Part shown: positions 1-64,000 of the stretch, in pieces | How positions within the stretch are numbered: the first letter of the stretch is position 1 | How the letters are laid out: each line of letters opens with the position of its first letter | DNA from: Niveispirillum lacus | GTDB taxonomy: Bacteria; Pseudomonadota; Alphaproteobacteria; Azospirillales; Azospirillaceae | Assembly: GCF_002251795.1 (NCBI RefSeq) | Contig: NZ_NOXU01000032.1 | Coordinates: 372,001-436,000, forward strand | DNA length: 64,000 nt | Direction of reading: 5' to 3' | Made by a program: the position numbers and the translations under genes | Notes under the pieces: generated by a model | What the model saw: the letters and a program-made list of their open reading frames with translations, nothing else | The model's database searches: none | What the model was told of the DNA's origin: nothing

Positions 1-659
1 GGTATGTGGGCCGGATCATAGCCCAACAGGCTCCGGGCCACACTCCAGGCCTCAAGCCCCGCAGCATTGATCAACTCCCGGCAACAAATGGTCGTCGGCT
101 CCCGACCACCAGTGTGAACCGTGAAGCCGGAACCAGTCCATTCCGCCCCAACAACCGGTGTCTCCCGCACAAGGATCGCACCGTGATCCTCCGCGTCACC
201 CAATAGAGAGACCATCAATGCATGGCTGTCGACAATACCAGTGCTGGGCGACAACAACCCGGCCACACATCGCAACGCCGGTTCCAATTCCTGCACCCCA
301 GCAGCATCCAACAGGCGCAGATCGTCAACGCCATTGGCACGTCCCTGGGCTAGCAGATCGTGAAGCTTTGATACCTGGGCGGTGTCGGTTGCCACCACCA
401 GTTTTCCCAGGCGTCGATGCCCAATGCCGCGTTCCTGACAATACCGATAAAGCCGCTCCCGGCCATCGAGACATAATGCGGCGCGGACCGATCCTGTGGG
501 ATAATAGAGCCCGGCATGGATAACTTCAGAGTTGCGCGAACTGATACCCTGGCCGAAATGCCTTTCCGCTTCCAGAATAAGCACCTCACGGCCAGCGATG
601 GCCAACGCCCGGGCAACCGCAAGCCCGACTACCCCGCCACCAATAACCACTGAGCTCAT
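1..659 (-). CDS. FAD-dependent oxidoreductase, LhgO (L-2-hydroxyglutarate oxidase)-like, C-terminus outside window
   Basis: An open frame runs from an ATG at 659 off the left end of the window, about 219 codons without a stop. The N-terminus reads MSSVVIGGGVVGLAVARAL, a Rossmann FAD-binding GxGxxG motif, followed by an E-rich strand (LILEAE) and the signature SSRNSEVIHAGLYYP typical of the LhgO / glycerol-3-phosphate-oxidase-like DAO family. These enzymes oxidise 2-hydroxy acids using FAD at the membrane or in the cytoplasm. Only the N-terminal half is visible, so the substrate cannot be fixed. It is divergent from cysD and its function is probably independent of it. Confidence 0.75.
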   Translation of the reverse strand, partial: MSSVVIGGGVVGLAVARALAIAGREVLILEAERHFGQGISSRNSEVIHAGLYYPTGSVRAALCLDGRERLYRYCQERGIGHRRLGKLVVATDTAQVSKLHDLLAQGRANGVDDLRLLDAAGVQELEPALRCVAGLLSPSTGIVDSHALMVSLLGDAEDHGAILVRETPVVGAEWTGSGFTVHTGGREPTTICCRELINAAGLEAWSVARSLLGYDPAHI

Positions 660-796
660 CTGGTCCACGCCTGCCGCTCCGGCCGTTCATCCCCCAGCCT
701 GGAGGCCACAATGTCTTGTTTGGCATACACAAACGGCCAGGGCAACAACAGCAAGGTTACGCCGCGATCCATCCAAAGGTGGCATCTCTTGGTTCG

Positions 797-826
797 GGCT
801 CTGCCATGGGGTACGGTGGCAGAGCC
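797..826. repeat. Perfect 10-bp inverted repeat upstream of cysD
   Basis: The arms GGCTCTGCCA (797-806) and TGGCAGAGCC (817-826) are exact reverse complements around a 10-nt loop. The structure sits in the 282-bp divergent space between the LhgO-like gene and cysD, about 115 bp before the cysD start. No T-tract follows, so it is not an obvious terminator. It could be an operator or a leader hairpin. Confidence 0.5.
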
Positions 827-941
827 GTATTGACGGAAGCAACGTCCAACCTTTGGCAAGAACAACACGCGGGAGTTTGTCCTTGGCGACGCGAACGGAG
901 AGGATTTTGGCCGAAGGGCAGCAGTTTCAGGATCATCTGAC

Positions 942-1847
942 ATGAAAGCCGACCTGACCCATTTGGACCGGCTGGAAGCAGAGGGCATCTACATCATTCG
1001 CGAGGTTGCCGCTCAATTCCAGAAACCCGTCATGCTCTATTCCATCGGCAAGGACAGCGCCGTCATGCTGCATCTTGCCATGAAGGCCTTCTATCCCGCA
1101 AAGCCCCCCTTCCCCCTGCTTCATGTTGATACGGGATGGAAATTCAAGGAGATGATCACATTCCGGGACGAAACGTCGGCGCGGCTGGGCCTGGACTTGC
1201 TGGTGCATACCAATCCAGATGGGTTGGCACGCGGAGTCGGACCGTTCAGCCATGGTTCTGCGGTTCACACCGATGTGATGAAGACACAGGCGTTGAAGCA
1301 GGCGCTCGATCAATACGGCTTCGATGCCGCGTTCGGCGGCGCCAGGCGCGATGAAGAACGATCGCGGGCAAAGGAGAGGGTCTTCTCGTTCCGTGACCGC
1401 AGCCATGGCTGGGATCCCCGCAACCAACGACCGGAACTCTGGAACCTTTACAATGGCCGTATCGGCCCGGGAGAGAGTATCCGGGCCTTCCCCCTGTCCA
1501 ACTGGACCGAACAGGATGTGTGGGCCTATATCGCGCGGGAGAATATTCCCATCGTACCGCTTTACTTTGCTAAACCGCGCCCTGTCGTGGAACGGGACGG
1601 CACCTTGATCATGGTCGATGATGATCGCTTGCCGCTCCACCCCGGAGAGGTACCGCAGAACCGCTGGGTGCGGTTCCGCACACTGGGCTGCTACCCCCTT
1701 ACCGGGGCCATCGATAGTCAGGCGGACACTTTGGAGGCGATCCTGGCGGAACTGGCCGCAGCACGGCAATCCGAACGGCTGGGACGGCTGATCGACATCG
1801 ACGCCGGCGCTTCGATGGAACAGAAAAAGCGCGAGGGCTATTTCTAA
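942..1847 (+). CDS. cysD: Sulfate adenylyltransferase subunit 2 (CysD)
   Basis: A 301-residue protein of the usual CysD length. It belongs to the PAPS reductase/ATP-sulfurylase fold and shows the ATP pyrophosphatase loop SIGKDS at residues 34-39, HVDTGWKF at 61-68 and the family ending [11 protein letters not shown]. With CysN it makes adenosine 5'-phosphosulfate from ATP and sulfate in the cytoplasm. Its stop overlaps the cysNC start by one base, so the two are translationally coupled. The product feeds cysteine synthesis and also sulfotransferases. Confidence 0.97.
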
Positions 1848-3703
1848 TGGCCGGACTGCTGCACTTTATCACCTGTGGTTCCGTCGATGATGGCAAATCC
1901 AGCCTGATCGGCCGGCTGTTGCATGATTGCGGCGCTCTGGCTGAGGATCAGTTGGAGGCGTTGCGCCGGGACAGCGCACGCCACGGCACAACCGGTGCCG
2001 GCAATCTCGACATGGCCCTGCTCGTCGACGGCCTGGCTGCCGAACGGGAGCAAGGCATCACCATCGATGTTGCTTACCGCTATTTTGGCACGACCCGGCG
2101 GCGTTTCATCGTCGCTGATACGCCAGGGCATGAGCAATATACCCGTAACATGGCCACCGGGGCCTCAACCGCCGAACTGGCGGTGCTGCTGGTCGATGCG
2201 CGCAAGGGATTGCTGGCCCAGACGCGGCGGCACAGCCTGATCTTGTCTTTGATGGGCGTTCGCCATGTCGTGCTGGCCGTCAACAAGATGGACGCTGTTG
2301 GATGGGATGAAGCGGTGTTCACCACCCTTGTCGACAGCTACCGGGCCTATGCGGCCCCGTTAGGCTTCAGGACAGTTCAGGCCGTCCCCCTGTCCGCGCT
2401 GACCGGCGACAATGTGACAATCGCGTCCGATCACATGCCCTGGTACCAGGGCCCGCCGCTGTTGGAACTGCTGGAAACCGCTGACACGGCGGACGGCATT
2501 ACCGAAAAGCCCTGGCGTATGCCGGTGCAATGGGTGATCCGGCCTGATGGCGATTTCCGGGGGCTTGCGGGCACGATCACCAGCGGGGTGGTACGCGTTG
2601 GTGATCCGGTGCGCGTCTTGCCCACGGGACGCGAAAGCCGGGTGGCCCGGATCGTCACCGCTGACACCGACCTGTCCGAGGCGCAGGTCGGTCAGGCTGT
2701 AACCCTGGTTCTGGCCGACGCCGTGGATGTGGCGCGCGGGGATACCCTGTGTGACCCCGCACAGCCACCGGCAGTGACAGACCAGTTCACGGCCCATGTC
2801 ATCTGGATGCACGAACAGCCTTTGCTGCCCGGGCGGGCCTATTTGCTGCGGCTTGGAACCCGGCAGATCGGTGCCCGGATCACGTCGCTTAAACACCGTA
2901 TCGATATCTTTACCGGCGATCATCTGGCGGCCGAGACGCTGGGGCTGAACGATATCGGCCTGTGCAATCTGGCATTGGACGGTCCCATGCCGGTGGAGGC
3001 CTACCAGGATAATCGGGCCGGCGGGGCCTTCATCCTGATTGATCAGCACAGCAATGCTACGCTGGGCTGTGGTATGGTGGTGCATACATTGCGCCGGGCG
3101 GACAATATCCGCTGGCAGCCCTTGAAGGTGGATAAGGCCGCGCGCACCGCCCAGGCGGGCCATCGACCCGTTGTGCTGTGGTTCACAGGCCTGTCAGGGG
3201 CTGGCAAGTCGACCATCGCCGACAAGTTAGAACAGAAACTCTATGCGGCCGGTTGTCGAACCATGACGCTGGACGGCGATAACATTCGTCACGGATTATG
3301 CCGCGACCTTGGTTTCACGGCGGCGGACCGGGTGGAAAATATCCGCCGTGTTGGTCATGTGGCTCAGTTGATGGTTGATGCCGGACTGGTGGTGCTGGTC
3401 AGCATGATCAGCCCTTACCGGGAAGATCGGGACATGGCCCGCGCCATGGTCGGCGACGGCGAATTTGTAGAGATTTTCATCGACACGCCGCTGGCCATTT
3501 GTGAAGCCCGTGACCCCAAGGGCCTGTACGCCAAAGCGCGTGCCGGCCGGTTGCCGAATTTCACGGGTCTCGACAGTCCGTATGAGCGGCCCGTTACGCC
3601 GGATATCCATCTGACACCGGCAGATGGCGATGAGGAAACGCAGGCCTCGAAAATCATCGAATGGCTGCGGTACCGAGGCTTCTTCACGTTGGATAGCAAC
3701 TGA
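1847..3703 (+). CDS. cysNC: Bifunctional sulfate adenylyltransferase GTPase subunit / APS kinase (CysNC)
   Basis: A 618-residue fusion. The N-terminal GTPase (CysN) has the P-loop GSVDDGKS at 11-18, DTPGHEQYT near 91 and NKMD, followed by EF-Tu-like beta-barrel domains. The C-terminal APS kinase domain starts near residue 440 with the P-loop GLSGAGKS and ends with the [10 protein letters not shown] substrate region. It drives sulfate adenylation with GTP and then phosphorylates APS to PAPS. The fused architecture is common in alpha- and gammaproteobacteria. It overlaps cysD by one base. The PAPS product and the following uronate epimerase gene would both suit polysaccharide sulfation, but no sulfotransferase is visible here. 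Confidence 0.96.
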
Positions 3704-4046
3704 TCATGATTAGGGGTGCGGCTGGTTTTGGAGAATGGGGACATGAACAGCTCATCTTAACGGAGTGTCGGGTAGATCGCCCCTGCCACCGTTCACCAAA
3801 GTCGCCGCCCGTGGCGCGGCGTCCAGGTCACGCATGACGCAACCCTGCGTGTGGTCAATCGCTTCAACAAAACCATGGCAGCAAAAACCAATCAGGAACC
3901 ATCCGCCCAGTGCTCCCAACGCCAACATCTACGCAGCGCTGGAAATAGAGGCCATGGCCGCGTACCTATTGCAGCCAAGCATTCAGCAAACGCGGCATGG
4001 TCACTATCGTTTGCTGCATGGGACACGGTGAGAATGTGGTGCGGTA
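3704..4046. other. 343-bp intergenic stretch without a supported gene
   Basis: Short open frames exist here on both strands, but none has a ribosome binding site with recognisable protein content. I see no strong hairpin or terminator after cysNC. It probably holds the promoter of the epimerase gene, but I cannot place one. Confidence 0.5.
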
Positions 4047-5027
4047 ATGGTCAAACTGGTGACGGGCGTGGCGGGGTTTATCGGCTTTTCGGTTGCCCAG
4101 GCTCTGCTGGATGCGGGTGAAACCGTTGTTGGCATTGATAACGTCAATGACTACTACGATGTACGGCTGAAGGAGGCGCGCCTTGCGATCCTCTCCCGGC
4201 ATCCAGGCTTCATCTTCTATCGCCGGGACATTGCCGACATCGCCCTTGTCGATTTCATCCGGCAACAGCACCCGGATATCACAGAAATCATTCACCTGGC
4301 GGCCCAGGCTGGTGTGCGCTATTCGCTGATCAACCCCTACGCCTATGTGCAATCCAACCTGCAAGGACAGGTGGTGATGTTGGAACTGGCACGAGCGCTG
4401 CCGGGCTTGCGTAATTTTGTCTATGCCAGTTCATCGTCGGTGTATGGGGCTAACAAAGAGACGCCATTCTCTGTGGATCACGCTGTCAACCGGCCGATTT
4501 CGCTCTACGCCGCGACCAAACGTGCCGACGAGCTGATGACCTATACCTATAGCCATCTGTTTAAAATCCCGGCCATCGGCCTTCGCTTCTTCACCGTTTA
4601 TGGTCCCTGGGGACGCCCGGACATGGCGGTCTATCTGTTTACCGACGCGATCCTGGCGGGTCGAGCCATCGACGTGTTCAATGAAGGACAGATGTGGCGA
4701 GATTTCACCTATATCGACGACATTGTCGCGGGTGTCCGCGCTGCGCACCTGAACCCGCCGGCCCCTGACGGCGATGGTGTACCGCATGCAGTCTATAATC
4801 TGGGCAACCATCGACCGGAGCGGCTGACCGACATGATCACCCTGATCGAAGCGGCGCTGGGTCAGAAGGCAGCAATCAATTACCGCCCCCTGCAGCCCGG
4901 TGATGTCATTCGCACCTGCGCCGACATAACCAGCAGTCAACGCGACCTGGGTTATGAACCAACCGTCAGCCTGGCTGACGGGATACCTCGTTTCGTGGCC
5001 TGGTTCCGTGAGTTCTACGATCGCTGA
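4047..5027 (+). CDS. NAD-dependent epimerase, UDP-glucuronate 4-epimerase-like
   Basis: A 326-residue extended short-chain dehydrogenase. It has the NAD-binding GVAGFIG motif at 8-14, the DNVNDYYD segment typical of UDP-glucuronate 4-epimerases, SSSSVYG, and the catalytic YAATK (Tyr about 153, Lys about 157). The family interconverts UDP-glucuronate and UDP-galacturonate in the cytoplasm for capsule or exopolysaccharide. No clear Shine-Dalgarno sequence precedes the ATG; the start is chosen because the Rossmann motif begins immediately after it. It converges on the lyase-like gene. It could serve surface polysaccharide synthesis together with the PAPS made by cysDNC, but that link is inference. 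Confidence 0.85.
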   Translation: MVKLVTGVAGFIGFSVAQALLDAGETVVGIDNVNDYYDVRLKEARLAILSRHPGFIFYRRDIADIALVDFIRQQHPDITEIIHLAAQAGVRYSLINPYAYVQSNLQGQVVMLELARALPGLRNFVYASSSSVYGANKETPFSVDHAVNRPISLYAATKRADELMTYTYSHLFKIPAIGLRFFTVYGPWGRPDMAVYLFTDAILAGRAIDVFNEGQMWRDFTYIDDIVAGVRAAHLNPPAPDGDGVPHAVYNLGNHRPERLTDMITLIEAALGQKAAINYRPLQPGDVIRTCADITSSQRDLGYEPTVSLADGIPRFVAWFREFYDR

Positions 5028-5053
5028 TCGGGTGTTTTACCGGCCGCCTGTCG

Positions 5054-6703
5054 TCACTGGCGTTGGGCCCGCTGGTATTCATAAAGCGATGGAACCGCGT
5101 CTAGCGCTTTGCCGGTGCCTTCGATATAGGGCTGCGGGGTGTAGCGCACATCAAGGGGCCGGTTGGCGTGAAGGCCGATGATGCGCTCCCCTGGCCCCTC
5201 CAGTCCGCTGGTGATGGTCACCGCCGCATCTGGCGGTACGCTGTCGGGTATGATCAGTCTGGCGTTCCACACCGTGTTGTAAAGACCGTGACCCGGCTTC
5301 CAGTAAGAAGCCCCGCCCCCAACCCACAGGCGATAACGCCATTCCCCCTGCTTTTCAGCAGGGTCGATCCACATGCTGATCTGGTCGAACAGGTTCTGAT
5401 GATTTGACCCGCTATGCTGATCAATCACCGCATCCCGTTTCACCTGCGCGCGCAGGAAAACAGCGCGGGTAGACCGTGTATTGACCGACAACGGATGAAT
5501 GACCGGATTTTCGACGGTCAGGTTCTCGACCAGAACATTATGCGTTGCCCCGACATGGACCGAATAGTGGGCCCGCCGATCACCGGAGGTCACAATGTCC
5601 TTGATTGTGAGGCTGGCAGCATTGTCGGTCAGGATGCCGCTATCCGATTTGTCGATCGTCAGGTTCTGTATCCAACCGTCAAATACGCCGGTCATATAGA
5701 TGCCGTTATACCCTTGTTCCAGGTGATGCCCGAAAGACGGGCTTTCCGGAAACTGCAGGCGGAGATTCTGGATGCCGACCCGGGTCAGATGGTCCCACCG
5801 GCTAAGGACTGCCGGCTGGTCAGCGCGGACATCATGCAGCAGCGGGTCGCCCAGCGTCACCCGCTTGCCGCGGATCGCGACAATTCTTGTCGACTGCGCC
5901 ACGACGGCACGGTCGGGCGAGGTCCAGTGATGCGAGCCGATGGGCAGGTCTGTATCACCATAAAGTGACTTCAGGATGGGGCTGTCCTTGCCGGCCGTGG
6001 CGAACCATTCTACCCGCAGAACACCGCCTACCGTAAGGCGCGAAGTATCATCCACGGTCACTATACGGTCGAATTGCTTGCCAGCGATCCCTTTCGCCAG
6101 CGTCTGGTCCCGTCGGTCTAAGGCCGGGTCATACGAGGCGGGACGTGTCCGGTCCGGCCCCACAAAGATCATACCGCCGGCCCAGCTATATTCTGAAAAC
6201 AGGTAGTTGATATTGTGTTCGGGCTGTACCTCGTACTTTTTCTCACGAACCAGATATTGGCGTAACTCATGGAAATCCTGGCTGTCGTCGATCATCTTCA
6301 ATGGGCGGGGAAAGTATAGTTCGCTTCCCCCCGGCCCGTCACCCGCACCATCCATCACAAAATCGGACCGCGTGATGCGGAGGACCTCTGTGATCTGGGT
6401 GCGCCCTTTAGGAAAACGCAGGGTAACCTTACCGTTGACGGCATTGGCAGCCTGCTGCGCTCGCAGGACCGCCTTGGTATCGTCCAGGCCATCATCGGGC
6501 ACTGCCCCATAGGTGGTCACGTCAATGATGGTTCCAGGATCCGACGGGATGACCCCCAGACCGAACTCGTAACCGGCATAGGAAAAATCAGGCAGCGGAT
6601 GGGCCGCCCGCACTGCCTTGTCCGACAGGATCTTCGGCAGGTCTGCGGCCTGGGCGGTCAGGGTCGTCGCTGACAGCACAAGGGATAGCCAGAGGCGCAT
6701 CAT
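5054..6703 (-). CDS. Secreted right-handed beta-helix protein, pectate-lyase-superfamily-like
   Basis: About 549 residues. A start at 6703 or 6700 is preferred over an upstream ATG because it gives an immediate signal peptide (MMRLWLSLVLS...AQA) preceded by GGGGAAC. After about residue 50 comes the Pectate_lyase_3 type beginning (VTTYGAVPDDGLDDTKAV), followed by repeated beta-helix strands with regular N and I/V positions. Members of this fold are polysaccharide lyases or hydrolases in the periplasm or outside the cell. It lies downstream of the TonB receptor on the same strand, after a terminator-like hairpin. The neighbourhood (GH105, DUF4861) points to pectic polysaccharide, possibly rhamnogalacturonan. 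I cannot identify catalytic residues. Confidence 0.72.
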   Translation of the reverse strand: MMRLWLSLVLSATTLTAQAADLPKILSDKAVRAAHPLPDFSYAGYEFGLGVIPSDPGTIIDVTTYGAVPDDGLDDTKAVLRAQQAANAVNGKVTLRFPKGRTQITEVLRITRSDFVMDGAGDGPGGSELYFPRPLKMIDDSQDFHELRQYLVREKKYEVQPEHNINYLFSEYSWAGGMIFVGPDRTRPASYDPALDRRDQTLAKGIAGKQFDRIVTVDDTSRLTVGGVLRVEWFATAGKDSPILKSLYGDTDLPIGSHHWTSPDRAVVAQSTRIVAIRGKRVTLGDPLLHDVRADQPAVLSRWDHLTRVGIQNLRLQFPESPSFGHHLEQGYNGIYMTGVFDGWIQNLTIDKSDSGILTDNAASLTIKDIVTSGDRRAHYSVHVGATHNVLVENLTVENPVIHPLSVNTRSTRAVFLRAQVKRDAVIDQHSGSNHQNLFDQISMWIDPAEKQGEWRYRLWVGGGASYWKPGHGLYNTVWNARLIIPDSVPPDAAVTITSGLEGPGERIIGLHANRPLDVRYTPQPYIEGTGKALDAVPSLYEYQRAQRQ

Positions 6704-6729
6704 GTCTTGGTTCCCCAAAAGATGAACAA

Positions 6730-6762
6730 TGCGGGCCCGGTCTGACAAAGGCCGGGCCCGCA
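6730..6762 (-). terminator. Hairpin after the first TonB receptor gene
   Basis: A perfect 11-bp stem, TGCGGGCCCGG / CCGGGCCCGCA, with an 11-nt loop lies 4 bp beyond the receptor stop. On the minus strand it is followed by a partly T-rich tail (TTGTTCATCTTTT). It could attenuate transcription into the lyase-like gene. Confidence 0.65.
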
Positions 6763-6766
6763 CGGA

Positions 6767-9370
6767 TCAGAATTTCGCCCGAACCCCTGCGGAGAAGCGG
6801 CGTTCCGAAAGGGCATAGCTGTTCAGGGCCGTTTCGTTGAAATTGCTGTATTCTGATGTCGCCGACTTCTTGGGCAGCAGGTTCTGCGCCTGCAGGGAAA
6901 CCGAGATCTCTTTGGTCAACTGGTACCCGACCTGCGCATCCAGTTGCGAGCGCGCGCCGATAAAGCTGGGCCGACCTTCGGAGAACTCAAAGACAGCCTC
7001 ATCACGGTAATTATACGCAAGCCGGGCGGAGAATTCGCCCTTTTCGTAAAGGCCGATCAGGTTGTAGCTGTTCTTGGAAACCGCGACGAGCGGAAACCCG
7101 GCATTATCTTCGCTGTCCGAATAGGTATAGTTGGCGATAAGGCCCAGACCATCGAATGGCGACGGTAGAAAATCCATGAACTGCTGGATACCGATCTCAA
7201 ACCCTTTGATCTTGGCACTCGCCAGATTCTCTGGGCGAGAGAAGACCAGTTCACGGCCTTGCGGATCAAGGTTGGTATCCACACCGGTGGTCACAAAACT
7301 GGCGATAAAATCATCGACATCCTTGTAGAAAACCGCACCGGAAATCAGCGAACTCTTGCCGCGGTAATACTCAAAGCTTACATCCCCCTGCGTGGACACT
7401 GGAGGCTTCAACTGTGCATTGCCACCGGTGACCGACAGGTTTGTCGCATTGAAGAAGCTCGATGGCGCCAGATCTGCGATCGATGCACGTTGCATCGTCT
7501 GTGACGCGCCAACACGGACCAGGAAGTCATCGGTAACATTAAACGCAATGTTGGCACTGGGAAGAACATTCGTATAGCTGTTTTTGTCAGTGACCAGGGT
7601 GCTGGTGGTTCCGACATTCAGGAAGGTATCCATTGACAGTCGCGTTCGCGCTACCCGCACGCCAGCATTGGCCCGGAAGGGAATATCCCCGACTTCTCCC
7701 TCACCCGACACCATCAGATAGCCGCCCAGCGTTCTTTCGGAAAAATCGTAATCGCGCTGGCTGTTCGGCAGCAGGGTAGAGCGGTCATTCGGATTTGGGT
7801 TTGGCTGTGCCGCCTGCGCGCGGGTGAACACATAATCGAATGTTGGCGCCGTAGAGAGGAAGGTCCGCGGGAAAGATCCCGGAATGTCCGGTAGGAACTT
7901 CCTGGCATCGATCACGGTCAGATAAGGTTCGATCTCCGCCCGTGTGGGCGTCACTTGGCTGCGATAGGCATTGGACCGTGCCCCCAGATCAGTATAGCGG
8001 AAGCCACCGGCAAGGGTCAGGCCGCTCTCCAATTCGTAGCTGACATCCAGTTTACCGGTCCATTCGTCCAACACACCGAGGAGCCGGTTCGACCGGACAC
8101 CATTGCCAGCAGGATTGTAGGAGGCATAGTTGGCGGGATTGAAGGTCCCGCCCAAGGTCAGCGATGGCACAGTCTGATCGCGGAAATCAAACGCTCCCGG
8201 TACGGCGGCAGTGGCCTGCAAAGTGATGATCTGGATGGTCTGATCTATGGTGCCGCGACTATAATAGCCGTCAGCTTCGACATTCAGGCCGTCATCCGCA
8301 TATTTTGCGTTCAGCCCGTAGAGGTAGCTTTCCGTCGGTTCGTTGCGGATTTGTCCGGCCGTGGTGACCGTGCCGTTGGCATTCCCAGCCACTACCATGT
8401 TGTTTTCCGTCACGCGGTTCGTGACAGGATTACTGCCGGTGGGTAAACGGAAACTGAAAAAGTCCTGATGTCGGCCGGTCACCAGTTTTGAATACAGGGC
8501 GTCAGCCGTCAGGGTCAGTTCCGGCGTCGCTTCGAACTGGATGGCGCCATTCACACCCGTGCGTGAACGGTCGACGACAAAACTTTCGTACTGCAGCAAT
8601 GCCGGTGTTTGATTCACACCAGCATTCGTGCCGGTATAGGTCCTGTTCAGGAAATTGTTGCGCTCAAAAGCCTGGGTGGTGGAGGTACGCTTCTGATACT
8701 CCCCAGCCAACATCACACCAATACGGCCGTCGGCGAACTTGGTGGTACCAAAGCCAGTGAAGGCCGGCTCCACCTTGTCCGTGACCTGGGAATAAACACC
8801 CTGTGTCTGGAAGGTGAAGGTAGGTTCCTTGAAGCTGAGAGGCTTGGGTGTGGTCAGGTTGACGGTGCCGCCCAGGCCGCCTTCAACCTGTGACGCCAGT
8901 GGCGTTTTGTAGACGGCCAGCTTGCCAAACAGGCTGGAGGGCACACTGTCCAGGCCCGACGACCGCCCCAGTTGGTCATTTTCCGGCGGTGACAGGCGGG
9001 CAGACCAGCCCAGCAACGTACGTCCATCGACTTCCACGCGTACCTGCTGAAGGCCTCGAACCGAGACAGACTGGCCTTCACCAAAGACACGGGTGATCTG
9101 CACCCCCGTAACCCGTTGCAGCGCCTCTGCGACATTGATGTCCGGCAACTTGCCCACGTCACTGGCCGTGATGACATCCATCACCTGCGGGGCATCCCGC
9201 TTGATATCGACCGCCTGTTCCAATGACGCGCGCAGACCGGTGACGATGATTTCATCAAGAACCGGTTGTTCCGACGCCTCACTCTGTGCCAATGCCGGTG
9301 ACATGGTCAGCACGGCTAGCGATACGCCGCCGGCAAAAATGCTTGCACCCCGAACAGCCCAACTGGCCAT
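6767..9370 (-). CDS. TonB-dependent receptor, carbohydrate-locus type
   Basis: An 867-residue outer-membrane receptor. A signal peptide ending ALAQ is followed by a short linker, the plug domain (DEIIVTGLRASLEQAVDIKRDA, then KLPDINVAEALQRVTGVQITR) and a long beta-barrel ending in aromatic F (GVRAKF). GGGAGGGATAGG precedes the ATG at a good distance. Receptors with this plug signature are typical of polysaccharide-utilisation loci in Caulobacter-like and sphingomonad-like bacteria. They import oligosaccharides using TonB energy. Neighbouring pectin genes suggest oligogalacturonide or rhamnogalacturonan fragments. Tandem operator-like repeats lie about 195-220 bp upstream. Confidence 0.93.
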   Translation of the reverse strand: MASWAVRGASIFAGGVSLAVLTMSPALAQSEASEQPVLDEIIVTGLRASLEQAVDIKRDAPQVMDVITASDVGKLPDINVAEALQRVTGVQITRVFGEGQSVSVRGLQQVRVEVDGRTLLGWSARLSPPENDQLGRSSGLDSVPSSLFGKLAVYKTPLASQVEGGLGGTVNLTTPKPLSFKEPTFTFQTQGVYSQVTDKVEPAFTGFGTTKFADGRIGVMLAGEYQKRTSTTQAFERNNFLNRTYTGTNAGVNQTPALLQYESFVVDRSRTGVNGAIQFEATPELTLTADALYSKLVTGRHQDFFSFRLPTGSNPVTNRVTENNMVVAGNANGTVTTAGQIRNEPTESYLYGLNAKYADDGLNVEADGYYSRGTIDQTIQIITLQATAAVPGAFDFRDQTVPSLTLGGTFNPANYASYNPAGNGVRSNRLLGVLDEWTGKLDVSYELESGLTLAGGFRYTDLGARSNAYRSQVTPTRAEIEPYLTVIDARKFLPDIPGSFPRTFLSTAPTFDYVFTRAQAAQPNPNPNDRSTLLPNSQRDYDFSERTLGGYLMVSGEGEVGDIPFRANAGVRVARTRLSMDTFLNVGTTSTLVTDKNSYTNVLPSANIAFNVTDDFLVRVGASQTMQRASIADLAPSSFFNATNLSVTGGNAQLKPPVSTQGDVSFEYYRGKSSLISGAVFYKDVDDFIASFVTTGVDTNLDPQGRELVFSRPENLASAKIKGFEIGIQQFMDFLPSPFDGLGLIANYTYSDSEDNAGFPLVAVSKNSYNLIGLYEKGEFSARLAYNYRDEAVFEFSEGRPSFIGARSQLDAQVGYQLTKEISVSLQAQNLLPKKSATSEYSNFNETALNSYALSERRFSAGVRAKF

Positions 9371-9690
9371 AACCTATCCCTCCCACATGCGCGGCACCCT
9401 CCCGCTTTGGCGTGAAGCGGTGCCGTCTTTTCTTGGCTGATCTTTCCCCCAGGGCCGACGGGTTCGGAATGAACCCGGACAGGACAGGGTCTGACGGTAC
9501 CGGTCCGGCCAATGGGGAAGCGATGGGGATATGATGCGTCCGGCCAGGCCGGCTGTCAACAAATTCGTATGACAACTTTGGCATGACCAGAAACTTACAT
9601 CTTCAGGCGATCGGTGGGTTTGTGGGAAGGTAATCTGGGCGCATCGCGCCCACTTGTCTGATAAATACGGCGAGTGGTGATCCTCGGGGC
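9371..9690. other. 320-bp regulatory gap upstream of the TonB receptor
   Basis: This is the space between the DUF4861 gene end and the receptor start, both on the minus strand. It contains the receptor ribosome binding site, a GC-rich part, and an AT-richer part around 9560-9600 with the tandem operator-like repeats listed separately. No gene is supported. Confidence 0.6.
9564..9589. promoter_or_regulatory. Tandem GntR-type operator-like repeats
   Basis: TTCGTATGACAA (9564-9575) and TTGGCATGACCA (9578-9589) are two related 12-mers spaced 14 bp apart. Both approximate the TNGTNNNACNA pattern known for FadR-subfamily GntR regulators, the second with one mismatch. They precede the TonB receptor, and a GntR/FCD gene lies in the same locus. 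Binding is inference. Confidence 0.45.
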
Positions 9691-10614
9691 CTATTGCGCT
9701 GACACTGTAAAATCCACCGGCTCGGCGGCAGCATGGCTGTCCCATGCGACGCGGTCCGTAAAGCCGCCCCTCCCACGGCTCCACGCGGAACCGGAATAGT
9801 AGACAAAGGCCTGGCCCGGTGTGACCCGCAACAGGACGAGGTGATTGTCGGCATCCTGCCGGACATCCACAATCATCGCCGGGTCCACCCGCACCGCCAC
9901 CGCCATGCGTCCGCGCAGCGGATCATCCGGACCCCACCAGGAGATCAGGCCCTTGTCCCGCATAACCGTCAACTCCCCCCCATTGCCTGTTGTCTTCTTG
10001 CCAATGCCGATGCCAACGATCAGCGGTTCTGGACGGTCGGATGACAAGGTCGAAACCATGCGGGTGAAATGGCTGCCCAAAGGCAGGGTGAAACGCCGCG
10101 TTTCCCAGACTTTGCGATCGAGATCAACTGGCCAGGGGGCATAGTCCACCTCAAATTCGGCGCGGTCCGGGCCATTTTTTAAGATGCGATGAGCCCGAAA
10201 ATTCCGCGATGTCCATAGCTTGTTATCCTGCCAAATGCCCAGTCCACCGGCGCCCCGCCCCTGACCAACATTGTAGAAATCCAACCCTTCACCCAGGTCG
10301 TTATGATAGTCGCGGGTGCGCAACTGACGATCCATAAAGGGCCAGACCACTTTTTTGCCCCAGCTATCGATCCCGGACCCGGAAGGGGGCTCTGCGGCCT
10401 CCAGCGCGTGGCCATAGATACGGTGGGCGGTCCGGTCGTTCTCCCACATCAGGTCGTCATACCGGTAATCCGCCAGGGTCACCCGGGCCTGCGGGCTGCG
10501 GTCCGCCTGAACAGGCAATTGCGCCTTCGGCACCGGTTCCTGCGAAACCGCCGGCGCGGTTACGAAACAACAAATGGTCAGGACAGTCAGGGCGATAATG
10601 TAGGGATGATACAT
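9691..10614 (-). CDS. DUF4861 family secreted protein of pectin loci
   Basis: About 307 residues from the ATG at 10614, which has the strong GGGAGGTTG site before it; an upstream frame extension has none and is not used. A signal peptide (MYHPYIIALTVLTICC...VSQ) is followed by a DUF4861-like body with the recognisable run LADYRYDDLMWENDRTAHR and later YNVGQGRGAGGLGIW. DUF4861 proteins regularly accompany GH105 and pectin lyase genes and are thought to act on pectic oligosaccharides, but the activity is not established to my knowledge. It is divergent from the GntR regulator with 76 bp between them. The protein is likely periplasmic. Confidence 0.78.
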   Translation of the reverse strand: MYHPYIIALTVLTICCFVTAPAVSQEPVPKAQLPVQADRSPQARVTLADYRYDDLMWENDRTAHRIYGHALEAAEPPSGSGIDSWGKKVVWPFMDRQLRTRDYHNDLGEGLDFYNVGQGRGAGGLGIWQDNKLWTSRNFRAHRILKNGPDRAEFEVDYAPWPVDLDRKVWETRRFTLPLGSHFTRMVSTLSSDRPEPLIVGIGIGKKTTGNGGELTVMRDKGLISWWGPDDPLRGRMAVAVRVDPAMIVDVRQDADNHLVLLRVTPGQAFVYYSGSAWSRGRGGFTDRVAWDSHAAAEPVDFTVSAQ

Positions 10615-10644
10615 ATGACAACCTCCCGAAAATCGGTTGCGGAC

Positions 10645-10654
10645 TGGTCGACCA
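10645..10654. promoter_or_regulatory. Palindromic operator candidate TGGTCGACCA
   Basis: A perfect 10-bp palindrome in the 76-bp space between the divergent DUF4861 and GntR genes. The layout TGGT-N2-ACCA matches the core of the known UxuR/ExuR hexuronate operators (TGGTATACCA) of the same regulator subfamily. A role in autoregulation and control of the DUF4861 gene is inferred. Confidence 0.5.
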
Positions 10655-10690
10655 TTGACATGATTGATGTTACGATAGGGGTAGCGGACA

Positions 10691-11491
10691 ATGATTGATA
10701 TGACAAGCAGGGGCGCTGTGGCGCATGTGATAACGATGGGCACAAACAGTGACGAACTGGCACGCACAACGTCCCTGACGGATGACCTTTTCATCAAACT
10801 GGAGGCCAGGATCCGGTCGGGTGACTGGGCACCGGGTACACGCCTGCCTACACAGAAGGAAATTGCCGAGACTGAAAATGTCAGCCGCACGGTCGTGCGT
10901 GAGGCGGTCGCCCGCTTGATGGCCCAGGGCCTTGCCACGTCCCGTCAGGGATCGGGGATGTTTGTAGCGGATACCGCCGAATACCGGGCCTTTCAGATTA
11001 CCCGGGACGAGGTGAATGAGTTGGCCGACATTGTAAAGTTGCTGGAGATGCGCCTGGGTGTGGAGACAGAAATGGCCGGTCTGGCAGCGGCGCGACGCAC
11101 CACCGCTGATATCGGCGCCATCCAGGACGCGCTTCAGGCCATGCATGATCTGCAAAACGATCCGGTGGCCGCAGCCAAGGCGGACACCGCCTTTCATATG
11201 TGCATCGCCCGCGCCACCCAGAATGATTATTACGCTCGCTTTGTGGAGTTCCTGGGCCTGCGCCTTGTCCCGCCGCGCAATCTTTATCTGCGCGATCAGC
11301 CCGCGGAAGCTCACCGCGCCTATGCCGCGAAGGTTCATGGGGAACATGAGGCCATCCTGGAGGCCATTGTGCGTATGGACCCTCAGCGCGCCCGGGACGC
11401 TGCCCGCCACCATATGCAGGAAAGCCTGACCCGTCATTCAATGTTGAGCGCCGGTGCGCGCGGCAAGGGACGCGGGGAGGCCAAACCGTGA
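10691..11491 (+). CDS. GntR family regulator, FadR/FCD subfamily (probable hexuronate sensor)
   Basis: 266 residues. The N-terminal winged helix (IRSGDWAPGTRLPTQKEIAE, then SRTVVREAVARL) is the GntR signature. An all-helical FCD ligand domain follows, with the metal-binding residues D/H spread over LEMRLGVE, DTAFHMCIARAT and GEHEAIL-H. The start at 10691 is chosen because AGGGG precedes it; an internal ATG at 10736 lacks a site. Regulators of this class in pectin loci (UxuR/ExuR-like) respond to hexuronates and usually repress. It is divergent from the DUF4861 gene over a TGGTCGACCA palindrome, with GH105 downstream on the same strand. Confidence 0.88.
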   Translation: MIDMTSRGAVAHVITMGTNSDELARTTSLTDDLFIKLEARIRSGDWAPGTRLPTQKEIAETENVSRTVVREAVARLMAQGLATSRQGSGMFVADTAEYRAFQITRDEVNELADIVKLLEMRLGVETEMAGLAAARRTTADIGAIQDALQAMHDLQNDPVAAAKADTAFHMCIARATQNDYYARFVEFLGLRLVPPRNLYLRDQPAEAHRAYAAKVHGEHEAILEAIVRMDPQRARDAARHHMQESLTRHSMLSAGARGKGRGEAKP

Positions 11492-11593
11492 GTGCCGCAA
11501 TGACTGGCACCAGCCCCGGATGATGGCGGCGGTGCTGCTGGCGTCCGTTCCATTCACCTTCATCTTGATTGATCGATCGCCCAAGGATCTCGC

Positions 11594-12748
11594 ATGAAGA
11601 AGCCGACAGCCCTTGCCATCATGTTGCTGGCCCTGCCCTTGTTGCTCCCGCCTGTCACAGCGGTGGCAGCAGAAGCGGCCCAGGCGCCTGCCGCCAAGGC
11701 CGCGATTGATACAGGTGTGGCGCTCGCCCGCTGGCAGTTGGCGCGGATGAACGATACCAGCCTTATACCCCGTGCGACAGCCGGCACCCGTAACCCGCGC
11801 GGGTGGGAACAGGCGGTTTTCTGGATCGGGATGACAGAACTGGCGGAGGCGGGGGCACCGGTGGACATCAAGAAAGCCATCCTGGACCTTGGTGCTGCCA
11901 ATGCCTGGAAACCGGCTGACCGTCCCTATCATGCCGATGATCATGCTATCGCCCAGGCCTATCTCTGGGCCGCAAAGCACGGGGCTGGACCCGGTGCCAT
12001 CGAACCCACAAGAAGGGTTTTCGATCATGTCCTGGCCAATCCAGCACGGGTGAACTTGGCCTTCTATGTGCCGCCAACAGGATACAATGATGCCGAATGT
12101 CTGACCCGCTGGTGCTGGTGTGATGCCCTTTTTATGTCGCCACCGGCTTTCTTGGAAATGGCACGCCAGACCGGGGATGATCGCTATCGCGCATTTGCGC
12201 TACGGGAATTCTGGGCGACAACGGACTTCCTTTATGACCCGGCAGAAAGCCTTTACTACCGCGACAGTCGTTTCTTTGAACGCCGTGACGAAAAGCAGCG
12301 CAAAATGTTCTGGAGCCGGGGGAATGGTTGGGTCCTGGCTGGTCTCGCCCGAATCATCCCGCTTCTGGAACCGGGCAGTGACGACCGGTTACGTATTGAG
12401 GCCCTGTTCAAGGAAATGGCCCGCAAGATCAAGGTCACACAGAAACCGGACGGCTATTGGCCCCCGTCTTTGCTGGCACCGGAAAATTCGCCTCCCGAGT
12501 CCAGCGGTACGGCGTTCTACACTTACGCCATTGCCTGGGGGGTGCAGCAGGGGTTGCTGGAACGGCGAGAATATGAACCGGTTGCACGGCGCGGCTGGGC
12601 CGCATTGACCCTGTCGCTGCAGCCGGATGGCCGGCTGGGCTGGGTACAGCAGGTCAGCGACCGGCCGGAGCAGGTGGAGCCTCAGGACACGCAATATTAT
12701 GGTGTAGGGGCATTTCTTCTGGCCGCTGCCGCAATGTCACGGCTCTGA
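11594..12748 (+). CDS. GH105-type unsaturated rhamnogalacturonyl / uronyl hydrolase
   Basis: 384 residues with a signal peptide (MKKPTALAIMLLALPLLLPPVTAVAAEA). The body is an (alpha/alpha)6 barrel of the YteR/GH88-GH105 family: GWEQAVFWIGM, RPYHADDHAIAQAYLW, RWCWCDALFMSPPAFL (with the catalytic Asp candidate), WSRGNGWVLAGLAR and the final DTQYYGVGAFLLAA. These enzymes remove the unsaturated uronic acid left by pectin or rhamnogalacturonan lyases, here probably in the periplasm. Length and motif order are normal. It lies 102 bp after the GntR gene and is probably controlled by it. The substrate could equally be another unsaturated uronide. Confidence 0.9.
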   Translation: MKKPTALAIMLLALPLLLPPVTAVAAEAAQAPAAKAAIDTGVALARWQLARMNDTSLIPRATAGTRNPRGWEQAVFWIGMTELAEAGAPVDIKKAILDLGAANAWKPADRPYHADDHAIAQAYLWAAKHGAGPGAIEPTRRVFDHVLANPARVNLAFYVPPTGYNDAECLTRWCWCDALFMSPPAFLEMARQTGDDRYRAFALREFWATTDFLYDPAESLYYRDSRFFERRDEKQRKMFWSRGNGWVLAGLARIIPLLEPGSDDRLRIEALFKEMARKIKVTQKPDGYWPPSLLAPENSPPESSGTAFYTYAIAWGVQQGLLERREYEPVARRGWAALTLSLQPDGRLGWVQQVSDRPEQVEPQDTQYYGVGAFLLAAAAMSRL

Positions 12749-12788
12749 CGCGGTCCCGCACTGCCTGACGGAAACAGAAAGGGTCCAA

Positions 12789-13505
12789 TTACTCCCCGGT
12801 CAGGGACAAGGGCCCTTCCTGCGCATCAATCAGTGGGTCCGGTCGCGAGAACAGGGTCAGTTTGTCACGATCCAGGATCAGCAGCCGGCTGCCCTGGACC
12901 AAAAGACCATGGTCACGCAACGTGGAAAAAGCGCGGGAGAGGTTTTCCGCTGTCATGCCCAACCGTGATGCCAGAGTGCGCTTGTCAAAAGGTAGCTGCA
13001 CCTCATCAGCAGGCCCCGCCATGCCGAGGACGTAGCATCCTAAACGCTGCACACCCGTACGTAGCTTCAAATCCTTGATCTGCCGGACAAGGCGCCGAAA
13101 ATACTGGGCCAGTTCCGCCATCACCGGGGCAGACAGGTCAGGATCGGCCGCCACCGTCGCCCGGAATGTTGCAGCATCCAGCAGCAGCACCCGCGACGGC
13201 AGCAGCGTCCGCGCTGACATCAGATAGGGCGCACCGGTCAAGGCTGCGGCCAGGATGAAACTGTCGACCGGGAACAGGGTTTCGACCACAGCCTCAGTAC
13301 CGGCCTGATCGCGCGCAAACAGCTCAACGCCGCCTTCCAGCAGCACCATCAGGAAATCCGCCCGTTCCCCTTCCTGAAATAACAGGGTGCCACGCGGGTA
13401 ACGCTGCAAGGACCCATGCCGTGTCAGAGAGTCTAATTGTGCCGGCGTCACCCTGGCAAACATGGGCAAACTGCGCACAAGGGTCAGGTCGTCTTGCTTG
13501 ATCAT
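12789..13505 (-). CDS. Crp/Fnr family transcription regulator
   Basis: About 238 residues. A cyclic-nucleotide-binding-like jelly roll (SLPMFARVTPAQLDSL, then YPRGTLLFQEGERADFLMVLLEGGVELF) is followed by a long helix and a C-terminal winged helix (LPFDKRTLASRLGMTAENLSRAF). There is no N-terminal cysteine cluster, so it is not an oxygen-sensing [4Fe-4S] Fnr; it resembles the Dnr-like branch, whose effectors include nitric oxide or CO via haem. That assignment is inference. The start at 13505 (MIKQDD) is preferred to one six codons upstream; neither has a good ribosome binding site. Its gene faces GH105 convergently. I see no clear target link to either side. Confidence 0.85.
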   Translation of the reverse strand: MIKQDDLTLVRSLPMFARVTPAQLDSLTRHGSLQRYPRGTLLFQEGERADFLMVLLEGGVELFARDQAGTEAVVETLFPVDSFILAAALTGAPYLMSARTLLPSRVLLLDAATFRATVAADPDLSAPVMAELAQYFRRLVRQIKDLKLRTGVQRLGCYVLGMAGPADEVQLPFDKRTLASRLGMTAENLSRAFSTLRDHGLLVQGSRLLILDRDKLTLFSRPDPLIDAQEGPLSLTGE

Positions 13506-13723
13506 GGAAGCTGGCCTGCGCACAAACCAAGGATAGCCCCTGTCAACAGGCGACAGCGATAGCTTGGCATATCGCTTGGTAAGTGATCAGGCCGGACCCC
13601 GTCAACACCTGCCGCACCCAACGGCAAGATGCAGAGGGTTGCAGACGGTGAAGGCGGGACCGCACTGATGAAAACAGGGCCTTGGCACAAGCCGGTACCA
13701 GGGCCGCTCATCGACGAACATGG

Positions 13724-14632
13724 TCAGGCCGGCATGTGGCCTTCACTGTTGGCCAAGTACCAGCGGGCCAATTCCTCGCGGGTCGGCCACCAGACATCGT
13801 CCAGGCTCTTTGCATATTCCAAAAACTCCCGCAGCCCCCGGATGCGATAGGCACGCCCCGTGACATGCGGGTGCAGGCCGACATTCATCAACCGCGCCGT
13901 CTTCGCCCCTTCCTGACGAAGGACCGACAATTCCTCAATCAACGTGTCACGGAAGGCATCCGTCGTCAGGTTACGCCGGGTCAACAACGTGAAATCGTTG
14001 ATTTCGTTGGAATAGGGTACTGACACCAGCGGCCCGTTTTCCGTGCGCAACGGAAAGGGCTGATCATCATTCATGATGTCGCAATAGAACAGGAAACCCT
14101 GTTCGGCCAGGATGCCCGCTGTATTCAAGGTGCCGCGCAGGGACGAGGATAGCCAGCCCAGAGGCCGGCGGCCCACATGCCGCTCATACATCTCAATCGA
14201 GCGCAGGATGATGTCGCGCTCCTTGGCCGGTTCCTTGGCGAAATTGGTCAGCAGCTCGCCCTGTTCGTAATTATGGGCCAGCAGTTCCCAACCGCGCTCC
14301 AGGCAAGCATCAACCATGGCCTTGCGCCGTTCAAAGGTGACGGCGTTGGTGGTGCAGCTTGCCTTGACGCCCATTTCATCGAACAGGTCGTACAGCCGCC
14401 AGATGCCCACCCGCTGCCCGTATTCACGCCACGTAAAATTGGGAAAGTCGGGCGTATCGCCAGGCAGAACATCCGGCAGGATAGCCGGGCCGCCGGCATA
14501 GTACGGCTTGTCCGTATCCTTGGTCAGGTCCCAGGTTTCCAGGTTGAAGGTCAGGATCAGCGCGACCTTCTTGCCATCGGGCCAGCGCAGGGGACCACGG
14601 TGGGGCAGCGGCACGTAATCATAGGAGAGCAT
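13724..14632 (-). CDS. Polysaccharide-deacetylase-fold hydrolase (PuuE/cyclic-imidase-like)
   Basis: 302 residues of the NodB/PuuE fold: KKVALILTFNLETWDL in place of the usual TFDDG, LLAHNYEQGELL, LGWLSSSLRGTLNTAGIL and VGLHPHVTGRAYRI. In this allantoinase-like subfamily the classical metal-binding Asp is altered, and known members open cyclic amides or imides rather than deacetylate chitin. It is last in a minus-strand operon (cytochrome c, FAD monooxygenase, racemase-fold protein, this gene) with only 3 bp before it. A second, distant member lies at 56596-57498. The substrate is unknown; ring opening of a cyclic amide is the most natural guess from context. Confidence 0.78.
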   Translation of the reverse strand: MLSYDYVPLPHRGPLRWPDGKKVALILTFNLETWDLTKDTDKPYYAGGPAILPDVLPGDTPDFPNFTWREYGQRVGIWRLYDLFDEMGVKASCTTNAVTFERRKAMVDACLERGWELLAHNYEQGELLTNFAKEPAKERDIILRSIEMYERHVGRRPLGWLSSSLRGTLNTAGILAEQGFLFYCDIMNDDQPFPLRTENGPLVSVPYSNEINDFTLLTRRNLTTDAFRDTLIEELSVLRQEGAKTARLMNVGLHPHVTGRAYRIRGLREFLEYAKSLDDVWWPTREELARWYLANSEGHMPA

Positions 14633-14635
14633 GGC

Positions 14636-15394
14636 TCAGAATTCCTCCAGCAGGCGGCCGAAGCCGTAGACCTTGTCCTGGATGCCGTTGGCGCGCAGCG
14701 CGTGCCAGTAGGTGGCGGTATTGATGGCGATCACCGGCTTGCCAAGCCACATTTCGGCGGCCGCCGCAAGCCTGACCATCGACAAGTTGGTGCCGACCTG
14801 CAGGATCGCGTCGACATCATCGCCATCCAGTTGCTTGAGAACCTCACGCAAACGGCTGGTACCGACCCGCGCGATAGAAGTCCAGGACGGGCATTGCAGC
14901 GGTACGTCGCGCACCGTCTCATACCCGTAATCTGAAAGGAAATTGCGGACCTGCTCATTGGCGACCGGAAAATAGGGCGACACAAAGGCCACCTTTTTCA
15001 CCCCGCCATAGGCGGCGATGGCGGCGGCCAGCGATTCTGAGCCGGTTGAGAGATAAAGTCCGCTAATCTCCCGGATCTGTCGACGGAACCTGGCCGCTCC
15101 TTCTGCACCGCCATAGAAGGTGATGGCTGACATGCCCATCACCAGATAGTCCGGATCGCAGGTCATCACCGCCTTCACGGCATCGACCGTGTTGTCGGCA
15201 ATGGCTTGCGTTCCCGCCAGAAACGTCTCGTTGCTGATGGCCTGGGCGTTGGAAACAATGATCCGGCTGTAATGGTTGGTCACACCGGCGGGGCGCATAT
15301 CATCATAGTCGGGCTGAACCGTGGTGTTGGTGCTGGGCCCCAGCACGCCGAACACTTTACGCCAGCCGCGGCTGTCCTTGCCGTCACTCTGCAT
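14636..15394 (-). CDS. Asp/Glu racemase superfamily protein (maleate isomerase / arylmalonate decarboxylase-like) lacking both catalytic cysteines
   Basis: 252 residues. The beginning FGVLGPSTNTTVQPDYDDMRP is the maleate cis-trans isomerase / arylmalonate decarboxylase family signature, and the two-domain fold is complete. The two positions where the family normally has catalytic Cys read VMGMSA (85-90) and LQVGTN (199-203), so both are replaced (Ala/Gly type residues). The only cysteines are at 79 and 168, away from these motifs. AGGGGATAG precedes the start. It sits between a FAD monooxygenase and a PuuE-like hydrolase in one operon. A maleate isomerase by the usual mechanism is therefore unlikely; a decarboxylase, hydrolase or non-cysteine isomerase is possible. 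Confidence 0.75.
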   Translation of the reverse strand: MQSDGKDSRGWRKVFGVLGPSTNTTVQPDYDDMRPAGVTNHYSRIIVSNAQAISNETFLAGTQAIADNTVDAVKAVMTCDPDYLVMGMSAITFYGGAEGAARFRRQIREISGLYLSTGSESLAAAIAAYGGVKKVAFVSPYFPVANEQVRNFLSDYGYETVRDVPLQCPSWTSIARVGTSRLREVLKQLDGDDVDAILQVGTNLSMVRLAAAAEMWLGKPVIAINTATYWHALRANGIQDKVYGFGRLLEEF

Positions 15395-15421
15395 GGTCTA
15401 TCCCCTGTCTGCGGATAAGCA

Positions 15422-16615
15422 TCAGTCAATGGCGGCTGCGTCGGCCAGGCTCTGGAACATCGCCTGACGCAGCAGAAACTGCCGTCGCTTCTCCGGATCG
15501 TTGCGGATGGCCAGCATCTCGTCACGGCGCTTTTCCTGCGCCGAGACATGGCCTTCCTTCATCATTTCCATGGTCTGGATGGTCTGCGCCTGGACAAAGC
15601 TGCGGGCCGCACCCCGGCGCTGACGGCTAAACTGATCCAGCGTGCCCTGATCCTCGCCATCCTTGATGACGGCGGTCAGGCGCTGACACAGGTTGAAGGC
15701 ATCATGGATACCGCTGTTCATGCCGAACCCCCCCAACGGATTGTTCAAATGGGCGCTGTCACCAACCAGGAAAGCCCGGCCTTTCCGGAAACTGTCCGCC
15801 ACCCGCTGATGCATGCGATAGATGGTGCGGTGATGGGTTTTGACCCCGGTTTTGCCGATCAGCCGTTGGAACACGCGGTCGCGGTTCTCATCCGACACCA
15901 GATCAGCATCCGAACTTTCCGCCGTGGCGGGCAACAGGATGCGCCAAACCGACGGCACACGCAGCAGGACCAGCCACTCTTCGGGGTCGGCGACATAATT
16001 CACATGCGCCAGATTCGGAAAATAATCTTCCAGCGGCTCTGCCGTGGACAGGCACAGGAACTTCTCGGGGTAGGTAAATCCCTCGAACCCGATACCCAGC
16101 CACTTACGAACTGCGGAATTGGCGCCATCGGCCCCAATCAACCAGTCGGCCCGCACCTTTTCAATGGCAAAGGGCGTCTCATAGGCCAGATCCACGCCCG
16201 TCTCGTCCTGATTGACATAGACAAGGCGGCTTCCGAATTTGACGGTAGCCTTGGGATGGCCCTCCAGTTTCTCTGCCAGGGCACGGGCCAGATGATACTG
16301 TTCGCATTGCAGACGGTAAGGATAACGCGTCGTGCCAACCAATTCGCCCAGGTCGAATTCGACGATCTGACCCGTGCGGCGGTCACGGTAATGATAGATC
16401 GGTGCCTTAAGGCCTTTCTCCAGCAGGAAGGGCGTGATCTCCAAACTGTCCAGCATTTCCAGGGTCGGCGGATGGAAGGTCGAAGCACGCAGGTCCTGGG
16501 CACAGTCGGCACCGGCTTCCAGCACCAGAACATCAATACCCTGGCGGGCCAGATAATAGGCCGCAACCGTGCCAACCGGGCCGGCGCCGGCGATCACCAC
16601 CTGCGTTCGGATCAT
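15422..16615 (-). CDS. Single-component FAD monooxygenase, PHBH/MhpA class
   Basis: 397 residues. It has GxGxxG at the N-terminus (VVIAGAGPVGTVAAYYL), DG at LIGADGANSAVRKWLG and the GD motif RAFLVGDSAHLNNPLGGFGMNSGIHDAFNL, the classic order of class A flavoprotein hydroxylases. Such enzymes hydroxylate aromatic or enol-type rings with NAD(P)H and O2 in the cytoplasm. It is second in the operon after a periplasmic cytochrome c. The C-terminal Ala/Arg-rich helical tail is normal. The exact substrate cannot be read from sequence. A second, more distant class A member lies at 51139-52293. Confidence 0.88.
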   Translation of the reverse strand: MIRTQVVIAGAGPVGTVAAYYLARQGIDVLVLEAGADCAQDLRASTFHPPTLEMLDSLEITPFLLEKGLKAPIYHYRDRRTGQIVEFDLGELVGTTRYPYRLQCEQYHLARALAEKLEGHPKATVKFGSRLVYVNQDETGVDLAYETPFAIEKVRADWLIGADGANSAVRKWLGIGFEGFTYPEKFLCLSTAEPLEDYFPNLAHVNYVADPEEWLVLLRVPSVWRILLPATAESSDADLVSDENRDRVFQRLIGKTGVKTHHRTIYRMHQRVADSFRKGRAFLVGDSAHLNNPLGGFGMNSGIHDAFNLCQRLTAVIKDGEDQGTLDQFSRQRRGAARSFVQAQTIQTMEMMKEGHVSAQEKRRDEMLAIRNDPEKRRQFLLRQAMFQSLADAAAID

Positions 16616-16649
16616 GGGAAATGCCTTTCTGTTTATGCGGGTGGGGATG

Positions 16650-17063
16650 TTACTTGGTGGCTTTTTGCAGATAGGCGATCAAAGCATCCCGGTCGGCCTT
16701 CTCCGGCAGACCGATAAAGGCCATGGTTGTGCCGCTGATCAGCGTGGTCGGGTGCTTCAGCCAGACATCCAGCGTCTTCTCATCCCAGACGACGCCGCTG
16801 TTGCGCAGGGCGTCGGAATACTTAAACCCTTCGATATGACCGGCCGGCTTACCCCAGAACCCATGCAGGTTGGGGCCAACTTTGTGGGGCTTGCCTGCTG
16901 CCACCTCATGACAGGTGCGGCACCGCAGGAACAGACGCTCACCCTTATCCGGCGCAGCCTGGGCGAGAGCCGTCGGAGCATGCAACGTCACAACCAGGGC
17001 CATGATGGCAGGAATCAGGGTGCGCGCCGAAAGGCGGCTATAGTTCTTTCCGACAAATGCCAT
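16650..17063 (-). CDS. Periplasmic class I cytochrome c
   Basis: 137 residues with a signal peptide ending ALAQA. One haem-binding motif, CRTCH (48-52), is followed by KVGPNLHGFWG, and a Met ligand candidate lies in GTTMAFIGL. This is the mitochondrial-type cytochrome c550/c2 pattern. It heads the operon with the FAD monooxygenase, which itself needs no cytochrome. A plausible partner is one of the VAO-type flavoproteins in the region, because 4-cresol-dehydrogenase-like enzymes hand electrons to a small cytochrome c; this is inference. Its promoter region is shared with the divergent serine hydrolase and holds an operator-like site at 17181-17197. Confidence 0.92.
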   Translation of the reverse strand: MAFVGKNYSRLSARTLIPAIMALVVTLHAPTALAQAAPDKGERLFLRCRTCHEVAAGKPHKVGPNLHGFWGKPAGHIEGFKYSDALRNSGVVWDEKTLDVWLKHPTTLISGTTMAFIGLPEKADRDALIAYLQKATK

Positions 17064-17180
17064 GACTGTTCATGCCTCCATACCGCACCATTATTTGGAA
17101 CCCCACCAATCAAAGCGGGCGATCCGCATGTTGGTATTTGGGCGCATGGCGCATGGCGCGTCGATACGGGCGGACCATTC

Positions 17181-17197
17181 TGGCCACAGGGTGGATA
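17181..17197. promoter_or_regulatory. IclR-type operator candidate (TGGCC-N7-GGATA)
   Basis: TGGCCACAGGGTGGATA. Its reverse complement is TATCC-ACCCTGT-GGCCA, which matches the recurring TATCC-N7-GGACA motif of this window with one mismatch in the half-sites. It lies between the divergent cytochrome c and serine hydrolase genes. Confidence 0.45.
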
Positions 17198-17295
17198 AAA
17201 CAACCGCTCATCCTGTCAGGGGCGCGGGGAATACCCCTATGATCAATCTGCGACCGGCGGTTCACCGCATCGCGAGCACTGAGTTCCCGAACACT

Positions 17296-17333
17296 GACCG
17301 CGGCGCCGATCCTTCGACACCGCGGTCTTTTTC
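17296..17333 (+). terminator. Terminator-like hairpin in the leader of the serine hydrolase gene
   Basis: GACCGCGG (17296-17303) pairs perfectly with CCGCGGTC (17320-17327), and TTTTTC follows directly. On the plus strand this is an intrinsic-terminator shape. It ends only 33 bp before a plus-strand start codon, with no plus-strand gene before it. It could be a leader attenuator or the end of a small RNA. Confidence 0.5.
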
Positions 17334-17366
17334 GTTGGCGACCGACCGAAAAAGGGAAGGTTTGGC

Positions 17367-18587
17367 ATGCGGCGCGCGTCTTTCTGGTTGACCACCCTTC
17401 TGACCCTGGCCACCTCTGGCGTTGTATTGGCGAAGACGGAAGCCGATGCGATCTATGCCCAACGCTTGGCCATCCTGACGGCCGGTGGCCCGATGGAGAA
17501 CCTGTACCAGCCACGTGAACCGGTCCACGGTGCCGTCATGGCTGCGCTTCCCATGGCGGAACCGGGCAGACAGAGCATCAGGGCCGAAGCACTTTCCGCT
17601 GCCCGTTCTTATGCCGCTGCCAGTGGCGCCCAAGCCTTGATTATCTGGCATGACGGTAAGCTGCAGGAAGAGACCTATTTTGGCAGCAGCAATGCTGACA
17701 CGCCGCTAACATCGAAATCCCTGTCCAAACCGATGACGGCCATGGTGGTGGGGCGCGCCATCGAAATGGGGAAAATCAAATCCCTGGACCAGAGCGTTTC
17801 CGATTTCATCACCGAGTGGAAAGGCACGCCAAAGGAAGCGATGCTGATCCGCCACCTGCTGGATATGCGCACCGGCTTTCTGGAACAGGGGTTCAATGCC
17901 GACCCCAACCATCCCTGGAACCGGGCCTATTTGTCGGTTGATCACGGCACTTACATCGTAAACGATTATCCTCTGACCGATGCTCCGGGCACACGGTACG
18001 GCTATTCCAACGCCACGTCAGAGTTGGTAGCGCTGGTGATTGAGCGCGCGACGGGCCGACGCTATGCGGAGTTTGTCGGCACGGAACTGCTGGTCCCAAC
18101 CGGGGCACCAGGTGGCGAGGTCTGGGTGAACCGACCGGGCGGGCTTGCCCATTCCGGCTGCTGCATGATGCTCCCAGCCCGCACTTGGTTGCACATGGCC
18201 AAGCTGCTGCTGGATGATGGTATGGTTGGCGGCAAACGGCTGCTGCCTCGGGGATACGTGCAGGAAATGGCCACCGCTACGGCGCAGAACCGGCATTATG
18301 GCCTGGGGCTTTGGGTCGCCGGTCCTTATGTCGAGCGCCGCGGTTTCGGTGCGCCAGGCGCGCCCGGTCCGAAGGTGCTGCATTCCGAACCCTACCTGGA
18401 CAAGGACCTGTTCCTGTTCGACGGCAATAGCAACCAGACGGTTTTTGTCTCGCGCAGAACGGGCCTGATCGCGTTGCGCATGGGGCCGACCCCACCGAAA
18501 ACGATGGACTGGGACAATGCCTACCTGCCGAACACCCTGCTGCGGGGGCTGGTGACCCCGGTGACGCTGGTCGCGCAGGAGAGGTAA
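17367..18587 (+). CDS. Exported serine hydrolase, beta-lactamase / 6-aminohexanoate-dimer hydrolase (NylB)-like
   Basis: 406 residues with a signal peptide (MRRASFWLTTLLTLATSGVVLA). It has the class C / NylB serine motif S-L-S-K at 118-121, a Y-S-N motif at 213-215 and the later region HSGCCMMLPARTWLHMAKLLLDDG common in NylB-type esterases and amidases. AAGGGAAGG gives a strong ribosome binding site. Members hydrolyse amides or esters, including linear nylon oligomers, and need not act on beta-lactams. It ends exactly where the IclR gene on the opposite strand ends. In this context, periplasmic amide or ester cleavage before uptake is plausible. Confidence 0.83.
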   Translation: MRRASFWLTTLLTLATSGVVLAKTEADAIYAQRLAILTAGGPMENLYQPREPVHGAVMAALPMAEPGRQSIRAEALSAARSYAAASGAQALIIWHDGKLQEETYFGSSNADTPLTSKSLSKPMTAMVVGRAIEMGKIKSLDQSVSDFITEWKGTPKEAMLIRHLLDMRTGFLEQGFNADPNHPWNRAYLSVDHGTYIVNDYPLTDAPGTRYGYSNATSELVALVIERATGRRYAEFVGTELLVPTGAPGGEVWVNRPGGLAHSGCCMMLPARTWLHMAKLLLDDGMVGGKRLLPRGYVQEMATATAQNRHYGLGLWVAGPYVERRGFGAPGAPGPKVLHSEPYLDKDLFLFDGNSNQTVFVSRRTGLIALRMGPTPPKTMDWDNAYLPNTLLRGLVTPVTLVAQER

Positions 18588-19385
18588 TCACCCTTTATGA
18601 TTTTGCACCGCCGCCTGGGTCAGTTCCGCACTGATCATGTCGGCGGTGCCTTTCAGATCGTCCAGATAGCGGTCAAGCGCGGCCTCCGGCTTCATGGCCG
18701 AGGCGAAGAAGATCATGGTCATCGCCGCCTTGAAATACTCGCCCAGGAAAATGGGCACGGCGATCGAGGCCGTCTTGCCCGGCGTCAGATTGTGGTGGTT
18801 GCGACCCTGGACGGCATAACCTTGTGACCGGATACGCTCCACATTCAGGGCGGCACGGGCGGCTTTCAGATATTCCGGGTCCACCTCCTGCGACACCTTC
18901 ATCCAGCGCAGCAGGGTCTCGCGCTCTTCATCCGGCGTATAGGCCATGGAGAGTTTGCCCGACGCACTGTCCAGCACGGGCAGGGTGAAGCCCGGATAAT
19001 AGCGTTCGAAGGTCAGGGCCGTGTTGGCGTGCGTGCTGTCACGCAGCATCATGTTGCGGCCGACGCGCGCTGCGATCGAGATGGGCCAGCCAATGCGCCG
19101 GGTCAGCGACACGATATGTGGTCGTGCAATTTCCACCAACCGGTCGTCATCTTGAAACCCATAGGCCAGCGATTGAACCATGGCCGTGGGGCGATAGCGC
19201 TTTCGATCCGGTTCCTGCTCCACCAGCCCTTCATAGACCAGGGTCTGAACAAGCCGGCAGGCGGTGGGATAGGGCACCTCCGCCGACCGGGCGATCTCCA
19301 TCATGGTCAGCGACCCCTGCCGGTTGATCGCCTTCAAGGCCGCAATGGCACGACTGATGGCGCGGATCGGCACCCCCTTTTCCAT
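18588..19385 (-). CDS. IclR family transcription regulator (first copy)
   Basis: 265 residues. The N-terminal winged helix (RAISRAIAALKAINRQGSLTMMEIARSAEVPYPTACRLVQTLVYEGLVEQE) and the C-terminal GAF-like effector domain (TLPVLDSASGKLSMAY, and later GKTASIAVPIF) are typical of IclR. GGGGAGGGGTGA precedes the ATG. An exact TATCC-N7-GGACA element lies about 80-95 bp upstream, consistent with autoregulation. The gene follows the hydratase/lyase operon on the same strand. Related regulators in aromatic and heterocycle catabolism sense a pathway acid. A second IclR is at 52645-53490, so it is unclear which binds the shared motif. Confidence 0.92.
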   Translation of the reverse strand: MEKGVPIRAISRAIAALKAINRQGSLTMMEIARSAEVPYPTACRLVQTLVYEGLVEQEPDRKRYRPTAMVQSLAYGFQDDDRLVEIARPHIVSLTRRIGWPISIAARVGRNMMLRDSTHANTALTFERYYPGFTLPVLDSASGKLSMAYTPDEERETLLRWMKVSQEVDPEYLKAARAALNVERIRSQGYAVQGRNHHNLTPGKTASIAVPIFLGEYFKAAMTMIFFASAMKPEAALDRYLDDLKGTADMISAELTQAAVQNHKG

Positions 19386-19463
19386 TCACCCCTCCCCCCG
19401 ACAAATATGACGGTTGGATGGTGCCAAGCTTAGAGGGTACCGGTCGCACAGGGCGTTATCAAC

Positions 19464-19480
19464 TATCCGCCTGTTGGACA
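19464..19480. promoter_or_regulatory. IclR-type operator candidate TATCC-GCCTGTT-GGACA
   Basis: An exact instance of TATCC-N7-GGACA, 79 bp upstream of the first IclR gene and just past the stop of the lyase gene. Three other exact instances (in one orientation or the other) occur at 33889, 49390 and 52542. Confidence 0.6.
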
Positions 19481-19487
19481 GTGTGGG

Positions 19488-20348
19488 TCAGCGCGCCCAC
19501 TTCTTATCAAACGCCCAGACATGCTCGAACCCGATCAGGGAACAGAACTCCTTGAAATTGAACAGCGGTATATCGGGTGACAGGCTGGTGCCCGTCTGCT
19601 TCAGGTTCAGCAATGCCGTCTCCATGGCCGCGGCCGCCGCCAGGCTGGTCATGGCCGGGAAGATGGCCATGGAGTAGCCCAGGCTTTCCAGTGTCTTGGC
19701 ATCGCGAATGGGGGTTAGGCCGCCATCGGCCATATTGGCCATCATCGGCTTATCGATCGAGCCGGTGACGATGCGTGCCTCCTCATCACTGGTCAGGGCT
19801 TCGGGGAACAGGATATCGGCTCCGGCTTGGGCATACAGCTTCATGCGGTGCAGAACCCCTTCCAGTCCCTCACTCTGCCGTGCATCGGTGCGGGCGATGA
19901 TCAAGAAATTCTCATCTCGACGCGCTTCCACCGCGACACGGATCTTGTCGGCCATTTCTTCGGCGGGGACGACGCGCTTGCCCGGCGTATGGCCGCACTT
20001 TTTCGGGAATTCCTGGTCTTCGATCTGGATGGCAGTGATGCCGGCCTGTTCATAGGCCTGGACCGTGTGATGTACGTTCAGCAGGCCACCGAAACCCGTA
20101 TCGGCATCGGCCACGACGGCAGCGTTACAGGTGCGGACCAGGGTCGCCATACGGTCGACCATCTGTGTCACCGACGCGATACCGGCATCGGGCAGACCGT
20201 AGGCCGACGCCACGGTCCAGTACCCGCTGCCATAGACAATGTCGAAACCGACCTTGTTGGCGACGACGGCGGCGATCATGTCCTGAATGCCGGGGGCGGT
20301 GATGAACTGCCGGGACGCCAGTTTCTGGCGAAGGATGGGATTGGCCAT
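19488..20348 (-). CDS. Isocitrate lyase / PEP mutase family lyase, 2,3-dimethylmalate lyase-like
   Basis: 286 residues from the ATG at 20348; a longer frame upstream is unsupported. The TIM barrel shows VVADADTGFGG, QIEDQEFPKKCGHTPGK and LIIARTDAR, with the catalytic Cys retained in KKCGH, so C-C bond cleavage is expected rather than phosphonate chemistry. Family members close to this pattern include dimethylmalate lyase, methylisocitrate lyase and oxaloacetate hydrolase/decarboxylase. It follows LeuD- and LeuC-like genes on the same strand. A LeuCD-like hydratase next to such a lyase matches the last two steps of anaerobic nicotinate breakdown (dimethylmaleate to pyruvate and propionate). 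The exact alkyl group here is unknown. Confidence 0.85.
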   Translation of the reverse strand: MANPILRQKLASRQFITAPGIQDMIAAVVANKVGFDIVYGSGYWTVASAYGLPDAGIASVTQMVDRMATLVRTCNAAVVADADTGFGGLLNVHHTVQAYEQAGITAIQIEDQEFPKKCGHTPGKRVVPAEEMADKIRVAVEARRDENFLIIARTDARQSEGLEGVLHRMKLYAQAGADILFPEALTSDEEARIVTGSIDKPMMANMADGGLTPIRDAKTLESLGYSMAIFPAMTSLAAAAAMETALLNLKQTGTSLSPDIPLFNFKEFCSLIGFEHVWAFDKKWAR

Positions 20349-20376
20349 GATGTTCTCTGTGTGAAAATGGAGATAG

Positions 20377-20985
20377 TCAGCGGGTGAGCCAGGGCAGGCG
20401 GCGGCGGCGCTCCTGCTCGTACCGATCGATGGCACCGGCATAAAGGTTGAGGATGCCCATCACCTCGTCCCAGCCATTCAGCAGCGCATCCCGCTTACCG
20501 TCATCAATGAGGATGGTAATTTCAGAACCATCGGGCCTTGTGATGGTGCGCGCAGTCAGGTCAACCTGAAGGCTGGCACCAGCGCTGGCATCAGACAGCA
20601 GGGCCGCGTGATCCGCCTCCCCCACCGTGACCGGCAGCATGCCGTTGCGATAGCAGTTTCCGCGGAAAATCTCGCCAAAGCTGGGGGCAATGATGCAGCG
20701 GATGCCTAAGTCCAGAATGGCCCAGGGTGCCTGTTCACGCGAGGACCCGCAGCCGAAATTGGGGCCGGCGACCAGGATGCCAGCATGGCGCCAGGGATCG
20801 CGGTTCAGGATAAAATCCGCCACCTCCCGCCCCTGCCCGTCATAGCGGCGGTCATGAAAGGCGTAACGGCCTAACCCCTTCTTCTCCGTGATGGTCAGAA
20901 AGCGGGCGGGATAGATGATGTCCGTATCGATATCGGCTTCGTCCAGCGGCGCAGCGATGGCGGTCAGGGTCGTAAAGGGCTGCAT
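20377..20985 (-). CDS. Aconitase-family hydratase small subunit, LeuD/DmdB-like
   Basis: 202 residues, the usual proteobacterial LeuD length. It shows the swivel-domain signature GPNFGCGSSREQAPWAI and DTDIIYPARFLT near the N-terminus. It pairs with the LeuC-like subunit, whose stop lies 3 bp before this start, and precedes the lyase gene. No LeuA or LeuB is nearby, so catabolic hydration of a substituted maleate (as in dimethylmaleate or citraconate hydratases) is more likely than leucine synthesis. A true second LeuD cannot be excluded without the rest of the genome. Confidence 0.88.
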   Translation of the reverse strand: MQPFTTLTAIAAPLDEADIDTDIIYPARFLTITEKKGLGRYAFHDRRYDGQGREVADFILNRDPWRHAGILVAGPNFGCGSSREQAPWAILDLGIRCIIAPSFGEIFRGNCYRNGMLPVTVGEADHAALLSDASAGASLQVDLTARTITRPDGSEITILIDDGKRDALLNGWDEVMGILNLYAGAIDRYEQERRRRLPWLTR

Positions 20986-20988
20986 GGA

Positions 20989-22398
20989 TCAAGCCTCCCC
21001 TAGAAAATCACGCGGGTCGGTGATTTGGCCGGCGATGGCAGAGGCCGCCGCCATGGCCGGGCCCATCAGGTGGGTGCGCGCCCCTTGACCTTGCCGACCC
21101 TCGAAATTCCGGTTCGACGTGCTGGCGCAACGCGCACCGGGCGGCAGCCGGTCGTCATTCATCGCCACACATAACGAACATCCGGGTTCCCGCCAGTCAA
21201 AACCGGCCGCACGGAAGATGGCATCCAATCCTTCTCCCTCTGCCTGCTGTTTTACCGCCTTCGATCCCGGAACGACCAAGGCCTGCACCCCGTCAGCCAC
21301 ATGGCGATCTTTGAGGATGCGCGCGGCGATACGCAAATCCTCGATCCTTCCATTGGTGCAGGAGCCAATGAAGACATGGTCGATGGCAATATCGCGGACC
21401 GGCATGCCTGGCGTCAGGCCCATGTAGGACAGGGCTTTGACCATCTTGGCTGCCGTCTCGGTGTCGACAGCATGGGCCGGGTCGGGCACGCGGCCCGTGA
21501 CATCGACCACTTGATCCGGGCTGGTGCCCCAACTGACCTGCGGCACCAGTTTGGTGACATCAATATCGATCTCCCTGTCGAAGACCGCACCATCGTCGCT
21601 GGGCAAGGTTCGCCAATAGGTGACGGCAGCGTCCCAATCCGCGTCCTTGGGCGCCAGCGGCCGGCCCTTCAGCCAGGCGAAGGTCGTGTCATCGGGCGCC
21701 ACCAGGCCGGTGCGGGACCCCGCCTCGATGCTCATGTTGCACAAGGTCATGCGCCCTTCCATGGACAGGGCACGGATGGCGGGACCGCAATATTCGATGG
21801 CATGGCCAATGGCGCCGTTGCTGCCCAGCTTTCCCACCACGGCCAGGATGATATCCTTCGCCTCAACCCCAGGCGGAAGGTCGCCATGGACATTCACCCG
21901 CAAGGTCTTGGCCTTGGTCAGGCGCAGAACTTGCGTTGCCAGCACACTTTCACATTCACCCGACCCGATGCCGAAAGCCAACGTGCCAAAGGCGCCATGG
22001 GTGGCCGTATGACTGTCACCACAAACCAGGGTCAAACCCGGCAAGGTAAAGCCTTGTTCCGGTCCCGTAACATGGACGATCCCCTGCCGCCGATCATCCA
22101 GGCCAATCATGTCGATACCGAAATCAGTGGCATTTTTCTGCAATAGTTCGACCTGGGCGCGGGCTTGTGGATCGGCGATGGGACGGTCGCGACCACGGGT
22201 CGGCACCGAATGGTCGGCGACGGCCAGAAAGGCTGCGGGATGGCGGACCTGCAACCCTTTTTCTCGTAAAGCGGCGAAGGCCTGCGGACTGCTGACCTCA
22301 TGCAGCATGGCGCGGTCGATATAGACAAGACTGACCCCACCAGCCTCTTCGACCACCACATGGCTGCGCCAGAGCTTGTCATAAAGGGTTGACGGCAT
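20989..22398 (-). CDS. Aconitase-family hydratase large subunit, LeuC/DmdA-like, [4Fe-4S]
   Basis: 469 residues with all LeuC landmarks: [35 protein letters not shown] (first cluster Cys) and [11 protein letters not shown] (the other two Cys), so a [4Fe-4S] cluster is expected. The start [15 protein letters not shown] is that of isopropylmalate isomerase large subunits. It is first in a three-gene operon with LeuD-like and lyase genes, divergent from a VAO-type flavoprotein, with an operator-like site at 22479-22495. It probably hydrates a cis-butenedioate such as an alkylmaleate to a malate. The leucine-pathway alternative is weakened by the absence of leuA and leuB. Confidence 0.88.
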
Positions 22399-22478
22399 CG
22401 TCCGATCCCCGGAACCTGAGTATCATCTGCGCGGAACACACCATGCCGTGCCGTCCGCGCCAAGCCCACACGGACTTG

Positions 22479-22495
22479 TGACCGCCTTGCGGACA
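22479..22495. promoter_or_regulatory. IclR-type operator candidate (TGACC-GCCTTGC-GGACA)
   Basis: It matches TATCC/TGTCC-N7-GGACA apart from mismatches in the left half-site. It lies between the divergent LeuC-like and first VAO-type flavoprotein genes, 81 bp from each start. It is weaker than the exact sites. Confidence 0.4.
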
Positions 22496-22575
22496 ATCTT
22501 ACGCCCCGACCGCGCTGGGCACCGCGCTGCCAGATAGTCTGCGCCGCGGAATTGTCGAGGATTGGGGACAGGGTT

Positions 22576-24189
22576 ATGCCGGACAGCGTTTCGCACGGGG
22601 ACAATATGGATAACGGCCTGAAGGCTGCCTTGCTTGCCATCACCGGCCCCGGTGGCGTGACCGATGACGCGACGACCCGCCGCCTGCATAGCGGCGATAT
22701 CTGGTCAGAAAGTGCCGAACCCGTTGCTCTCGTGGTTGCACCCGACAATCTGGAGCAGTTATCGGCGATCATCACCCTGCTCCACCGTCACAAGGTGCCC
22801 CTGGCACCGCGCGGTGGCGGGATGAGCTATACCGGCGGGTACATTCCCACCGTGTCGGGCACCGTTTCGCTGGACATGCGGCGGATGAACCGCGTCATTG
22901 ATCTGCGCCCCGACGATATGGTGGTGACGGTCGAGGCCGGCTGCACCTGGATAGACCTGAACAAGGCCCTGGCACCGCACGGGCTGCGCACCCCGTTCTT
23001 CGGGCCGATGTCCGGCCTGATCAGCACCATCGGCGGGGGCGTGTCACAGCAGAACGCGATGTTGGGGGCCGGCCATTACGGGACGACCAGCGAAAGTGTG
23101 GTGGCCTTGACCATGGTACTGGCCGACGGGTCGATCCTGCGGACCGGCGCACGCGGGGAGGATGGCGACACGCCGTTCTACCGGCATTTCGGCCCTGACC
23201 TGACGGGCCTGTTCTGCGGTGATTGCGGGGCCTTCGGCACAAAGGCCCATATTACCCTGCGCCTGATCCAGGCCCCAAAACACGAGGACTACGCCAGCTT
23301 TGAATTCCCCACCGGCGGCGACCTGATGCGGGCCATGGCGGCCCTGGCACGGGCCGGTGTCGCGGCCGAAATGTGCGCCTTCGACCCCGGCCTGACACGC
23401 GTGCGCATGCAGCGCGCGTCGATGACCAGCGACGTCAAGGCGCTGGGTGCCGTCGTCACGCGTCAGAAATCCCTGCTGCGCGGGTTATGGGAAGCGGTGC
23501 GGGTCGCCGGGGCTGGCCGCAGTTTCGTCTCCGAGGACAGTTTTCCCCTGCATCTGAACGCTGAGGGCCGGTCGGCGGAAGGCGTGGCACATGATATGGC
23601 CACCGCCCGGCGCATCGCGGCGGAACATCATGGCCGTGAAGTGGCGAACACCATCGCCAAAGTCATCCGCGCCATGCCCTTTCCCCCGCTGAACAGCGCG
23701 CTGGGACCGGGTGGCGAACGCTGGATTCCCATTCATGGTCAGATCTCCCTGTCCAAGGCCCCTGCCCTGTATGAGGCGCTTGAGCAGGTCTTCGGCGATA
23801 TGGCCAACGACTTCGCCGAGCACGGCATCAAGACGGGATACCTGTTCACCTCCCTCTCGACCAACGCCCTGATCGTGGAACCCGTGATCTATTGGCCGGA
23901 AAAGCGTCTGCCGGTTCATTATCAGGCGCTGGAACCCGCGCATATGGCCCGGCTGCCCGAACATGCGGATAATCCCCAAGCGACGACCGTAGTGGCGGAG
24001 GCACGCAAGCGCCTGATCGCCACCTTCCGGCGTTTTGGCTGCGGTCATTTTCAGGTTGGCCGCTCCTACCCCTATCGTGAAAGCCGTGACGAGGCCAGCC
24101 GCGCCCTGCTCGACGCCCTCAAGGTTGCGGTGGACCCCGACCGACAGCTTAATCCCGGTGTGCTGGGGTTCGCTAAGGACCCGACATGA
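22576..24189 (+). CDS. FAD-binding oxidoreductase, VAO/GlcD family (first paralogue)
   Basis: About 537 residues from the ATG at 22576 (GGACAGGG before it; a TTG at 22552 and an ATG at 22606 are alternatives). The PCMH-type FAD domain has VAPRGGGMSYTGGYIP-like phosphate-binding residues, VTVEAGCTWIDLNKAL and PFFGPMSGLISTIGGGVSQQNA. The C-terminal half resembles the cap of vanillyl-alcohol oxidase / 4-cresol dehydrogenase enzymes, which oxidise alcohols or para-alkyl phenols. It overlaps the next gene by four bases. A clear paralogue sits on the other strand at 28389-29969, with the same segments in the same order. The electron acceptor could be O2 or a cytochrome c. Confidence 0.85.
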   Translation: MPDSVSHGDNMDNGLKAALLAITGPGGVTDDATTRRLHSGDIWSESAEPVALVVAPDNLEQLSAIITLLHRHKVPLAPRGGGMSYTGGYIPTVSGTVSLDMRRMNRVIDLRPDDMVVTVEAGCTWIDLNKALAPHGLRTPFFGPMSGLISTIGGGVSQQNAMLGAGHYGTTSESVVALTMVLADGSILRTGARGEDGDTPFYRHFGPDLTGLFCGDCGAFGTKAHITLRLIQAPKHEDYASFEFPTGGDLMRAMAALARAGVAAEMCAFDPGLTRVRMQRASMTSDVKALGAVVTRQKSLLRGLWEAVRVAGAGRSFVSEDSFPLHLNAEGRSAEGVAHDMATARRIAAEHHGREVANTIAKVIRAMPFPPLNSALGPGGERWIPIHGQISLSKAPALYEALEQVFGDMANDFAEHGIKTGYLFTSLSTNALIVEPVIYWPEKRLPVHYQALEPAHMARLPEHADNPQATTVVAEARKRLIATFRRFGCGHFQVGRSYPYRESRDEASRALLDALKVAVDPDRQLNPGVLGFAKDPT

Positions 24190-25193
24190 GCCAGTCCTAT
24201 AGAGCCCTGCAACAGGTTCGCTTCGCCCGCAGCTTCCGTGAAGCAGTGGAACTCGTGGATCAGCCACTGCGCGATCCGGGTCCCGGTGAGATCCAAGTGC
24301 GTAACCATTGGTGTGGCGTCAACGGCATCTTCGATACCCAGATCGCGCGCAACGCCGTCGATTACATCCGCATCCCCCTGCCTACCTGGACCGGGGTGGA
24401 AGCCATCGGCGTGGTGGAGGCGGTGGGCGAAGGGGTCACGGGCTTCAAGCCGGGTGATGCCGCCGCCACCAACCGCTTCACCGGCGGTTACCGTCAAGCG
24501 AACATTGCACCGGCGGCACAGTTCATACCAGTACCATCGGCCCATCGCGACTATCTGGCGCTCGCCTCCACCGGTGTGTCGGCCCTATTGGCGCTGGACC
24601 ATGTCGGCGGGCTACGTGCGGGTGAGACGGTTGCCATTTCGGCAGCGGCGGGCGGTCTTGGCCATCTGCTGGTGCAACTGGCAAAGCTGGCCGGTGCGCG
24701 GGTGGTCGCCGTCTGTGGCGGGGAACGGAAATCGGCCTTTGTCCGGTCGCTGGGCGCCGACCGGGTGATCGATTACAAGCGCGAGGATGTGGCTGAGGTC
24801 CTGTCCACGGAGTTTTGTGATGCCCTGGATCTGGCCGTCGACACCGTCAGTGGCACGATCTTCGATGCTTTCCTGGACAATGTCGCCCCGCTGGGGCGCG
24901 TGGTCGTGGCGGGGGCCGCCCAGGACCTGGACGGCAAGCCGGAAATCGTCACGGCACCACGCGTTGGCAACAAGCTCTACTATAAGGGCGCATCGGTGCG
25001 CGGCTTCATGAATGGCCGTTTAACCGACCTGTGGCCAGCCGCGCGCGAAAGACTGTTCAGCCTGCACGCCGCTGGCAAAATTGCCGTCACCTTCGATGAC
25101 GCGCCATTCACGGGTCTGGCCCAGGTGCCAGACGCCGTGGAGCACCTGCTTTCCGGGCGGTCAATGGGCAAGGTCACCGTCGATCTTCGTTGA
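24186..25193 (+). CDS. Medium-chain dehydrogenase/reductase, quinone-oxidoreductase-like
   Basis: 335 residues, zinc-free MDR type. It has GVEAIGVVEAVGEGVTGFKPGD for the N-terminal barrel, then the nucleotide-binding AAAGGLGHLLVQLAKLAGARVVAVC (Ala-rich AxxGGxG motif preferring NADPH) and GADRVIDYKRED. Such enzymes reduce quinones or alpha,beta-unsaturated carbonyls. Its ATG overlaps the stop of the VAO-type gene (ATGA), so the two are co-translated and probably work in succession, for example oxidation of an alcohol and reduction of the resulting enone. The substrate is not identifiable. Confidence 0.87.
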   Translation: MSQSYRALQQVRFARSFREAVELVDQPLRDPGPGEIQVRNHWCGVNGIFDTQIARNAVDYIRIPLPTWTGVEAIGVVEAVGEGVTGFKPGDAAATNRFTGGYRQANIAPAAQFIPVPSAHRDYLALASTGVSALLALDHVGGLRAGETVAISAAAGGLGHLLVQLAKLAGARVVAVCGGERKSAFVRSLGADRVIDYKREDVAEVLSTEFCDALDLAVDTVSGTIFDAFLDNVAPLGRVVVAGAAQDLDGKPEIVTAPRVGNKLYYKGASVRGFMNGRLTDLWPAARERLFSLHAAGKIAVTFDDAPFTGLAQVPDAVEHLLSGRSMGKVTVDLR

Positions 25194-25225
25194 TCCGACA
25201 CTCACAAGCATAAGGATTTCTGGAT

Positions 25226-25741
25226 ATGAGCAACAATGTCGCCGAACTGCGCCGTGACATGCCCCTGCTGGCCCGCAACGAAGGCGTCTGGGAAGGCTGG
25301 TACCGCTATTACAGCGCGGAAACGGGCAAGCTTGTCGATGAACACCGCTCGCGCCTGATCTGCCGCCTGAAGGAAGATGGCGAGTTCCCGTACCATCAGA
25401 CCAACCATTATTTCTGGGAAGATGGCCGCACCGATGTGCGCGACTTCCCCGCCTCTTATGCCGATGGCCGCATCTGGTGGGACAATGACCTGATCAAGGG
25501 TTGGGCCGCCGCCATGAAGCCCGACGATTTCAACCGCTCCACCTGCCTGCACTGGACCCGCAAGGGCGACGACGATCTGTATCTCTACGAGATGATCCAG
25601 ATTTCCGATTGCGGCAAGTTCCGGTCGCGCACCTGGCATTGGTACAAGGGCGGCAAGTGCTTCCAGCGCACGCTGATCGACGAAGTGTTCGTCACCAGCG
25701 ACTGGAAGAACTTCACCAACACCAGCGCCCCGAACACCTGA
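25226..25741 (+). CDS. Small DUF3598-like (lipocalin-type) protein
   Basis: 171 residues, no signal peptide, rich in aromatic residues (GVWEGWYRYYSAE, YHQTNHYFWEDGR, SRTWHWYKGG). The predicted pattern of short beta strands is that of a calycin-like barrel; I place it with DUF3598-type proteins, relatives of the CpcS/T bilin lyase fold, with moderate confidence. AAGGATTTCTGG precedes the start. It sits between the MDR enzyme and a fumarate-reductase-like flavoprotein in the same transcription unit. A role in binding or rearranging a hydrophobic pathway intermediate is possible. Its enzymatic activity, if any, is unknown to me. Confidence 0.55.
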   Translation: MSNNVAELRRDMPLLARNEGVWEGWYRYYSAETGKLVDEHRSRLICRLKEDGEFPYHQTNHYFWEDGRTDVRDFPASYADGRIWWDNDLIKGWAAAMKPDDFNRSTCLHWTRKGDDDLYLYEMIQISDCGKFRSRTWHWYKGGKCFQRTLIDEVFVTSDWKNFTNTSAPNT

Positions 25742-25752
25742 TCCGCACGGCC

Positions 25753-27138
25753 ATGCAGTTCGACTATTCCATACCGGTGATCGTCGCGGGTGGTGGGGCG
25801 GCAGGTGCTGTCGCCGCCCTTGCCGCCCGTGAAGCCGGGGCGGATGTGCTGCTGATTGAGCAGGATGCCGTGCCGTTTGGCACGACCTCCATGTCCCAGG
25901 GCCTGCTCTGTGCTGCCGGCACGGCGGCGCAGAAGCGCCTCGGCATTCATGATGACGCTGACATTCTGTTTGCCGACATCCTGGCCAAGACGCGGGGACA
26001 AACCGACCCCGTGCTGGCCCGCGCCATCGCCGACCATGCCGGCCCGACGCTGGACTGGCTGGTGGAACAGCATGGCCTTCCCTATGAACTGGATGTCCGC
26101 TTCAAGGCGGCGTTCGGCCATTCGCGGCTGCGCGTCCATGGCTGGCCGGGGCGCAGCGGCAACGATACCCTGATGTATTTCCACCGCCGCCTGGAAGAGA
26201 TCGGGGTGGACGTGATCCATCAGGCACGGCTGGTTGAAATTGCCGATGACGGTGCGGGCGGGGTTGCAGGCGTCGTAATTGAACGGCCCGACGGCAGCCA
26301 CGAAGCCATCGGCTGCGACAGCCTGATCCTTGCGACAGGCGGTTTTGCCGGCAACCGCGATATGGTGCGGACCCATATCCCTGATGCCGGTGACGCCCAT
26401 TATCATGGACATGAAGGCAGTGATGGCCTGGGTATCCGCTTAGGCGCGGCCCTGGGTGCCGATCTGGCCGATATGGGCGCCTATCAGGGGTATGGCATGC
26501 TGACCGACCCACAGGGGGTGACATTGCCGCCGGGCTTCATCCTGGAAGGCGGTTTCCTGGTCAATCAACATGGCGACCGTTTCGTTGATGAAACCGACGA
26601 TATTTCAGCGGTCGTGCATCCGGTATTGGCGCAACCCGATGGCCGAGCCTGGGTCATCTTCGACCAGCGGATCGAGCAGGCCTGCGCTCATATCCCCGAA
26701 AGCATCCAGTTGCACGACCTGAACGCCGCCCGCACCGCCGACAGCCTTGACGAGCTTGCCCAACGCATTGGCGCCGACCCGGTGCGTCTGACCGCCAGCC
26801 TGCAGGATATCCGCAACGCAAAGGCGGCCGGCCACCCCGACAGCCAGGGCCGTCATTGGGGTGAGCCGCCACCGGCGGCACCGTTCAGGGCGCTGCGGCT
26901 GCGCGGTGCCATCTACCATACCCAAGGCGGGCTCAGGACCGACGGCACGGGCCGCGTCCTGGATAAGAACGGCCAGCCGCTGCGCAACCTTTTCGCCTGT
27001 GGCGGGGCCGCGCGCTCGGTTTCCGGGCCTTCCTGTTGGGGTTATCTGCCGGCGATGGGCATCTGTGCGGCGGTCACGCTGGGCCGTCTGGCCGGGGCCG
27101 AAGCCGCCCGGCTGGTCGTTGCCAAGCAACCGACGTGA
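25753..27138 (+). CDS. Fumarate reductase / tricarballylate dehydrogenase-type flavoprotein
   Basis: 461 residues from the ATG at 25753; a longer upstream frame overlaps the previous gene and is not used. FAD-binding GGGAAGAVAALAAREAG at the N-terminus, LATGGFAGN in the middle, the RFVDE segment with the active-site arginine candidate, and a C-terminal SCWGYLPAMGICAAVTLGR flavin loop are those of the soluble FrdA/TcuA/KstD class. Members oxidise or reduce a C-C bond next to a carboxylate or ketone. It is cytoplasmic, with no signal peptide. It lies 11 bp after the DUF3598-like gene. It might reduce an alkylated enedioate or desaturate a ring; the sequence alone does not decide. Confidence 0.82.
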   Translation: MQFDYSIPVIVAGGGAAGAVAALAAREAGADVLLIEQDAVPFGTTSMSQGLLCAAGTAAQKRLGIHDDADILFADILAKTRGQTDPVLARAIADHAGPTLDWLVEQHGLPYELDVRFKAAFGHSRLRVHGWPGRSGNDTLMYFHRRLEEIGVDVIHQARLVEIADDGAGGVAGVVIERPDGSHEAIGCDSLILATGGFAGNRDMVRTHIPDAGDAHYHGHEGSDGLGIRLGAALGADLADMGAYQGYGMLTDPQGVTLPPGFILEGGFLVNQHGDRFVDETDDISAVVHPVLAQPDGRAWVIFDQRIEQACAHIPESIQLHDLNAARTADSLDELAQRIGADPVRLTASLQDIRNAKAAGHPDSQGRHWGEPPPAAPFRALRLRGAIYHTQGGLRTDGTGRVLDKNGQPLRNLFACGGAARSVSGPSCWGYLPAMGICAAVTLGRLAGAEAARLVVAKQPT

Positions 27139-27229
27139 CTTACCATCAGGCTACGATCCGGGGCATGATCGGCACTGTCCGCCATGCCCCAGTGTGAGGG
27201 CCACCGTCCAAGCAACAAGGATTCGCCAA

Positions 27230-28351
27230 ATGCGCATCACCGCCGCCATCCTGGACCAGATCGGCCTGCCCGGCCCCTATGCCGACAGCCGGCCGCTGCG
27301 CCTGGCCGAGGTGGAACTGGCCCCGCCGCGCGCCGGTGAATTGCTGGTCCGCATCGATGCCGCCGGCCTGTGCCATTCTGATCTGTCGGTGATCAATGGC
27401 GACCGACCGCGGCCCATGCCCATGGCCCTGGGGCACGAAGCAGCGGCGACGGTGATGGAGACGGGTGATCCCGACAGCCCCTTCACGCCGGGCGACCGTG
27501 TGGTTCTGGCCTTTCTGCCGGCCTGCGGACACTGCGCCTGCTGCGGGGCTGGCGAAGGCTATCTCTGCCAACCGGGGGCGACGGCCAATGGCGAAGGACG
27601 GCTGTTGCGCGGCGGACGGCGGATCATGGAACTGCCGGGCAAAGAGGTGAACCACCATCTGGGCGTCTCGGCGTTTGCCACGCATGCCGTGGTGGATCAG
27701 CGTTCCGCCGTGAAAGTCCCGTCGGACATCGCGCCGGAGATTGCGGCCTTGTTCGGCTGTGCCGTGCTGACCGGTGTTGGCGCTGTGATGAATACCGCCG
27801 CCGTAAAACCGGGCGAAAGCGTTGTGGTCTATGGGCTGGGCGGGGTCGGCCTTTCGTCGCTGCTGGGGGCCGTGGCCGCCGGCGCCAACCCGGTCATCGC
27901 CGTCGATCCCATCGAGGATAAGCGCAAGCTGGCACTGGAGCTGGGCGCTGCTGCCGCCGTGGCGCCTGCCGATGCGGCCCAGGCCATCGCCGACCTGACG
28001 GGCGGGGGAGCCGATGTGGCAATTGAGACAGCGGGCAAGGCCGCCGTGCTGGCCGCCGCCTATAAATCCACCCGCCGGGGCGGGCGCACCGTCACGGTCG
28101 GCCTGCCCAATCCGGCGGAAATGTTGAGCTTCCCGGCCGTGTCGTTGGTGGCGGAAGGCAAGACATTGATGGGCAGCTATATGGGCTCCTCCATCCCGTC
28201 GCGCGACGTGCCGCGCTATATCGGCCTGTGGCGGGCGGGGCGGCTGCCCGTGCATCGGCTGTTGAGCGGGACAGCCCCCTTGTCGGAGATCAACCGGCTG
28301 ATGGATGAGCTGGCGGCAGGCCGCGTCATCCGGCAGGTGGTTCTGCCTTAA
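27230..28351 (+). CDS. Zinc-dependent alcohol dehydrogenase (MDR, class III-like)
   Basis: 373 residues from the ATG at 27230, with AAGGA upstream; a long frame that starts inside the previous gene is an artefact. It has catalytic zinc ligands in CHSDLSVINGD and GHEAAATV, structural zinc cysteines in CGHCACCGAGEGYLC, and the NAD-binding GLGGVGLSSLLGAVAAGA. This is the class III/benzyl-alcohol dehydrogenase pattern. It oxidises an alcohol to an aldehyde with NAD+, probably a product of the upstream flavoproteins. It ends at a bidirectional terminator shared with the second VAO-type gene. Confidence 0.9.
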   Translation: MRITAAILDQIGLPGPYADSRPLRLAEVELAPPRAGELLVRIDAAGLCHSDLSVINGDRPRPMPMALGHEAAATVMETGDPDSPFTPGDRVVLAFLPACGHCACCGAGEGYLCQPGATANGEGRLLRGGRRIMELPGKEVNHHLGVSAFATHAVVDQRSAVKVPSDIAPEIAALFGCAVLTGVGAVMNTAAVKPGESVVVYGLGGVGLSSLLGAVAAGANPVIAVDPIEDKRKLALELGAAAAVAPADAAQAIADLTGGGADVAIETAGKAAVLAAAYKSTRRGGRTVTVGLPNPAEMLSFPAVSLVAEGKTLMGSYMGSSIPSRDVPRYIGLWRAGRLPVHRLLSGTAPLSEINRLMDELAAGRVIRQVVLP

Positions 28352-28390
28352 ATCAATCGGGGCAGGGTGTTCCCCGCCCCATGGTTGATT
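28351..28390. terminator. Bidirectional terminator between convergent genes
   Basis: Outer arms AATCAA / TTGATT and inner GGGGCAGGG / CCCCGCCCC (one mismatch) form a long stem with a TGTT loop in the 37 bp between the alcohol dehydrogenase and second VAO-type gene ends. It would serve both strands. Confidence 0.65.
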
Positions 28391-29969
28391 ACAGCCCCAA
28401 CGCACCCGGATTCATCAAACCGGTGCCGTCCACCTTTGCCTTCACGGCGCCCAGAACCTCGCGCGTCATCGGGTTCATGGCGTCGGTCACCGGGTACAGC
28501 CGCCCGACCTGCAGATGGGCGGCACCATGCTTGGCGTAAAGCGCCACGCATTCCTGCTTCAATTGCCGCATCAGGGCCGCGCCATCGGGATTGGCAGGAT
28601 AGCGCGGCAGGTTCTTGGCCGCATCCGGTTCCAGGATGCGGTCATGCAGCGCCGCGCGCTCATCCTCCCAATAAAATGCCAGTTCATAGAGGAAGCCATT
28701 GGTTGCGATCGTGGAGAACATGGCGGCGGCAAGGATCTTGTGCCGCGTCATCTCTGCCGCGTGGCGCGCGTAGAGCGCATCCAGATCGGCGCGGAAGGCG
28801 GCCACGCGGCTGAAAGGCAGGATGCCATGCACAGGGACCCAGCGCTCCCCCTTGGGGCCCAGAATATGGTTCAACGGTGGGAACGGATAGGCGCGGACCA
28901 GCGTCGGCATGGAGTTCTCGATCTCCCTGCCGAACGGCTCTGCCGCTGCACGGATACGGCGCAGCATGGACCGTTCCTCATCCCGATCCGACGCATCAAC
29001 CGTGTAATGGGCAGAATAGTTGATCCCGTCCAGGAAACCACGACCGGCAATGACGATCTTCGCCATCTGCCAAAGCGATTCAATCGGACCGCGCCCCGCC
29101 CGCCCGACGGCAAGCAGCATCTTCAAATCGGACTTCAGATCGCCCATGCCCAGGCGCTGCTTTTGCAGGAACGGGTCCAGGCCGAACGCCTCCGACGCCA
29201 CGCCCTCGCGCGCGACGGCAGCCATGGCGCCCAACAACTGATCAAAGGTCTGAAAACCGAAGGAGATGCCGGTATTGATGGGCCGACGGCGGATCAGGCG
29301 CAGGGCGACAGCCATCTTGATGCCCATCGCACCGGCATCGCCACTGAACAGCCCTGTCAGGTCAGGCCCGTAATGCCGGAAGAAAGGTACGCTGTTGGCC
29401 TGTGCCCAGGACCCGGTGCGCAGAACCGACCCGTCGGCCAACGCCACCTCCAGCCCCAGCAAACTGTCCACCGCCGTACCGAAGGTGCCGGTGCCATAGG
29501 TGACGGCGTTTTGCGACATGGTGCCGCCCAGTGTGGCGCGGATGCCGGAGAACGGACCCCAGAAGGGGGTGCGCAGACCCAACGGGGCCAGGGCCGCATC
29601 CAATGCCGCCCAGGTCGTGCCAGCTTCCGCGACCACATACATGTCGTCGGCATTGATTTCGATGATCCGGTCCAGACCGCCCGTATCCACCAGGACAGCA
29701 CCGGGGCTATCCGCCAGATAGCCGTTTGAGTAAGACATGCCGCCACCACGCGGCACCACAGCGACACCCAGTTGATGCAGCAGTTTCAGCGCGCCAACTA
29801 ATGTCTCCCGCGAAACCGGGCGAATGACGGCCAGCAGGGGCGCACCGATGGAATGCACGTCCTGCCCAAAAAATGTCAGGCTGTCAGGATCACTCAGGAC
29901 GGCGCCTTCCCCCAGCACGGCGCGCAGACGCGGCAGAAGGTCCGAAGTGGGGGTAACGGTATCCGGCAT
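28389..29969 (-). CDS. FAD-binding oxidoreductase, VAO/GlcD family (second paralogue)
   Basis: About 526 residues from the ATG at 29969 (AGGGAAG at good distance; an ATG 13 codons upstream is possible). It has the same order as the first paralogue: VVPRGGGMSYSNGYL, VVAEAGTTWAALDAALAPLGL, PFWGPFSGIRATLGGTMSQNA, FFRHYGPDLTGLFSGDAGAMGIK and a C-terminal LQVGRLYPVTDAMNP. The two share many identical short segments, yet differ enough to suggest separate substrates or heteromers. It reads towards the alcohol dehydrogenase. A perfect palindromic operator candidate (30052-30068) sits 83 bp before the start. The likely reaction is oxidation of a benzylic-type or allylic alcohol, amine or alkyl phenol. 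Confidence 0.85.
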   Translation of the reverse strand: MPDTVTPTSDLLPRLRAVLGEGAVLSDPDSLTFFGQDVHSIGAPLLAVIRPVSRETLVGALKLLHQLGVAVVPRGGGMSYSNGYLADSPGAVLVDTGGLDRIIEINADDMYVVAEAGTTWAALDAALAPLGLRTPFWGPFSGIRATLGGTMSQNAVTYGTGTFGTAVDSLLGLEVALADGSVLRTGSWAQANSVPFFRHYGPDLTGLFSGDAGAMGIKMAVALRLIRRRPINTGISFGFQTFDQLLGAMAAVAREGVASEAFGLDPFLQKQRLGMGDLKSDLKMLLAVGRAGRGPIESLWQMAKIVIAGRGFLDGINYSAHYTVDASDRDEERSMLRRIRAAAEPFGREIENSMPTLVRAYPFPPLNHILGPKGERWVPVHGILPFSRVAAFRADLDALYARHAAEMTRHKILAAAMFSTIATNGFLYELAFYWEDERAALHDRILEPDAAKNLPRYPANPDGAALMRQLKQECVALYAKHGAAHLQVGRLYPVTDAMNPMTREVLGAVKAKVDGTGLMNPGALGL

Positions 29970-30051
29970 GGTACTGGCTTCCCTGGGAAATGCGTCTGTG
30001 GACGACACAGTGCCAGGAACCGGCCAGGTTGGTTGCAGCGGCGATACGCGT

Positions 30052-30068
30052 TGTCCGGACAGCGGACA
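30052..30068. promoter_or_regulatory. IclR-type operator candidate TGTCC-GGACAGC-GGACA
   Basis: The half-sites are exact inverted repeats (TTGTCCG and CGGACAA around five bases) upstream of the second VAO-type gene. The spacing equals that of the other TATCC-N7-GGACA elements. Confidence 0.55.
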
Positions 30069-30074
30069 AGCGTG

Positions 30075-31289
30075 TCAGTCTTCAAACCGGTCTGGGTAGC
30101 GGCCCAGCAAACCGATCAGCACCGCCCCCACAGCGAAGCCGATGGCACAGGCGATCAGGCCAACTGTGTAAGAACCCGTCGCATCATAAAGGCGCCCCAC
30201 GCCCATTGGTCCCAGCCCCGCACCCAGTGCGAAGAAGCCCAACTGCCAACCGTAAATCTCGCCATAGGCGCGCAGCCCGAAATAGCGGCTGGCCAGATAG
30301 GCAACCAGATCGACCTCCGCCCCGGCCGCCAAACCGATCAGCACGACCGCCGCCAGCGCCAGTGGCAGGCTGCCCCCCGCGAGCATCAGCAGGAAACAGG
30401 CACCCGCCGCGATGGCCAGGATACCGAAGGCCACGGCAGGTGCATAGAAACGGTCAACCAGCACCCCGACGCCCAGCCGGCCCGCAATGATGGCAAAACC
30501 CAACAGGCTGGCCGCCCAGACCGCACTGGCCCGCTCCATTCCACCGCCTGACAGAATGGACACAAGATGGACAATCAGCGCTGAGACGGCGAAGGAAGCG
30601 AACAGAAAACCCACACCCAGCATCCAGAACTGCCGCGACCGGCGGGCGACGGCGGCACTCATGCCTGAACGGACGACCGGGATGGCGGTGGCCTGTTTCA
30701 CCCCACCCACCTCATGAAACAGCAGCCAGACCAGGGGCAGGCCGATGACCAGCACCAGGGCCGCCTGCCCCAGATAGGCAATGCGCCAACCATGGTCGGC
30801 AATCAGCCATTGCGTATAGGGCGGCGCCAGGATGGCGACCACACCAGTTCCCGTCAGAGTCAGGCCCAGTGCCAAACCACGTGCATTGTCAAACCCGGCA
30901 TTGACAGCGCGGGTCCAGACAATGGGCAAGGTGCCAGCCCCCAGAACCATGGCGACACCGAACGCCAGATAAAAGCTCCATAGGTCGGCACCAATCAGGC
31001 TCAACCCGCCCAGGCCGGCGGCCAGACCGACCAGTGACACCAACCCGACTGTCCGCCCGCCGAACCGGTCGGCCAACCGGCCCACAACGGGCCCCAGGAA
31101 CAGGGTAGTCAGCGTGGTCAGGATGGTGGCAGAGGCCAGCGAGGTGCGGGACCAGCCGAATTCCTGGGTCAGCGGACCGATGAAAATGCCAAGCGTATAG
31201 AAGGTCAGGCCCGTGATGCCCAAACCGACACCCGTCGCCGCCGCCAGGATCAGCGACCAGCCGCGCCGGAATTCCTCTGTCTTGCTCAT
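30075..31289 (-). CDS. MFS transporter, monocarboxylate/oxalate-type
   Basis: 404 residues from the ATG at 31289 (MSKTEEFRRGWSLI; an upstream frame is unsupported). Twelve hydrophobic segments are visible. The loop GPVVGRLADRFGGRTVGLV after the second helix is the MFS A-motif, and TLPIVWTRAVNAGF and the second-half VGVLVDRFYAP repeat follow. The pattern GITGLTFYTLGIFIGPLTQEFGWSR is that of the MFS group near oxalate/formate and monocarboxylate carriers. It is 25 bp after the GPH-type carrier gene. It probably moves an organic acid intermediate or substrate across the inner membrane. Confidence 0.88.
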   Translation of the reverse strand: MSKTEEFRRGWSLILAAATGVGLGITGLTFYTLGIFIGPLTQEFGWSRTSLASATILTTLTTLFLGPVVGRLADRFGGRTVGLVSLVGLAAGLGGLSLIGADLWSFYLAFGVAMVLGAGTLPIVWTRAVNAGFDNARGLALGLTLTGTGVVAILAPPYTQWLIADHGWRIAYLGQAALVLVIGLPLVWLLFHEVGGVKQATAIPVVRSGMSAAVARRSRQFWMLGVGFLFASFAVSALIVHLVSILSGGGMERASAVWAASLLGFAIIAGRLGVGVLVDRFYAPAVAFGILAIAAGACFLLMLAGGSLPLALAAVVLIGLAAGAEVDLVAYLASRYFGLRAYGEIYGWQLGFFALGAGLGPMGVGRLYDATGSYTVGLIACAIGFAVGAVLIGLLGRYPDRFED

Positions 31290-31314
31290 GGATTTCCGCT
31301 TTCCCGCGTTGCTG

Positions 31315-32667
31315 TCAGTGGCGACCATAGCGGCCATAAAGCGCCGCCGCAGCCAGATTGAATAGACCGGGAAGCACACCAAATGCCAGCATGACACCGG
31401 TCAGGGCGCGCGGGTCCTGCGGCAGGCCGGCCATGGACCGCGCAGCATCAAAGCCGAAGCCCGACAGAACAAGCCCCACCAGCAAGGTGCCGCCCAGCGC
31501 GAAGCCGATCTTATCCACCGCCACCCAGGCCGCAGAATAAAGTCCGGCATTGGCCCGGTCCTCTCCCGCAATGTCGGACATCATGGAGAAACTGAGCAAG
31601 GCCCAGCCGGAATTGAACAGGGCGGCCAAGACGCAAAACATGTAAGCAATCGGAACGCCAGAGCCAGCATTCTGCGACCAGGCGATATAGGTGACGCCGT
31701 AGCCGATGGCCGAGAACACATAGACCGGCTTTTTGCCTACCCGTTTGGCCGCTGCCACCCACAGGGGTTGGGCTACGATGATGCCCGCGCACACAGCCAC
31801 GATCAGCCCGCCGATGAGTTGCAAGGCCGCTGCGCCCTGCCCCATATTGTAGGTCAGGAAATAAAGCATCGACGCATAGGCCATGCCCGATCCGGTCAGT
31901 TGCAGCAGGTTGGAGGCCAACAGAACTGAGAAACGCGGGGCTGCCAGCACGGCGATGGCCGCGACAACGGTCATGTGTTCCCCGGTCGCCAGGGTTGGCG
32001 CCCGGCCCGCCTGGCGCGCGGCGCGCCCTGCACCAAAAAAGGCGATCAGCAGAGACAGGGGGCAAATCACGGCCAGGATACGGGCCATACCCTCATATCC
32101 CGGTTGTCCGCCACCCAGATACTGCACCACACCCGGCGCCACCGCCCCGCCGATCAAGACACCAGCGGCGGTGAAGACCAGACGCCAGGCCATCAGCACA
32201 GTGCGCTGATGCGGGTCGTCAGACAGCTCGCCGGCAATCGCCAGATAGGGAACCGAAAAGCTGGCGAAGACCGCCATGTAGAGGCTGAAGGCGCCTGCCA
32301 CATAGACGACACGCCCCATCTCCGACAGGCCAGCCGGAACATGGAACAGCAGCAGGAAGGCCATGGGCGAGCCCACAACCCCGGCCAACAACCACCAGCG
32401 GCGATGAAACCGGTGTTTCCAGCGGTCGGACAGCACACCGACCAGCAGGTCGCAGCCCACACCCCAGACTAGTTTCGGCACAAAGATCGCCACACCGGCC
32501 AGGGCCGGCTCGATGCCGAGAACCGTGGTCATGAAGAACAGCAGCAACAATGACGGTACGTCGCGAAACACCTGTCCGGCCACCTGCCCTGCACCATAGC
32601 CAACCTGGGATAGAAGGCCCAGACGACCGGCGGCGGGTGGGGGCGCATCGCTAAGGGCGGCGGTCAT
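31315..32667 (-). CDS. MFS transporter of the GPH (MelB-like) family
   Basis: 450 residues with about twelve transmembrane segments. It shows GYGAGQVAGQVFRDVPSLLLLFFMTTVLGI at the start, DLLVGVLSDR after helix 2 and ASFSVPYLAIAGELSDD in the first half, all hallmarks of the glycoside-pentoside-hexuronide:cation symporter family. In catabolic loci outside sugar metabolism, family members carry steroids, aromatic glycosides and other compounds with a cation. It is in tandem with a second MFS gene, so substrate and a related compound may each have a carrier. Confidence 0.9.
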   Translation of the reverse strand: MTAALSDAPPPAAGRLGLLSQVGYGAGQVAGQVFRDVPSLLLLFFMTTVLGIEPALAGVAIFVPKLVWGVGCDLLVGVLSDRWKHRFHRRWWLLAGVVGSPMAFLLLFHVPAGLSEMGRVVYVAGAFSLYMAVFASFSVPYLAIAGELSDDPHQRTVLMAWRLVFTAAGVLIGGAVAPGVVQYLGGGQPGYEGMARILAVICPLSLLIAFFGAGRAARQAGRAPTLATGEHMTVVAAIAVLAAPRFSVLLASNLLQLTGSGMAYASMLYFLTYNMGQGAAALQLIGGLIVAVCAGIIVAQPLWVAAAKRVGKKPVYVFSAIGYGVTYIAWSQNAGSGVPIAYMFCVLAALFNSGWALLSFSMMSDIAGEDRANAGLYSAAWVAVDKIGFALGGTLLVGLVLSGFGFDAARSMAGLPQDPRALTGVMLAFGVLPGLFNLAAAALYGRYGRH

Positions 32668-32708
32668 TATTGATCCTTAAGTCGGTCGCTCTGCTGATGA
32701 AACGAAAA

Positions 32709-32740
32709 GGGCGGGCGGGCACCCAAGCGCCCGCCCGCCC
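32709..32740 (-). terminator. Strong hairpin terminator after the DUF1838 gene
   Basis: A perfect 12-bp GC stem, GGGCGGGCGGGC / GCCCGCCCGCCC, with an 8-nt loop is followed on the minus strand by TTTTCGTTTC. It separates the DUF1838 gene from the GPH carrier. Confidence 0.8.
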
Positions 32741-32750
32741 CGATATCCGC

Positions 32751-33782
32751 TTACTTTGGCGGCATCGGTGGCAGCGTCCGGGGCGGTGGCGGCTGCGGTG
32801 GGGTCCATCCGGCCGGCACCGGGGCCGGGGTCTGGAACCGGGCATAGTTCTCGATACTGGACAAGGACGGGCCATAATCCTCCATCGGCGCCGCCAGCCA
32901 TTTCGGGTCCATGGCGCGGGCCGCTTCCCGAATATCAGCCGGGATGTCGTTCACGCTGTCATAGGCGCCAAAGGAGCAGAAGTACGAGATATGACCCGGC
33001 GCCTGACCCATCAGCATCCAGGGCAGCCAGGGCGTGATACGCGACCAGGAGCCGACCGACTTCACATGGGTGAGCTTCGGGTTTTCCAAATCCTTGCGCT
33101 TAATCACATAGGTGAACAGCTCTGAAACCCGGTTGAAAGCACCCGCGGACTCACGTACCCATTTTTCGGGTTGCAGGGCGTTGGGATAGAACAGGTGGAT
33201 ATCCGTGGTCAGGATCACGGTGTCATCCGGGCCATAACGCCAATCCAGAAGGAACGGCTCCGGCGGCGGCTTATCCTTGTTCAACCCGCCGTAAGAAGGT
33301 GGCTGCGGTCGGAACTCCCCAATCGTGTAGTTATAGGGATCATTCGCGATGGGAACGACGCGCACATCTTCATTTGTGTACGGGTTGCGCCAAGTCTTCA
33401 GGATTTCGCCGGTCTTGGCATCGCGATAGAAGCCGATTTCGCGCAGCATGCGGCGATAGGAACCGTCTTCCAGCCGCTTGGTCCGCACAAAACTGAACCC
33501 GTCCAACACGAACAACGTGCGTACCGGCTCGTTATCGCGCACGCCATAGACATTGCCCCGGAACCAGCCGATTTTCTCCTTGCTTGGATCAATATCGGCA
33601 TCCAGGCGTACATAGCTGTCCCGGTTCCATTTCGGGTCTTTGAAATCAATTTTCGTCAGGAAGGACGGCGTGGCAGAGGACGCTGCCGAAGCCGCCGACG
33701 CGCCGGCACCGACCGCACCAGCGGCGGCAGCCATGGCCGCCAGGCCCAGGCTTTGACGGCGCGTCAATTCAGGTCCGCTCAT
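32751..33782 (-). CDS. DUF1838 family Tat-exported protein
   Basis: 343 residues. The N-terminus carries a twin-arginine signal (ELTRRQSLGLAAMAAAAGAVGAGASAASA), and the body begins with WNRDSYVRLDADIDPSKEKIGWFRGNVYGV, which I recognise as the DUF1838 family. A proline-rich tail (PPQPPPPRTLPPMPPK) ends it. The family has no established reaction to my knowledge but recurs in catabolic islands of sphingomonads and actinobacteria. Tat export suggests it folds, perhaps with a cofactor, before reaching the periplasm. It is divergent from a methyltransferase with an exact operator candidate between them. Confidence 0.75.
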   Translation of the reverse strand: MSGPELTRRQSLGLAAMAAAAGAVGAGASAASAASSATPSFLTKIDFKDPKWNRDSYVRLDADIDPSKEKIGWFRGNVYGVRDNEPVRTLFVLDGFSFVRTKRLEDGSYRRMLREIGFYRDAKTGEILKTWRNPYTNEDVRVVPIANDPYNYTIGEFRPQPPSYGGLNKDKPPPEPFLLDWRYGPDDTVILTTDIHLFYPNALQPEKWVRESAGAFNRVSELFTYVIKRKDLENPKLTHVKSVGSWSRITPWLPWMLMGQAPGHISYFCSFGAYDSVNDIPADIREAARAMDPKWLAAPMEDYGPSLSSIENYARFQTPAPVPAGWTPPQPPPPRTLPPMPPK

Positions 33783-33888
33783 GATCCCGGAACTCCCTTG
33801 TTCTGGATGGCGGACATGGGGCCGCCGTCCTTGTCAGGGACAAATCTGACGCGGAAGAGTTCAGCCTGGAAACGATCATACCCGGCCA

Positions 33889-33905
33889 TATCCACCTGAT
33901 GGACA
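33889..33905. promoter_or_regulatory. IclR-type operator candidate TATCC-ACCTGAT-GGACA
   Basis: An exact TATCC-N7-GGACA in the 214-bp divergent space between the DUF1838 gene and the methyltransferase gene. A TTGTC-AGG-GACAA palindrome also lies nearby, at about 33829-33841. Confidence 0.6.
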
Positions 33906-33996
33906 TTGATGGGCTGCGCTCTTTGCCTTGCCGCCTATCAGACCGTTCAATGCTGGCAGCGTTTTCCAGGCAACCATCACCGATCCGGGAGCGGTC

Positions 33997-35235
33997 ATGC
34001 TTAACACATTCCAGCAACAGGCACACCCCGCGCTGCCCACTGCCACGCATGACGAAGCGTCGCGCCAGGAATTCACCAAAAGCTTCAAGAACTTCATTCA
34101 ACAGAAGCTTCTGCCGGGCCTCACACCGATCTACAAGAACCGCGTCGCCCCCGCCTTTGAGGCGCAGCACGGTCGGGCGCCTGCCGACCGGCGTGACATC
34201 CGCGCAGGCATGGTCCGCGACCTGTATTTCCAGCATTACGCCGCTGCCAACCGCATCGGCCAGGAACTCCTGTGGGAAGCCACTAATATCAGCATCGACC
34301 GGCAGTTGCCGGAACTGATCGACAAGGCGGTGGAACTGTCGGCCAAGTCGGGAGCGGTACTGGACATTCCAGAAGGATTTGTCGTGCCGCGCTATATTAC
34401 GGCGCTGGATATCCACTGTATGCCCGGCGGCTATGCCACGGAGGTGGCCAAGAACGACATCTCCGTCGGCGCGCTGTACGACCGTGGGGTCTATCTTTAC
34501 GCCATGGGCTATATGGGCCCGCTGAACGACGATATGGGCCGGTCGGTCTGCAACTACCTGAAGCGTCGGATGCCCGGCTTCAAGCCCAAGCGTATCCTGG
34601 ACATGGGCTGCACCGTGGGGCACGCGACCCTTCCCTACAAAGAGCTGTTTCCGGATGCCGAGGTCTGGGGCATCGATGTTGGCGGTCCTTGCGTGCGTTA
34701 TGCCCACGCCCGTGCTGCGGGCCTGGGCCTAGAGGTCAATTTCGCGCAGATGAACGCCGAAGAAACCCGCTTCCCCGACGGTCATTTCGACCTAGTGGTC
34801 AGCCATATCCTGCTGCATGAGACATCAGCCAAGGCCATGCCGCGCATTTTTAAGGAATGTTACCGGCTGCTGTCGCCGGGCGGACTGATGATCCATGCCG
34901 ATCTGCCGCCCTTTGACCTGATGGACCCATTCACCCAGTTCATCCTGGATAACGAGACCTGGTACAATAACGAACCATTCTGGGGGGCAATGCGCGAGAT
35001 GGACCAGTTCGATCTCGCGGAGAAGGCCGGGTTTGACCGTGCGGACTCCCGGTTCGATACCGCCCCCATGGCCGTGATGGAGTTCGCCGCCAGCGAGGCC
35101 GCTGGCTATAGCCAGGATGCTGCCAGCGCCGTGGCCGAACGGGAGTTCACCGCCGGTGAATATGCGCCAGGTGGTGGTTGGGAAGTGTTCATCGCCCAGA
35201 AACAGACGACCATTGCCGTCAAGGATGCCGCCTGA
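33997..35235 (+). CDS. Class I SAM-dependent methyltransferase
   Basis: 412 residues from the ATG at 33997 with GGGAG upstream. A long N-terminal helical part (about 1-200) precedes a Rossmann SAM domain: motif I ILDMGCTVGHAT, the acidic strand VWGIDVGG, FPDGHFDLVVSHILLHE and LLSPGGLMIHADLP. Motif I is slightly unusual (Cys-Thr-Val-Gly in place of Gly-x-Gly). The N-terminal extension is not the common arrangement for ubiquinone-type methylases. The stop overlaps the next start by one base. It could methylate a hydroxy or carboxyl intermediate, or act in reverse as part of demethylation; neither is shown. Confidence 0.82.
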   Translation: MLNTFQQQAHPALPTATHDEASRQEFTKSFKNFIQQKLLPGLTPIYKNRVAPAFEAQHGRAPADRRDIRAGMVRDLYFQHYAAANRIGQELLWEATNISIDRQLPELIDKAVELSAKSGAVLDIPEGFVVPRYITALDIHCMPGGYATEVAKNDISVGALYDRGVYLYAMGYMGPLNDDMGRSVCNYLKRRMPGFKPKRILDMGCTVGHATLPYKELFPDAEVWGIDVGGPCVRYAHARAAGLGLEVNFAQMNAEETRFPDGHFDLVVSHILLHETSAKAMPRIFKECYRLLSPGGLMIHADLPPFDLMDPFTQFILDNETWYNNEPFWGAMREMDQFDLAEKAGFDRADSRFDTAPMAVMEFAASEAAGYSQDAASAVAEREFTAGEYAPGGGWEVFIAQKQTTIAVKDAA

Positions 35236-35597
35236 TGACCAGCACAGCCAACCGCCCGCACGTCGTCAAGGACGCCAAAGGCAAACGCCCCCAATTCTAT
35301 GAAGCGCCTGGCATGGATCAGGCCATGTCCATGATCCTGGTGCTTGCAAACGAGATTTCCGTTCTGCATGACCGCCTGGATAGCGTTGAGCGCTATGCCA
35401 AGATCAAGGGCCTGGACCTCGCCGCCGGGGTCGAGACCCTGGTTCTGGATCAGGAGGCGCTGGAGGCCCGCGAAGCCTGGCGTCAGGATTTCCTTGATCG
35501 GATTTTCTATCTGATGCGTAAGGAAGCCCGCGAGGCCGCCGAAGCCGATACGAAGGAACGCTATAACCGCACCATCGCTGAGATCGCGGAGGCGTAA
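35235..35597 (+). CDS. Small hypothetical helical protein coupled to the methyltransferase
   Basis: 120 residues, TGATG-coupled to the methyltransferase stop. The sequence is almost wholly helical and charged (SVLHDRLDSVERYAKIKGL, EAREAWRQDFLDRIFYL, EAREAAEADTKERYN), consistent with a coiled-coil partner. I do not recognise a named family. A strong terminator follows immediately. Its translational coupling suggests a subunit or stabiliser of the methyltransferase. Confidence 0.7.
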   Translation: MTSTANRPHVVKDAKGKRPQFYEAPGMDQAMSMILVLANEISVLHDRLDSVERYAKIKGLDLAAGVETLVLDQEALEAREAWRQDFLDRIFYLMRKEAREAAEADTKERYNRTIAEIAEA

Positions 35598-35634
35598 GCC
35601 ACGCGGTCCGCGCTTTCTGTTCTCTCCCCAAACT

Positions 35635-35677
35635 GCCGCCACCCACGGCTTCTGCGTGGGTGGCGGCCTTGTCTTTG
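35635..35677 (+). terminator. Intrinsic terminator after the methyltransferase operon
   Basis: A perfect 13-bp stem, GCCGCCACCCACG / CGTGGGTGGCGGC, with loop GCTTCTG is followed by CTTGTCTTTG. It is the clearest intrinsic terminator on the plus strand here. Confidence 0.85.
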
Positions 35678-35691
35678 AAGCAGAGCCACAC

Positions 35692-35973
35692 ATGCAGCTC
35701 TCCCTCGACAGCCAGCTTCTGCGCCGCAGTCTGGACGCCACCACCGGCATACCGGAGGTTGTGTTGATGATCCCGGCCTATTACCGGCTCTATATGCTGC
35801 TACGGGCAGAGTTGCTGGCCAATCTGGCATCCAGCGTGCCCACCACACAGAAGGGGCTGGCTGCCCATTACGGCGTCTGTCGCGGCACGGCAAGCGCCGC
35901 CCTGGCACTGCTCAGCCGGGACGGGCTGATCAAGCCCGCCCGGCGCGGACGTCCGCGTCTACTTGCGCGTTAA
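35692..35973 (+). CDS. Small winged-helix DNA-binding-like protein
   Basis: About 93 residues from the ATG at 35692; an earlier ATG lies inside the terminator and is rejected. The second half (TTQKGLAAHYGVCRGTASAALALLSRDGLIKPARRGRPRLLAR) looks like a helix-turn-helix followed by a wing and a basic tail, as in small GntR/MarR-like regulators, but there is no effector domain. The front half is helical and may dimerise. The 3' end overlaps the convergent alpha/beta hydrolase gene by 15 bp. Function and targets are unknown. Confidence 0.55.
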   Translation: MQLSLDSQLLRRSLDATTGIPEVVLMIPAYYRLYMLLRAELLANLASSVPTTQKGLAAHYGVCRGTASAALALLSRDGLIKPARRGRPRLLAR

Positions 35974-36825
35974 ACGGGCCGGCCCCGTCTCCGTCAGCCG
36001 GGCATTCAGGCTCACAAGCGCCGCTTTGTCTGCTCCGGCATGGGCACGCATGAACAGCACCGACAGATCGGCCGCGATGGCCAACTGTGTCGCCTGAACC
36101 GGCCCCGGCAGTTCCGGTCGACAGATGCCGCCGCCGAAATAATGATCGACCCCCTCCAGCACCAGGGCATAACGGTTGCCGCCGGGAGTCGCCTCGTCAT
36201 ACGGTAGCAGATGGCTTCGCCAGTCGCCGCCGGGACCGGGGGGAACGTCCTTGTCGCCGGTCTGGATGAAGGCGGGCACCGCCAAAGGTGCATAATCCCC
36301 TGGATTGATGAAGCCCATACCGGCACCGGGCGGGGAGAAGGCCAGCGCGACGACCGCCCGTGGATCGCGTAGTGGCGTCTTCACCTCTGCCGGCACGGCG
36401 ATGGCTGCCCCTCCCAGGCATAGTGCTACAAGCGCGCCGTAGGAATGGCCCGCAGCGATATAGGGGCTGTTGAGATGATCTGCCAGCGCCCGAACATCCT
36501 CAATCCGTGCAGGCCAACTGGCCATGCCCTTGAAATCTGCGTGGTCGGGGTGGTCGGTGCTGTCGACATGAAGCGGGGCATAGACACTGTAGCCGGCCTT
36601 CGTCCAGGCATCGACCAGCGGTTGATACTTCCACGGCGCCGACAGGGCCCCATGGGAAAACAGGATGCGTCCCCGCTCCCTGCCCAGCGCGTTCCAGACA
36701 TGCACCGCTACCGCCCGACCAGAAGCGGATTTGACCGTGAGCGCCGGTGGCGTCACCGCCAAAACCGGTAAGGCGGTCAGCGCGGTCGCCGACAACAGGA
36801 AAAGACGACGGGACAGCACGCTCAT
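35959..36825 (-). CDS. Exported alpha/beta hydrolase
   Basis: About 288 residues. The start at 36825 (MSVLSRRLFLLSATALTALP) is preferred because GAGG lies at correct spacing; the ATG three codons upstream abuts it. An N-terminal signal with twin arginine is followed by an alpha/beta hydrolase fold with RILFSHGALSAPWKYQPLVDA, nucleophile G-H-S-Y-G, Asp in TGDKDVPPG and a His in GVDHYFGG. It is a Ser-Asp-His esterase/lipase-type enzyme. It follows the HyuB gene after a hairpin. Its position suggests ester or amide cleavage in the periplasm. Confidence 0.83.
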   Translation of the reverse strand: MSVLSRRLFLLSATALTALPVLAVTPPALTVKSASGRAVAVHVWNALGRERGRILFSHGALSAPWKYQPLVDAWTKAGYSVYAPLHVDSTDHPDHADFKGMASWPARIEDVRALADHLNSPYIAAGHSYGALVALCLGGAAIAVPAEVKTPLRDPRAVVALAFSPPGAGMGFINPGDYAPLAVPAFIQTGDKDVPPGPGGDWRSHLLPYDEATPGGNRYALVLEGVDHYFGGGICRPELPGPVQATQLAIAADLSVLFMRAHAGADKAALVSLNARLTETGPARLTRK

Positions 36826-36851
36826 GAGACACATCCTCTACTGCCCTGAAA

Positions 36852-36878
36852 GGGGGGCTAGAGCAGGTGAAGCCCCCT
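36852..36878 (-). terminator. Hairpin after HyuB
   Basis: GGGGGCT / AGCCCCC arms with an 11-nt loop are followed on the minus strand by CCTTTC. The structure is of moderate strength and lies between HyuB and the exported hydrolase. Confidence 0.5.
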
Positions 36879-36889
36879 CATCACACCCT

Positions 36890-36918
36890 TACGCTGCAAA
36901 ATGCTACGCTGCAAAATG
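36890..36918. repeat. Tandem 14-bp duplication at the HyuB stop codon
   Basis: TACGCTGCAAAATG occurs twice, 15 bp apart (36890-36903 and 36905-36918). Read on the coding strand, the last codons HFAA and stop of HyuB are repeated directly after the stop codon, as if by replication slippage. The second copy is untranslated. Confidence 0.8.
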
Positions 36919-38775
36919 GGCCAGTGCCACCGGGGCCTTTGGGGCGGGAAGGCCGGTTTCTGCGACGCTGTTGGCGCGCAGCGTTTCGATGTCAGGGCCA
37001 TAGTTGAAAACAGAAGTGATGGGGCCACGTTCGGCGCGCATCGCATCGCGTAATGACGTCGTTGCAGCCACATCAACCTTGCCATCCACCAGCACGACGC
37101 CGTAGCGCTTTGCACCTGTAACCGTGACCAGTCCGCGCTCCAGCTCCAACTCGAGCAGTGACGGATCGCGTAACAGCGGATCGCCCCAGCCACCACCGCC
37201 CCAGGTGATGAAGTGCAACTGGTCACCCGCCTCGATCGCCAGGTTCTCCAGCTTGTTGCCAACAACGATCTGGGTGCCATCCGGCTTCTCCAGGATCTTG
37301 CGGGCGCGGGCACCGGGTTCGCCACCATTCACCCCCCAAGGCATGGTGAACCAGCGGTCATCATGGATGGCGATGGTACCGGGTGCCAGGAAGCGGTAGG
37401 TCATGATGATGCCATTACCGCCGCGATGCAGGCCCGCCCCACCACTGTCGGCCACCGTCTCATACCGTTCAATAACCAGCGGGAAATAGCGTTCCAGAAA
37501 CTCGTTGGGCACATTGGTGAAGCCGGGCCACAGCGAATGGCCGTCCGGCCCGTCGCCCAGCGGACGACCGGGAATGCCACCAAACCCGATCTGGAAAAGC
37601 TGGAACCAGCGTCCCTTGGCGTCATAGCCCGAATAGAACAGGTGCGGGGAGGAGGAGAAGCCGGCAGCGTTCAGGAATTCCGGCGTCTTCTGTCCCAGCA
37701 GCCCGCCCATGATGTCGAACAGACGCCCCAGCGCATGGGTGCGGCCCGAGAGGGCTGCCGGAAATTTTGGCTTTAGCAGGGAGCCTTCGGGGATCTTCAC
37801 CCGGATCAGGTCGTAATAGCCGTCATTGAACAGCACCTGCGGGTCGAAAACCATGATCATGTAGATACCGAAGAACATCTTCAGCATGTTTTCGTTCAGG
37901 AAGAAATTGATCGAGGCCTGGCTTTGCGGGTCGGTCCCGTCAAAATCCAGCACCACGATATCGCCCTCGCGGTGCATGGTGCAGCGGATCTTGTAGGGGC
38001 CATAGCCCATACCGTCATCGCAGACATAATCCTCGAAACTGACCTTCTCCTCGCTGATGGAGCTGGCGATCAGCTTCTTCATGGCGCGATAGTTGCGGGC
38101 CAGCAGTTCATCGGTGGCAGCAGCAAACACGTCATCGCCAAAACGCTCGCACATCTCCACCACGCGCCGGGCCGCGACACGGCAGGACGCGATCAGGGCG
38201 TTCAGGTCGGCAGTGCACCAATCGGGCTTGCGGGTCTGGGCCATGATCAGCTTGATCAGGTCCGCGTTATAGACGCCCTTGCTATAGATCTTGATCGGGG
38301 GAATGCGCACACCTTCTTCAAAGATTGAGGTGGCGTCGATGGGCATGGAGCCGACCACCTTGCCGCCAATATCGGACTGATGCCCGAACATGGAGGTATA
38401 GGCGATTAGGCGGCCATCCTTGAACACCGGCAACAGCACCAGCCAGTCATTCAGGTGGCTGATGGCCCCGCCTACGGAATAGGGATCGGACAACATGATC
38501 ATGTCGCCTTCCTCTACCGTGCCATCAAACCCGTCCAGGAACGGGCCGATATAGGAGCCGAACTGTCCAACGATCATTTGACCGGTACGATCGGCGATCA
38601 GGGGGAAGGCGTCGCCCTGTTCGCGGATGCCGGGCGACATGGCCGTGCGGACCAGCGTGGCGTCCATCTCGATACGGGCATTGCGCAGGGCATTCTCGAT
38701 GACTTCCAGGGTCACCGGGTCGATGCTGACCTTGTTGAAGGGGGTGTTGTTGGTCTGGATGATAGTCGCGGCCAT
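36904..38775 (-). CDS. Hydantoinase B / N-methylhydantoinase beta family protein (HyuB)
   Basis: 623 residues of the HyuB family: IDPVTLEVIENALRNARIEMDATLVRTAMSP at the N-terminus, DPYSVGGAISHLNDW with metal-site residues, FDGTDPQSQASINFFLNE, and a C-terminal AGLHRGGNGI plus GGGGWGDP loop. With HyuA it forms ATP-dependent amidohydrolases (5-oxoprolinase, N-methylhydantoinase, caprolactamase) or ATP-dependent carboxylases (acetone, acetophenone). It follows HyuA with 15 bp between. No third carboxylase subunit is seen, which favours lactam or hydantoin opening over acetone-carboxylase-type chemistry, though acetophenone-type carboxylases use more subunits. Confidence 0.9.
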   Translation of the reverse strand: MAATIIQTNNTPFNKVSIDPVTLEVIENALRNARIEMDATLVRTAMSPGIREQGDAFPLIADRTGQMIVGQFGSYIGPFLDGFDGTVEEGDMIMLSDPYSVGGAISHLNDWLVLLPVFKDGRLIAYTSMFGHQSDIGGKVVGSMPIDATSIFEEGVRIPPIKIYSKGVYNADLIKLIMAQTRKPDWCTADLNALIASCRVAARRVVEMCERFGDDVFAAATDELLARNYRAMKKLIASSISEEKVSFEDYVCDDGMGYGPYKIRCTMHREGDIVVLDFDGTDPQSQASINFFLNENMLKMFFGIYMIMVFDPQVLFNDGYYDLIRVKIPEGSLLKPKFPAALSGRTHALGRLFDIMGGLLGQKTPEFLNAAGFSSSPHLFYSGYDAKGRWFQLFQIGFGGIPGRPLGDGPDGHSLWPGFTNVPNEFLERYFPLVIERYETVADSGGAGLHRGGNGIIMTYRFLAPGTIAIHDDRWFTMPWGVNGGEPGARARKILEKPDGTQIVVGNKLENLAIEAGDQLHFITWGGGGWGDPLLRDPSLLELELERGLVTVTGAKRYGVVLVDGKVDVAATTSLRDAMRAERGPITSVFNYGPDIETLRANSVAETGLPAPKAPVALAHFAA

Positions 38776-38790
38776 GGATCAAACTCCCCT

Positions 38791-40839
38791 TCAGCGCGGG
38801 TTGATCAGGATATTGCCGACGCGGTCAACCAGGCCGTCACAACCGGCCTCGATCAGCGTCGTGCTGTCCATTTCGATAACAATGGCGGGGCCTTGGATCA
38901 GGTCGCCAGCCTTCAACCGTGACCGGTCATAAATGACGGCCGGCACCATCTTTCCATCCATCCACAGCTCATGATCGCGGATCTTCGCCGCAATCGGGTC
39001 GCCATTGCCCTTGGGCAGTTCAGCGGCGGGCAGGTCCAGCACCGGGCCCAGGGCCACCGCGCGCAGATTTACCAACTCATGCGGGGTGGGCATGTTGAAG
39101 GTGAACAGGCGGTGATGCTCCTCGTCAAACCGCTTGACCACAGCGACCAATCCGTCCCGGCGCAGGGTTTCCGGGTCGATGGACAGCGGCACTTCAAAGG
39201 CTTGCCCCTCGTAACGGACATCAATTTCGAACAGGCTGGTAATATCGGCATCCAGGATGCCTTCGGCCTTCAGTTCGTCGCGCGTCTGGGTGGCCATCGC
39301 CTCCAGCAGGGCGATCACTTCCGCCTCGTCCGTCTCATCAAACCGGCGGGAGAAGGAACGCGCGGTTTCCGTGCGCATACGAGTGGTCGCATCACCGAGC
39401 GCGCACAGCACGCCGGGAGACACGGGCGACACCGCCGGCCATGATCCCATCAGACGGGCCACAGCATTGACATGCAGAGGGCCAGCGCCACCAAAGCCCA
39501 TCAGGGCAAAATCGCGCGGATCATAGCCCTGCTGGACCGAGATCATGCGCAGCGCACCGAACATGTTCTCGTTCACGATATCAATGATACCGCGCGCCGC
39601 TGCGTACAGGTCAATGCCGAGTGTGTCGGCGATACTCTGCACCGCCTTCTTGGCCCCTTCGCGGTCCAGCTTGAACGTACCGCCCAAGAGGGCTTCGGGC
39701 AGATAGCCCAGAACCACATTGGCGTCGGTCACGGTGGGCAGCGTGCCGCCCTTGCCATAGGCGACAGGCCCTGGCACGGCACCGGCTGATTGCGGGCCAA
39801 CGCGCAGCGCCTTGGTCAGTTCGGGCACATAGGCGATGGAACCACCACCGGCACCAACCGTCTTCACATCCAGGGACGAGGCGCGGACGGCCAGATGGCC
39901 GACCTCTGTCGTGCGCACCCGGCGCGGGTCGAGATTTTCGATCAGGGCAACGTCGGTGGAGGTGCCGCCCACATCCAGCGTCAGGATGTTGCGGATACCG
40001 GAATTGGCCCCCACCCACAGAGCACCGGTCACGCCGCCAGCCGGACCCGACATCAGCAAGGACACCGGATGTTCTTCGGACTTTTCCGAGGACATCAGAC
40101 CGCCATCGGACCGCAGCAGCGACAGCGAGCCGACAAAGCCCGCCGATTTCAGCTTTTCACGCAGATTGCGGACATAGCGCCCGACAATGGGCCGGACCGA
40201 GGCATTAGCCACCGTGGTCAACGTGCGCTCATACTCCTGCATCTCGGGAAGGACCTCGTGAGACAGAGACACCGGCACGCCGGGCAGGATTTCGGCCGCC
40301 AGTTCACCCACGCGCTTCTCATGCGCGCCATTCAGATAAGCGTTGATCAGGGAAACGGTGACCGCCTCCACGCCCTTTTCCTTCAGCCGCAGCAGCGCCT
40401 CGCGGATATTGGCCTCGTCAATGGGGCGCAGTTCGTTGCCGTGGGCGTCCATGCGGCCTTTGATCTCGACCGTGTTTTCCAACCGGGCCAGCGGTTCCGG
40501 CTTGGGCCAGACGATCCAGCCGGCCAGACCGCCCGGCACGAAGGAACGCGCGATCTGCATAATCTGACGGTACCCTTCGGTCACGATCAGCCCGACCTTG
40601 GCGCCCTTGCCTTCCAGCACGGCATTGGTGGCGACGGTCGTGCCGTGCAGGAAGAACTCAACGTCGGCTGGGGTGATCCCAGCCTTCTCACAGATGGCCG
40701 TGACGCCGTTCAAGATACCCACCGAACTGTCGGCCGGGGTGGAGGGGGTCTTGTGACGCCAGAAGGCGCCGGTCTTATCATTGAACAGCAGTAGGTCGGT
40801 GAAGGTGCCCCCCACATCGACGCCCAAGCGGAAACCCAT
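38791..40839 (-). CDS. Hydantoinase A / 5-oxoprolinase family ATPase subunit (HyuA)
   Basis: 682 residues from the ATG at 40839, with AGGGGGATG before it. The actin-like ATPase core is clear: GVDVGGTFTDLLLFND at the start and LTLDVGGTSTDVALIE further on, with VEFFLHGTTVATNAVLEGKGAKVGLI. The family phosphorylates a lactam or amide oxygen to enable ring opening, or activates CO2-acceptor enolates. It is upstream of HyuB on the same strand, so one complex is expected. Context (amine oxidase, amidases, PuuE-like hydrolases) supports cyclic amide opening in the cytoplasm. Confidence 0.92.
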   Translation of the reverse strand: MGFRLGVDVGGTFTDLLLFNDKTGAFWRHKTPSTPADSSVGILNGVTAICEKAGITPADVEFFLHGTTVATNAVLEGKGAKVGLIVTEGYRQIMQIARSFVPGGLAGWIVWPKPEPLARLENTVEIKGRMDAHGNELRPIDEANIREALLRLKEKGVEAVTVSLINAYLNGAHEKRVGELAAEILPGVPVSLSHEVLPEMQEYERTLTTVANASVRPIVGRYVRNLREKLKSAGFVGSLSLLRSDGGLMSSEKSEEHPVSLLMSGPAGGVTGALWVGANSGIRNILTLDVGGTSTDVALIENLDPRRVRTTEVGHLAVRASSLDVKTVGAGGGSIAYVPELTKALRVGPQSAGAVPGPVAYGKGGTLPTVTDANVVLGYLPEALLGGTFKLDREGAKKAVQSIADTLGIDLYAAARGIIDIVNENMFGALRMISVQQGYDPRDFALMGFGGAGPLHVNAVARLMGSWPAVSPVSPGVLCALGDATTRMRTETARSFSRRFDETDEAEVIALLEAMATQTRDELKAEGILDADITSLFEIDVRYEGQAFEVPLSIDPETLRRDGLVAVVKRFDEEHHRLFTFNMPTPHELVNLRAVALGPVLDLPAAELPKGNGDPIAAKIRDHELWMDGKMVPAVIYDRSRLKAGDLIQGPAIVIEMDSTTLIEAGCDGLVDRVGNILINPR

Positions 40840-41016
40840 CGCATCCCCCTGTTTTGGAAGCGTGAAACTTGTTGCTTTGCTGATAGCGGAATACTGGACC
40901 CGCATCCTGGAGGGGGCGATGGATTGACCGCTGTGCGGATGTTCGCTCCGCTTCCAGCACCGCGGCGTCTCACCCGGCTTGCAATGATAAATTGAGGGAT
41001 ACCATTCGCACCCCGA

Positions 41017-41985
41017 TCAATTTGCAGCCTGCAGAACGCGATCAATAAAGGGCATGGCCTTCGCCAGCGCATCACCGGCGCAATCCGGCGGCATCATGTG
41101 CCCACAACCTGGCATTACAATCAGTTGCTTGTCGGGTCCTGGCAGCAGCGCCATGGCGGCCTCGGCATGCTCCAGCCCCATCTCATGATCTTCCGCCCCC
41201 CAAAGCACCAGCGTCGGTACGCGGATGGATTTCAGATCCTCTGCGGTGCGGGTCAAGGAGGGTTTGGTCGCCTTGGTCGGCATGCGCAGTGCCCGGTTGT
41301 TCAAATCCGTCCATTCCTGCGCCAGTTCCGGGGTGACCTTGGTCTTGTCCTCCATATTGGCCAGCAGGATCTGCCGCCAGAACTCGGGCTTATGATAGCC
41401 TGGATGCGTGGCGGCCTCTGCCAGGGCCTTTTTCAAATCCTCGGACAGCTTGGAAGGGTCATATTTGAAGGGGCCGACCACGGCATTGCCGAAAACCTGC
41501 GCGATCACTTTGTTGGGATGCAGAGACGCATAGGCGACGCCGGTGATGGCACCTGTTGAGGTGGAGATCACCATGAAGCGGTTGACACCCAACCGCTGGG
41601 TGAGCGTGTCAATCAGTTGGAAATTGTCTTCAGTCGTGTAATTGCCGTGGGCTGAAGGCCCGGAAAGACCGGCGGGCGGCATATCGAATCGGATGACGCG
41701 ATACTTCTTTTTCAGTTCTGCCGCCCAGACATTCCATTGCCGCAGACTGGAATAAGAGCCGTGGAGCAGGAGAATGGCGGGGCCCGATCCTTCATCAACA
41801 TAGTGAACAGGGGTGCCATCAATATTCATGAAGCGCGAATTGGGCAGTGTGTATTGCGCCCGCAACGCATCATCCCCTGCCAGCACCGCCCCTGCCGGCG
41901 CGGTCGGTTGAGCAAGGGTTGCACAAGACACAAACAGCACAAGCCCGGTGCCAACCAGAGCCTTTCGCAGCACGCTCAGTTTCAT
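41017..41985 (-). CDS. Exported alpha/beta hydrolase with SxSxG nucleophile motif
   Basis: 322 residues from the ATG at 41985 (AGGGAGCG before it). An N-terminal export signal ends near FVSCA, which might be a weak lipobox. The fold is clear: HYVDEGSGPAILLLHGSYSSLRQW (oxyanion region), nucleophile elbow S141-T-S143-T-G145 in place of GxSxG, Asp in LWGAEDHEMG, and His in MPGCGHMMPPDCA. The first Gly of the elbow is Ser, which occurs in a few subfamilies. It follows the hydrolase-dehydrogenase fusion and precedes HyuA. Probable role: ester or lactone hydrolysis. A degenerate operator-like site lies just upstream at 42018-42033. Confidence 0.82.
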   Translation of the reverse strand: MKLSVLRKALVGTGLVLFVSCATLAQPTAPAGAVLAGDDALRAQYTLPNSRFMNIDGTPVHYVDEGSGPAILLLHGSYSSLRQWNVWAAELKKKYRVIRFDMPPAGLSGPSAHGNYTTEDNFQLIDTLTQRLGVNRFMVISTSTGAITGVAYASLHPNKVIAQVFGNAVVGPFKYDPSKLSEDLKKALAEAATHPGYHKPEFWRQILLANMEDKTKVTPELAQEWTDLNNRALRMPTKATKPSLTRTAEDLKSIRVPTLVLWGAEDHEMGLEHAEAAMALLPGPDKQLIVMPGCGHMMPPDCAGDALAKAMPFIDRVLQAAN

Positions 41986-42017
41986 GTCACGCTCCCTGCG
42001 TTGGTTGACGGCATTGG

Positions 42018-42033
42018 TATCCAACAGCCGACA
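42018..42033. promoter_or_regulatory. Degenerate operator-like site (TATCC-N6-CGACA)
   Basis: TATCCAACAGCCGACA resembles the window's operator motif, with a spacer one base shorter and one mismatch. It lies within the 102 bp upstream of the exported hydrolase. I consider it weak. Confidence 0.2.
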
Positions 42034-42087
42034 CTGATCTGTCGGGCACCGACCCGATCCGTCTTTGGTGGCCGTACCCTGTGGCCA

Positions 42088-43911
42088 TCACAAGCGGACC
42101 ACCACCTTGCCAAAGGCGCCGGCATCCGCTGCTGCAAAGGCTTCTGCCATCTCGTCGGCGTCAAATGTCCGCTCGATGACCGGTGTGATGGCATGTTTGG
42201 CGAGGAATGCAGTGACCGCCAGGTGATCAGCGCGGCTGCCCACAGCGACGGCGGACACGGTCTTGACGCCCATCACCAGATCGGCGGCAGAAATGTCACC
42301 ACCGAACCCATCCAGCCCCCCCACCAGGGCGATACGCCCGCCCGCCGCAGTGGCGCGGATGGACTTGGCCAATGTCCCGGCCCCGCCCAATTCCAGCACA
42401 TGTTGCACACCGCCGCCTGTCAGGCGCTGAACCTCCCCATCCCAGTCCGGGTAGGTCTGGTAATTAACTGTGGCCTTAGCTCCCATGGCCCGAACCTTCT
42501 CCAGCTTGGCATCGCTGGAACTGATGACCAGGACCCTGGCCCCCGCCGCCACCGCGATCTGTAAGCCATAGAGCGCCACCCCGCCCGTCCCCTGGATCAG
42601 CACCCAATCATCCTGGGACACTGAGGACAGGGCCGACCAAGCCGTGACGGCGGCGCAAGGGATGGTGGCCGCCTGCTCAAAGCTCCAACCCTCTGGGGCC
42701 AACACCACACCGGTTTCCGACAAAAGCACGTGATCGGCAAAAACACCGACACCGCCAGCACCCAGCGCAGAGGCAAAGGCCGCAAAATTGATACGCCCCC
42801 CCGGCCAGTTTTGAAAAAATGTGGAGCAAACCCGGTCGCCTGGCTTTACCGACTCCACACCGTCACCGACGGCCACAACCTCGCCCGCTGCATCCGAACC
42901 GGGAACGAAATGATTGGCCCCATTGACCGGATAGAAGCCCTTTTTGATCATGATGTCGCGCCGGTTGATCGACACGGCCCGCACCCGCACCAGCACCTCC
43001 CCCGGCCCCGGGGTCGGTACCGGGGCGTCTTCAGTGCGAAGGCGGAACGACTGTCCGTCGGCGGACAACAGAAAGCGGCGACTGGTCATGGTATTTTCCT
43101 TGGGGTCGGATAGGGTCTCTGCGGCCACGGCATGGGCCAGCAGAGCAGAAACAAAGGCTGGTGCCTGACGTTCAGGTGCAGCGATGCCCGCCGGACCAAT
43201 CAGGCTTACCGGGATATCGGGATGGTTGGCCGCAACGCGCGGCAGCATGAATGACAATGGATCATCAAACGCCTGAACCACCCGCACCGGACAGGTGACG
43301 CGCGCCAAAGTCGCGGCGAAATCCTGGGCGAAGATGGCATCGAAGGCCTGATTGCGGCCCTTTGGGCTGCCCAACGCACCCAGGAATTCCTGGTGAACCA
43401 AGGCGGGATCGTAATCCCAATAGAAGGAGCGGATGATCTTCCAGGTGTCGGCGGCATAGAGGCCGTCGCTGTCCACCGGCGGGGCCAGGCCGATATCCGC
43501 CCGACTTTTCGTGCGTTCGGCAGCATCGGCATGCAGCACGCCCGACAGGGTCAATGACCGCACCCGTGCGTCGGCCAGCAAGGCCAACTCCACGGCAAAA
43601 TGCGTTCCGGTGTGATGGGCAACCAGATGGAAATCGTCAATGCCCAAGGCATTGATGGCCTCCAAGAACCAGCGCGCATAATCTGTGGTTGATGGATTGC
43701 CGTCGGGCTGAAAACTCTGCCCGAAACCGGGAGTGTCAATGGCAATCGCTGTGCGCCCCCGTTTTGACAGCTTGGTCATCACGGGGGTAAAGCTGCTGCT
43801 ATCGACGGGGGTTCGATGCAGCAGAATAAAGGGGATACCCGTTCCCTTTACCCGACGCAGATGCATCTGCCCTGCCGGAATATCGACATAGGCTTTCCAG
43901 ACCGGGACCAT
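42088..43911 (-). CDS. Fusion of an alpha/beta hydrolase-fold domain with a zinc-free MDR dehydrogenase
   Basis: 607 residues in one frame. Residues 1-274 are an alpha/beta hydrolase fold (IPFILLHRTPVDSSSFTPVM, AIDTPGFGQS) in which the nucleophile elbow reads A98-H-H-T-G102, so His stands where Ser is normal. Residues 275-607 are a complete MDR reductase (PGPGEVLVRVRAVSINRRD, ALYGLQIAVAAGARVLVISS). At the junction the second domain begins MTSRRF, preceded by the perfect ribosome binding site AAGGAAA at normal spacing (ATG at 43089). The protein may be a true fusion, or two genes that lost a stop, with the second still able to start alone. It lies in the operon with cytochrome b561-c. Confidence 0.85.
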   Translation of the reverse strand: MVPVWKAYVDIPAGQMHLRRVKGTGIPFILLHRTPVDSSSFTPVMTKLSKRGRTAIAIDTPGFGQSFQPDGNPSTTDYARWFLEAINALGIDDFHLVAHHTGTHFAVELALLADARVRSLTLSGVLHADAAERTKSRADIGLAPPVDSDGLYAADTWKIIRSFYWDYDPALVHQEFLGALGSPKGRNQAFDAIFAQDFAATLARVTCPVRVVQAFDDPLSFMLPRVAANHPDIPVSLIGPAGIAAPERQAPAFVSALLAHAVAAETLSDPKENTMTSRRFLLSADGQSFRLRTEDAPVPTPGPGEVLVRVRAVSINRRDIMIKKGFYPVNGANHFVPGSDAAGEVVAVGDGVESVKPGDRVCSTFFQNWPGGRINFAAFASALGAGGVGVFADHVLLSETGVVLAPEGWSFEQAATIPCAAVTAWSALSSVSQDDWVLIQGTGGVALYGLQIAVAAGARVLVISSSDAKLEKVRAMGAKATVNYQTYPDWDGEVQRLTGGGVQHVLELGGAGTLAKSIRATAAGGRIALVGGLDGFGGDISAADLVMGVKTVSAVAVGSRADHLAVTAFLAKHAITPVIERTFDADEMAEAFAAADAGAFGKVVVRL

Positions 43912-43937
43912 GGGACATCCTTTGATGAATGATCGGA

Positions 43938-45164
43938 TTAATCGGGCGCCGCCGACCCCGTTTCGCGCTTCAGAATGGTGATCAGCGCCCTTTGAGTTTC
44001 CGGATCGGTGATGTTACCGGACGACACCACCATGGACGTACCAGGGGCAAAAGCATCCGGATTGGCCAGGAACATCGCCAGATTCTCATCCGTCCAGACC
44101 TCCCCCGCCTTGCCACGGGCGGCCAGACTGTCGCCATAGGGGAAGTTGGGCACGGTGGCCATCCTTTGCCCCATGATGCCGTAAAGGTTGGGGCCGACCA
44201 TGTGCGCCCCGCCCTTGTTCATCGTGTGACAGAAGGTGCACCACTTGAAGGTTTCCGCCCGCACTTTGCGCTCGAAGTCGGTTTCCGGCGGCAACTGCTC
44301 AATGATCAAGGGCGCTTCATGCGAGGTGACATGGGCCGCCGCCGCCACCCGCTGCCCCTGTGCGAAGGGAGAGACGCGGAACAGCATATGCGGACCGTAC
44401 ATGCCCAGAACCACGATCGCCACCGCCGCCAGAACCGCCGGTACGACACCACGCACCGCGCCGGGATCAGACACCGCCGTCACCCGACCACGCCGCATCA
44501 GCCAAGACAGGCCCCAGATGGCAGCGCAGATACACAGGAAAATGGCGACCGCGCCCGGCCCCCGCTCATACGACTTGAAAGTCGACAGCGCAAAAACGGA
44601 GGAAGAAAAGCTGAGCAGCACGAACAGACCGAAACCCGGCGGAAAGGCGCCGAACAGGCCGCGACCATGCCGGAACAGGAACCAAACCGCTGTGAGCAGG
44701 GCGGCCAGCTTCAACACCAGCAGGCTGGTACTGACACCGGAATGGAAATAGCCGGTGAACAGCCAGACCTCCCGGTTCTCCCCCAACAGGGCCGGGATGG
44801 GGATGGGCCCCAAATGCAGGTCCATCCCGTGGCTCCAGACCACCAGCACGCCCAGCAGCGGGGCCGCAAAGAACATCAGGTAGGTGGCGTTGACCAGGGC
44901 CATGACCCAGGCTTTGGCGCGCGGCGGCAGCGGCACCTGTGGACCCGGTGCCCGTCCCTTCAGCCACTGCCAGAGACGCATCACGGCATACAGGAACAAG
45001 GCCGTGCCCAGGAAATAATGCCAGCCGCGCAGCTCTTCGCGGATCGGGGACGCTTTGTCTGACCGCAACAGGATCATGGTGAGCAGGTCATGCACCAGGA
45101 CAAGCAGCGGCAAGCCATAGGCCAGGATCTTGTCCAGCGGCCGGTTCACGTCACGATGTTCCAT
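43938..45164 (-). CDS. Membrane cytochrome b561 fused to a cytochrome c domain
   Basis: 408 residues from the ATG at 45164 (AGAGGGAT upstream). The first 220 residues hold six or so hydrophobic helices with His residues at 25, 49, 112, 117 and 141, matching a b561-type haem membrane domain. After a seventh helix (about 240-258) comes a periplasmic cytochrome c domain with CTFCH at 309-313, MVGPNLYGIMGQRMATV and a later Met ligand candidate. Such a protein can take electrons from a periplasmic dehydrogenase and hand them to the quinone pool. The gene follows the exported amine oxidase by 34 bp, making that enzyme the obvious donor. Confidence 0.85.
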   Translation of the reverse strand: MEHRDVNRPLDKILAYGLPLLVLVHDLLTMILLRSDKASPIREELRGWHYFLGTALFLYAVMRLWQWLKGRAPGPQVPLPPRAKAWVMALVNATYLMFFAAPLLGVLVVWSHGMDLHLGPIPIPALLGENREVWLFTGYFHSGVSTSLLVLKLAALLTAVWFLFRHGRGLFGAFPPGFGLFVLLSFSSSVFALSTFKSYERGPGAVAIFLCICAAIWGLSWLMRRGRVTAVSDPGAVRGVVPAVLAAVAIVVLGMYGPHMLFRVSPFAQGQRVAAAAHVTSHEAPLIIEQLPPETDFERKVRAETFKWCTFCHTMNKGGAHMVGPNLYGIMGQRMATVPNFPYGDSLAARGKAGEVWTDENLAMFLANPDAFAPGTSMVVSSGNITDPETQRALITILKRETGSAAPD

Positions 45165-45198
45165 CGACGATATCCCTCTGCGGCCTCGATGCGGCCGG

Positions 45199-46665
45199 TC
45201 AGATCTTTTCCATGATTTCCAGTGCGGCAGCCTCGCCCGTCTCCATGGCGCTTTCCATGCCATGTTCCAGGCGGCGCAGATGTTCACCGGCGAAATGGAT
45301 GCGACCCGCAGGCTTGCCCATATCGGCGGCAAACCGTTTCACCTGACCCGGCGCGTAGAAATGTTTGTTACCGCCGACGAACGGGTTACGACCCCAACTG
45401 TACCCAACCTTATACTCCAAAGCGCCGGCCATGGAGGGACGGATACGGGTCAGTTCGGCCAGCACCAGTTCCACCTGCCGGGCGGTATCACGGTCGTCCC
45501 AGCGCGTGGCCCCGTCGCCATTAACCCAAACGATCATGCTGTCAATCGCACCCGTTTCCGGGTGTTTCAATGCGAAGGCACGTTCAAAGGACGTGTTGCT
45601 CCAGATCGAGGGAGGCAGACCGTCCTTTTCCCAATAGGGCTTGTTGATCTTGAAATGGAACTGCGTGGTTGCCGAATAGCGCGCACCAGCGATGGCGTCC
45701 GCCTGTGCATCGGGCAGGCCCGGCGTAAACCGGATGCGGCTGACAGCGCTGAACGGCGCTGCCATGACCATGAACCGGCTGGTCAGTACGTCCCCATTGC
45801 CCAACAGGGTCTTGACCTGATCCCCCGTCTGATCGACGGCGATGACCGGGCTGTTCAGGCGCACAGGCAGCTTCAGCGCAGCAGCCATGGCGCGCGGCAG
45901 CATGTCAGCCCCGCCGACGATATAGCTGCGATCGGAGGCAAGGGACGCACCGCCATATTGTGGCTTGTTGGGGTCCTTGAACCCTTCCACCTGGGCGCGG
46001 GCCATGTCACGGAAGATGGAAAGGGCCGACACCCCCTCCAGGCTGGCGCCATTGAGATCGATATCGGCCAGCCGGATCGCCGCCTCCGACACACCCTTGG
46101 ACCGCATCAACTCGGCCGCGGAAATGTCGAACTGCAAGTTTTCGGGCAACAACCAGGCATTGGTCTGTTTGAAGGGCAGCCAATCATGCATCAGGCGGTT
46201 TTGCAGGATATAGGGCAGGAAATCGCGTTCCTTGCCGCGCGTCTGGTTGACGGCTGATTTGGACCAATCAGCCGGCAGCACGCTGGTGCCATCCACATGG
46301 ATCAGGAAATCGGTGCCCTTGGCCCCTTTGGTGGTTAACCCGACATTCAGCCGGGCGCAAGCGTCACGGACACGGCCATACAGCGCGCCCACCTCACTGC
46401 CACCCAGTTCAGCCTGATAGCCTTCGGCACGGCCGGTTCGCAGACGGCCACCGACCCGGTCGGACGCTTCCACCACCTGCACCACCAGCCCCTGTTCCTC
46501 CAGCATAGCGGCGGCGTTCAGGCCGGCAAGACCGGCACCGACCACCACGACGTCAACGGTCTGGGGCCCGTTGGCCCAACCGCGCGGGGCCGCCAGCAAA
46601 GGAACAGCGGCCAACATACCGCCCACAATGGAACGGCGGGACAGGATTGGCTGACGGAGGGTCAT
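45199..46665 (-). CDS. Tat-exported flavin amine oxidase
   Basis: 488 residues from the ATG at 46665 (GTGGAGAAC before it). A twin-arginine signal (SRRSIVGGMLAAVPLLAAPRGWA, RR at 10-11) precedes GxGxxG in VVVVGAGLAGLNAAAM at about 43-48, then VVEASDRVGGRLRTG and the C-terminal flavin motif RIHFAGEHLRRLEHGMESAMETGEAAA. This is the MAO / NicA2 / polyamine oxidase superfamily. The Tat signal means it works in the periplasm, unlike most amine oxidases. It is followed at once by a b561-cytochrome c gene, which suggests a dehydrogenase using cytochrome rather than O2, as reported for the nicotine enzyme NicA2. The amine substrate is unknown. Confidence 0.88.
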   Translation of the reverse strand: MTLRQPILSRRSIVGGMLAAVPLLAAPRGWANGPQTVDVVVVGAGLAGLNAAAMLEEQGLVVQVVEASDRVGGRLRTGRAEGYQAELGGSEVGALYGRVRDACARLNVGLTTKGAKGTDFLIHVDGTSVLPADWSKSAVNQTRGKERDFLPYILQNRLMHDWLPFKQTNAWLLPENLQFDISAAELMRSKGVSEAAIRLADIDLNGASLEGVSALSIFRDMARAQVEGFKDPNKPQYGGASLASDRSYIVGGADMLPRAMAAALKLPVRLNSPVIAVDQTGDQVKTLLGNGDVLTSRFMVMAAPFSAVSRIRFTPGLPDAQADAIAGARYSATTQFHFKINKPYWEKDGLPPSIWSNTSFERAFALKHPETGAIDSMIVWVNGDGATRWDDRDTARQVELVLAELTRIRPSMAGALEYKVGYSWGRNPFVGGNKHFYAPGQVKRFAADMGKPAGRIHFAGEHLRRLEHGMESAMETGEAAALEIMEKI

Positions 46666-46695
46666 AAGCGCGTTCTCCACCTGTTTAAACAACAA

Positions 46696-46720
46696 TCCCC
46701 CGGCCTTGCGGACCGGGGGA
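46696..46720 (-). terminator. Hairpin terminator after the second TonB receptor
   Basis: TCCCCCGG / CCGGGGGA arms with a 9-nt loop, followed on the minus strand by TTGTTGTTT. It lies 16 bp beyond the receptor stop and could attenuate transcription into the amine oxidase operon. Confidence 0.75.
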
Positions 46721-46735
46721 AATGTCAGTGCACCA

Positions 46736-49180
46736 TCAGAACTTGGCAGAAGCCGTGACGCCGAAACGACGGCCTTCGCCATGGTAGACTTCCAAGATGC
46801 GTTGGGTGCCGACATTGTAGTTACGCGGCTGCTGAATGATGTTGGCGTTGTACTCCTCATCAGTCAGGTTGGTGACCCAAGCCGCAATGGAGTAGGTGTC
46901 GCTTTCCAGAGCCAGCCGCAGGTTGGTCAATGTCCGCTCACCAAAGGTGGTGAGGTTCAGGCTGTTGACATAAGTGGGGCCGGTATAATTGACGTCTACA
47001 CGACCGGCGAGTGTCCAGTCGGCGGAAACCGGCACGTCGGCGGTGGCGTGCAGGTTATACTGCAACTTCACCGACCGGGCTGGACGGTTGCCCGCGATGG
47101 AGGCGAAAACACCACGGCCCGTAATGGTGACCAGATCACAGACAGTGGACGGGTTGCCGCACTGCGAGGAATAGGCCGGATCATAGGTGCCCTTGGCAAA
47201 TTTCGGATCGGAGTAGGTTACCGAACCGCCAACCGAGACGATGTCCGTCGCCTTGACTTCAGTCTGCACCTCGAACCCGTTTGTCTCCATCTTACCGGCG
47301 TTCATAATGATGGCCTGTGCGACGGACGCGGTGGGGGAGAAGGTGGAAAGCTGCAGGTTGGTCCAGTTCACACGGAAGGCCGAGGCATTCAGCATAACGC
47401 GGCGATCGAACAGCCACGACTTGATGCCGGCCTCATAAGTCCAGTTGGTTTCTTCGTCGAAGGTCTTTTCGTTATCGGACAAACCGGCCAGCGAATTGAA
47501 ACCGCCCGAGCGTACACCCTTGGCGGCCGACGCAAACAGGAAGACATCTTCCGTGGCCTTGTAGTCGATGGTGAAGCGCGGCGTGAAACTGGTGAATTCG
47601 CCCCGGAACGGCTGACCAGCCACGCAGGGACCAAAGGCGTTGAAGAAGGTCAGGGTGCAACGGTCGGTCTTGCGGTCGATATTGTAACGGCCTTCGGCGG
47701 CGACGCGCAGACCATCCGTAACTTCATACCCGACGGAACCGAACACGGAGCGGGTGATGTTCTGCTTGTAATTCTGGCTGGCCAGCCGGGCAACGACGGT
47801 TGGGTCCAGGATCAGACCGGGATTGGCCAATGCGGCCATCGGGCCGGTGCCGACCGGCAAACCGGGCAGGACCTGCACCAGCCGCTCATTGGCGCCAAGA
47901 CCCGGCGCGGTGGTGCCGGCCCAGGACTTGCTGTCGACGTTTGACTGGAAGAAGAAGGCCCCGGCCAGCCATTGGAACCGGTTGCTATCGGGCGACTGAA
48001 TCCGGATCTCCTGGCTCTTCGTCACCACCTCATCATTGCTGACCAGCATGGAGTTGGCACGAACCGTGCGGGTGTAGCTGCCGGTGGCAGCACCGCAGGT
48101 GGTCCCCACCGTGCAGACCCCATAGAGCGCGCCATTGCCAAAGACATCGGAATCGTTGGCAGCATAGACCTCCGATGCCGTAACACCCGTGACACTGACA
48201 ACGGAGAAATTTTCGAATTCATATTCCAGTTCCAGCGCACCCTGGCGGGACTTGGAAACGCTTTCCGGGATCGTGGCGGTGACATCAATCGGCAGGTTGG
48301 TGGGGATCTTGCCGCAATAGAGCAGGAAAGCCTGCGACTGGGTGTTGAAGCCACCGCAATTATGGGTCGTCACCGGGTTCAGCGACAGGCCCGGCAATTC
48401 CGAAGTAGACTTGGTCGCAAATCCCGTGAAAGTCGCCGTGAAATTTTCGGTCGGCGTGAAGACCAAGGCGCCGGAGACGCCGCGCTTCTCGTAGCCGCCA
48501 AGCTTGTCATTCAAATCGAAATTGTTCTTGAACTCACCGGCATAGGTGGACCAGGTCGCCGTGATGGACCCGGCCAGCTTGTCCTCGATGATCGGGCGGG
48601 ACAAGGACACCTTGCCGCGATAATCGCCATTGTTACCAATCGTGACAGTGGCCTTGCCTTCCGGGCTGCTGCCGGGACGGGCTGTGGTGATGCCAACGGC
48701 ACCGGCGAAGGTGGAGCGGCCATAAAGTGCGCTCTGCGGACCCTTCACCACATCCAATTGGGCGATATCGACGGTGCCCAGGACATCGGCCGTATTGCGG
48801 CTGGTCTGGTAGATGCCGTCGATGAATACACCGACATTAGCCTCGACATTCAGATCGATGGAGGAATTAGCGGGGGCCAAGCCACGCACAAAGACATTGG
48901 TGAAGGTGCCACCAGTGATGTTGGTGACAGAGATACCCGGCGTATTGTTGGCCAGTTCCGTCAGGCTGGTGATGTTGCGCTCCGCCAGATCGTCCGCCGT
49001 CAAGGCCTGGATAGCGATAGGGACAGTCTGGATGTCCTCCTTGCGCTTACGGGCGGTAACGATGATCTCTTCCAGTACCAGATCGCCTTCTGCCGCCAGT
49101 ACAGCCGGGACCATAGAAGACGCAGCGAATGCACTGACCAATGCCGAGGTGGCCAACGCAGTGATTTTGGAACGGTACAT
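46736..49180 (-). CDS. TonB-dependent receptor, catabolic-locus type
   Basis: 814 residues. A signal peptide ends ...VLAAEG and is followed by the plug (LEEIIVTARKRKEDIQTVPIAIQALTADDLAE, then LDVVKGPQSALYGRSTFAGAVGITT) and a barrel ending GVTASAKF with terminal Phe. AAGGGGGCTTC is the ribosome binding site. The EIIVTARKREE-type plug is that of receptors accompanying aromatic and xenobiotic degradation genes in sphingomonads. It heads the amine oxidase and HyuAB gene row and has an operator candidate 210 bp upstream. It likely imports the locus substrate across the outer membrane with TonB. Confidence 0.94.
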   Translation of the reverse strand: MYRSKITALATSALVSAFAASSMVPAVLAAEGDLVLEEIIVTARKRKEDIQTVPIAIQALTADDLAERNITSLTELANNTPGISVTNITGGTFTNVFVRGLAPANSSIDLNVEANVGVFIDGIYQTSRNTADVLGTVDIAQLDVVKGPQSALYGRSTFAGAVGITTARPGSSPEGKATVTIGNNGDYRGKVSLSRPIIEDKLAGSITATWSTYAGEFKNNFDLNDKLGGYEKRGVSGALVFTPTENFTATFTGFATKSTSELPGLSLNPVTTHNCGGFNTQSQAFLLYCGKIPTNLPIDVTATIPESVSKSRQGALELEYEFENFSVVSVTGVTASEVYAANDSDVFGNGALYGVCTVGTTCGAATGSYTRTVRANSMLVSNDEVVTKSQEIRIQSPDSNRFQWLAGAFFFQSNVDSKSWAGTTAPGLGANERLVQVLPGLPVGTGPMAALANPGLILDPTVVARLASQNYKQNITRSVFGSVGYEVTDGLRVAAEGRYNIDRKTDRCTLTFFNAFGPCVAGQPFRGEFTSFTPRFTIDYKATEDVFLFASAAKGVRSGGFNSLAGLSDNEKTFDEETNWTYEAGIKSWLFDRRVMLNASAFRVNWTNLQLSTFSPTASVAQAIIMNAGKMETNGFEVQTEVKATDIVSVGGSVTYSDPKFAKGTYDPAYSSQCGNPSTVCDLVTITGRGVFASIAGNRPARSVKLQYNLHATADVPVSADWTLAGRVDVNYTGPTYVNSLNLTTFGERTLTNLRLALESDTYSIAAWVTNLTDEEYNANIIQQPRNYNVGTQRILEVYHGEGRRFGVTASAKF

Positions 49181-49605
49181 GAAGCCCCCTTGATTTTTAC
49201 GGTCATTTCGAGCGGCATTATTTTCGGCGCCAGGTTCCCGTTTTCTGGCGGCTGCTCATCATTTGGGGTCTGCGCGAGCTTATGAGCTTTACCTGCGCTG
49301 TGATGACCCGATCAGCCTGTTAGCCGGATATCTGCCTGCCGGTTCAGCTAATTCCTTTGCTGAGCGTTTCACAACAATGCAGCCCGCAGTGTCCACCTGA
49401 CGGATAGCGTCAAGGGGTCGCTCATTCTCCTGGGATCTGTTGAAAGAGCGGCTGGCCAGCCCGTCCATCGCTACGGGGGTCCCGGTACCTTTGACCAAGC
49501 ACAATGGCACCGGTGAAGGGTGCGTTTAGGGCCATCCGGCAAAAAACGACCGGCGACGGGGCGGAAGCGAAACCCAACCGATCGGGGCGAGGGAGCAGCG
49601 CGCCG
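49181..49605. other. 425-bp promoter region of the second TonB receptor
   Basis: No supported gene. It contains the receptor ribosome binding site and the operator candidate at 49390-49406, and it lies downstream of the aldehyde dehydrogenase stop. I did not find a clear terminator for the aldehyde dehydrogenase, though several weak GC hairpins are possible. Confidence 0.6.
49390..49406. promoter_or_regulatory. IclR-type operator candidate TGTCC-ACCTGAC-GGATA
   Basis: The reverse complement is TATCC-GTCAGGT-GGACA, identical to the site at 52542-52558 except for one spacer base (16 of 17). It lies upstream of the TonB receptor, so receptor expression is probably under the same control as the FAD monooxygenase/IclR pair. 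Confidence 0.6.
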
Positions 49606-51120
49606 TCACAGCCGCGCCGTGACCGCCTTTGTTTCCAGATAGGCGTCAAGCCCCTCTCGTCCGAATTCCCGGCCCCAGCCGGATTGTTTGTATCCACCAA
49701 ACGGAATGTTGGTCGCAATCGCGCCGTGGCAGTTGATGGACACCTGCCCTGACCGGATGCGCGACACCAGTTTATGCGCGGTGGACAGGCTGCGGGTCCA
49801 AACAGACCCCGACAGGCCGTAGACACTGTCATTGGCCAGTGTGGCGATTTCTTCCACATCCGCCGTCTCAAACCGGTGGACCGCCATGACGGGGCCGAAC
49901 ACTTCGTCGCGGAAGATATCCATGTCAGGCCGGACATCGGTCAGGATGGTGGGCGGCACAAAATGGCCGGGCCGGTCCAGCGCCGAGCCACCGGTTACCA
50001 GCGTCGCCCCCTGCGCCAACGCCCTGTCCACATGGGCCAGCACGCGCGACGCATGCGGTCCGCTGATCAGGGGACCGAAATTATGACCGGCATCCAGCCC
50101 GTGGCCCAGCGTGAGAAAACCCGCAAAGGCCTTCATCCGCGCCACCAGTTCATCATGGATCGACGCATGGGCGAAGATCCGGGTGCCGGCCATGCAGTTC
50201 TGGCCCTGCAAGAAGAAGGTTGCCATGGAGACGCCAGGACCAGCCAATTCCAGGTCAGCATCCGGCATCACCACCACAGGTGACTTGCCACCCAGTTCCA
50301 GGCTGACTTTTTTCAGGTTGCCGGCAGCAGCCTGCACAATCTTGCGCCCCACCTCCGTGGAGCCCGTGAAGCTGATCTTATCGATCAACGGATGGGTCGA
50401 AAGCGCCGCGCCTGCTGTTTCGCCTGGACCATTGACGATATTGACCACCCCATCGGGGAACCCCGCCTCCTGGAGCAAGCGCGCTAGCGCCAGGGCTGAC
50501 AAAGGTGTTTCCTCCGCCGGCTTGACCACGACGGTACAGCCTGCCGCCAGCGCCGGGGCCAGCTTCAAGGTCAGGGTGGAGACGGGCACATTCCAGGGCA
50601 CGATCAGGCCGACCACGCCCACGGGTTCGCGCAGAGTGTAGGTCAGCGCTTCTGCATCCGCGGTCACGTGCGGCGGCGGGGTGGTGGTCACCCCCTCGAT
50701 GCGCAGAATGGCGCTGGCGTAATAATCGAACATCTCCACACAGTTCGACACGGTCAGGCCGGCGATGAAGCGCGGCATGCCATTGTCCAGAATTTCCAGT
50801 TCGGTGAAGAAATCGGCGTTCCGCTCCAGCAGTCGGGCCAGCCGGACCAGCAGGCCCGCCCGTTCCCGCGCCTTCAACCGCGACCAAGGACCGTTAAAGG
50901 CGCGTGCCGCGGCCTGTACGGCTGCGTCAATATCGCCTGCGCCGCCCGATGCCACGGTGGCGAGATGCAGTCCGGTCGCGGGATCATCAGTATTGAGAGT
51001 GGCACCCGACAGCGATGGGCGCCACTGCCCGTCGATGAACAGCCCATGGTGTTCAGCCAGAAAGGCCCGGGTCATGGCGGAAACAGCAAGGCCGTCGAAC
51101 GGCAGGGTTTGCAGCGTCAT
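49606..51120 (-). CDS. NAD(P)-dependent aldehyde dehydrogenase
   Basis: 504 residues with the full ALDH set: VGLIVPWNVPVSTLTLKLAPAL, FTGSTEVGRKI (cofactor loop), ELGGKSPVVV with the general base Glu, and the catalytic Cys in QGQNCMAGTR. PFGGYKQSGWGREFG closes the fold. It oxidises an aldehyde to an acid in the cytoplasm. It follows the FAD monooxygenase by 18 bp and is probably in the same operon. Possible substrates include the aldehyde produced by the amine oxidase or by the alcohol dehydrogenase of this region. Confidence 0.93.
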   Translation of the reverse strand: MTLQTLPFDGLAVSAMTRAFLAEHHGLFIDGQWRPSLSGATLNTDDPATGLHLATVASGGAGDIDAAVQAAARAFNGPWSRLKARERAGLLVRLARLLERNADFFTELEILDNGMPRFIAGLTVSNCVEMFDYYASAILRIEGVTTTPPPHVTADAEALTYTLREPVGVVGLIVPWNVPVSTLTLKLAPALAAGCTVVVKPAEETPLSALALARLLQEAGFPDGVVNIVNGPGETAGAALSTHPLIDKISFTGSTEVGRKIVQAAAGNLKKVSLELGGKSPVVVMPDADLELAGPGVSMATFFLQGQNCMAGTRIFAHASIHDELVARMKAFAGFLTLGHGLDAGHNFGPLISGPHASRVLAHVDRALAQGATLVTGGSALDRPGHFVPPTILTDVRPDMDIFRDEVFGPVMAVHRFETADVEEIATLANDSVYGLSGSVWTRSLSTAHKLVSRIRSGQVSINCHGAIATNIPFGGYKQSGWGREFGREGLDAYLETKAVTARL

Positions 51121-51138
51121 CGGTTGGCTTCCCTGCGA

Positions 51139-52293
51139 TTAGACGGGAACGGTACAGCAATCATAATCCAGCAGGCCCAGCGTATCCTCGTTACGCAGGC
51201 CTTCGATACCGAACAGTTCGGTATTGGCAGCCTGCATCCGATCGGCATTGGCATTGGACTCCAACTGGATGAAGGTCGCGCGTTCATGGCGGGCCGCCAC
51301 ATAGCGGCGCAACGCCTCACCCGTGCTGGCGCTGTCACCCAGGGCGCGCGACAGGATGATGGCATCCTCAATGGCGCAGGCAGCACCCTGGCCCATGAAC
51401 GGCGTCATGGCATGGGCGGCGTCGCCCAGCAGAACCACCTTGTCATCCAGGACCCAGGTATCCAGCGGTCGACGGGCGTTGATGGCCCACTTATAGACCT
51501 TGCCCTCCGGTACGGCGGCGATCATCGTCTGAACCTCCGGTGCCCAACCGGCAAAGGTCGTCTCCAGGTCGGACCGTTCGGCCGGAATGGTCCAGCCATC
51601 CTGAGTCCAGCCATCCTGGCGGGCAAAGAACACCATGTTGATGATCTTGGCCCCGCGCACCGGATAGCGAACCACCATACGGTTCGGACCGATATGCATA
51701 CCGGGCCAATCCACCAGCTCCTTTAATGCGCCTTCCACGGGCGCCAATGCCCGCCAGGCGACATGCCCGGTGAAATGCGCAGATACCGGTTCAAACAGGC
51801 GGCGGACCACCGACTTCAGACCATCGGCGCCGACGACAAGGTCGCCGTCGATGCGGCGCCCGTCATGCAGCACGGCGGAGGTACCTTCCACCGCAACAAC
51901 ACCAGCATTGGTCAGCAGGCGGCACCCCGCTGTTTGCGCTGCCGCCACCAGAATGGCGTGCAGATCGGCGCGGTGAATATAGACATAGGGCGCCCCAAAT
52001 CGCGCCCGCATGTCACAACGGTCTATGGCGCGGAGCAGGCGCCCATCCTGCCAGTGCTGGATACGCTGCCGGGCTGGCTCCACCCCCGCAGCGGCAATCT
52101 GCTCCGCCAACCCCAGATAGACATATCCTTTCATGGCATTGGGAGACAGGGTTACACCGGCGCCAATTTCGGCAAAAACGGGGGCAGCTTCCAACAGCGT
52201 GACAGCAAAACCCTGGCGTGACAGCGCAATGGCTGCCGTCAACCCGCCAATGCCACCACCGACGATCGTTATTCTCGCTTTTGTCATGGGCAT
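51139..52293 (-). CDS. Class A FAD monooxygenase, salicylate / 3-hydroxybenzoate hydroxylase-like
   Basis: 384 residues from the ATG at 52293 (GAAGGC upstream; a second ATG two codons on also fits). FAD-binding ITIVGGGIGGLTAAIALSRQG, the DG motif VVGADGLKSVVRRLF and the GD motif VVLLGDAAHAMTPFMGQGAACAIEDA are all present. This is close to the 3-hydroxybenzoate 6-hydroxylase / salicylate hydroxylase / 6-hydroxynicotinate monooxygenase branch. No ring-cleavage dioxygenase is visible nearby, so the product must be handled elsewhere, or the substrate is not a benzenoid ring. It is divergent from the second IclR gene with two operator candidates between. Confidence 0.9.
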   Translation of the reverse strand: MPMTKARITIVGGGIGGLTAAIALSRQGFAVTLLEAAPVFAEIGAGVTLSPNAMKGYVYLGLAEQIAAAGVEPARQRIQHWQDGRLLRAIDRCDMRARFGAPYVYIHRADLHAILVAAAQTAGCRLLTNAGVVAVEGTSAVLHDGRRIDGDLVVGADGLKSVVRRLFEPVSAHFTGHVAWRALAPVEGALKELVDWPGMHIGPNRMVVRYPVRGAKIINMVFFARQDGWTQDGWTIPAERSDLETTFAGWAPEVQTMIAAVPEGKVYKWAINARRPLDTWVLDDKVVLLGDAAHAMTPFMGQGAACAIEDAIILSRALGDSASTGEALRRYVAARHERATFIQLESNANADRMQAANTELFGIEGLRNEDTLGLLDYDCCTVPV

Positions 52294-52389
52294 TTTCAGC
52301 CTTCGATTCGTTGACAGCCGACCCATCATCGGCGTCACGACGGATTAGGCGGGCTGTCCGTGCCACCTGGATAGGCACCTGCGGTCCGC

Positions 52390-52406
52390 TGTCCACACGG
52401 CGGACG
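52390..52406. promoter_or_regulatory. IclR-type operator candidate (TGTCC-ACACGGC-GGACG)
   Basis: The reverse complement CGTCC-GCCGTGT-GGACA keeps the right half-site and the N7 spacing. It lies nearer the FAD monooxygenase side of the divergent region. Confidence 0.45.
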
Positions 52407-52541
52407 TGCCCACAGGCCTGAAAAATGTAAGCCTAGCGGGCATTTGCCGCTTCTTTGTCCGGCAGGCGATTATGCAAGGTGCAAAGCGCACCGGCAAAAA
52501 CCTGGGAATACCCCCGGAACAGCATTGTCTGTCGCCGGGCT

Positions 52542-52558
52542 TATCCGACAGGTGGACA
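52542..52558. promoter_or_regulatory. IclR-type operator candidate TATCC-GACAGGT-GGACA
   Basis: An exact TATCC-N7-GGACA, 87 bp before the second IclR start. It differs by one base from the site upstream of the second TonB receptor. It is consistent with autoregulation by this IclR protein. Confidence 0.6.
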
Positions 52559-52644
52559 AACAAGCATATTGTTCGGTTACAGTTCTAATTCGCCGTCATG
52601 ATCGGTGCGGTCGGTAGATAGTTGGCGCGTCAGGAGGTTCGGGA

Positions 52645-53490
52645 ATGGACAAGATCAAACCTGTTCGGGCGATGCTTCGGGTACTGGATGTTCTGCAAGT
52701 GCTGAACAGCCGCAACGGCGTGACGGTTACGGATGTGGCCAACGCAATCGACCTGCCGCGGACCACCGCATACCGCGTTCTGGAAACGCTCTGTTCAGCC
52801 GGCTATGCGGTGCGTGACGGGTCGGACGACCGGTACCGCCTGACCGTGCTGGTCCGCGGTCTGTCCGATGGTTATGACGACGAAGCCTGGATCGGTGATG
52901 TGGCCCAGCCGCTGCTGGGCGAACTGGGCCGCAAACTCGTCTGGCCGGTGTCGATCAGCACGAACCAGGGCAATGTCATGCTGGTCCGCCACACCACCGA
53001 CAAACACAGCCCCCTGGCCCTGGAACGGTACAGTGCCGGGGTGCGGCTGCCGCTGCTGAACAGCGCATCCGGTCGCACCTATCTGGCCTTCAGCCCTGCC
53101 CCACAGCGCGCCGCCCTGCTGGATATCGCCCTGGGTTCCGGCGGAGAGATGGAGGGGGCTGGTCGGCAGCGCGACGTTATCGAAAGGCTGCTGGCGGGCA
53201 TCCGCAAATCCGGCTACGCCGTCAGCATCCGGCAATATCGCGGGGAATCCACTGCCGCTGTCCCGGTTTACGCCGGCTCGGCCCTGCTCGGGGTGGTCGG
53301 CATGCGTTTCATGGATAAGGCGGTAACGGAGACGGTGTTTGCCAACCGCTATCTTCCTGATCTGAAGGAAGCAGCCCGTGAGATTGGCGAGACCTATCTG
53401 GACTGGAAAGCCAGCAGCCAGCCACAAGGCCTGGACCAGATGCCCACGTCCCGCTGGGATTGGACCCTGGAACGGCGCGTTGAGCATTGA
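52645..53490 (+). CDS. IclR family transcription regulator (second copy, MhpR-like)
   Basis: 281 residues. AGGAGG is near-perfectly placed. The winged helix (RAMLRVLDVLQVLNSRNGVTVTDVANAIDLPRTTAYRVLETLCSAGYAVRD) is followed by the effector domain with LPLLNSASGRTYLAF and STAAVPVYAGSALLGVVGMRF. The pattern resembles activators such as MhpR and PcaU. It shares a promoter region with the FAD monooxygenase operon, which carries two copies of the recurring operator motif, so this copy is the better candidate for the motif's ligand. A hairpin follows the gene at 53526-53566. Confidence 0.92.
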   Translation: MDKIKPVRAMLRVLDVLQVLNSRNGVTVTDVANAIDLPRTTAYRVLETLCSAGYAVRDGSDDRYRLTVLVRGLSDGYDDEAWIGDVAQPLLGELGRKLVWPVSISTNQGNVMLVRHTTDKHSPLALERYSAGVRLPLLNSASGRTYLAFSPAPQRAALLDIALGSGGEMEGAGRQRDVIERLLAGIRKSGYAVSIRQYRGESTAAVPVYAGSALLGVVGMRFMDKAVTETVFANRYLPDLKEAAREIGETYLDWKASSQPQGLDQMPTSRWDWTLERRVEH

Positions 53491-53525
53491 TCGGTCCAGG
53501 AACAGGGTAAGTGCAATGGCACATG

Positions 53526-53566
53526 CACGCATTCGGAGTGGCTGAGTGCCTCACTCCGAATGCGTG
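53526..53566. terminator. Perfect 15-bp stem after the second IclR gene
   Basis: CACGCATTCGGAGTG (53526-53540) and CACTCCGAATGCGTG (53552-53566) are exact reverse complements around an 11-nt loop. There is no T-tract. It may act as a factor-dependent terminator or RNA end shared by the convergent YciI gene. A second 9-bp stem (TGAAACAGA / TCTGTTTCA) follows at 53583-53609, and CTCCGAA recurs at about 53630 and 53643. Confidence 0.55.
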
Positions 53567-53746
53567 GGCAAATGCAACAGTGTGAAACAGAAAAACGGGG
53601 TCTGTTTCAGCAAGCGCAGGGATCGGGCTCCGAAAGCCGATGGCTCCGAATTGCGGTGGGCATAAAACGGAAGAGCAAGGGCAACAGGATAGCAGAGTTC
53701 AGGCGGGAAGTCAGCAATGCTGCCATCGACGTCCCGCCCGCCCGCA

Positions 53747-54148
53747 TCAGCCCTTTGACACCGCTGTGGCCGGCGCCCCCTTCAACTGATCTGCGCTGGC
53801 CCAGATGCGGCCGCCGATGGCAGTGCCGATGGCGACCACAGCCGGTACCACCTCCACCCTGTCATAAAGCCCACAGCGAAAATACGGATCGCCGATCATC
53901 AGGGCGCCCACATCGGCGCGGTCAGCGGCTTTCAGCAAGAACATGGACCCGAGAAAGCCCTTGCCATCGTCGGTCCGCATCGGGCCGGCGCTGACATAGC
54001 GGGTCCAATTGGCCTCCATATGGCCCAGATGACCCTCCATATGTGCATCACGCAGGGCCAGGGCCTTGGCGCTGTCGGCAATGTCATAGGCCAGAACCAG
54101 GAAGGTCGGGCTGTCGATACGCGGAACGGTGGGGGGAGCGCTGCTCAT
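53747..54148 (-). CDS. YciI-like small protein
   Basis: 133 residues. It contains the YCII-domain pattern FLVLAYDIADSAKALALRDAHMEGHLGHMEA with paired His residues, then GPMRTDDGKGFLGSMFLLKAADRADVGALMIGDPYFRCGLYDRVEV. YciI domains are small dimeric alpha/beta barrels found alone or fused to enzymes in catabolic operons, with a His-Asp pair thought to act as a general acid/base; most have no proven reaction. It lies upstream of an MDR reductase on the same strand's next block. The region just 5' is AT-rich. Confidence 0.8.
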   Translation of the reverse strand: MSSAPPTVPRIDSPTFLVLAYDIADSAKALALRDAHMEGHLGHMEANWTRYVSAGPMRTDDGKGFLGSMFLLKAADRADVGALMIGDPYFRCGLYDRVEVVPAVVAIGTAIGGRIWASADQLKGAPATAVSKG

Positions 54149-54249
54149 CCTCGAAGCCTCATGCTATGATTTATTGATCAGAACCGACCCGTGACCATCG
54201 TCGCCGGCGGTTCCATGCCCGGTGCGCGGGGGCGCACCGGCGCGTGATT

Positions 54250-55272
54250 TCAGAGATCCAGAACCATCTTGCCGAAGTTACCGCCATCCATCAGGCGGAT
54301 CAGGGCGTCGGGGGCCGCTTCCAGACCAGCGACCCGTTCTTCGCGCACAATCACCTTGCCATCACGGACCAGCGGCGCGACACGGCGGCGGAAATTGGCC
54401 ATATCGGACCAGTGGTCATAGACGACCAGCCCGTCAACAGTGGCGCGATACTTGATAATGGGGACCAGATTGGGGCCGGGCAGCGGGGCCGGGGCCTTGT
54501 ACTGTTCCATCATGCCAACCAGGACAATGCGGGCGCCCATGGCCAGGTGGCCCAGCACCCCTTCCAGGATACGGCCACCCACCCCGTCATAATAACAGTC
54601 GATCCCATCCGGACAGGCGGCGGCAAGTGCTGCCACCCAATCTGGATCACGATGGTCAACACAGGCGTCAAAGCCCAGTGTTTCCACCGCGAAGGCGCAT
54701 TTTTCCGGCCCACCGGCAATCCCGACAACCCGTGCGCCCATGCGTTTGGCCAGTTGGCCGGCGGTGGCGCCGACAGGGCCGGTCGCAGCGGACACGACAA
54801 AAGTATCGCCGGGTATGGGCTTCAGAATTTTGATCGTGCCGGCCCAGGCCGTGAGACCCGGCATGCCCAGCACCCCCAGCAGTGCCGTGTAGGAGACGCC
54901 ATCAGGCACCGTGATCTTCTGTGCCGCCAGACTGAGCGGGCCCTGCGCCACCCCCGGCGGGGCAATGTCGGCGACAGTGAAGTGCTGCCAGCCAGCACGG
55001 CAGATCACCCGGTCACCGGCCACCAGACCCTCACCCCGGCTGTCAATGACGGTGCCCACCGCCTCTCCCGGAATGACGCCCCCTACCGGCACGCCACCGG
55101 ACATGTGACGGCCGCGCAGGGAACTGGCGATATAGGGGTCCAGCGACACATGATCGACCCGGATCAGCACCTGACCGGGGCCGGGTGATGGCATCGCAGC
55201 TTCCTCCACGCGGAAATCTCCGGTCACCGGTGAAGGGCCGGTGGGCCGGGCCAGGACGATACGTTTGTTCAT
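54250..55272 (-). CDS. NADP-dependent MDR oxidoreductase (leukotriene B4 dehydrogenase-like)
   Basis: 340 residues of the zinc-free LTB4DH/prostaglandin-reductase type: SLDPYIASSLRGRHM, VPVGGVIPGEAVGTVIDS, LGVLGMPGLTAWAG and AATGPVGATAGQLAKRMGARVVGIAGG for NADPH. The C-terminus GGNFGKMVLDL is typical. Family members reduce the double bond of enones. AAGGACCCTCC precedes the start. It is divergent from the HapK-like operon across a 20-bp near-perfect palindrome. Confidence 0.9.
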   Translation of the reverse strand: MNKRIVLARPTGPSPVTGDFRVEEAAMPSPGPGQVLIRVDHVSLDPYIASSLRGRHMSGGVPVGGVIPGEAVGTVIDSRGEGLVAGDRVICRAGWQHFTVADIAPPGVAQGPLSLAAQKITVPDGVSYTALLGVLGMPGLTAWAGTIKILKPIPGDTFVVSAATGPVGATAGQLAKRMGARVVGIAGGPEKCAFAVETLGFDACVDHRDPDWVAALAAACPDGIDCYYDGVGGRILEGVLGHLAMGARIVLVGMMEQYKAPAPLPGPNLVPIIKYRATVDGLVVYDHWSDMANFRRRVAPLVRDGKVIVREERVAGLEAAPDALIRLMDGGNFGKMVLDL

Positions 55273-55314
55273 CGGAGGGTCCTTGAAAGAGAGGCGGCAA
55301 CAAGGCGCTTGTAT

Positions 55315-55334
55315 TTGGTATAATGTTATATCAA
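55315..55334. promoter_or_regulatory. 20-bp near-perfect palindrome overlapping a TATAAT box
   Basis: TTGGTATAATGTTATATCAA: arms TTGGTATAA / TTATATCAA with one mismatch. TATAAT (55319-55324) inside it is a perfect -10 hexamer on the plus strand, 58 bp before the HapK-like start. It lies in the divergent space of the MDR and HapK-like genes. The form suits a TetR-, GntR- or MarR-type repressor; no such gene is adjacent. Confidence 0.6.
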
Positions 55335-55381
55335 TAATTCCTGCAAGCCCATCCTAACCCGTTTCGAGGCAGAGGAAACCC

Positions 55382-55693
55382 ATGGCCACGCGCATCATCG
55401 CCCTGTTCAACCTTAAACCCGGCATCGACCGCGCCGCCTATGAGGAATGGGCTCGCACGACGGACCTTCCCACCGTCAACGGCCTGCCGTCGATCACAGA
55501 GTTCACCGTGTTCCGCTCTGCGGTCACGCTGGGCAGTGAGGCGCCGCCGCCCTACCAATATATTGAGATTATTGACGTGGCCGACATGGAGCAGTTCGGT
55601 CGCGATATCGCCACTGAAACCATGCAGAAGATCGCGGCGCAGTTTCAGGAGATGGCCGATGTTACCTTTATCCTGACCGACAAGCTGGGCTGA
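55382..55693 (+). CDS. REDY/HapK-like small protein
   Basis: 103 residues: IIALFNLKPGIDRAAYEEWARTTDLPTVNGLPSITEFTVFR, then PYQYIEIIDVADMEQFGRDIATETMQKIAAQFQEMADVTFIL. The order matches the REDY-like HapK family of dimeric alpha/beta-barrel proteins, first named from a prodigiosin locus, though I am relying on memory of that family. AGAGGAAACCC is the ribosome binding site. The SDR gene starts 12 bp after it. Stand-alone dimeric barrels often act as cofactor-free oxygenases or isomerases; the activity here is unknown. Confidence 0.65.
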   Translation: MATRIIALFNLKPGIDRAAYEEWARTTDLPTVNGLPSITEFTVFRSAVTLGSEAPPPYQYIEIIDVADMEQFGRDIATETMQKIAAQFQEMADVTFILTDKLG

Positions 55694-55704
55694 CGGGGGC
55701 GGAT

Positions 55705-56550
55705 ATGGCGGATACCAAGCGTTTTGCAGGCAAGGTTGCCGTCGTCACCGGATCGGGTCGGCGCAAAGGGTTGGGCGAGGCGATTGCCCGTCGCCTGGCG
55801 GCCGAAGGGGCCTCGGTGGTACTGTCGGATATTGGCAAGTCCGCCGATGCCGCCACGCCAGACAGCATGATCGGCGGGTTATCGGAAATGCAGGCCCTGG
55901 CAGCGGAGATTGCCGCCAGCACAGGATCGCGGGTGGAAACCTTCCCCTGCGACGTGCGCAATCTGGCCCAGATGCGGGCTTTGGCGGCCTTTGCGGCAGG
56001 GGAACTGGGTGGACTGGATTTCTGGGTCAATAATGCCGGGATCGGCTATATCATGAAGCCGCTTCTGGACCTGGAAGCATCCGAGTGGCAGGCCGTGATT
56101 GATGTCAACCTGACCGGCTGCTTCAACGGTATCAAAGCGGCAGCAGAAGTGATGGTGCCCGCCGCAAAAGGTGGGCGCATCATCAATATCGCCAGCCAGG
56201 CGGCCAAGTCGGGTTTCCCCTTCGCTGCCGGCTATTGTGCCTCCAAACATGGGCTGGTCGGTCTGGTTCGGTCCACCGCCATCGAATTGGGCGCGCACGG
56301 CATCACCGTCAATAATGTCTGCCCCAACCATGTGACCACGGGTTTGGGCGCGTGGCAGAATGAGTATTTCAGCCAGAAACTGGGCTTGTCGCTGGAAGAC
56401 TATCTCCAGGCGATGAAGAACCGGATTCCGCTGGGCCGCCCCGGCCTGCCCGATGATACAGCGGGCGCCGTCGCCTTCCTCTGTTCCGATGATGCCGGCT
56501 ATATCACGGCCGAAAGCATGAATGTGTCGGGCGGCGAGGAACCGCACTGA
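55705..56550 (+). CDS. Short-chain dehydrogenase/reductase (SDR)
   Basis: 281 residues. TGSGRRKGLGEAIARRLA is the nucleotide-binding motif, NNAG is intact, IINIASQAAKSGFPFAAGYCASK carries the catalytic Ser-Tyr-Lys, and GRPGLPDDTAGAVAFLCSDDAGYITAESMNVSGG the usual C-terminus. It is a normal classical SDR that oxidises or reduces a secondary alcohol or ketone. It lies within the HapK-like operon and is followed by a PuuE-like hydrolase gene. Confidence 0.9.
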   Translation: MADTKRFAGKVAVVTGSGRRKGLGEAIARRLAAEGASVVLSDIGKSADAATPDSMIGGLSEMQALAAEIAASTGSRVETFPCDVRNLAQMRALAAFAAGELGGLDFWVNNAGIGYIMKPLLDLEASEWQAVIDVNLTGCFNGIKAAAEVMVPAAKGGRIINIASQAAKSGFPFAAGYCASKHGLVGLVRSTAIELGAHGITVNNVCPNHVTTGLGAWQNEYFSQKLGLSLEDYLQAMKNRIPLGRPGLPDDTAGAVAFLCSDDAGYITAESMNVSGGEEPH

Positions 56551-56595
56551 CGGTCCCCACCGTCAACCTTTTCTGTTCAGATGCGTGAGGATGAA

Positions 56596-57498
56596 ATGCC
56601 CGCACCCGCCGATTTCACTTGGCCCAACGGGTCGAAGCTGGCCCTGTCCATCGTCGTTAATGTCGAGGAGGGGGCCGAGCAGAATATCCGCGACGGCGAC
56701 AAGGGGCCGGAACCGGTGGACGAACTGTCCGTGCATGTGGCCAAACCCATCCGCATGCATGGCAATGAAAGCAATTACCAGTACGGTATCAAGGCCGGCG
56801 CCCCGCGCGTGATGCGCCTGCTGAAAGACTATGGCGTGGAGGCGACCTTCACCGCCGCTGCCGTGGCCCTGGAACGCGCACCCGCCCTGGCGGCAGAGAT
56901 TGTGGCCCAGGGCCATGAAGTCTGTTGCCATGGCCATCGCTGGACACATCAGTTCTGGATGAAGGAAGACCGGGAGCGGCAGTTTATCCGCGACGGCTGG
57001 CAGTCGATTGAGAAAACCACCGGCAAGCGGCCGGTTGGCTGGCTGTCGCGCTATCTGCACACGGAAGCCACACGCCGTCTGCTGGCCGAAGAAGGTTATT
57101 CTTATCACATGGATGATTATTCGGACGATTTCCCGTTCTGGGATCAGGTGGCCTTGTCCGACGGAACGACCAAACCGCTGGTCATTCTGCCCTATGCCAT
57201 CGACAGCAATGATATGAAGTTCTGGCTGTCACCGTCGCTGACACCGCGCGATTGGCAACAATATGCCATCGACAGTTTCGACTGGCTGTACCGCGAAGCG
57301 CAGACGGAAGGGGCGCGGATGATGAGTCTGGGCCTGCATCTGCGCATTATCGGGCGGCCGGGGCGCATCGGGGCATTTCAGGGTTTTCTGGATCATGTGA
57401 AGCGCCATCCCGATGTCTGGGTGACCAGCCGGGCCAACATCGCGGCGGCCTTTGCCGCCGCCATACCGGCGCAAACGATCCAATCCGATGCTGGATGA
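56596..57498 (+). CDS. PuuE-like polysaccharide-deacetylase-fold hydrolase
   Basis: About 300 residues from the ATG at 56596, which has GAGG at good spacing; an ATG 15 bp earlier is less likely. VVNVEEGAEQNI, EVCCHGHRWTHQFWM, VGWLSRYLHTEATRRLLAEEGYSYH and MMSLGLHLRIIGRPGRIGAFQGFLDHV follow the allantoinase PuuE pattern closely, where the classical deacetylase metal ligands are changed. It is expected to cleave an amide or open a cyclic amide in the cytoplasm. It is only distantly similar to the first copy at 13724-14632. It is the last gene of the HapK-like operon and ends at a convergent terminator. Confidence 0.83.
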   Translation: MPAPADFTWPNGSKLALSIVVNVEEGAEQNIRDGDKGPEPVDELSVHVAKPIRMHGNESNYQYGIKAGAPRVMRLLKDYGVEATFTAAAVALERAPALAAEIVAQGHEVCCHGHRWTHQFWMKEDRERQFIRDGWQSIEKTTGKRPVGWLSRYLHTEATRRLLAEEGYSYHMDDYSDDFPFWDQVALSDGTTKPLVILPYAIDSNDMKFWLSPSLTPRDWQQYAIDSFDWLYREAQTEGARMMSLGLHLRIIGRPGRIGAFQGFLDHVKRHPDVWVTSRANIAAAFAAAIPAQTIQSDAG

Positions 57499-57541
57499 TC
57501 CAGGATCAATATCTGATCAAGCGGAACTAAACGGGGCAGTC

Positions 57542-57564
57542 GGGCCGGGGGCCAGCCCCGGCCC
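57542..57564. terminator. Hairpin between convergent genes
   Basis: GGGCCGGGG / CCCCGGCCC, a perfect 9-bp stem with a 5-nt loop in the 72 bp between the PuuE-like and amidase gene ends. There is no long T-tract on either side. Confidence 0.6.
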
Positions 57565-57570
57565 ACACCC

Positions 57571-58878
57571 TTATTCAAGAGCCGACGCAACGGCCAGAAC
57601 GGTGGCGGCGTCGCGGCCCATGACCTGCACCGACAGCGGCAAGCCATCAGGCGACAGCCCGGCGGGTACCGCCACAGCAGGGCAACCGATAAAATCGGCC
57701 AACGCGGTAAAATCCGCCTGATTGGCCGGTACAGGATCGGCGAAGGAGAAGGCCGTTTGCGGGGCCGTGGGCAACAGCACGGCATCCACAATGTCCAGCC
57801 AGGCAAGGCCCGTCAGCCTTATGGCATCCAACCCCTGATAGGCCGCCGCCACCTTGGTCGCCGGCTGTTGACCGCCCCACCGCAGCAGCCCAAGGAATTC
57901 GGCGGAAAAACCGTCATCGCCAGTGGCCAACTGTGCCGCATGCGCGTTCAGCCCTTCCACCTCTGATACCAGCAGGCCCAGGCGGCGGGCCTGTCCCGGC
58001 TGATAGTCGGGCAGGTCTGCGTCAACAAGGGTCATGCCGCCGGCCAGCAACCGCGCCGCCGCGTTGTCGCGGGCTGCCCAGATGTTATCGGGTGCATCGA
58101 CGCGCGCCCGCCAGTCGGGCGCGGTCAGGCGCAGGCCAGACAGGCTGGCCGGGCCACGCGGGGAAACCGCACCGGCATGGGCGGCGACCAGGGCACAATC
58201 GGCAACGGTCCGCCCATGCACCCCAACATGGTCCAGGGTGGTGGACAGGGGAATGACGCCATCCAGGCTGATGGCGCGCCGCGCCGGTTTGTATCCGGCA
58301 AGCCCGCAATAAGCGCTGGGTATCCGTACCGATCCCATCGTATCGGACCCCAGGGCCGCCGCCGCCATGCCCGCCGCAACACAGGCCGCCGATCCGCCAC
58401 TGGACCCGCCGGGGGTGAAGCCAGCGCGCAGCGGGTTCTGGGTGCGTCCGAACCAGACATTGTCGGTGGTCGCCCCAAGCGCCCCTTCATGCATGTTAAC
58501 GGTGCCCAGGATAAGGGCGCCGGCCGCACGCAGGCGCGCCACACAATCGGCATCCTTCGCCGCCACCCGGTCCCGGTAGGCCCCGATGCCGGCATGCCAA
58601 AAGGCACCGGCGACCGCGATATTGGCCTTGACCGCGATGGGCACCCCATCCAGCGCCGACAGGGGCCGCCCTGCTGCCCAGCGGTGGGCCGATGCCGCTG
58701 CCGCCTCCAGCGCCGCCGGCCCCAATACCTGATTGTAGGCCCGGACCTGCCCATCCAGATCAGCGATCCGATCCAGATAGGCACGGGTGACGGCGACCGG
58801 GTCGGTGTCGCCCTGCCGGTAGAGCGATGCCAGATCGGCAGCACCGGTGCTGCTGGGATTGAACGGGGCCGTCATCAC
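57571..58878 (-). CDS. Amidase signature family hydrolase
   Basis: 435 residues with the Ser-cisSer-Lys set: catalytic Lys in GVPIAVKANIAV, FTPGGSSGGSAACVAAGMAA, and nucleophile Ser in LGSDTMGSVRIPSAYCGLAGYKP (Met where Gly is commoner). It hydrolyses a carboxamide to acid and ammonia in the cytoplasm. Its start overlaps the stop of the AMP-ligase gene by four bases, so they are co-translated. With the two MmgE genes it forms a four-gene minus-strand operon. The amide substrate would be logically downstream of imide or lactam opening. Confidence 0.9.
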   Translation of the reverse strand: MMTAPFNPSSTGAADLASLYRQGDTDPVAVTRAYLDRIADLDGQVRAYNQVLGPAALEAAAASAHRWAAGRPLSALDGVPIAVKANIAVAGAFWHAGIGAYRDRVAAKDADCVARLRAAGALILGTVNMHEGALGATTDNVWFGRTQNPLRAGFTPGGSSGGSAACVAAGMAAAALGSDTMGSVRIPSAYCGLAGYKPARRAISLDGVIPLSTTLDHVGVHGRTVADCALVAAHAGAVSPRGPASLSGLRLTAPDWRARVDAPDNIWAARDNAAARLLAGGMTLVDADLPDYQPGQARRLGLLVSEVEGLNAHAAQLATGDDGFSAEFLGLLRWGGQQPATKVAAAYQGLDAIRLTGLAWLDIVDAVLLPTAPQTAFSFADPVPANQADFTALADFIGCPAVAVPAGLSPDGLPLSVQVMGRDAATVLAVASALE

Positions 58879-60281
58879 TGTTTGAACCGTTCATCGATCA
58901 GGCGCACCGGCTTCTGCCGCACGTCGATCTGGGTCAAGGCCGCGGTGGCACGATGGTCCACCAGTTCCACCGCCACCTCAATCCCGATCTTCTGCTTCAG
59001 CACCGCGCGGCACTGTTCGGCCACACCCTGGCGGTCATCGCCAATGGCACTGGTTTCGGCGATAACGATGAAGTCATCCCGGCCGCCAGCATCACGAACC
59101 GCCTTGCAGATGAACTCGCCGGTGATGCCGGGCACCCCATCCAGCATCGGCCCAACGGCCTGTGGGAAGATGTTGATGCCCCGGATTTTCACCATATTGT
59201 CGGACCGGCCCATGAAACCTTCAATACGCTTGTAAACCACGCCGATGGAAGAGGCATCGGTGCGGACTTGCGTGACGTCATGGGTGTTGAAGCGAATGAT
59301 GGGGTGAATATCATCCTTGTAGAGGCAGGTAACAATCATGTCGCCCAGGGCGCCATCGGCAACCGGCTTGCCGCTGTCAATATCGCAGACCTCCAGATAT
59401 TGGGCGTCTTCCATGACATAAAGACCATCGCGATCCGGCCCCTCGCCGGCGATGCAGCCAGTGTCACCAACCCCATACCAGTCGAAGCACGTGGCCCCAC
59501 CCCAGGCACGGGAAAGGCTTTCCTTATCCTCCCGGCCCAGATGACCGGAGATCATGCGGATATTCAGATCGCGCACCGGGTCCAGCCCCTGCTCCCGCGC
59601 CACCTCTGCCAGCTTTTTGATGTAATCGGCAAAACCCACGATGACGGTGGCGCCGAATTCCTTCATCAATTGGATTTGCTGTACCGAACGGGTTTCAACC
59701 CCGGTCCCCGCTGACATGAAAATGGCGGAAGTCCAGTGGACCACGCTTTCGCGCACATAATGGCCGCCATTGATCATGCCGTGACCATAGACGGAATGGA
59801 TCACATCATCGGGCCGCAATCCCTGGAACCGGTAAAGCCGGCCCAGCAACAGGTTCTGCGCCTCCCGCCCCTTGGCCCCGAACAGAAGCACCTGTGGCTT
59901 GCCCGTCGTGCCGCTGGTGGTGTGGAAAATCACCGGCGGGCGGTGGCCATCCGGGTAGGTGTTGAAACCGGAAAAATCGCCAAAGGGCGGCGCGATATCC
60001 AGGCTGGCCATGATGTCGGACTTGTCGAAGCTGGGCAGCCGGGGCAGATCTTCGATGGAGCGGATATCCCCCTTTTCGATGCCAGCCTTTCCCCATAGAC
60101 GCTGATAAAACGGCGTGGCCCAGGCACGCGCGACGCAACGCAGAAACAGCCGGTTCTGATGGGCCGTCAGCGCATCCCGGCTGGTCTGTGTGGCAAAACG
60201 CACAAAATCATCGCCAATGGGATGGTCCTTCTGCAAGGCGTCCCAATCCACGGCGTTGAAATAGGTCCTGTGCCCATCCAT
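58875..60281 (-). CDS. AMP-forming acyl-CoA ligase, phenylacetate-CoA ligase-like
   Basis: 468 residues from the ATG at 60281 (CAGGAGACG before it). The P-loop FHTTSGTTGKPQVLLFG, the SFDKSDIM segment and the C-terminal GRSDNMVKIRGINIFPQAV are those of the PaaK subgroup of the ANL superfamily. It activates an aromatic or heterocyclic acid to its CoA thioester at the cost of ATP. It sits between MmgE/PrpD genes and the amidase, with the CoA-transferase gene across the divergent promoter, so CoA chemistry is a theme of this block. The acid it uses is unknown. Confidence 0.88.
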   Translation of the reverse strand: MDGHRTYFNAVDWDALQKDHPIGDDFVRFATQTSRDALTAHQNRLFLRCVARAWATPFYQRLWGKAGIEKGDIRSIEDLPRLPSFDKSDIMASLDIAPPFGDFSGFNTYPDGHRPPVIFHTTSGTTGKPQVLLFGAKGREAQNLLLGRLYRFQGLRPDDVIHSVYGHGMINGGHYVRESVVHWTSAIFMSAGTGVETRSVQQIQLMKEFGATVIVGFADYIKKLAEVAREQGLDPVRDLNIRMISGHLGREDKESLSRAWGGATCFDWYGVGDTGCIAGEGPDRDGLYVMEDAQYLEVCDIDSGKPVADGALGDMIVTCLYKDDIHPIIRFNTHDVTQVRTDASSIGVVYKRIEGFMGRSDNMVKIRGINIFPQAVGPMLDGVPGITGEFICKAVRDAGGRDDFIVIAETSAIGDDRQGVAEQCRAVLKQKIGIEVAVELVDHRATAALTQIDVRQKPVRLIDERFKQ

Positions 60282-60300
60282 GGGTTTCGTCTCCTGTGGT

Positions 60301-61671
60301 TTATCCGGCAAGGCCGGCGGCCCGGCGCAGCAGCGCGGCCATGTCTTCCTGTTCATGCAGCCGGTCGATCGCGTCGATCAGCGGGTCGGCAAGCGCGGTG
60401 GCCCCGGCAAAGTCCAGACAGGCGCGGAACTTGCGCAGGTGCTGCTCCCGGCTCAGCGGTGTCGCGGGGCTCCCCAGTTGACTGTCGATCTGCACCTGGA
60501 CCATGCGCCCGTCGGTCAACTTCGCCTGCGCGACTGCCGGCACAAAGGCCGCCGGGTCGGGATTATGATTAACCAGCACCTGAATGCGGCTCCCCAGGCT
60601 GTGCAGCGCCGGATCGGTCAGGCGACCCGGCGTGAAATCGGCCAACCCGACGGTGCCGCGCGTCAGGACCACCGCACCCAGCCAAGCAAAGCACAGCCGG
60701 GCATAATTAGCGGTCATCGCCCCCGGATAGGCGGGCAGCGGCCGCCCCACCAGCCGGTGGATCAGAGGCGGTGCCGTGTAGGTCAGGCTTTCCAGCGTGG
60801 CCGGCGTCACCCCATGATCCCGCATCAGAGCCTGGGTGGCGACAATGGCACCATGGGCCGCGCGGCCGGTGGGAAAGGGCTTATGGCTGACCTCTGCGAT
60901 GCGCCAGACACGGCCCAGATCGGCCAGCAGCGGCGGCAGGTCGGTCGCCTTTTCAAACAGGCTGAGATAGCCGAACGGGCCATCAATGCTGCCCGTGGTG
61001 CCGGGCAGCCCGGCCAGGGCCAGGTCGATGGCCATCAGGCTGGCCTGCGCCGCGTGCGCCACCTGCAGGGGAAGGCCGGGCTTGCCTTCCACATGCGCCT
61101 GCATGGTGCCCGATGCAAAGGCCAGGGCATGGCCAAAGGCGCTGACGGTGGTGGCAAGATCCAGGCGGCGCAGCCGCGCCAGGGCGGCCACACAGCCGAA
61201 GATGCCTGCCGTGGCAGGACGGAAAAATTGCAGCGGGGCTTTGGCGGCCAGCCCCAGTGTGGCGGCAATATCGACACCGGCGACCAGAGCAGCGCCGAAT
61301 TCCGTGCCCGCCATGGCCACCTTCAGCCGTGCCGTGTCGGCCATCACTGCCGACAGGATGGTCGCCAAAGGATGCACCACCGCCCCTTCATGCACACAGT
61401 CAAACTCCTGCGCATGGATCTGATAGGCATTGATGAACGCGGCCTGCGGCGCGCCGACCAATGCCCCCCGCCCCAGCACTGCGGCGGTACCAGCACTCGT
61501 CCAACCCTGCGCCGCAGCAGCAACTTCATCGGCAAAGCCCGCGCGGGAACCGGCGATGCCGACGCCCAGCGTATCCAGCAGGAAGATACGGGTCGTGTCC
61601 TGTGCCGGTGCCGGCAGGGTGGCCCAGTCAACCGACAGCGCATGCCGGGCCAGGATCTGCGAAGCGTTCAT
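60301..61671 (-). CDS. MmgE/PrpD family protein (downstream copy)
   Basis: 456 residues. FLLDTLGVGIAGSRAGFADE, then INAYQIHAQEFDCVHEGAVVHPLATIL and EVSHKPFPTGRAAHGAIVATQALM fit the MmgE/PrpD family of 2-methylcitrate dehydratase, cis-aconitate decarboxylase and iminodisuccinate epimerase. Its start overlaps the stop of the other copy by one base (TGATG). The two are clearly different proteins. A dehydratase, decarboxylase or epimerase acting on a tricarboxylate-like or carboxy-imino intermediate is expected; heteromer formation is possible. Confidence 0.88.
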   Translation of the reverse strand: MNASQILARHALSVDWATLPAPAQDTTRIFLLDTLGVGIAGSRAGFADEVAAAAQGWTSAGTAAVLGRGALVGAPQAAFINAYQIHAQEFDCVHEGAVVHPLATILSAVMADTARLKVAMAGTEFGAALVAGVDIAATLGLAAKAPLQFFRPATAGIFGCVAALARLRRLDLATTVSAFGHALAFASGTMQAHVEGKPGLPLQVAHAAQASLMAIDLALAGLPGTTGSIDGPFGYLSLFEKATDLPPLLADLGRVWRIAEVSHKPFPTGRAAHGAIVATQALMRDHGVTPATLESLTYTAPPLIHRLVGRPLPAYPGAMTANYARLCFAWLGAVVLTRGTVGLADFTPGRLTDPALHSLGSRIQVLVNHNPDPAAFVPAVAQAKLTDGRMVQVQIDSQLGSPATPLSREQHLRKFRACLDFAGATALADPLIDAIDRLHEQEDMAALLRRAAGLAG

Positions 61672-63035
61672 CAGGTCCCCCGCGTCAGAACATCCGGCCA
61701 GGAAAGGCGGACAGGAGCACCGCCGATCAGGCTGAGACAGTCACCGATCAATTGGTCTACCACACCCTGGTCCATGCCGGCCGCCTGCATCAGGGTCCGG
61801 GCCTTGGCCACGGTACGGTCGCGTGGCAGCGGGTTTTCCGGATCGCCAAGGGCATCGGCCTGTTCACGCACCAACAGGGTGCCATCGGCCAGGGTCAAGC
61901 ATAGCCGCGCCCCGAAGCGGCCCGGATATCTTTCTTCATAGGGCTGGCCTACCGCCACCGTCACTTTTGACCGCAGCGCGGCAACAGCCTGATCGGCGAT
62001 GGCCGGCAGGTCAAAAGCCGACAGGGAGGGCGGCCCTTCCAGCAGGGTCACAGCCACCGAATGTTGAAGGGAGAACTTCGCCTCGATCACTGAGCCAGGG
62101 TGGGGGCGGTCACAAAAGCGCAGGGCGTCGCCATAGGTCTGGATGGCGATGCCCGTCACCTCTTCCCCCCGCAAACAGGGGCGGCCCTGCTGTTCAAGCA
62201 GGGCCAAGGCCGCATCAATCACCGGATGGGCATGGCGGCAGGCGGGCCAGGGTTTCAGGCTGATCTCGGTCAGGCACCAGGCGTCGGCGCTGGCATCGGT
62301 GAGGATGGTGGTGGGATCGGCAGCGCCAGCGGTCGCTGCGAACAGCCCTTCCCGCCCGTCCAGAATCCCAGACGGCCCGCGCAGCCCCACCGCCGCCATC
62401 GACGCCGCCAGCCAGCCATCGCCCGCCGCCTGCGCATTGTGGATTTGCTTGGCGTGGGAACGCGGATCGTTGCGTGTTTCCCAAAGGCCACCCGTACGGG
62501 TGACGGCCAAGGCCATCGCCTGGGCCGTGGCGTCGCGGTCAAGGCCCAGGATGGAGGCTACCGCCACCGCCGCCCCCACCGTGCCGCAACTGGCCGTGCT
62601 GTGCCAATAGCGGTAATGCGCATCGCCCAGGGACCGGCCCAGCCGCACCATGGCTTCATAGCCACGCACAACCGCCTCCAGCAGGGTGCCGGCGTCGGCC
62701 CCCGTCGCTTGCGCCGCCGCCAGGGCCGCCGGAATGACAACCGGACCCGGATGCAGCCGCGCCCGCTTGTCGACATCATCCATTTCATAGATGTTGCCAA
62801 GGGCGCCCAGATAGCGGGCCGCCGCCTCCGGACCCACCGTGCCGGCCTGGCCGATGACCGCGCAGGGCCCTTGCTGGTCACGCAGGAAGATATCGGCCAA
62901 AAGTCCGGCCACAGGCGTGGTGGCGCCGATCACGGCACAGCCTGCCCAATCCAGGACATGCAGGGCAGCCTGCTGGCGCAGGGCTGCGGGAACGGGACGG
63001 TGCAGATGATCGGCAAACCGTGCAATCAGTGACAT
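61671..63035 (-). CDS. MmgE/PrpD family protein (upstream copy)
   Basis: 454 residues: HVLDWAGCAVIGATTPVAGLLA at the N-terminus, NIYEMDDVDKRARLHPGPVVIPAALAAA and EISLKPWPACRHAHPVIDAALALLEQ as family landmarks, plus the YEERYPGRFGARLCLTLADG region of the lid domain. It is the first gene of the minus-strand operon. It is divergent from a CoA-transferase gene across a TGTCCGGACA palindrome. Two adjacent MmgE/PrpD genes recur in proteobacterial catabolic clusters, but the reaction differs from case to case. Confidence 0.88.
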   Translation of the reverse strand: MSLIARFADHLHRPVPAALRQQAALHVLDWAGCAVIGATTPVAGLLADIFLRDQQGPCAVIGQAGTVGPEAAARYLGALGNIYEMDDVDKRARLHPGPVVIPAALAAAQATGADAGTLLEAVVRGYEAMVRLGRSLGDAHYRYWHSTASCGTVGAAVAVASILGLDRDATAQAMALAVTRTGGLWETRNDPRSHAKQIHNAQAAGDGWLAASMAAVGLRGPSGILDGREGLFAATAGAADPTTILTDASADAWCLTEISLKPWPACRHAHPVIDAALALLEQQGRPCLRGEEVTGIAIQTYGDALRFCDRPHPGSVIEAKFSLQHSVAVTLLEGPPSLSAFDLPAIADQAVAALRSKVTVAVGQPYEERYPGRFGARLCLTLADGTLLVREQADALGDPENPLPRDRTVAKARTLMQAAGMDQGVVDQLIGDCLSLIGGAPVRLSWPDVLTRGT

Positions 63036-63047
63036 GATGCCTCTATT

Positions 63048-63057
63048 TGTCCGGACA
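63048..63057. promoter_or_regulatory. Palindrome TGTCCGGACA in a divergent promoter
   Basis: A perfect 10-bp palindrome inside TTTGTCCGGACATAT in the 75 bp between the MmgE/PrpD and CoA-transferase genes. It joins the half-sites TGTCC and GGACA of the window's operator motif without the 7-bp spacer, so it may be bound by a relative rather than by the same protein. Confidence 0.45.
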
Positions 63058-63110
63058 TATTTTCATTATCATGAGTTCCCGCCTGCTGGGAAGATTGGAA
63101 AGACGATCAG

Positions 63111-64000
63111 ATGCAGAAAATCGGCCTGATGGATGCACCCGCCTGGATCGCCGCCCGCGCGGTGGACAATGCCCGTGTCTATGTGGCCGGCTGTTCCGGG
63201 CAGCCTACCGCCCTGTTCGAGGCCTTTCGCCACATGCCGGAAAAGGCGCGCCACCTGACATTCCATGGCATCTGGATTCCCGGCGTCAACCGCCTGGACT
63301 GGTCCGGCCTGCACCCCAATGCCCGCGGCGAGGCGACATTCGCCAGCCCGGACTGGCAGCACAGCCAGCAGACAGGTCGGTTTCGTGTTGTGCCTGAAAC
63401 CTACAGCGCAAGCTGGCAACGTCTGGCCACGACATCGACCGATGTCGCGGTCGCGCTGGTTGCCCCGCCGGATGCCGATGGATTCTGTTCGCTGGGCGTA
63501 GCGGCCGATTTCACGCCCGCCGCCTGGGCCCGCGCCCGCCACCGTCTGCTGCTGATCACCCCGCACATGCCGGTGCCTGCCGATGGTATCCGCCTGCCCC
63601 TGGCCGAGGCGGACGCCATTGTGGAGGTGGATCAGCCGGTGCTGACCGTACCGCCGGTGGCGCTGGACAGCGCCTTCACCGCCATCGCCGGGCACATCAA
63701 ACCGCTGTTGCGTGACGGTGACACGCTGCAATTCGGCCTGGGCAAGGTGCAGTTGGCCATGCTGGCCAATCTGGGCGGGTTGCGCCATCTCCGTCTGCAT
63801 GCGGGCATGGTGTCCGATCCGCTGCTGCCCCTGCTGTCCCAGGATGTTTTGTGTCCAGCACCGGGATCGATCACGGCGGGCGTGGCCCTGGGGTCGGGAA
63901 CGCTGTACGGGGCCGTGGCCGGTGACCCCCGCTTGCGGTTCCGGCCGGTCGGCTTCACCCATGATATCCGCACCCTGGCTGCCATTCCCCGGCTGATCGC
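63111..64000 (+). CDS. Acetyl-CoA hydrolase/transferase family CoA-transferase, truncated by window end
   Basis: An open frame from the ATG at 63111 runs to the window end without a stop, about 296 codons. VYVAGCSGQPTALFEAFRHMPE, then VALVAPPDADGFCSLGVAADFTPA and LQFGLGKVQLAMLANLGGLRHLRLHAGMVSDPL are the order found in 4-hydroxybutyrate / acetyl-CoA transferases. It would move CoA onto a pathway acid in the cytoplasm. It is divergent from the MmgE/PrpD-ligase-amidase operon. The catalytic Glu region lies beyond the visible sequence or cannot be assigned. Confidence 0.82.
   Translation, partial: MQKIGLMDAPAWIAARAVDNARVYVAGCSGQPTALFEAFRHMPEKARHLTFHGIWIPGVNRLDWSGLHPNARGEATFASPDWQHSQQTGRFRVVPETYSASWQRLATTSTDVAVALVAPPDADGFCSLGVAADFTPAAWARARHRLLLITPHMPVPADGIRLPLAEADAIVEVDQPVLTVPPVALDSAFTAIAGHIKPLLRDGDTLQFGLGKVQLAMLANLGGLRHLRLHAGMVSDPLLPLLSQDVLCPAPGSITAGVALGSGTLYGAVAGDPRLRFRPVGFTHDIRTLAAIPRLI

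Follow-up and report, generated by a model that had tools for sequence, protein, structure and literature searches.

The intergenic regions of a 64,000-nucleotide stretch of the Niveispirillum lacus genome (the window) carry recurring copies of a 17-bp palindrome, and this raises the question of whether the scattered gene blocks behind them form one regulon, and under which regulator. The palindrome is very probably a shared switch for the operons of one catabolic pathway, because a site precedes nearly every operon as well as the regulator genes and recurs in distant relatives. We consider it probable that an IclR-family regulator uses this palindrome as its operator, with IclR1 as the most likely binder, and that one pathway's regulon occupies 13.7-53.5 kb.

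The symmetrical core of the palindrome is TRTCC-R-N5-Y-GGAYA. The original prediction placed exact copies of TATCC-N7-GGACA at 19464, 33889, 49390 and 52542, and all four are present, the one at 49390 on the minus strand. Four variants that it listed also exist: those at 17181 and 30052 are one base off this sequence, and those at 22479 and 52390 are two bases off. Measured against the core, the 30052 site has no mismatch and those at 17181, 22479 and 52390 have one each. Direct comparison of the sites at 49390 and 52542 bears out 16 identical bases out of 17. The description of the operons as divergent does not hold throughout: the sites at 19464, 30052 and 49390 sit in same-strand gaps. The predicted operators, with weaker candidates, are given here with the support for each in brackets.

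17181 to 17197: predicted operator, divergent gap between the cytochrome c and esterase-like genes, TATCCACCCTGTGGCCA on the minus strand (pattern, relatives, matrix)
19464 to 19480: predicted operator, centre 87 bp upstream of the iclR1 start codon (pattern, relatives, matrix)
22479 to 22495: predicted operator, divergent gap between leuC-like and FAD oxidase genes, centres at -89 and -65 (relatives, matrix)
30052 to 30068: predicted operator, centre 52 bp upstream of the FAD_binding_4 oxidase gene at 28389-30008 (pattern, relatives, matrix)
33889 to 33905: predicted operator, divergent gap between DUF1838 and methyltransferase genes, centres at -115 and -31 (pattern, relatives, matrix)
40925 to 40941: probable weak operator, CATCCGCACAGCGGTCA read towards a hyuA-like gene, centre at -28 (matrix score 12.3)
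49390 to 49406: predicted operator, centre 218 bp upstream of a TonB receptor gene that heads a possible long operon (pattern, relatives)
52390 to 52406: predicted operator, centre 60 bp upstream of the FAD monooxygenase gene at 51139-52338 (relatives, matrix)
52456 to 52472: possible third, weak site in the gap between the FAD monooxygenase gene and iclR2 (matrix score 13.2)
52542 to 52558: predicted operator, centre 95 bp upstream of iclR2 (pattern, relatives)

Profile searches on the proteins of the cluster name kinds of enzyme only. The blocks under the sites, and the two regulators, are as follows.

13724 to 17063, minus strand: putative operon for cytochrome c, an FAD hydroxylase, an Amdase/maleate-isomerase-like protein and a PuuE-like protein (profile matches)
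17367 to 18587, plus strand: beta-lactamase-family protein, presumably an esterase (profile match)
18588 to 19385, minus strand: IclR1 (P0001), HTH_IclR and IclR_C over cut-off, best candidate binder
19488 to 22398, minus strand: putative operon for LeuC-like, LeuD-like and methylisocitrate/dimethylmalate-lyase-like proteins (profile matches)
22552 to 25193, plus strand: FAD_binding_4 oxidase and quinone-oxidoreductase-like protein (profile matches)
28389 to 30008, minus strand: FAD_binding_4 oxidase (profile match)
30075 to 33782, minus strand: putative operon for a DUF1838 protein and two MFS transporters (profile matches)
33928 to 35973, plus strand: methyltransferase and two small proteins without a Pfam match (profile search)
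35959 to 49180, minus strand: one or more operons for the TonB receptor, amine oxidase, cytochrome-c-like protein, dehydrogenase/hydrolase, a hydrolase, HyuA, HyuB and a hydrolase (profile matches)
49606 to 52338, minus strand: FAD monooxygenase and aldehyde dehydrogenase (profile matches)
52645 to 53490, plus strand: IclR2 (P0002), 32% identical to IclR1, possible second binder

A lactam-, imide- or maleate-type route is our guess from the PuuE-like, Amdase/maleate-isomerase-like, HyuAB and LeuCD proteins plus the lyase. DUF1838 leads, in the literature covered, to a paper on aurantimycin biosynthesis.

A palindrome picked by eye from one window might be a chance or non-regulatory repeat, and genome-wide counts of the core form, 13 versus 12 for its reversed control, fit that reading. 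Matches with at most one mismatch show a mild excess only (189 + 174 versus 144 + 150 for the reversed pattern). Because the genome counts are close to those of the reversed control, matches elsewhere look like noise; in its own genome only the location of the core pattern is unusual, not its count. The exact motif has 13 copies in 4.97 Mb. All four in the window lie in promoter gaps, and all nine outside lie within open reading frames as called by a crude gene caller; Fisher's test gives p = 0.0014. The Poisson chance of at least four exact copies in 35.4 kb is 7e-7 given the rest of the genome. Both values are post hoc, the motif having been taken from the window itself. Among core matches outside the window, seven of eight are inside called genes.

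Within the window, 12 matches with at most one mismatch are found versus 2.63 expected, one self-palindromic site entering twice (both strands), and none of 100 shuffles reached 12. The promoter gaps, 4.1 of the 64 kb, hold all five core matches and three of six one-mismatch matches. Control DNA from this genome, ten stretches of 20 kb, includes 12.5 kb of promoter gap with no match; its coding DNA has no core and 14 one-mismatch matches. A weight matrix built from 11 regions of other genera, free of window and Niveispirillum sequence, was scanned over the window, and the eight sites account for eight of its nine highest scores. Scores of at least 14 occur nine times in the window (eight in gaps) versus twice in the 200 kb of control. 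Among gaps of at least 40 bp, sites are present in 4/4 divergent ones at 13.5-53.5 kb and in 0/4 in the rest of the window. The seven gaps with sites serve 11 predicted transcription units. The proposal of one regulon thus stands in that, by exact copies and by control stretches, the motif does not recur within genes at the rate seen in promoter gaps, but it is incomplete at the promoter gap 25194-25500, which was searched and has no site.

Conservation was counted in 20 regions of 16 relatives. The site lies upstream of 67 of 107 operon heads versus 3 of 121 operon-internal regions, and permuted patterns at the same heads give a mean of 0.75 and a maximum of 6. Conservation before orthologous genes, which the original prediction had proposed to check, is found at operon heads in both Azospirillaceae and Sphingomonadales. 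Promoter placement, conservation and the permutation control all speak against chance, as does the pattern of change among relatives, in which the arms are kept and the inner bases differ. Already contradicted by the matrix scan and the head-versus-internal count, a repeat of no regulatory meaning is scarcely credible. In nine relatives with IclR1/IclR2 orthologues the core pattern occurs 112 times versus 52 reversed; four genomes with no IclR1/IclR2 match above 52% (G066, G067, G055 and G076) are at control level, 12 versus 10.

Conservation varies among individual genes. The FAD_binding_4 oxidase at 28389-30008 has an upstream site in 6/6 counted relatives, the methyltransferase in 8/13 and DUF1838 in 4/10. 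The TonB receptor site recurs at -217/-218 in 5/5 relatives, with a second at -256 in G068 and G070. Cytochrome c sites lie at -126, -126 and -117 in G068, G070 and G069a, and at -62 to -164 in G060, G062, G071a and G064a. Before the FAD monooxygenase gene of G069b, a full core match, TATCCGACTGCCGGATA, is at -125. Sites like the weak one before the hyuA-like gene lie at -27 to -29 in five Niveispirillum regions and, in Sphingomonas vulcanisoli, at -31; at up to one mismatch the pattern precedes this gene in 0/13 relatives. For flavocytochrome c the pattern is in 0/3 relatives; hyuA, flavocytochrome c and DUF1838 were all counted as heads.

Both window regulators belong to the IclR family by an N-terminal HTH_IclR and a C-terminal IclR_C domain (43.9 and 42.7 bits for IclR1, 44.6 and 38.2 for IclR2; cut-offs 22 and 24). 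They also match NCBIfam PRK09834-type models, which we take to represent MhpR, below cut-off: the best scores are 146 bits versus 299 for IclR1 and 190.6 versus 269 for IclR2. With at most one mismatch, a site lies upstream of iclR1 in 13 of 15 loci, at -65 to -92, and of iclR2 in 12 of 13, the window's own included. An upstream site is lacking for iclR1 in L093 and in two regions of the genus Nitrospirillum, G060 and G062; for iclR2 it is lacking in G060 and at the second, 69-70% copy of G069. Seventeen more distant iclR genes of the family have none (0/17); one further distant gene, the second of G087, is an exception.

Published operators permit a closer comparison. IclR group-1 operators of the TGT-11-ACA subgroup are 17-bp palindromes with arms TGTYCRY / RYGRACA (Suvorova and Gelfand 2021, PMC8222616). 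The matrix consensus here, TATCCGCCAGGCGGATA, has these arms, with 1.3-1.6 bits in columns 1, 3, 4 and 5, A or G as second base and R/Y at positions 6/12. As in that subgroup, sites lie upstream of the regulator genes, iclR1 and iclR2, and of adjacent operons. Unlike the group-1 consensus, the centre is not the A/T-rich W3; it is CWG or mixed (0.12-0.21 bit in the three centre columns), and the arm is often TAT rather than TGT. Tandem sites 18-22 bp apart occur in many, not all, group-1 groups (PMC8222616); the spacing is 22 bp in G071a/G075a and 28, 33, 38 or 49 bp elsewhere, and the window has no pair 18-22 bp apart at up to one mismatch. The predicted operator is, by its arms, of a known kind.

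Individual regulators show similar partial likeness. The PobR operator of Acinetobacter baylyi, TTGTCCGATSATCGGACAR, listed for 4-hydroxybenzoate and protocatechuate use (Table 1, PMC8222616), has the same TGTCC-N7-GGACA architecture, but its N7 is A/T-rich (GATSATC), unlike the sites here. In the MhpR operator of E. coli, GGTGCACCTGGTGCACA (Table 1, PMC8222616), the central CACCTGGTG resembles sites of relatives such as TGTCCACCTGGTGGATA in G068, whereas outer arms and targets differ. PheR of Sphingobium is an IclR regulator whose loss raises expression of catabolic and TonB receptor genes; it differs as a repressor of phenanthrene genes with a minimal motif GCAACG (PMC13273656).

The motif also stands on non-regulator promoters, as it would if another transcription factor, encoded elsewhere, bound it and the iclR genes were merely among its targets. 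This is improbable given the fit to the group-1 arms, the absence of the site before 17 distant iclR genes, and its presence before iclR1 in differing gene contexts in two orders. In Sphingomonadales the site marks iclR1 too, though no IclR2 orthologue was found there; eight non-Azospirillaceae genomes with iclR1 have no IclR2 match above 37%. With the motif retained even in genomes that yielded no IclR2 orthologue, IclR1 is the leading candidate binder of these sites. Its stretch PYPTACR[IL]VQTL, presumably the recognition helix, is kept in the aligned copies from the window, Niveispirillum and Sphingomonadales. IclR2 may share the sites with IclR1 or take a part of them for itself.

A division, in which IclR1 takes CWG-centred sites and IclR2 the others through overlapping but different preferences, seems rather doubtful. 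The helix stretches differ (PYPTACR in IclR1, PRTTAYR in IclR2), and a CWG centre is found in 20/38 distinct sites of a first set (iclR1, methyltransferase/DUF1838, TonB and iclR2 sites) versus 0/21 of a second (FAD monooxygenase, FAD oxidase, leuC and cytochrome c sites). However, this grouping was made after the sites were seen, and the 38 include 20 from genomes without IclR2, just seven of which have the CWG centre. The FAD monooxygenase has an upstream site in 8/8 counted relatives with iclR2 and 0/5 without; in the latter the gene is flanked by genes on its own strand and is probably internal to an operon, so its lack of a site says little. A clean split into two site classes was accordingly discarded.

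In the preferred reading, an IclR1 dimer would occupy the iclR1 promoter and the other operon heads of 13.7-53.5 kb. Responding to the substrate or an intermediate of one pathway, it would switch the uptake functions (TonB receptor, MFS) and degradative enzymes of that pathway. IclR2, with a site before its own gene, would be under IclR1 control or share the operator. The scattered oxidases, hydrolases, transporters and TonB receptor then become one testable regulon; the inducer of these promoters should therefore be the pathway substrate or an intermediate. Such a regulon is of an ordinary kind but large for IclR factors, which as a rule control their own gene and one or two operons beside it (PMC8222616), compared with about 11 transcription units here. 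The open-access literature searched yielded no account of it. Activation is slightly favoured, because in 10 of 11 units the site centre lies at least 50 bp before the predicted start codon. Sigma-70 promoter scans gave six matches versus 5.5 in shuffles at 33.0-52.7 kb and three versus 4.2 at 16.0-33.0 kb; at this level the sign of regulation is not readable from promoter positions.

The two co-resident IclR paralogues offer a case for separating binding preferences. A third IclR, on contig C29, has nearly the IclR1 helix stretch, and the same contig holds a second, TonB/amine-oxidase/DUF1838 cluster. All three proteins might read one operator, in about 11 units plus the C29 cluster, as a single regulon of one catabolic pathway that Azospirillaceae and Sphingomonadales have in common together with its operators, a wider proposal that we hold tentatively, at somewhat less than even confidence. 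One further site was seen in the C29 cluster, in the gap 306231-306453. The remaining core match outside the window, at C22:473377, lies in no called gene and has a matrix score of 12.8.

The eight palindromes that the original prediction had placed between positions 17181 and 52558 of the window are all present. Four are exact copies of TATCC-N7-GGACA, and each of the remaining four carries one or two deviating bases. In symmetrical form the palindrome reads TRTCC-R-N5-Y-GGAYA, referred to here as the core form. This 4.97 Mb genome has 13 copies of the exact string: the four in the window lie in gaps between genes, and all nine copies elsewhere fall within a called ORF. There are also 13 core-form matches, of which the window holds five, all in gaps; of the eight others, all but one lie within called genes. 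This total is not in excess over a reversed control (13 versus 12), so the evidence rests on where the sites are located.

A simple gene caller was used to separate gaps from coding DNA. In the window, the promoter gaps (4.1 kb) carry five core and three one-mismatch matches, versus no core and three one-mismatch matches in 59.4 kb of coding sequence. Across ten control stretches elsewhere in this genome, 200 kb in total, promoter gaps (12.5 kb) have no match of either kind, and coding sequence has 14 one-mismatch but no core matches. Between 13.5 and 53.5 kb, hereafter the cluster, all four divergent gaps of at least 40 bp have a site, compared with none of four in the rest of the window. Only one promoter-type gap longer than 100 bp in the cluster (25194-25500) lacks one. 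Outside the putative regulon, a further TonB receptor gene (6767-9370) has no site in its upstream gap (9371-9690).

The sites recur at orthologous genes in relatives, in keeping with the proposal of a shared regulon. The comparison covers 20 regions from 16 relatives and takes as orthologues proteins sharing 60% identity or more. A site with at most one mismatch precedes 67 of 107 operon heads versus 3 of 121 operon-internal genes, a split that, like the site classes discussed below, was set after seeing the data. Counts for heads and internal genes are 43/56 and 1/67 in five Niveispirillum genomes, 11/21 and 1/21 in three of the genus Nitrospirillum, and 13/30 and 1/33 in eight of a Sphingomonadales group, which here includes a metagenome-assembled genome (MAG; locus L090) titled Pseudomonadota only. 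Across 200 palindromic permutations of the pattern, the mean is 0.75 heads and the maximum is 6 of 107. The Niveispirillum genomes are closely related, yet inner bases vary while the arms stay constant, for example upstream of the TonB gene. Two heads lack the pattern at this threshold in every relative counted, hyuA (0/13) and flavocytochrome c (0/3). For hyuA, five Niveispirillum regions have a weaker look-alike at -27 to -29, and Sphingomonas vulcanisoli has one at -31.

A matrix built from 29 distinct sites in 11 regions (seven Sphingomonadales, the Pseudomonadota MAG and three Nitrospirillum), with window and Niveispirillum sequence excluded, places all eight sites among its top nine window matches. 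The other, at rank 8, is within the transporter gene at 31315. Three further matches rank below the top nine:

52456, possible third site in the gap between the FAD monooxygenase gene and iclR2
47012, match within the TonB gene
40925, match upstream of hyuA

At 14 bits or more, the window and eight other Niveispirillum regions yield 9.7 matches per 10 kb of gap (n = 33) versus 0.38 in coding sequence (n = 18), some of the latter being sites absorbed by the caller's over-long gene starts, as also happens upstream of iclR2 in the related genome G074. The control stretches plus 20 kb of contig C29 yield 0.65 (n = 1) versus 0.10 (n = 2), and the sole gap match is an operator-like C29 site before a TonB gene.

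Sequence, placement and conservation thus point to a shared predicted operator. Its arms agree with those of TGTYCRYW3RYGRACA, the consensus of the TGT-11-ACA subgroup among IclR operators (PMC8222616), but the A/T centre of that subgroup is not matched. Table 1 of the same source includes a PobR operator that shares the frame, there as TGTCC-N7-GGACA.

Two IclR proteins are encoded in the cluster, IclR1 (18588-19385, minus strand) and IclR2 (52645-53490, plus strand). The records with homologues 93-98% identical to IclR1 bear the titles Niveispirillum (four), Azospirillum sp. RU38E (one) and 'Alpha proteobacterium AAP38' (one). The remaining nine iclR1 loci are from Nitrospirillum iridis (one), Sphingomonas, Sandarakinorhabdus and Sandaracinobacteroides (seven) and L090. 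A site lies upstream of iclR1 at 13 of 15 loci and of iclR2 at 12 of 13, the iclR2 count including the window; a second iclR2 copy in the relative G069 (69-70%) has none. All 17 of the more distant iclR genes taken from the same bacterial family lack a site. One other distant gene, in a Sandarakinorhabdus MAG, has one; its product is 48% identical to IclR1.

In the Sphingomonadales group, whose genomes may be incomplete and include at least some MAGs, a search with IclR2 recovers IclR1 in all eight genomes and nothing further in seven; the eighth adds that distant Sandarakinorhabdus gene (37% to IclR2). The group's iclR1 genes carry the site at -85/-86 in six cases (five without mismatch) and at -65 in one, and lack it in one. 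The recognition-helix stretch of IclR1 is constant between orders and distinct from that of IclR2. Because site and helix stretch are kept with iclR1 where no IclR2 was found, IclR1 is named first as the candidate binder.

The original inference that one IclR protein controls all blocks is narrowed to a leading candidate, and two binders may be at work. Centres with CWG occur in 20 of 38 sites at iclR1, methyltransferase/DUF1838, TonB and iclR2 together with all Sphingomonadales-group sites, versus none of 21 at FAD monooxygenase, FAD oxidases, leuC and cytochrome c. However, this grouping was made after the fact, and only 7 of the 20 Sphingomonadales-group sites have such a centre.

Seven gaps with strong sites would serve eleven transcription units, which are predicted by gene order and extend from cytochrome c to IclR2. 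According to PMC8222616, the targets of an IclR factor are generally its own gene and one or two operons next to it, so the putative regulon would be large for this family. The cluster encodes uptake functions (TonB receptor, MFS transporters), oxidative enzymes (two FAD hydroxylases, FAD oxidases, cytochrome c, amine oxidase), HyuA/HyuB, and PuuE-like, Amdase/maleate-isomerase-like, LeuC/LeuD-like and methylisocitrate- or dimethylmalate-lyase-like proteins. This set reads as import and degradation of some ring compound down to small acids, and little weight is placed on any substrate guess. Next to the amine oxidase gene, 43938-45332 encodes a 464-residue protein with no Pfam match at 1e-5 and a weak, below-cut-off NCBIfam match to cytochrome c-550 near its C-terminal end. 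Promoter scans give matches at shuffle level, so the sign of regulation is not readable from them. No account of this regulon was found in the non-subscription papers searched.

A second, small cluster is present in the same genome:

C29:300810-318277 (L170, L187), third IclR, TonB receptor, amine oxidase and DUF1838 protein

The third IclR shares 68-69% identity with IclR1, and the other three share 80%, 78% and 84%, respectively, with their window counterparts. The gap upstream of the TonB receptor gene contains the operator-like TATCCGCCTGGTGGTAA, centred 66 bp from the called start, and the equivalent gap of the relative G075 has a 15.8-bit match within a small called ORF. On the iclR2 contig of G074 (C94, L196; 6544-8352), the amine oxidase (35%) and TonB receptor (29%) are different proteins, and the gaps upstream of their genes have operator-like matrix matches of 14.1 and 19.3 bits; these genes are predicted to be other targets of the same putative operator. 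Just beyond the putative regulon, 55382-55693 encodes a small HapK/RedY-like protein (PF11639) beside an SDR and a polysaccharide-deacetylase-type protein, and in L090 an operator-like site with one mismatch lies 86 bp before the gene of its homologue (69%).
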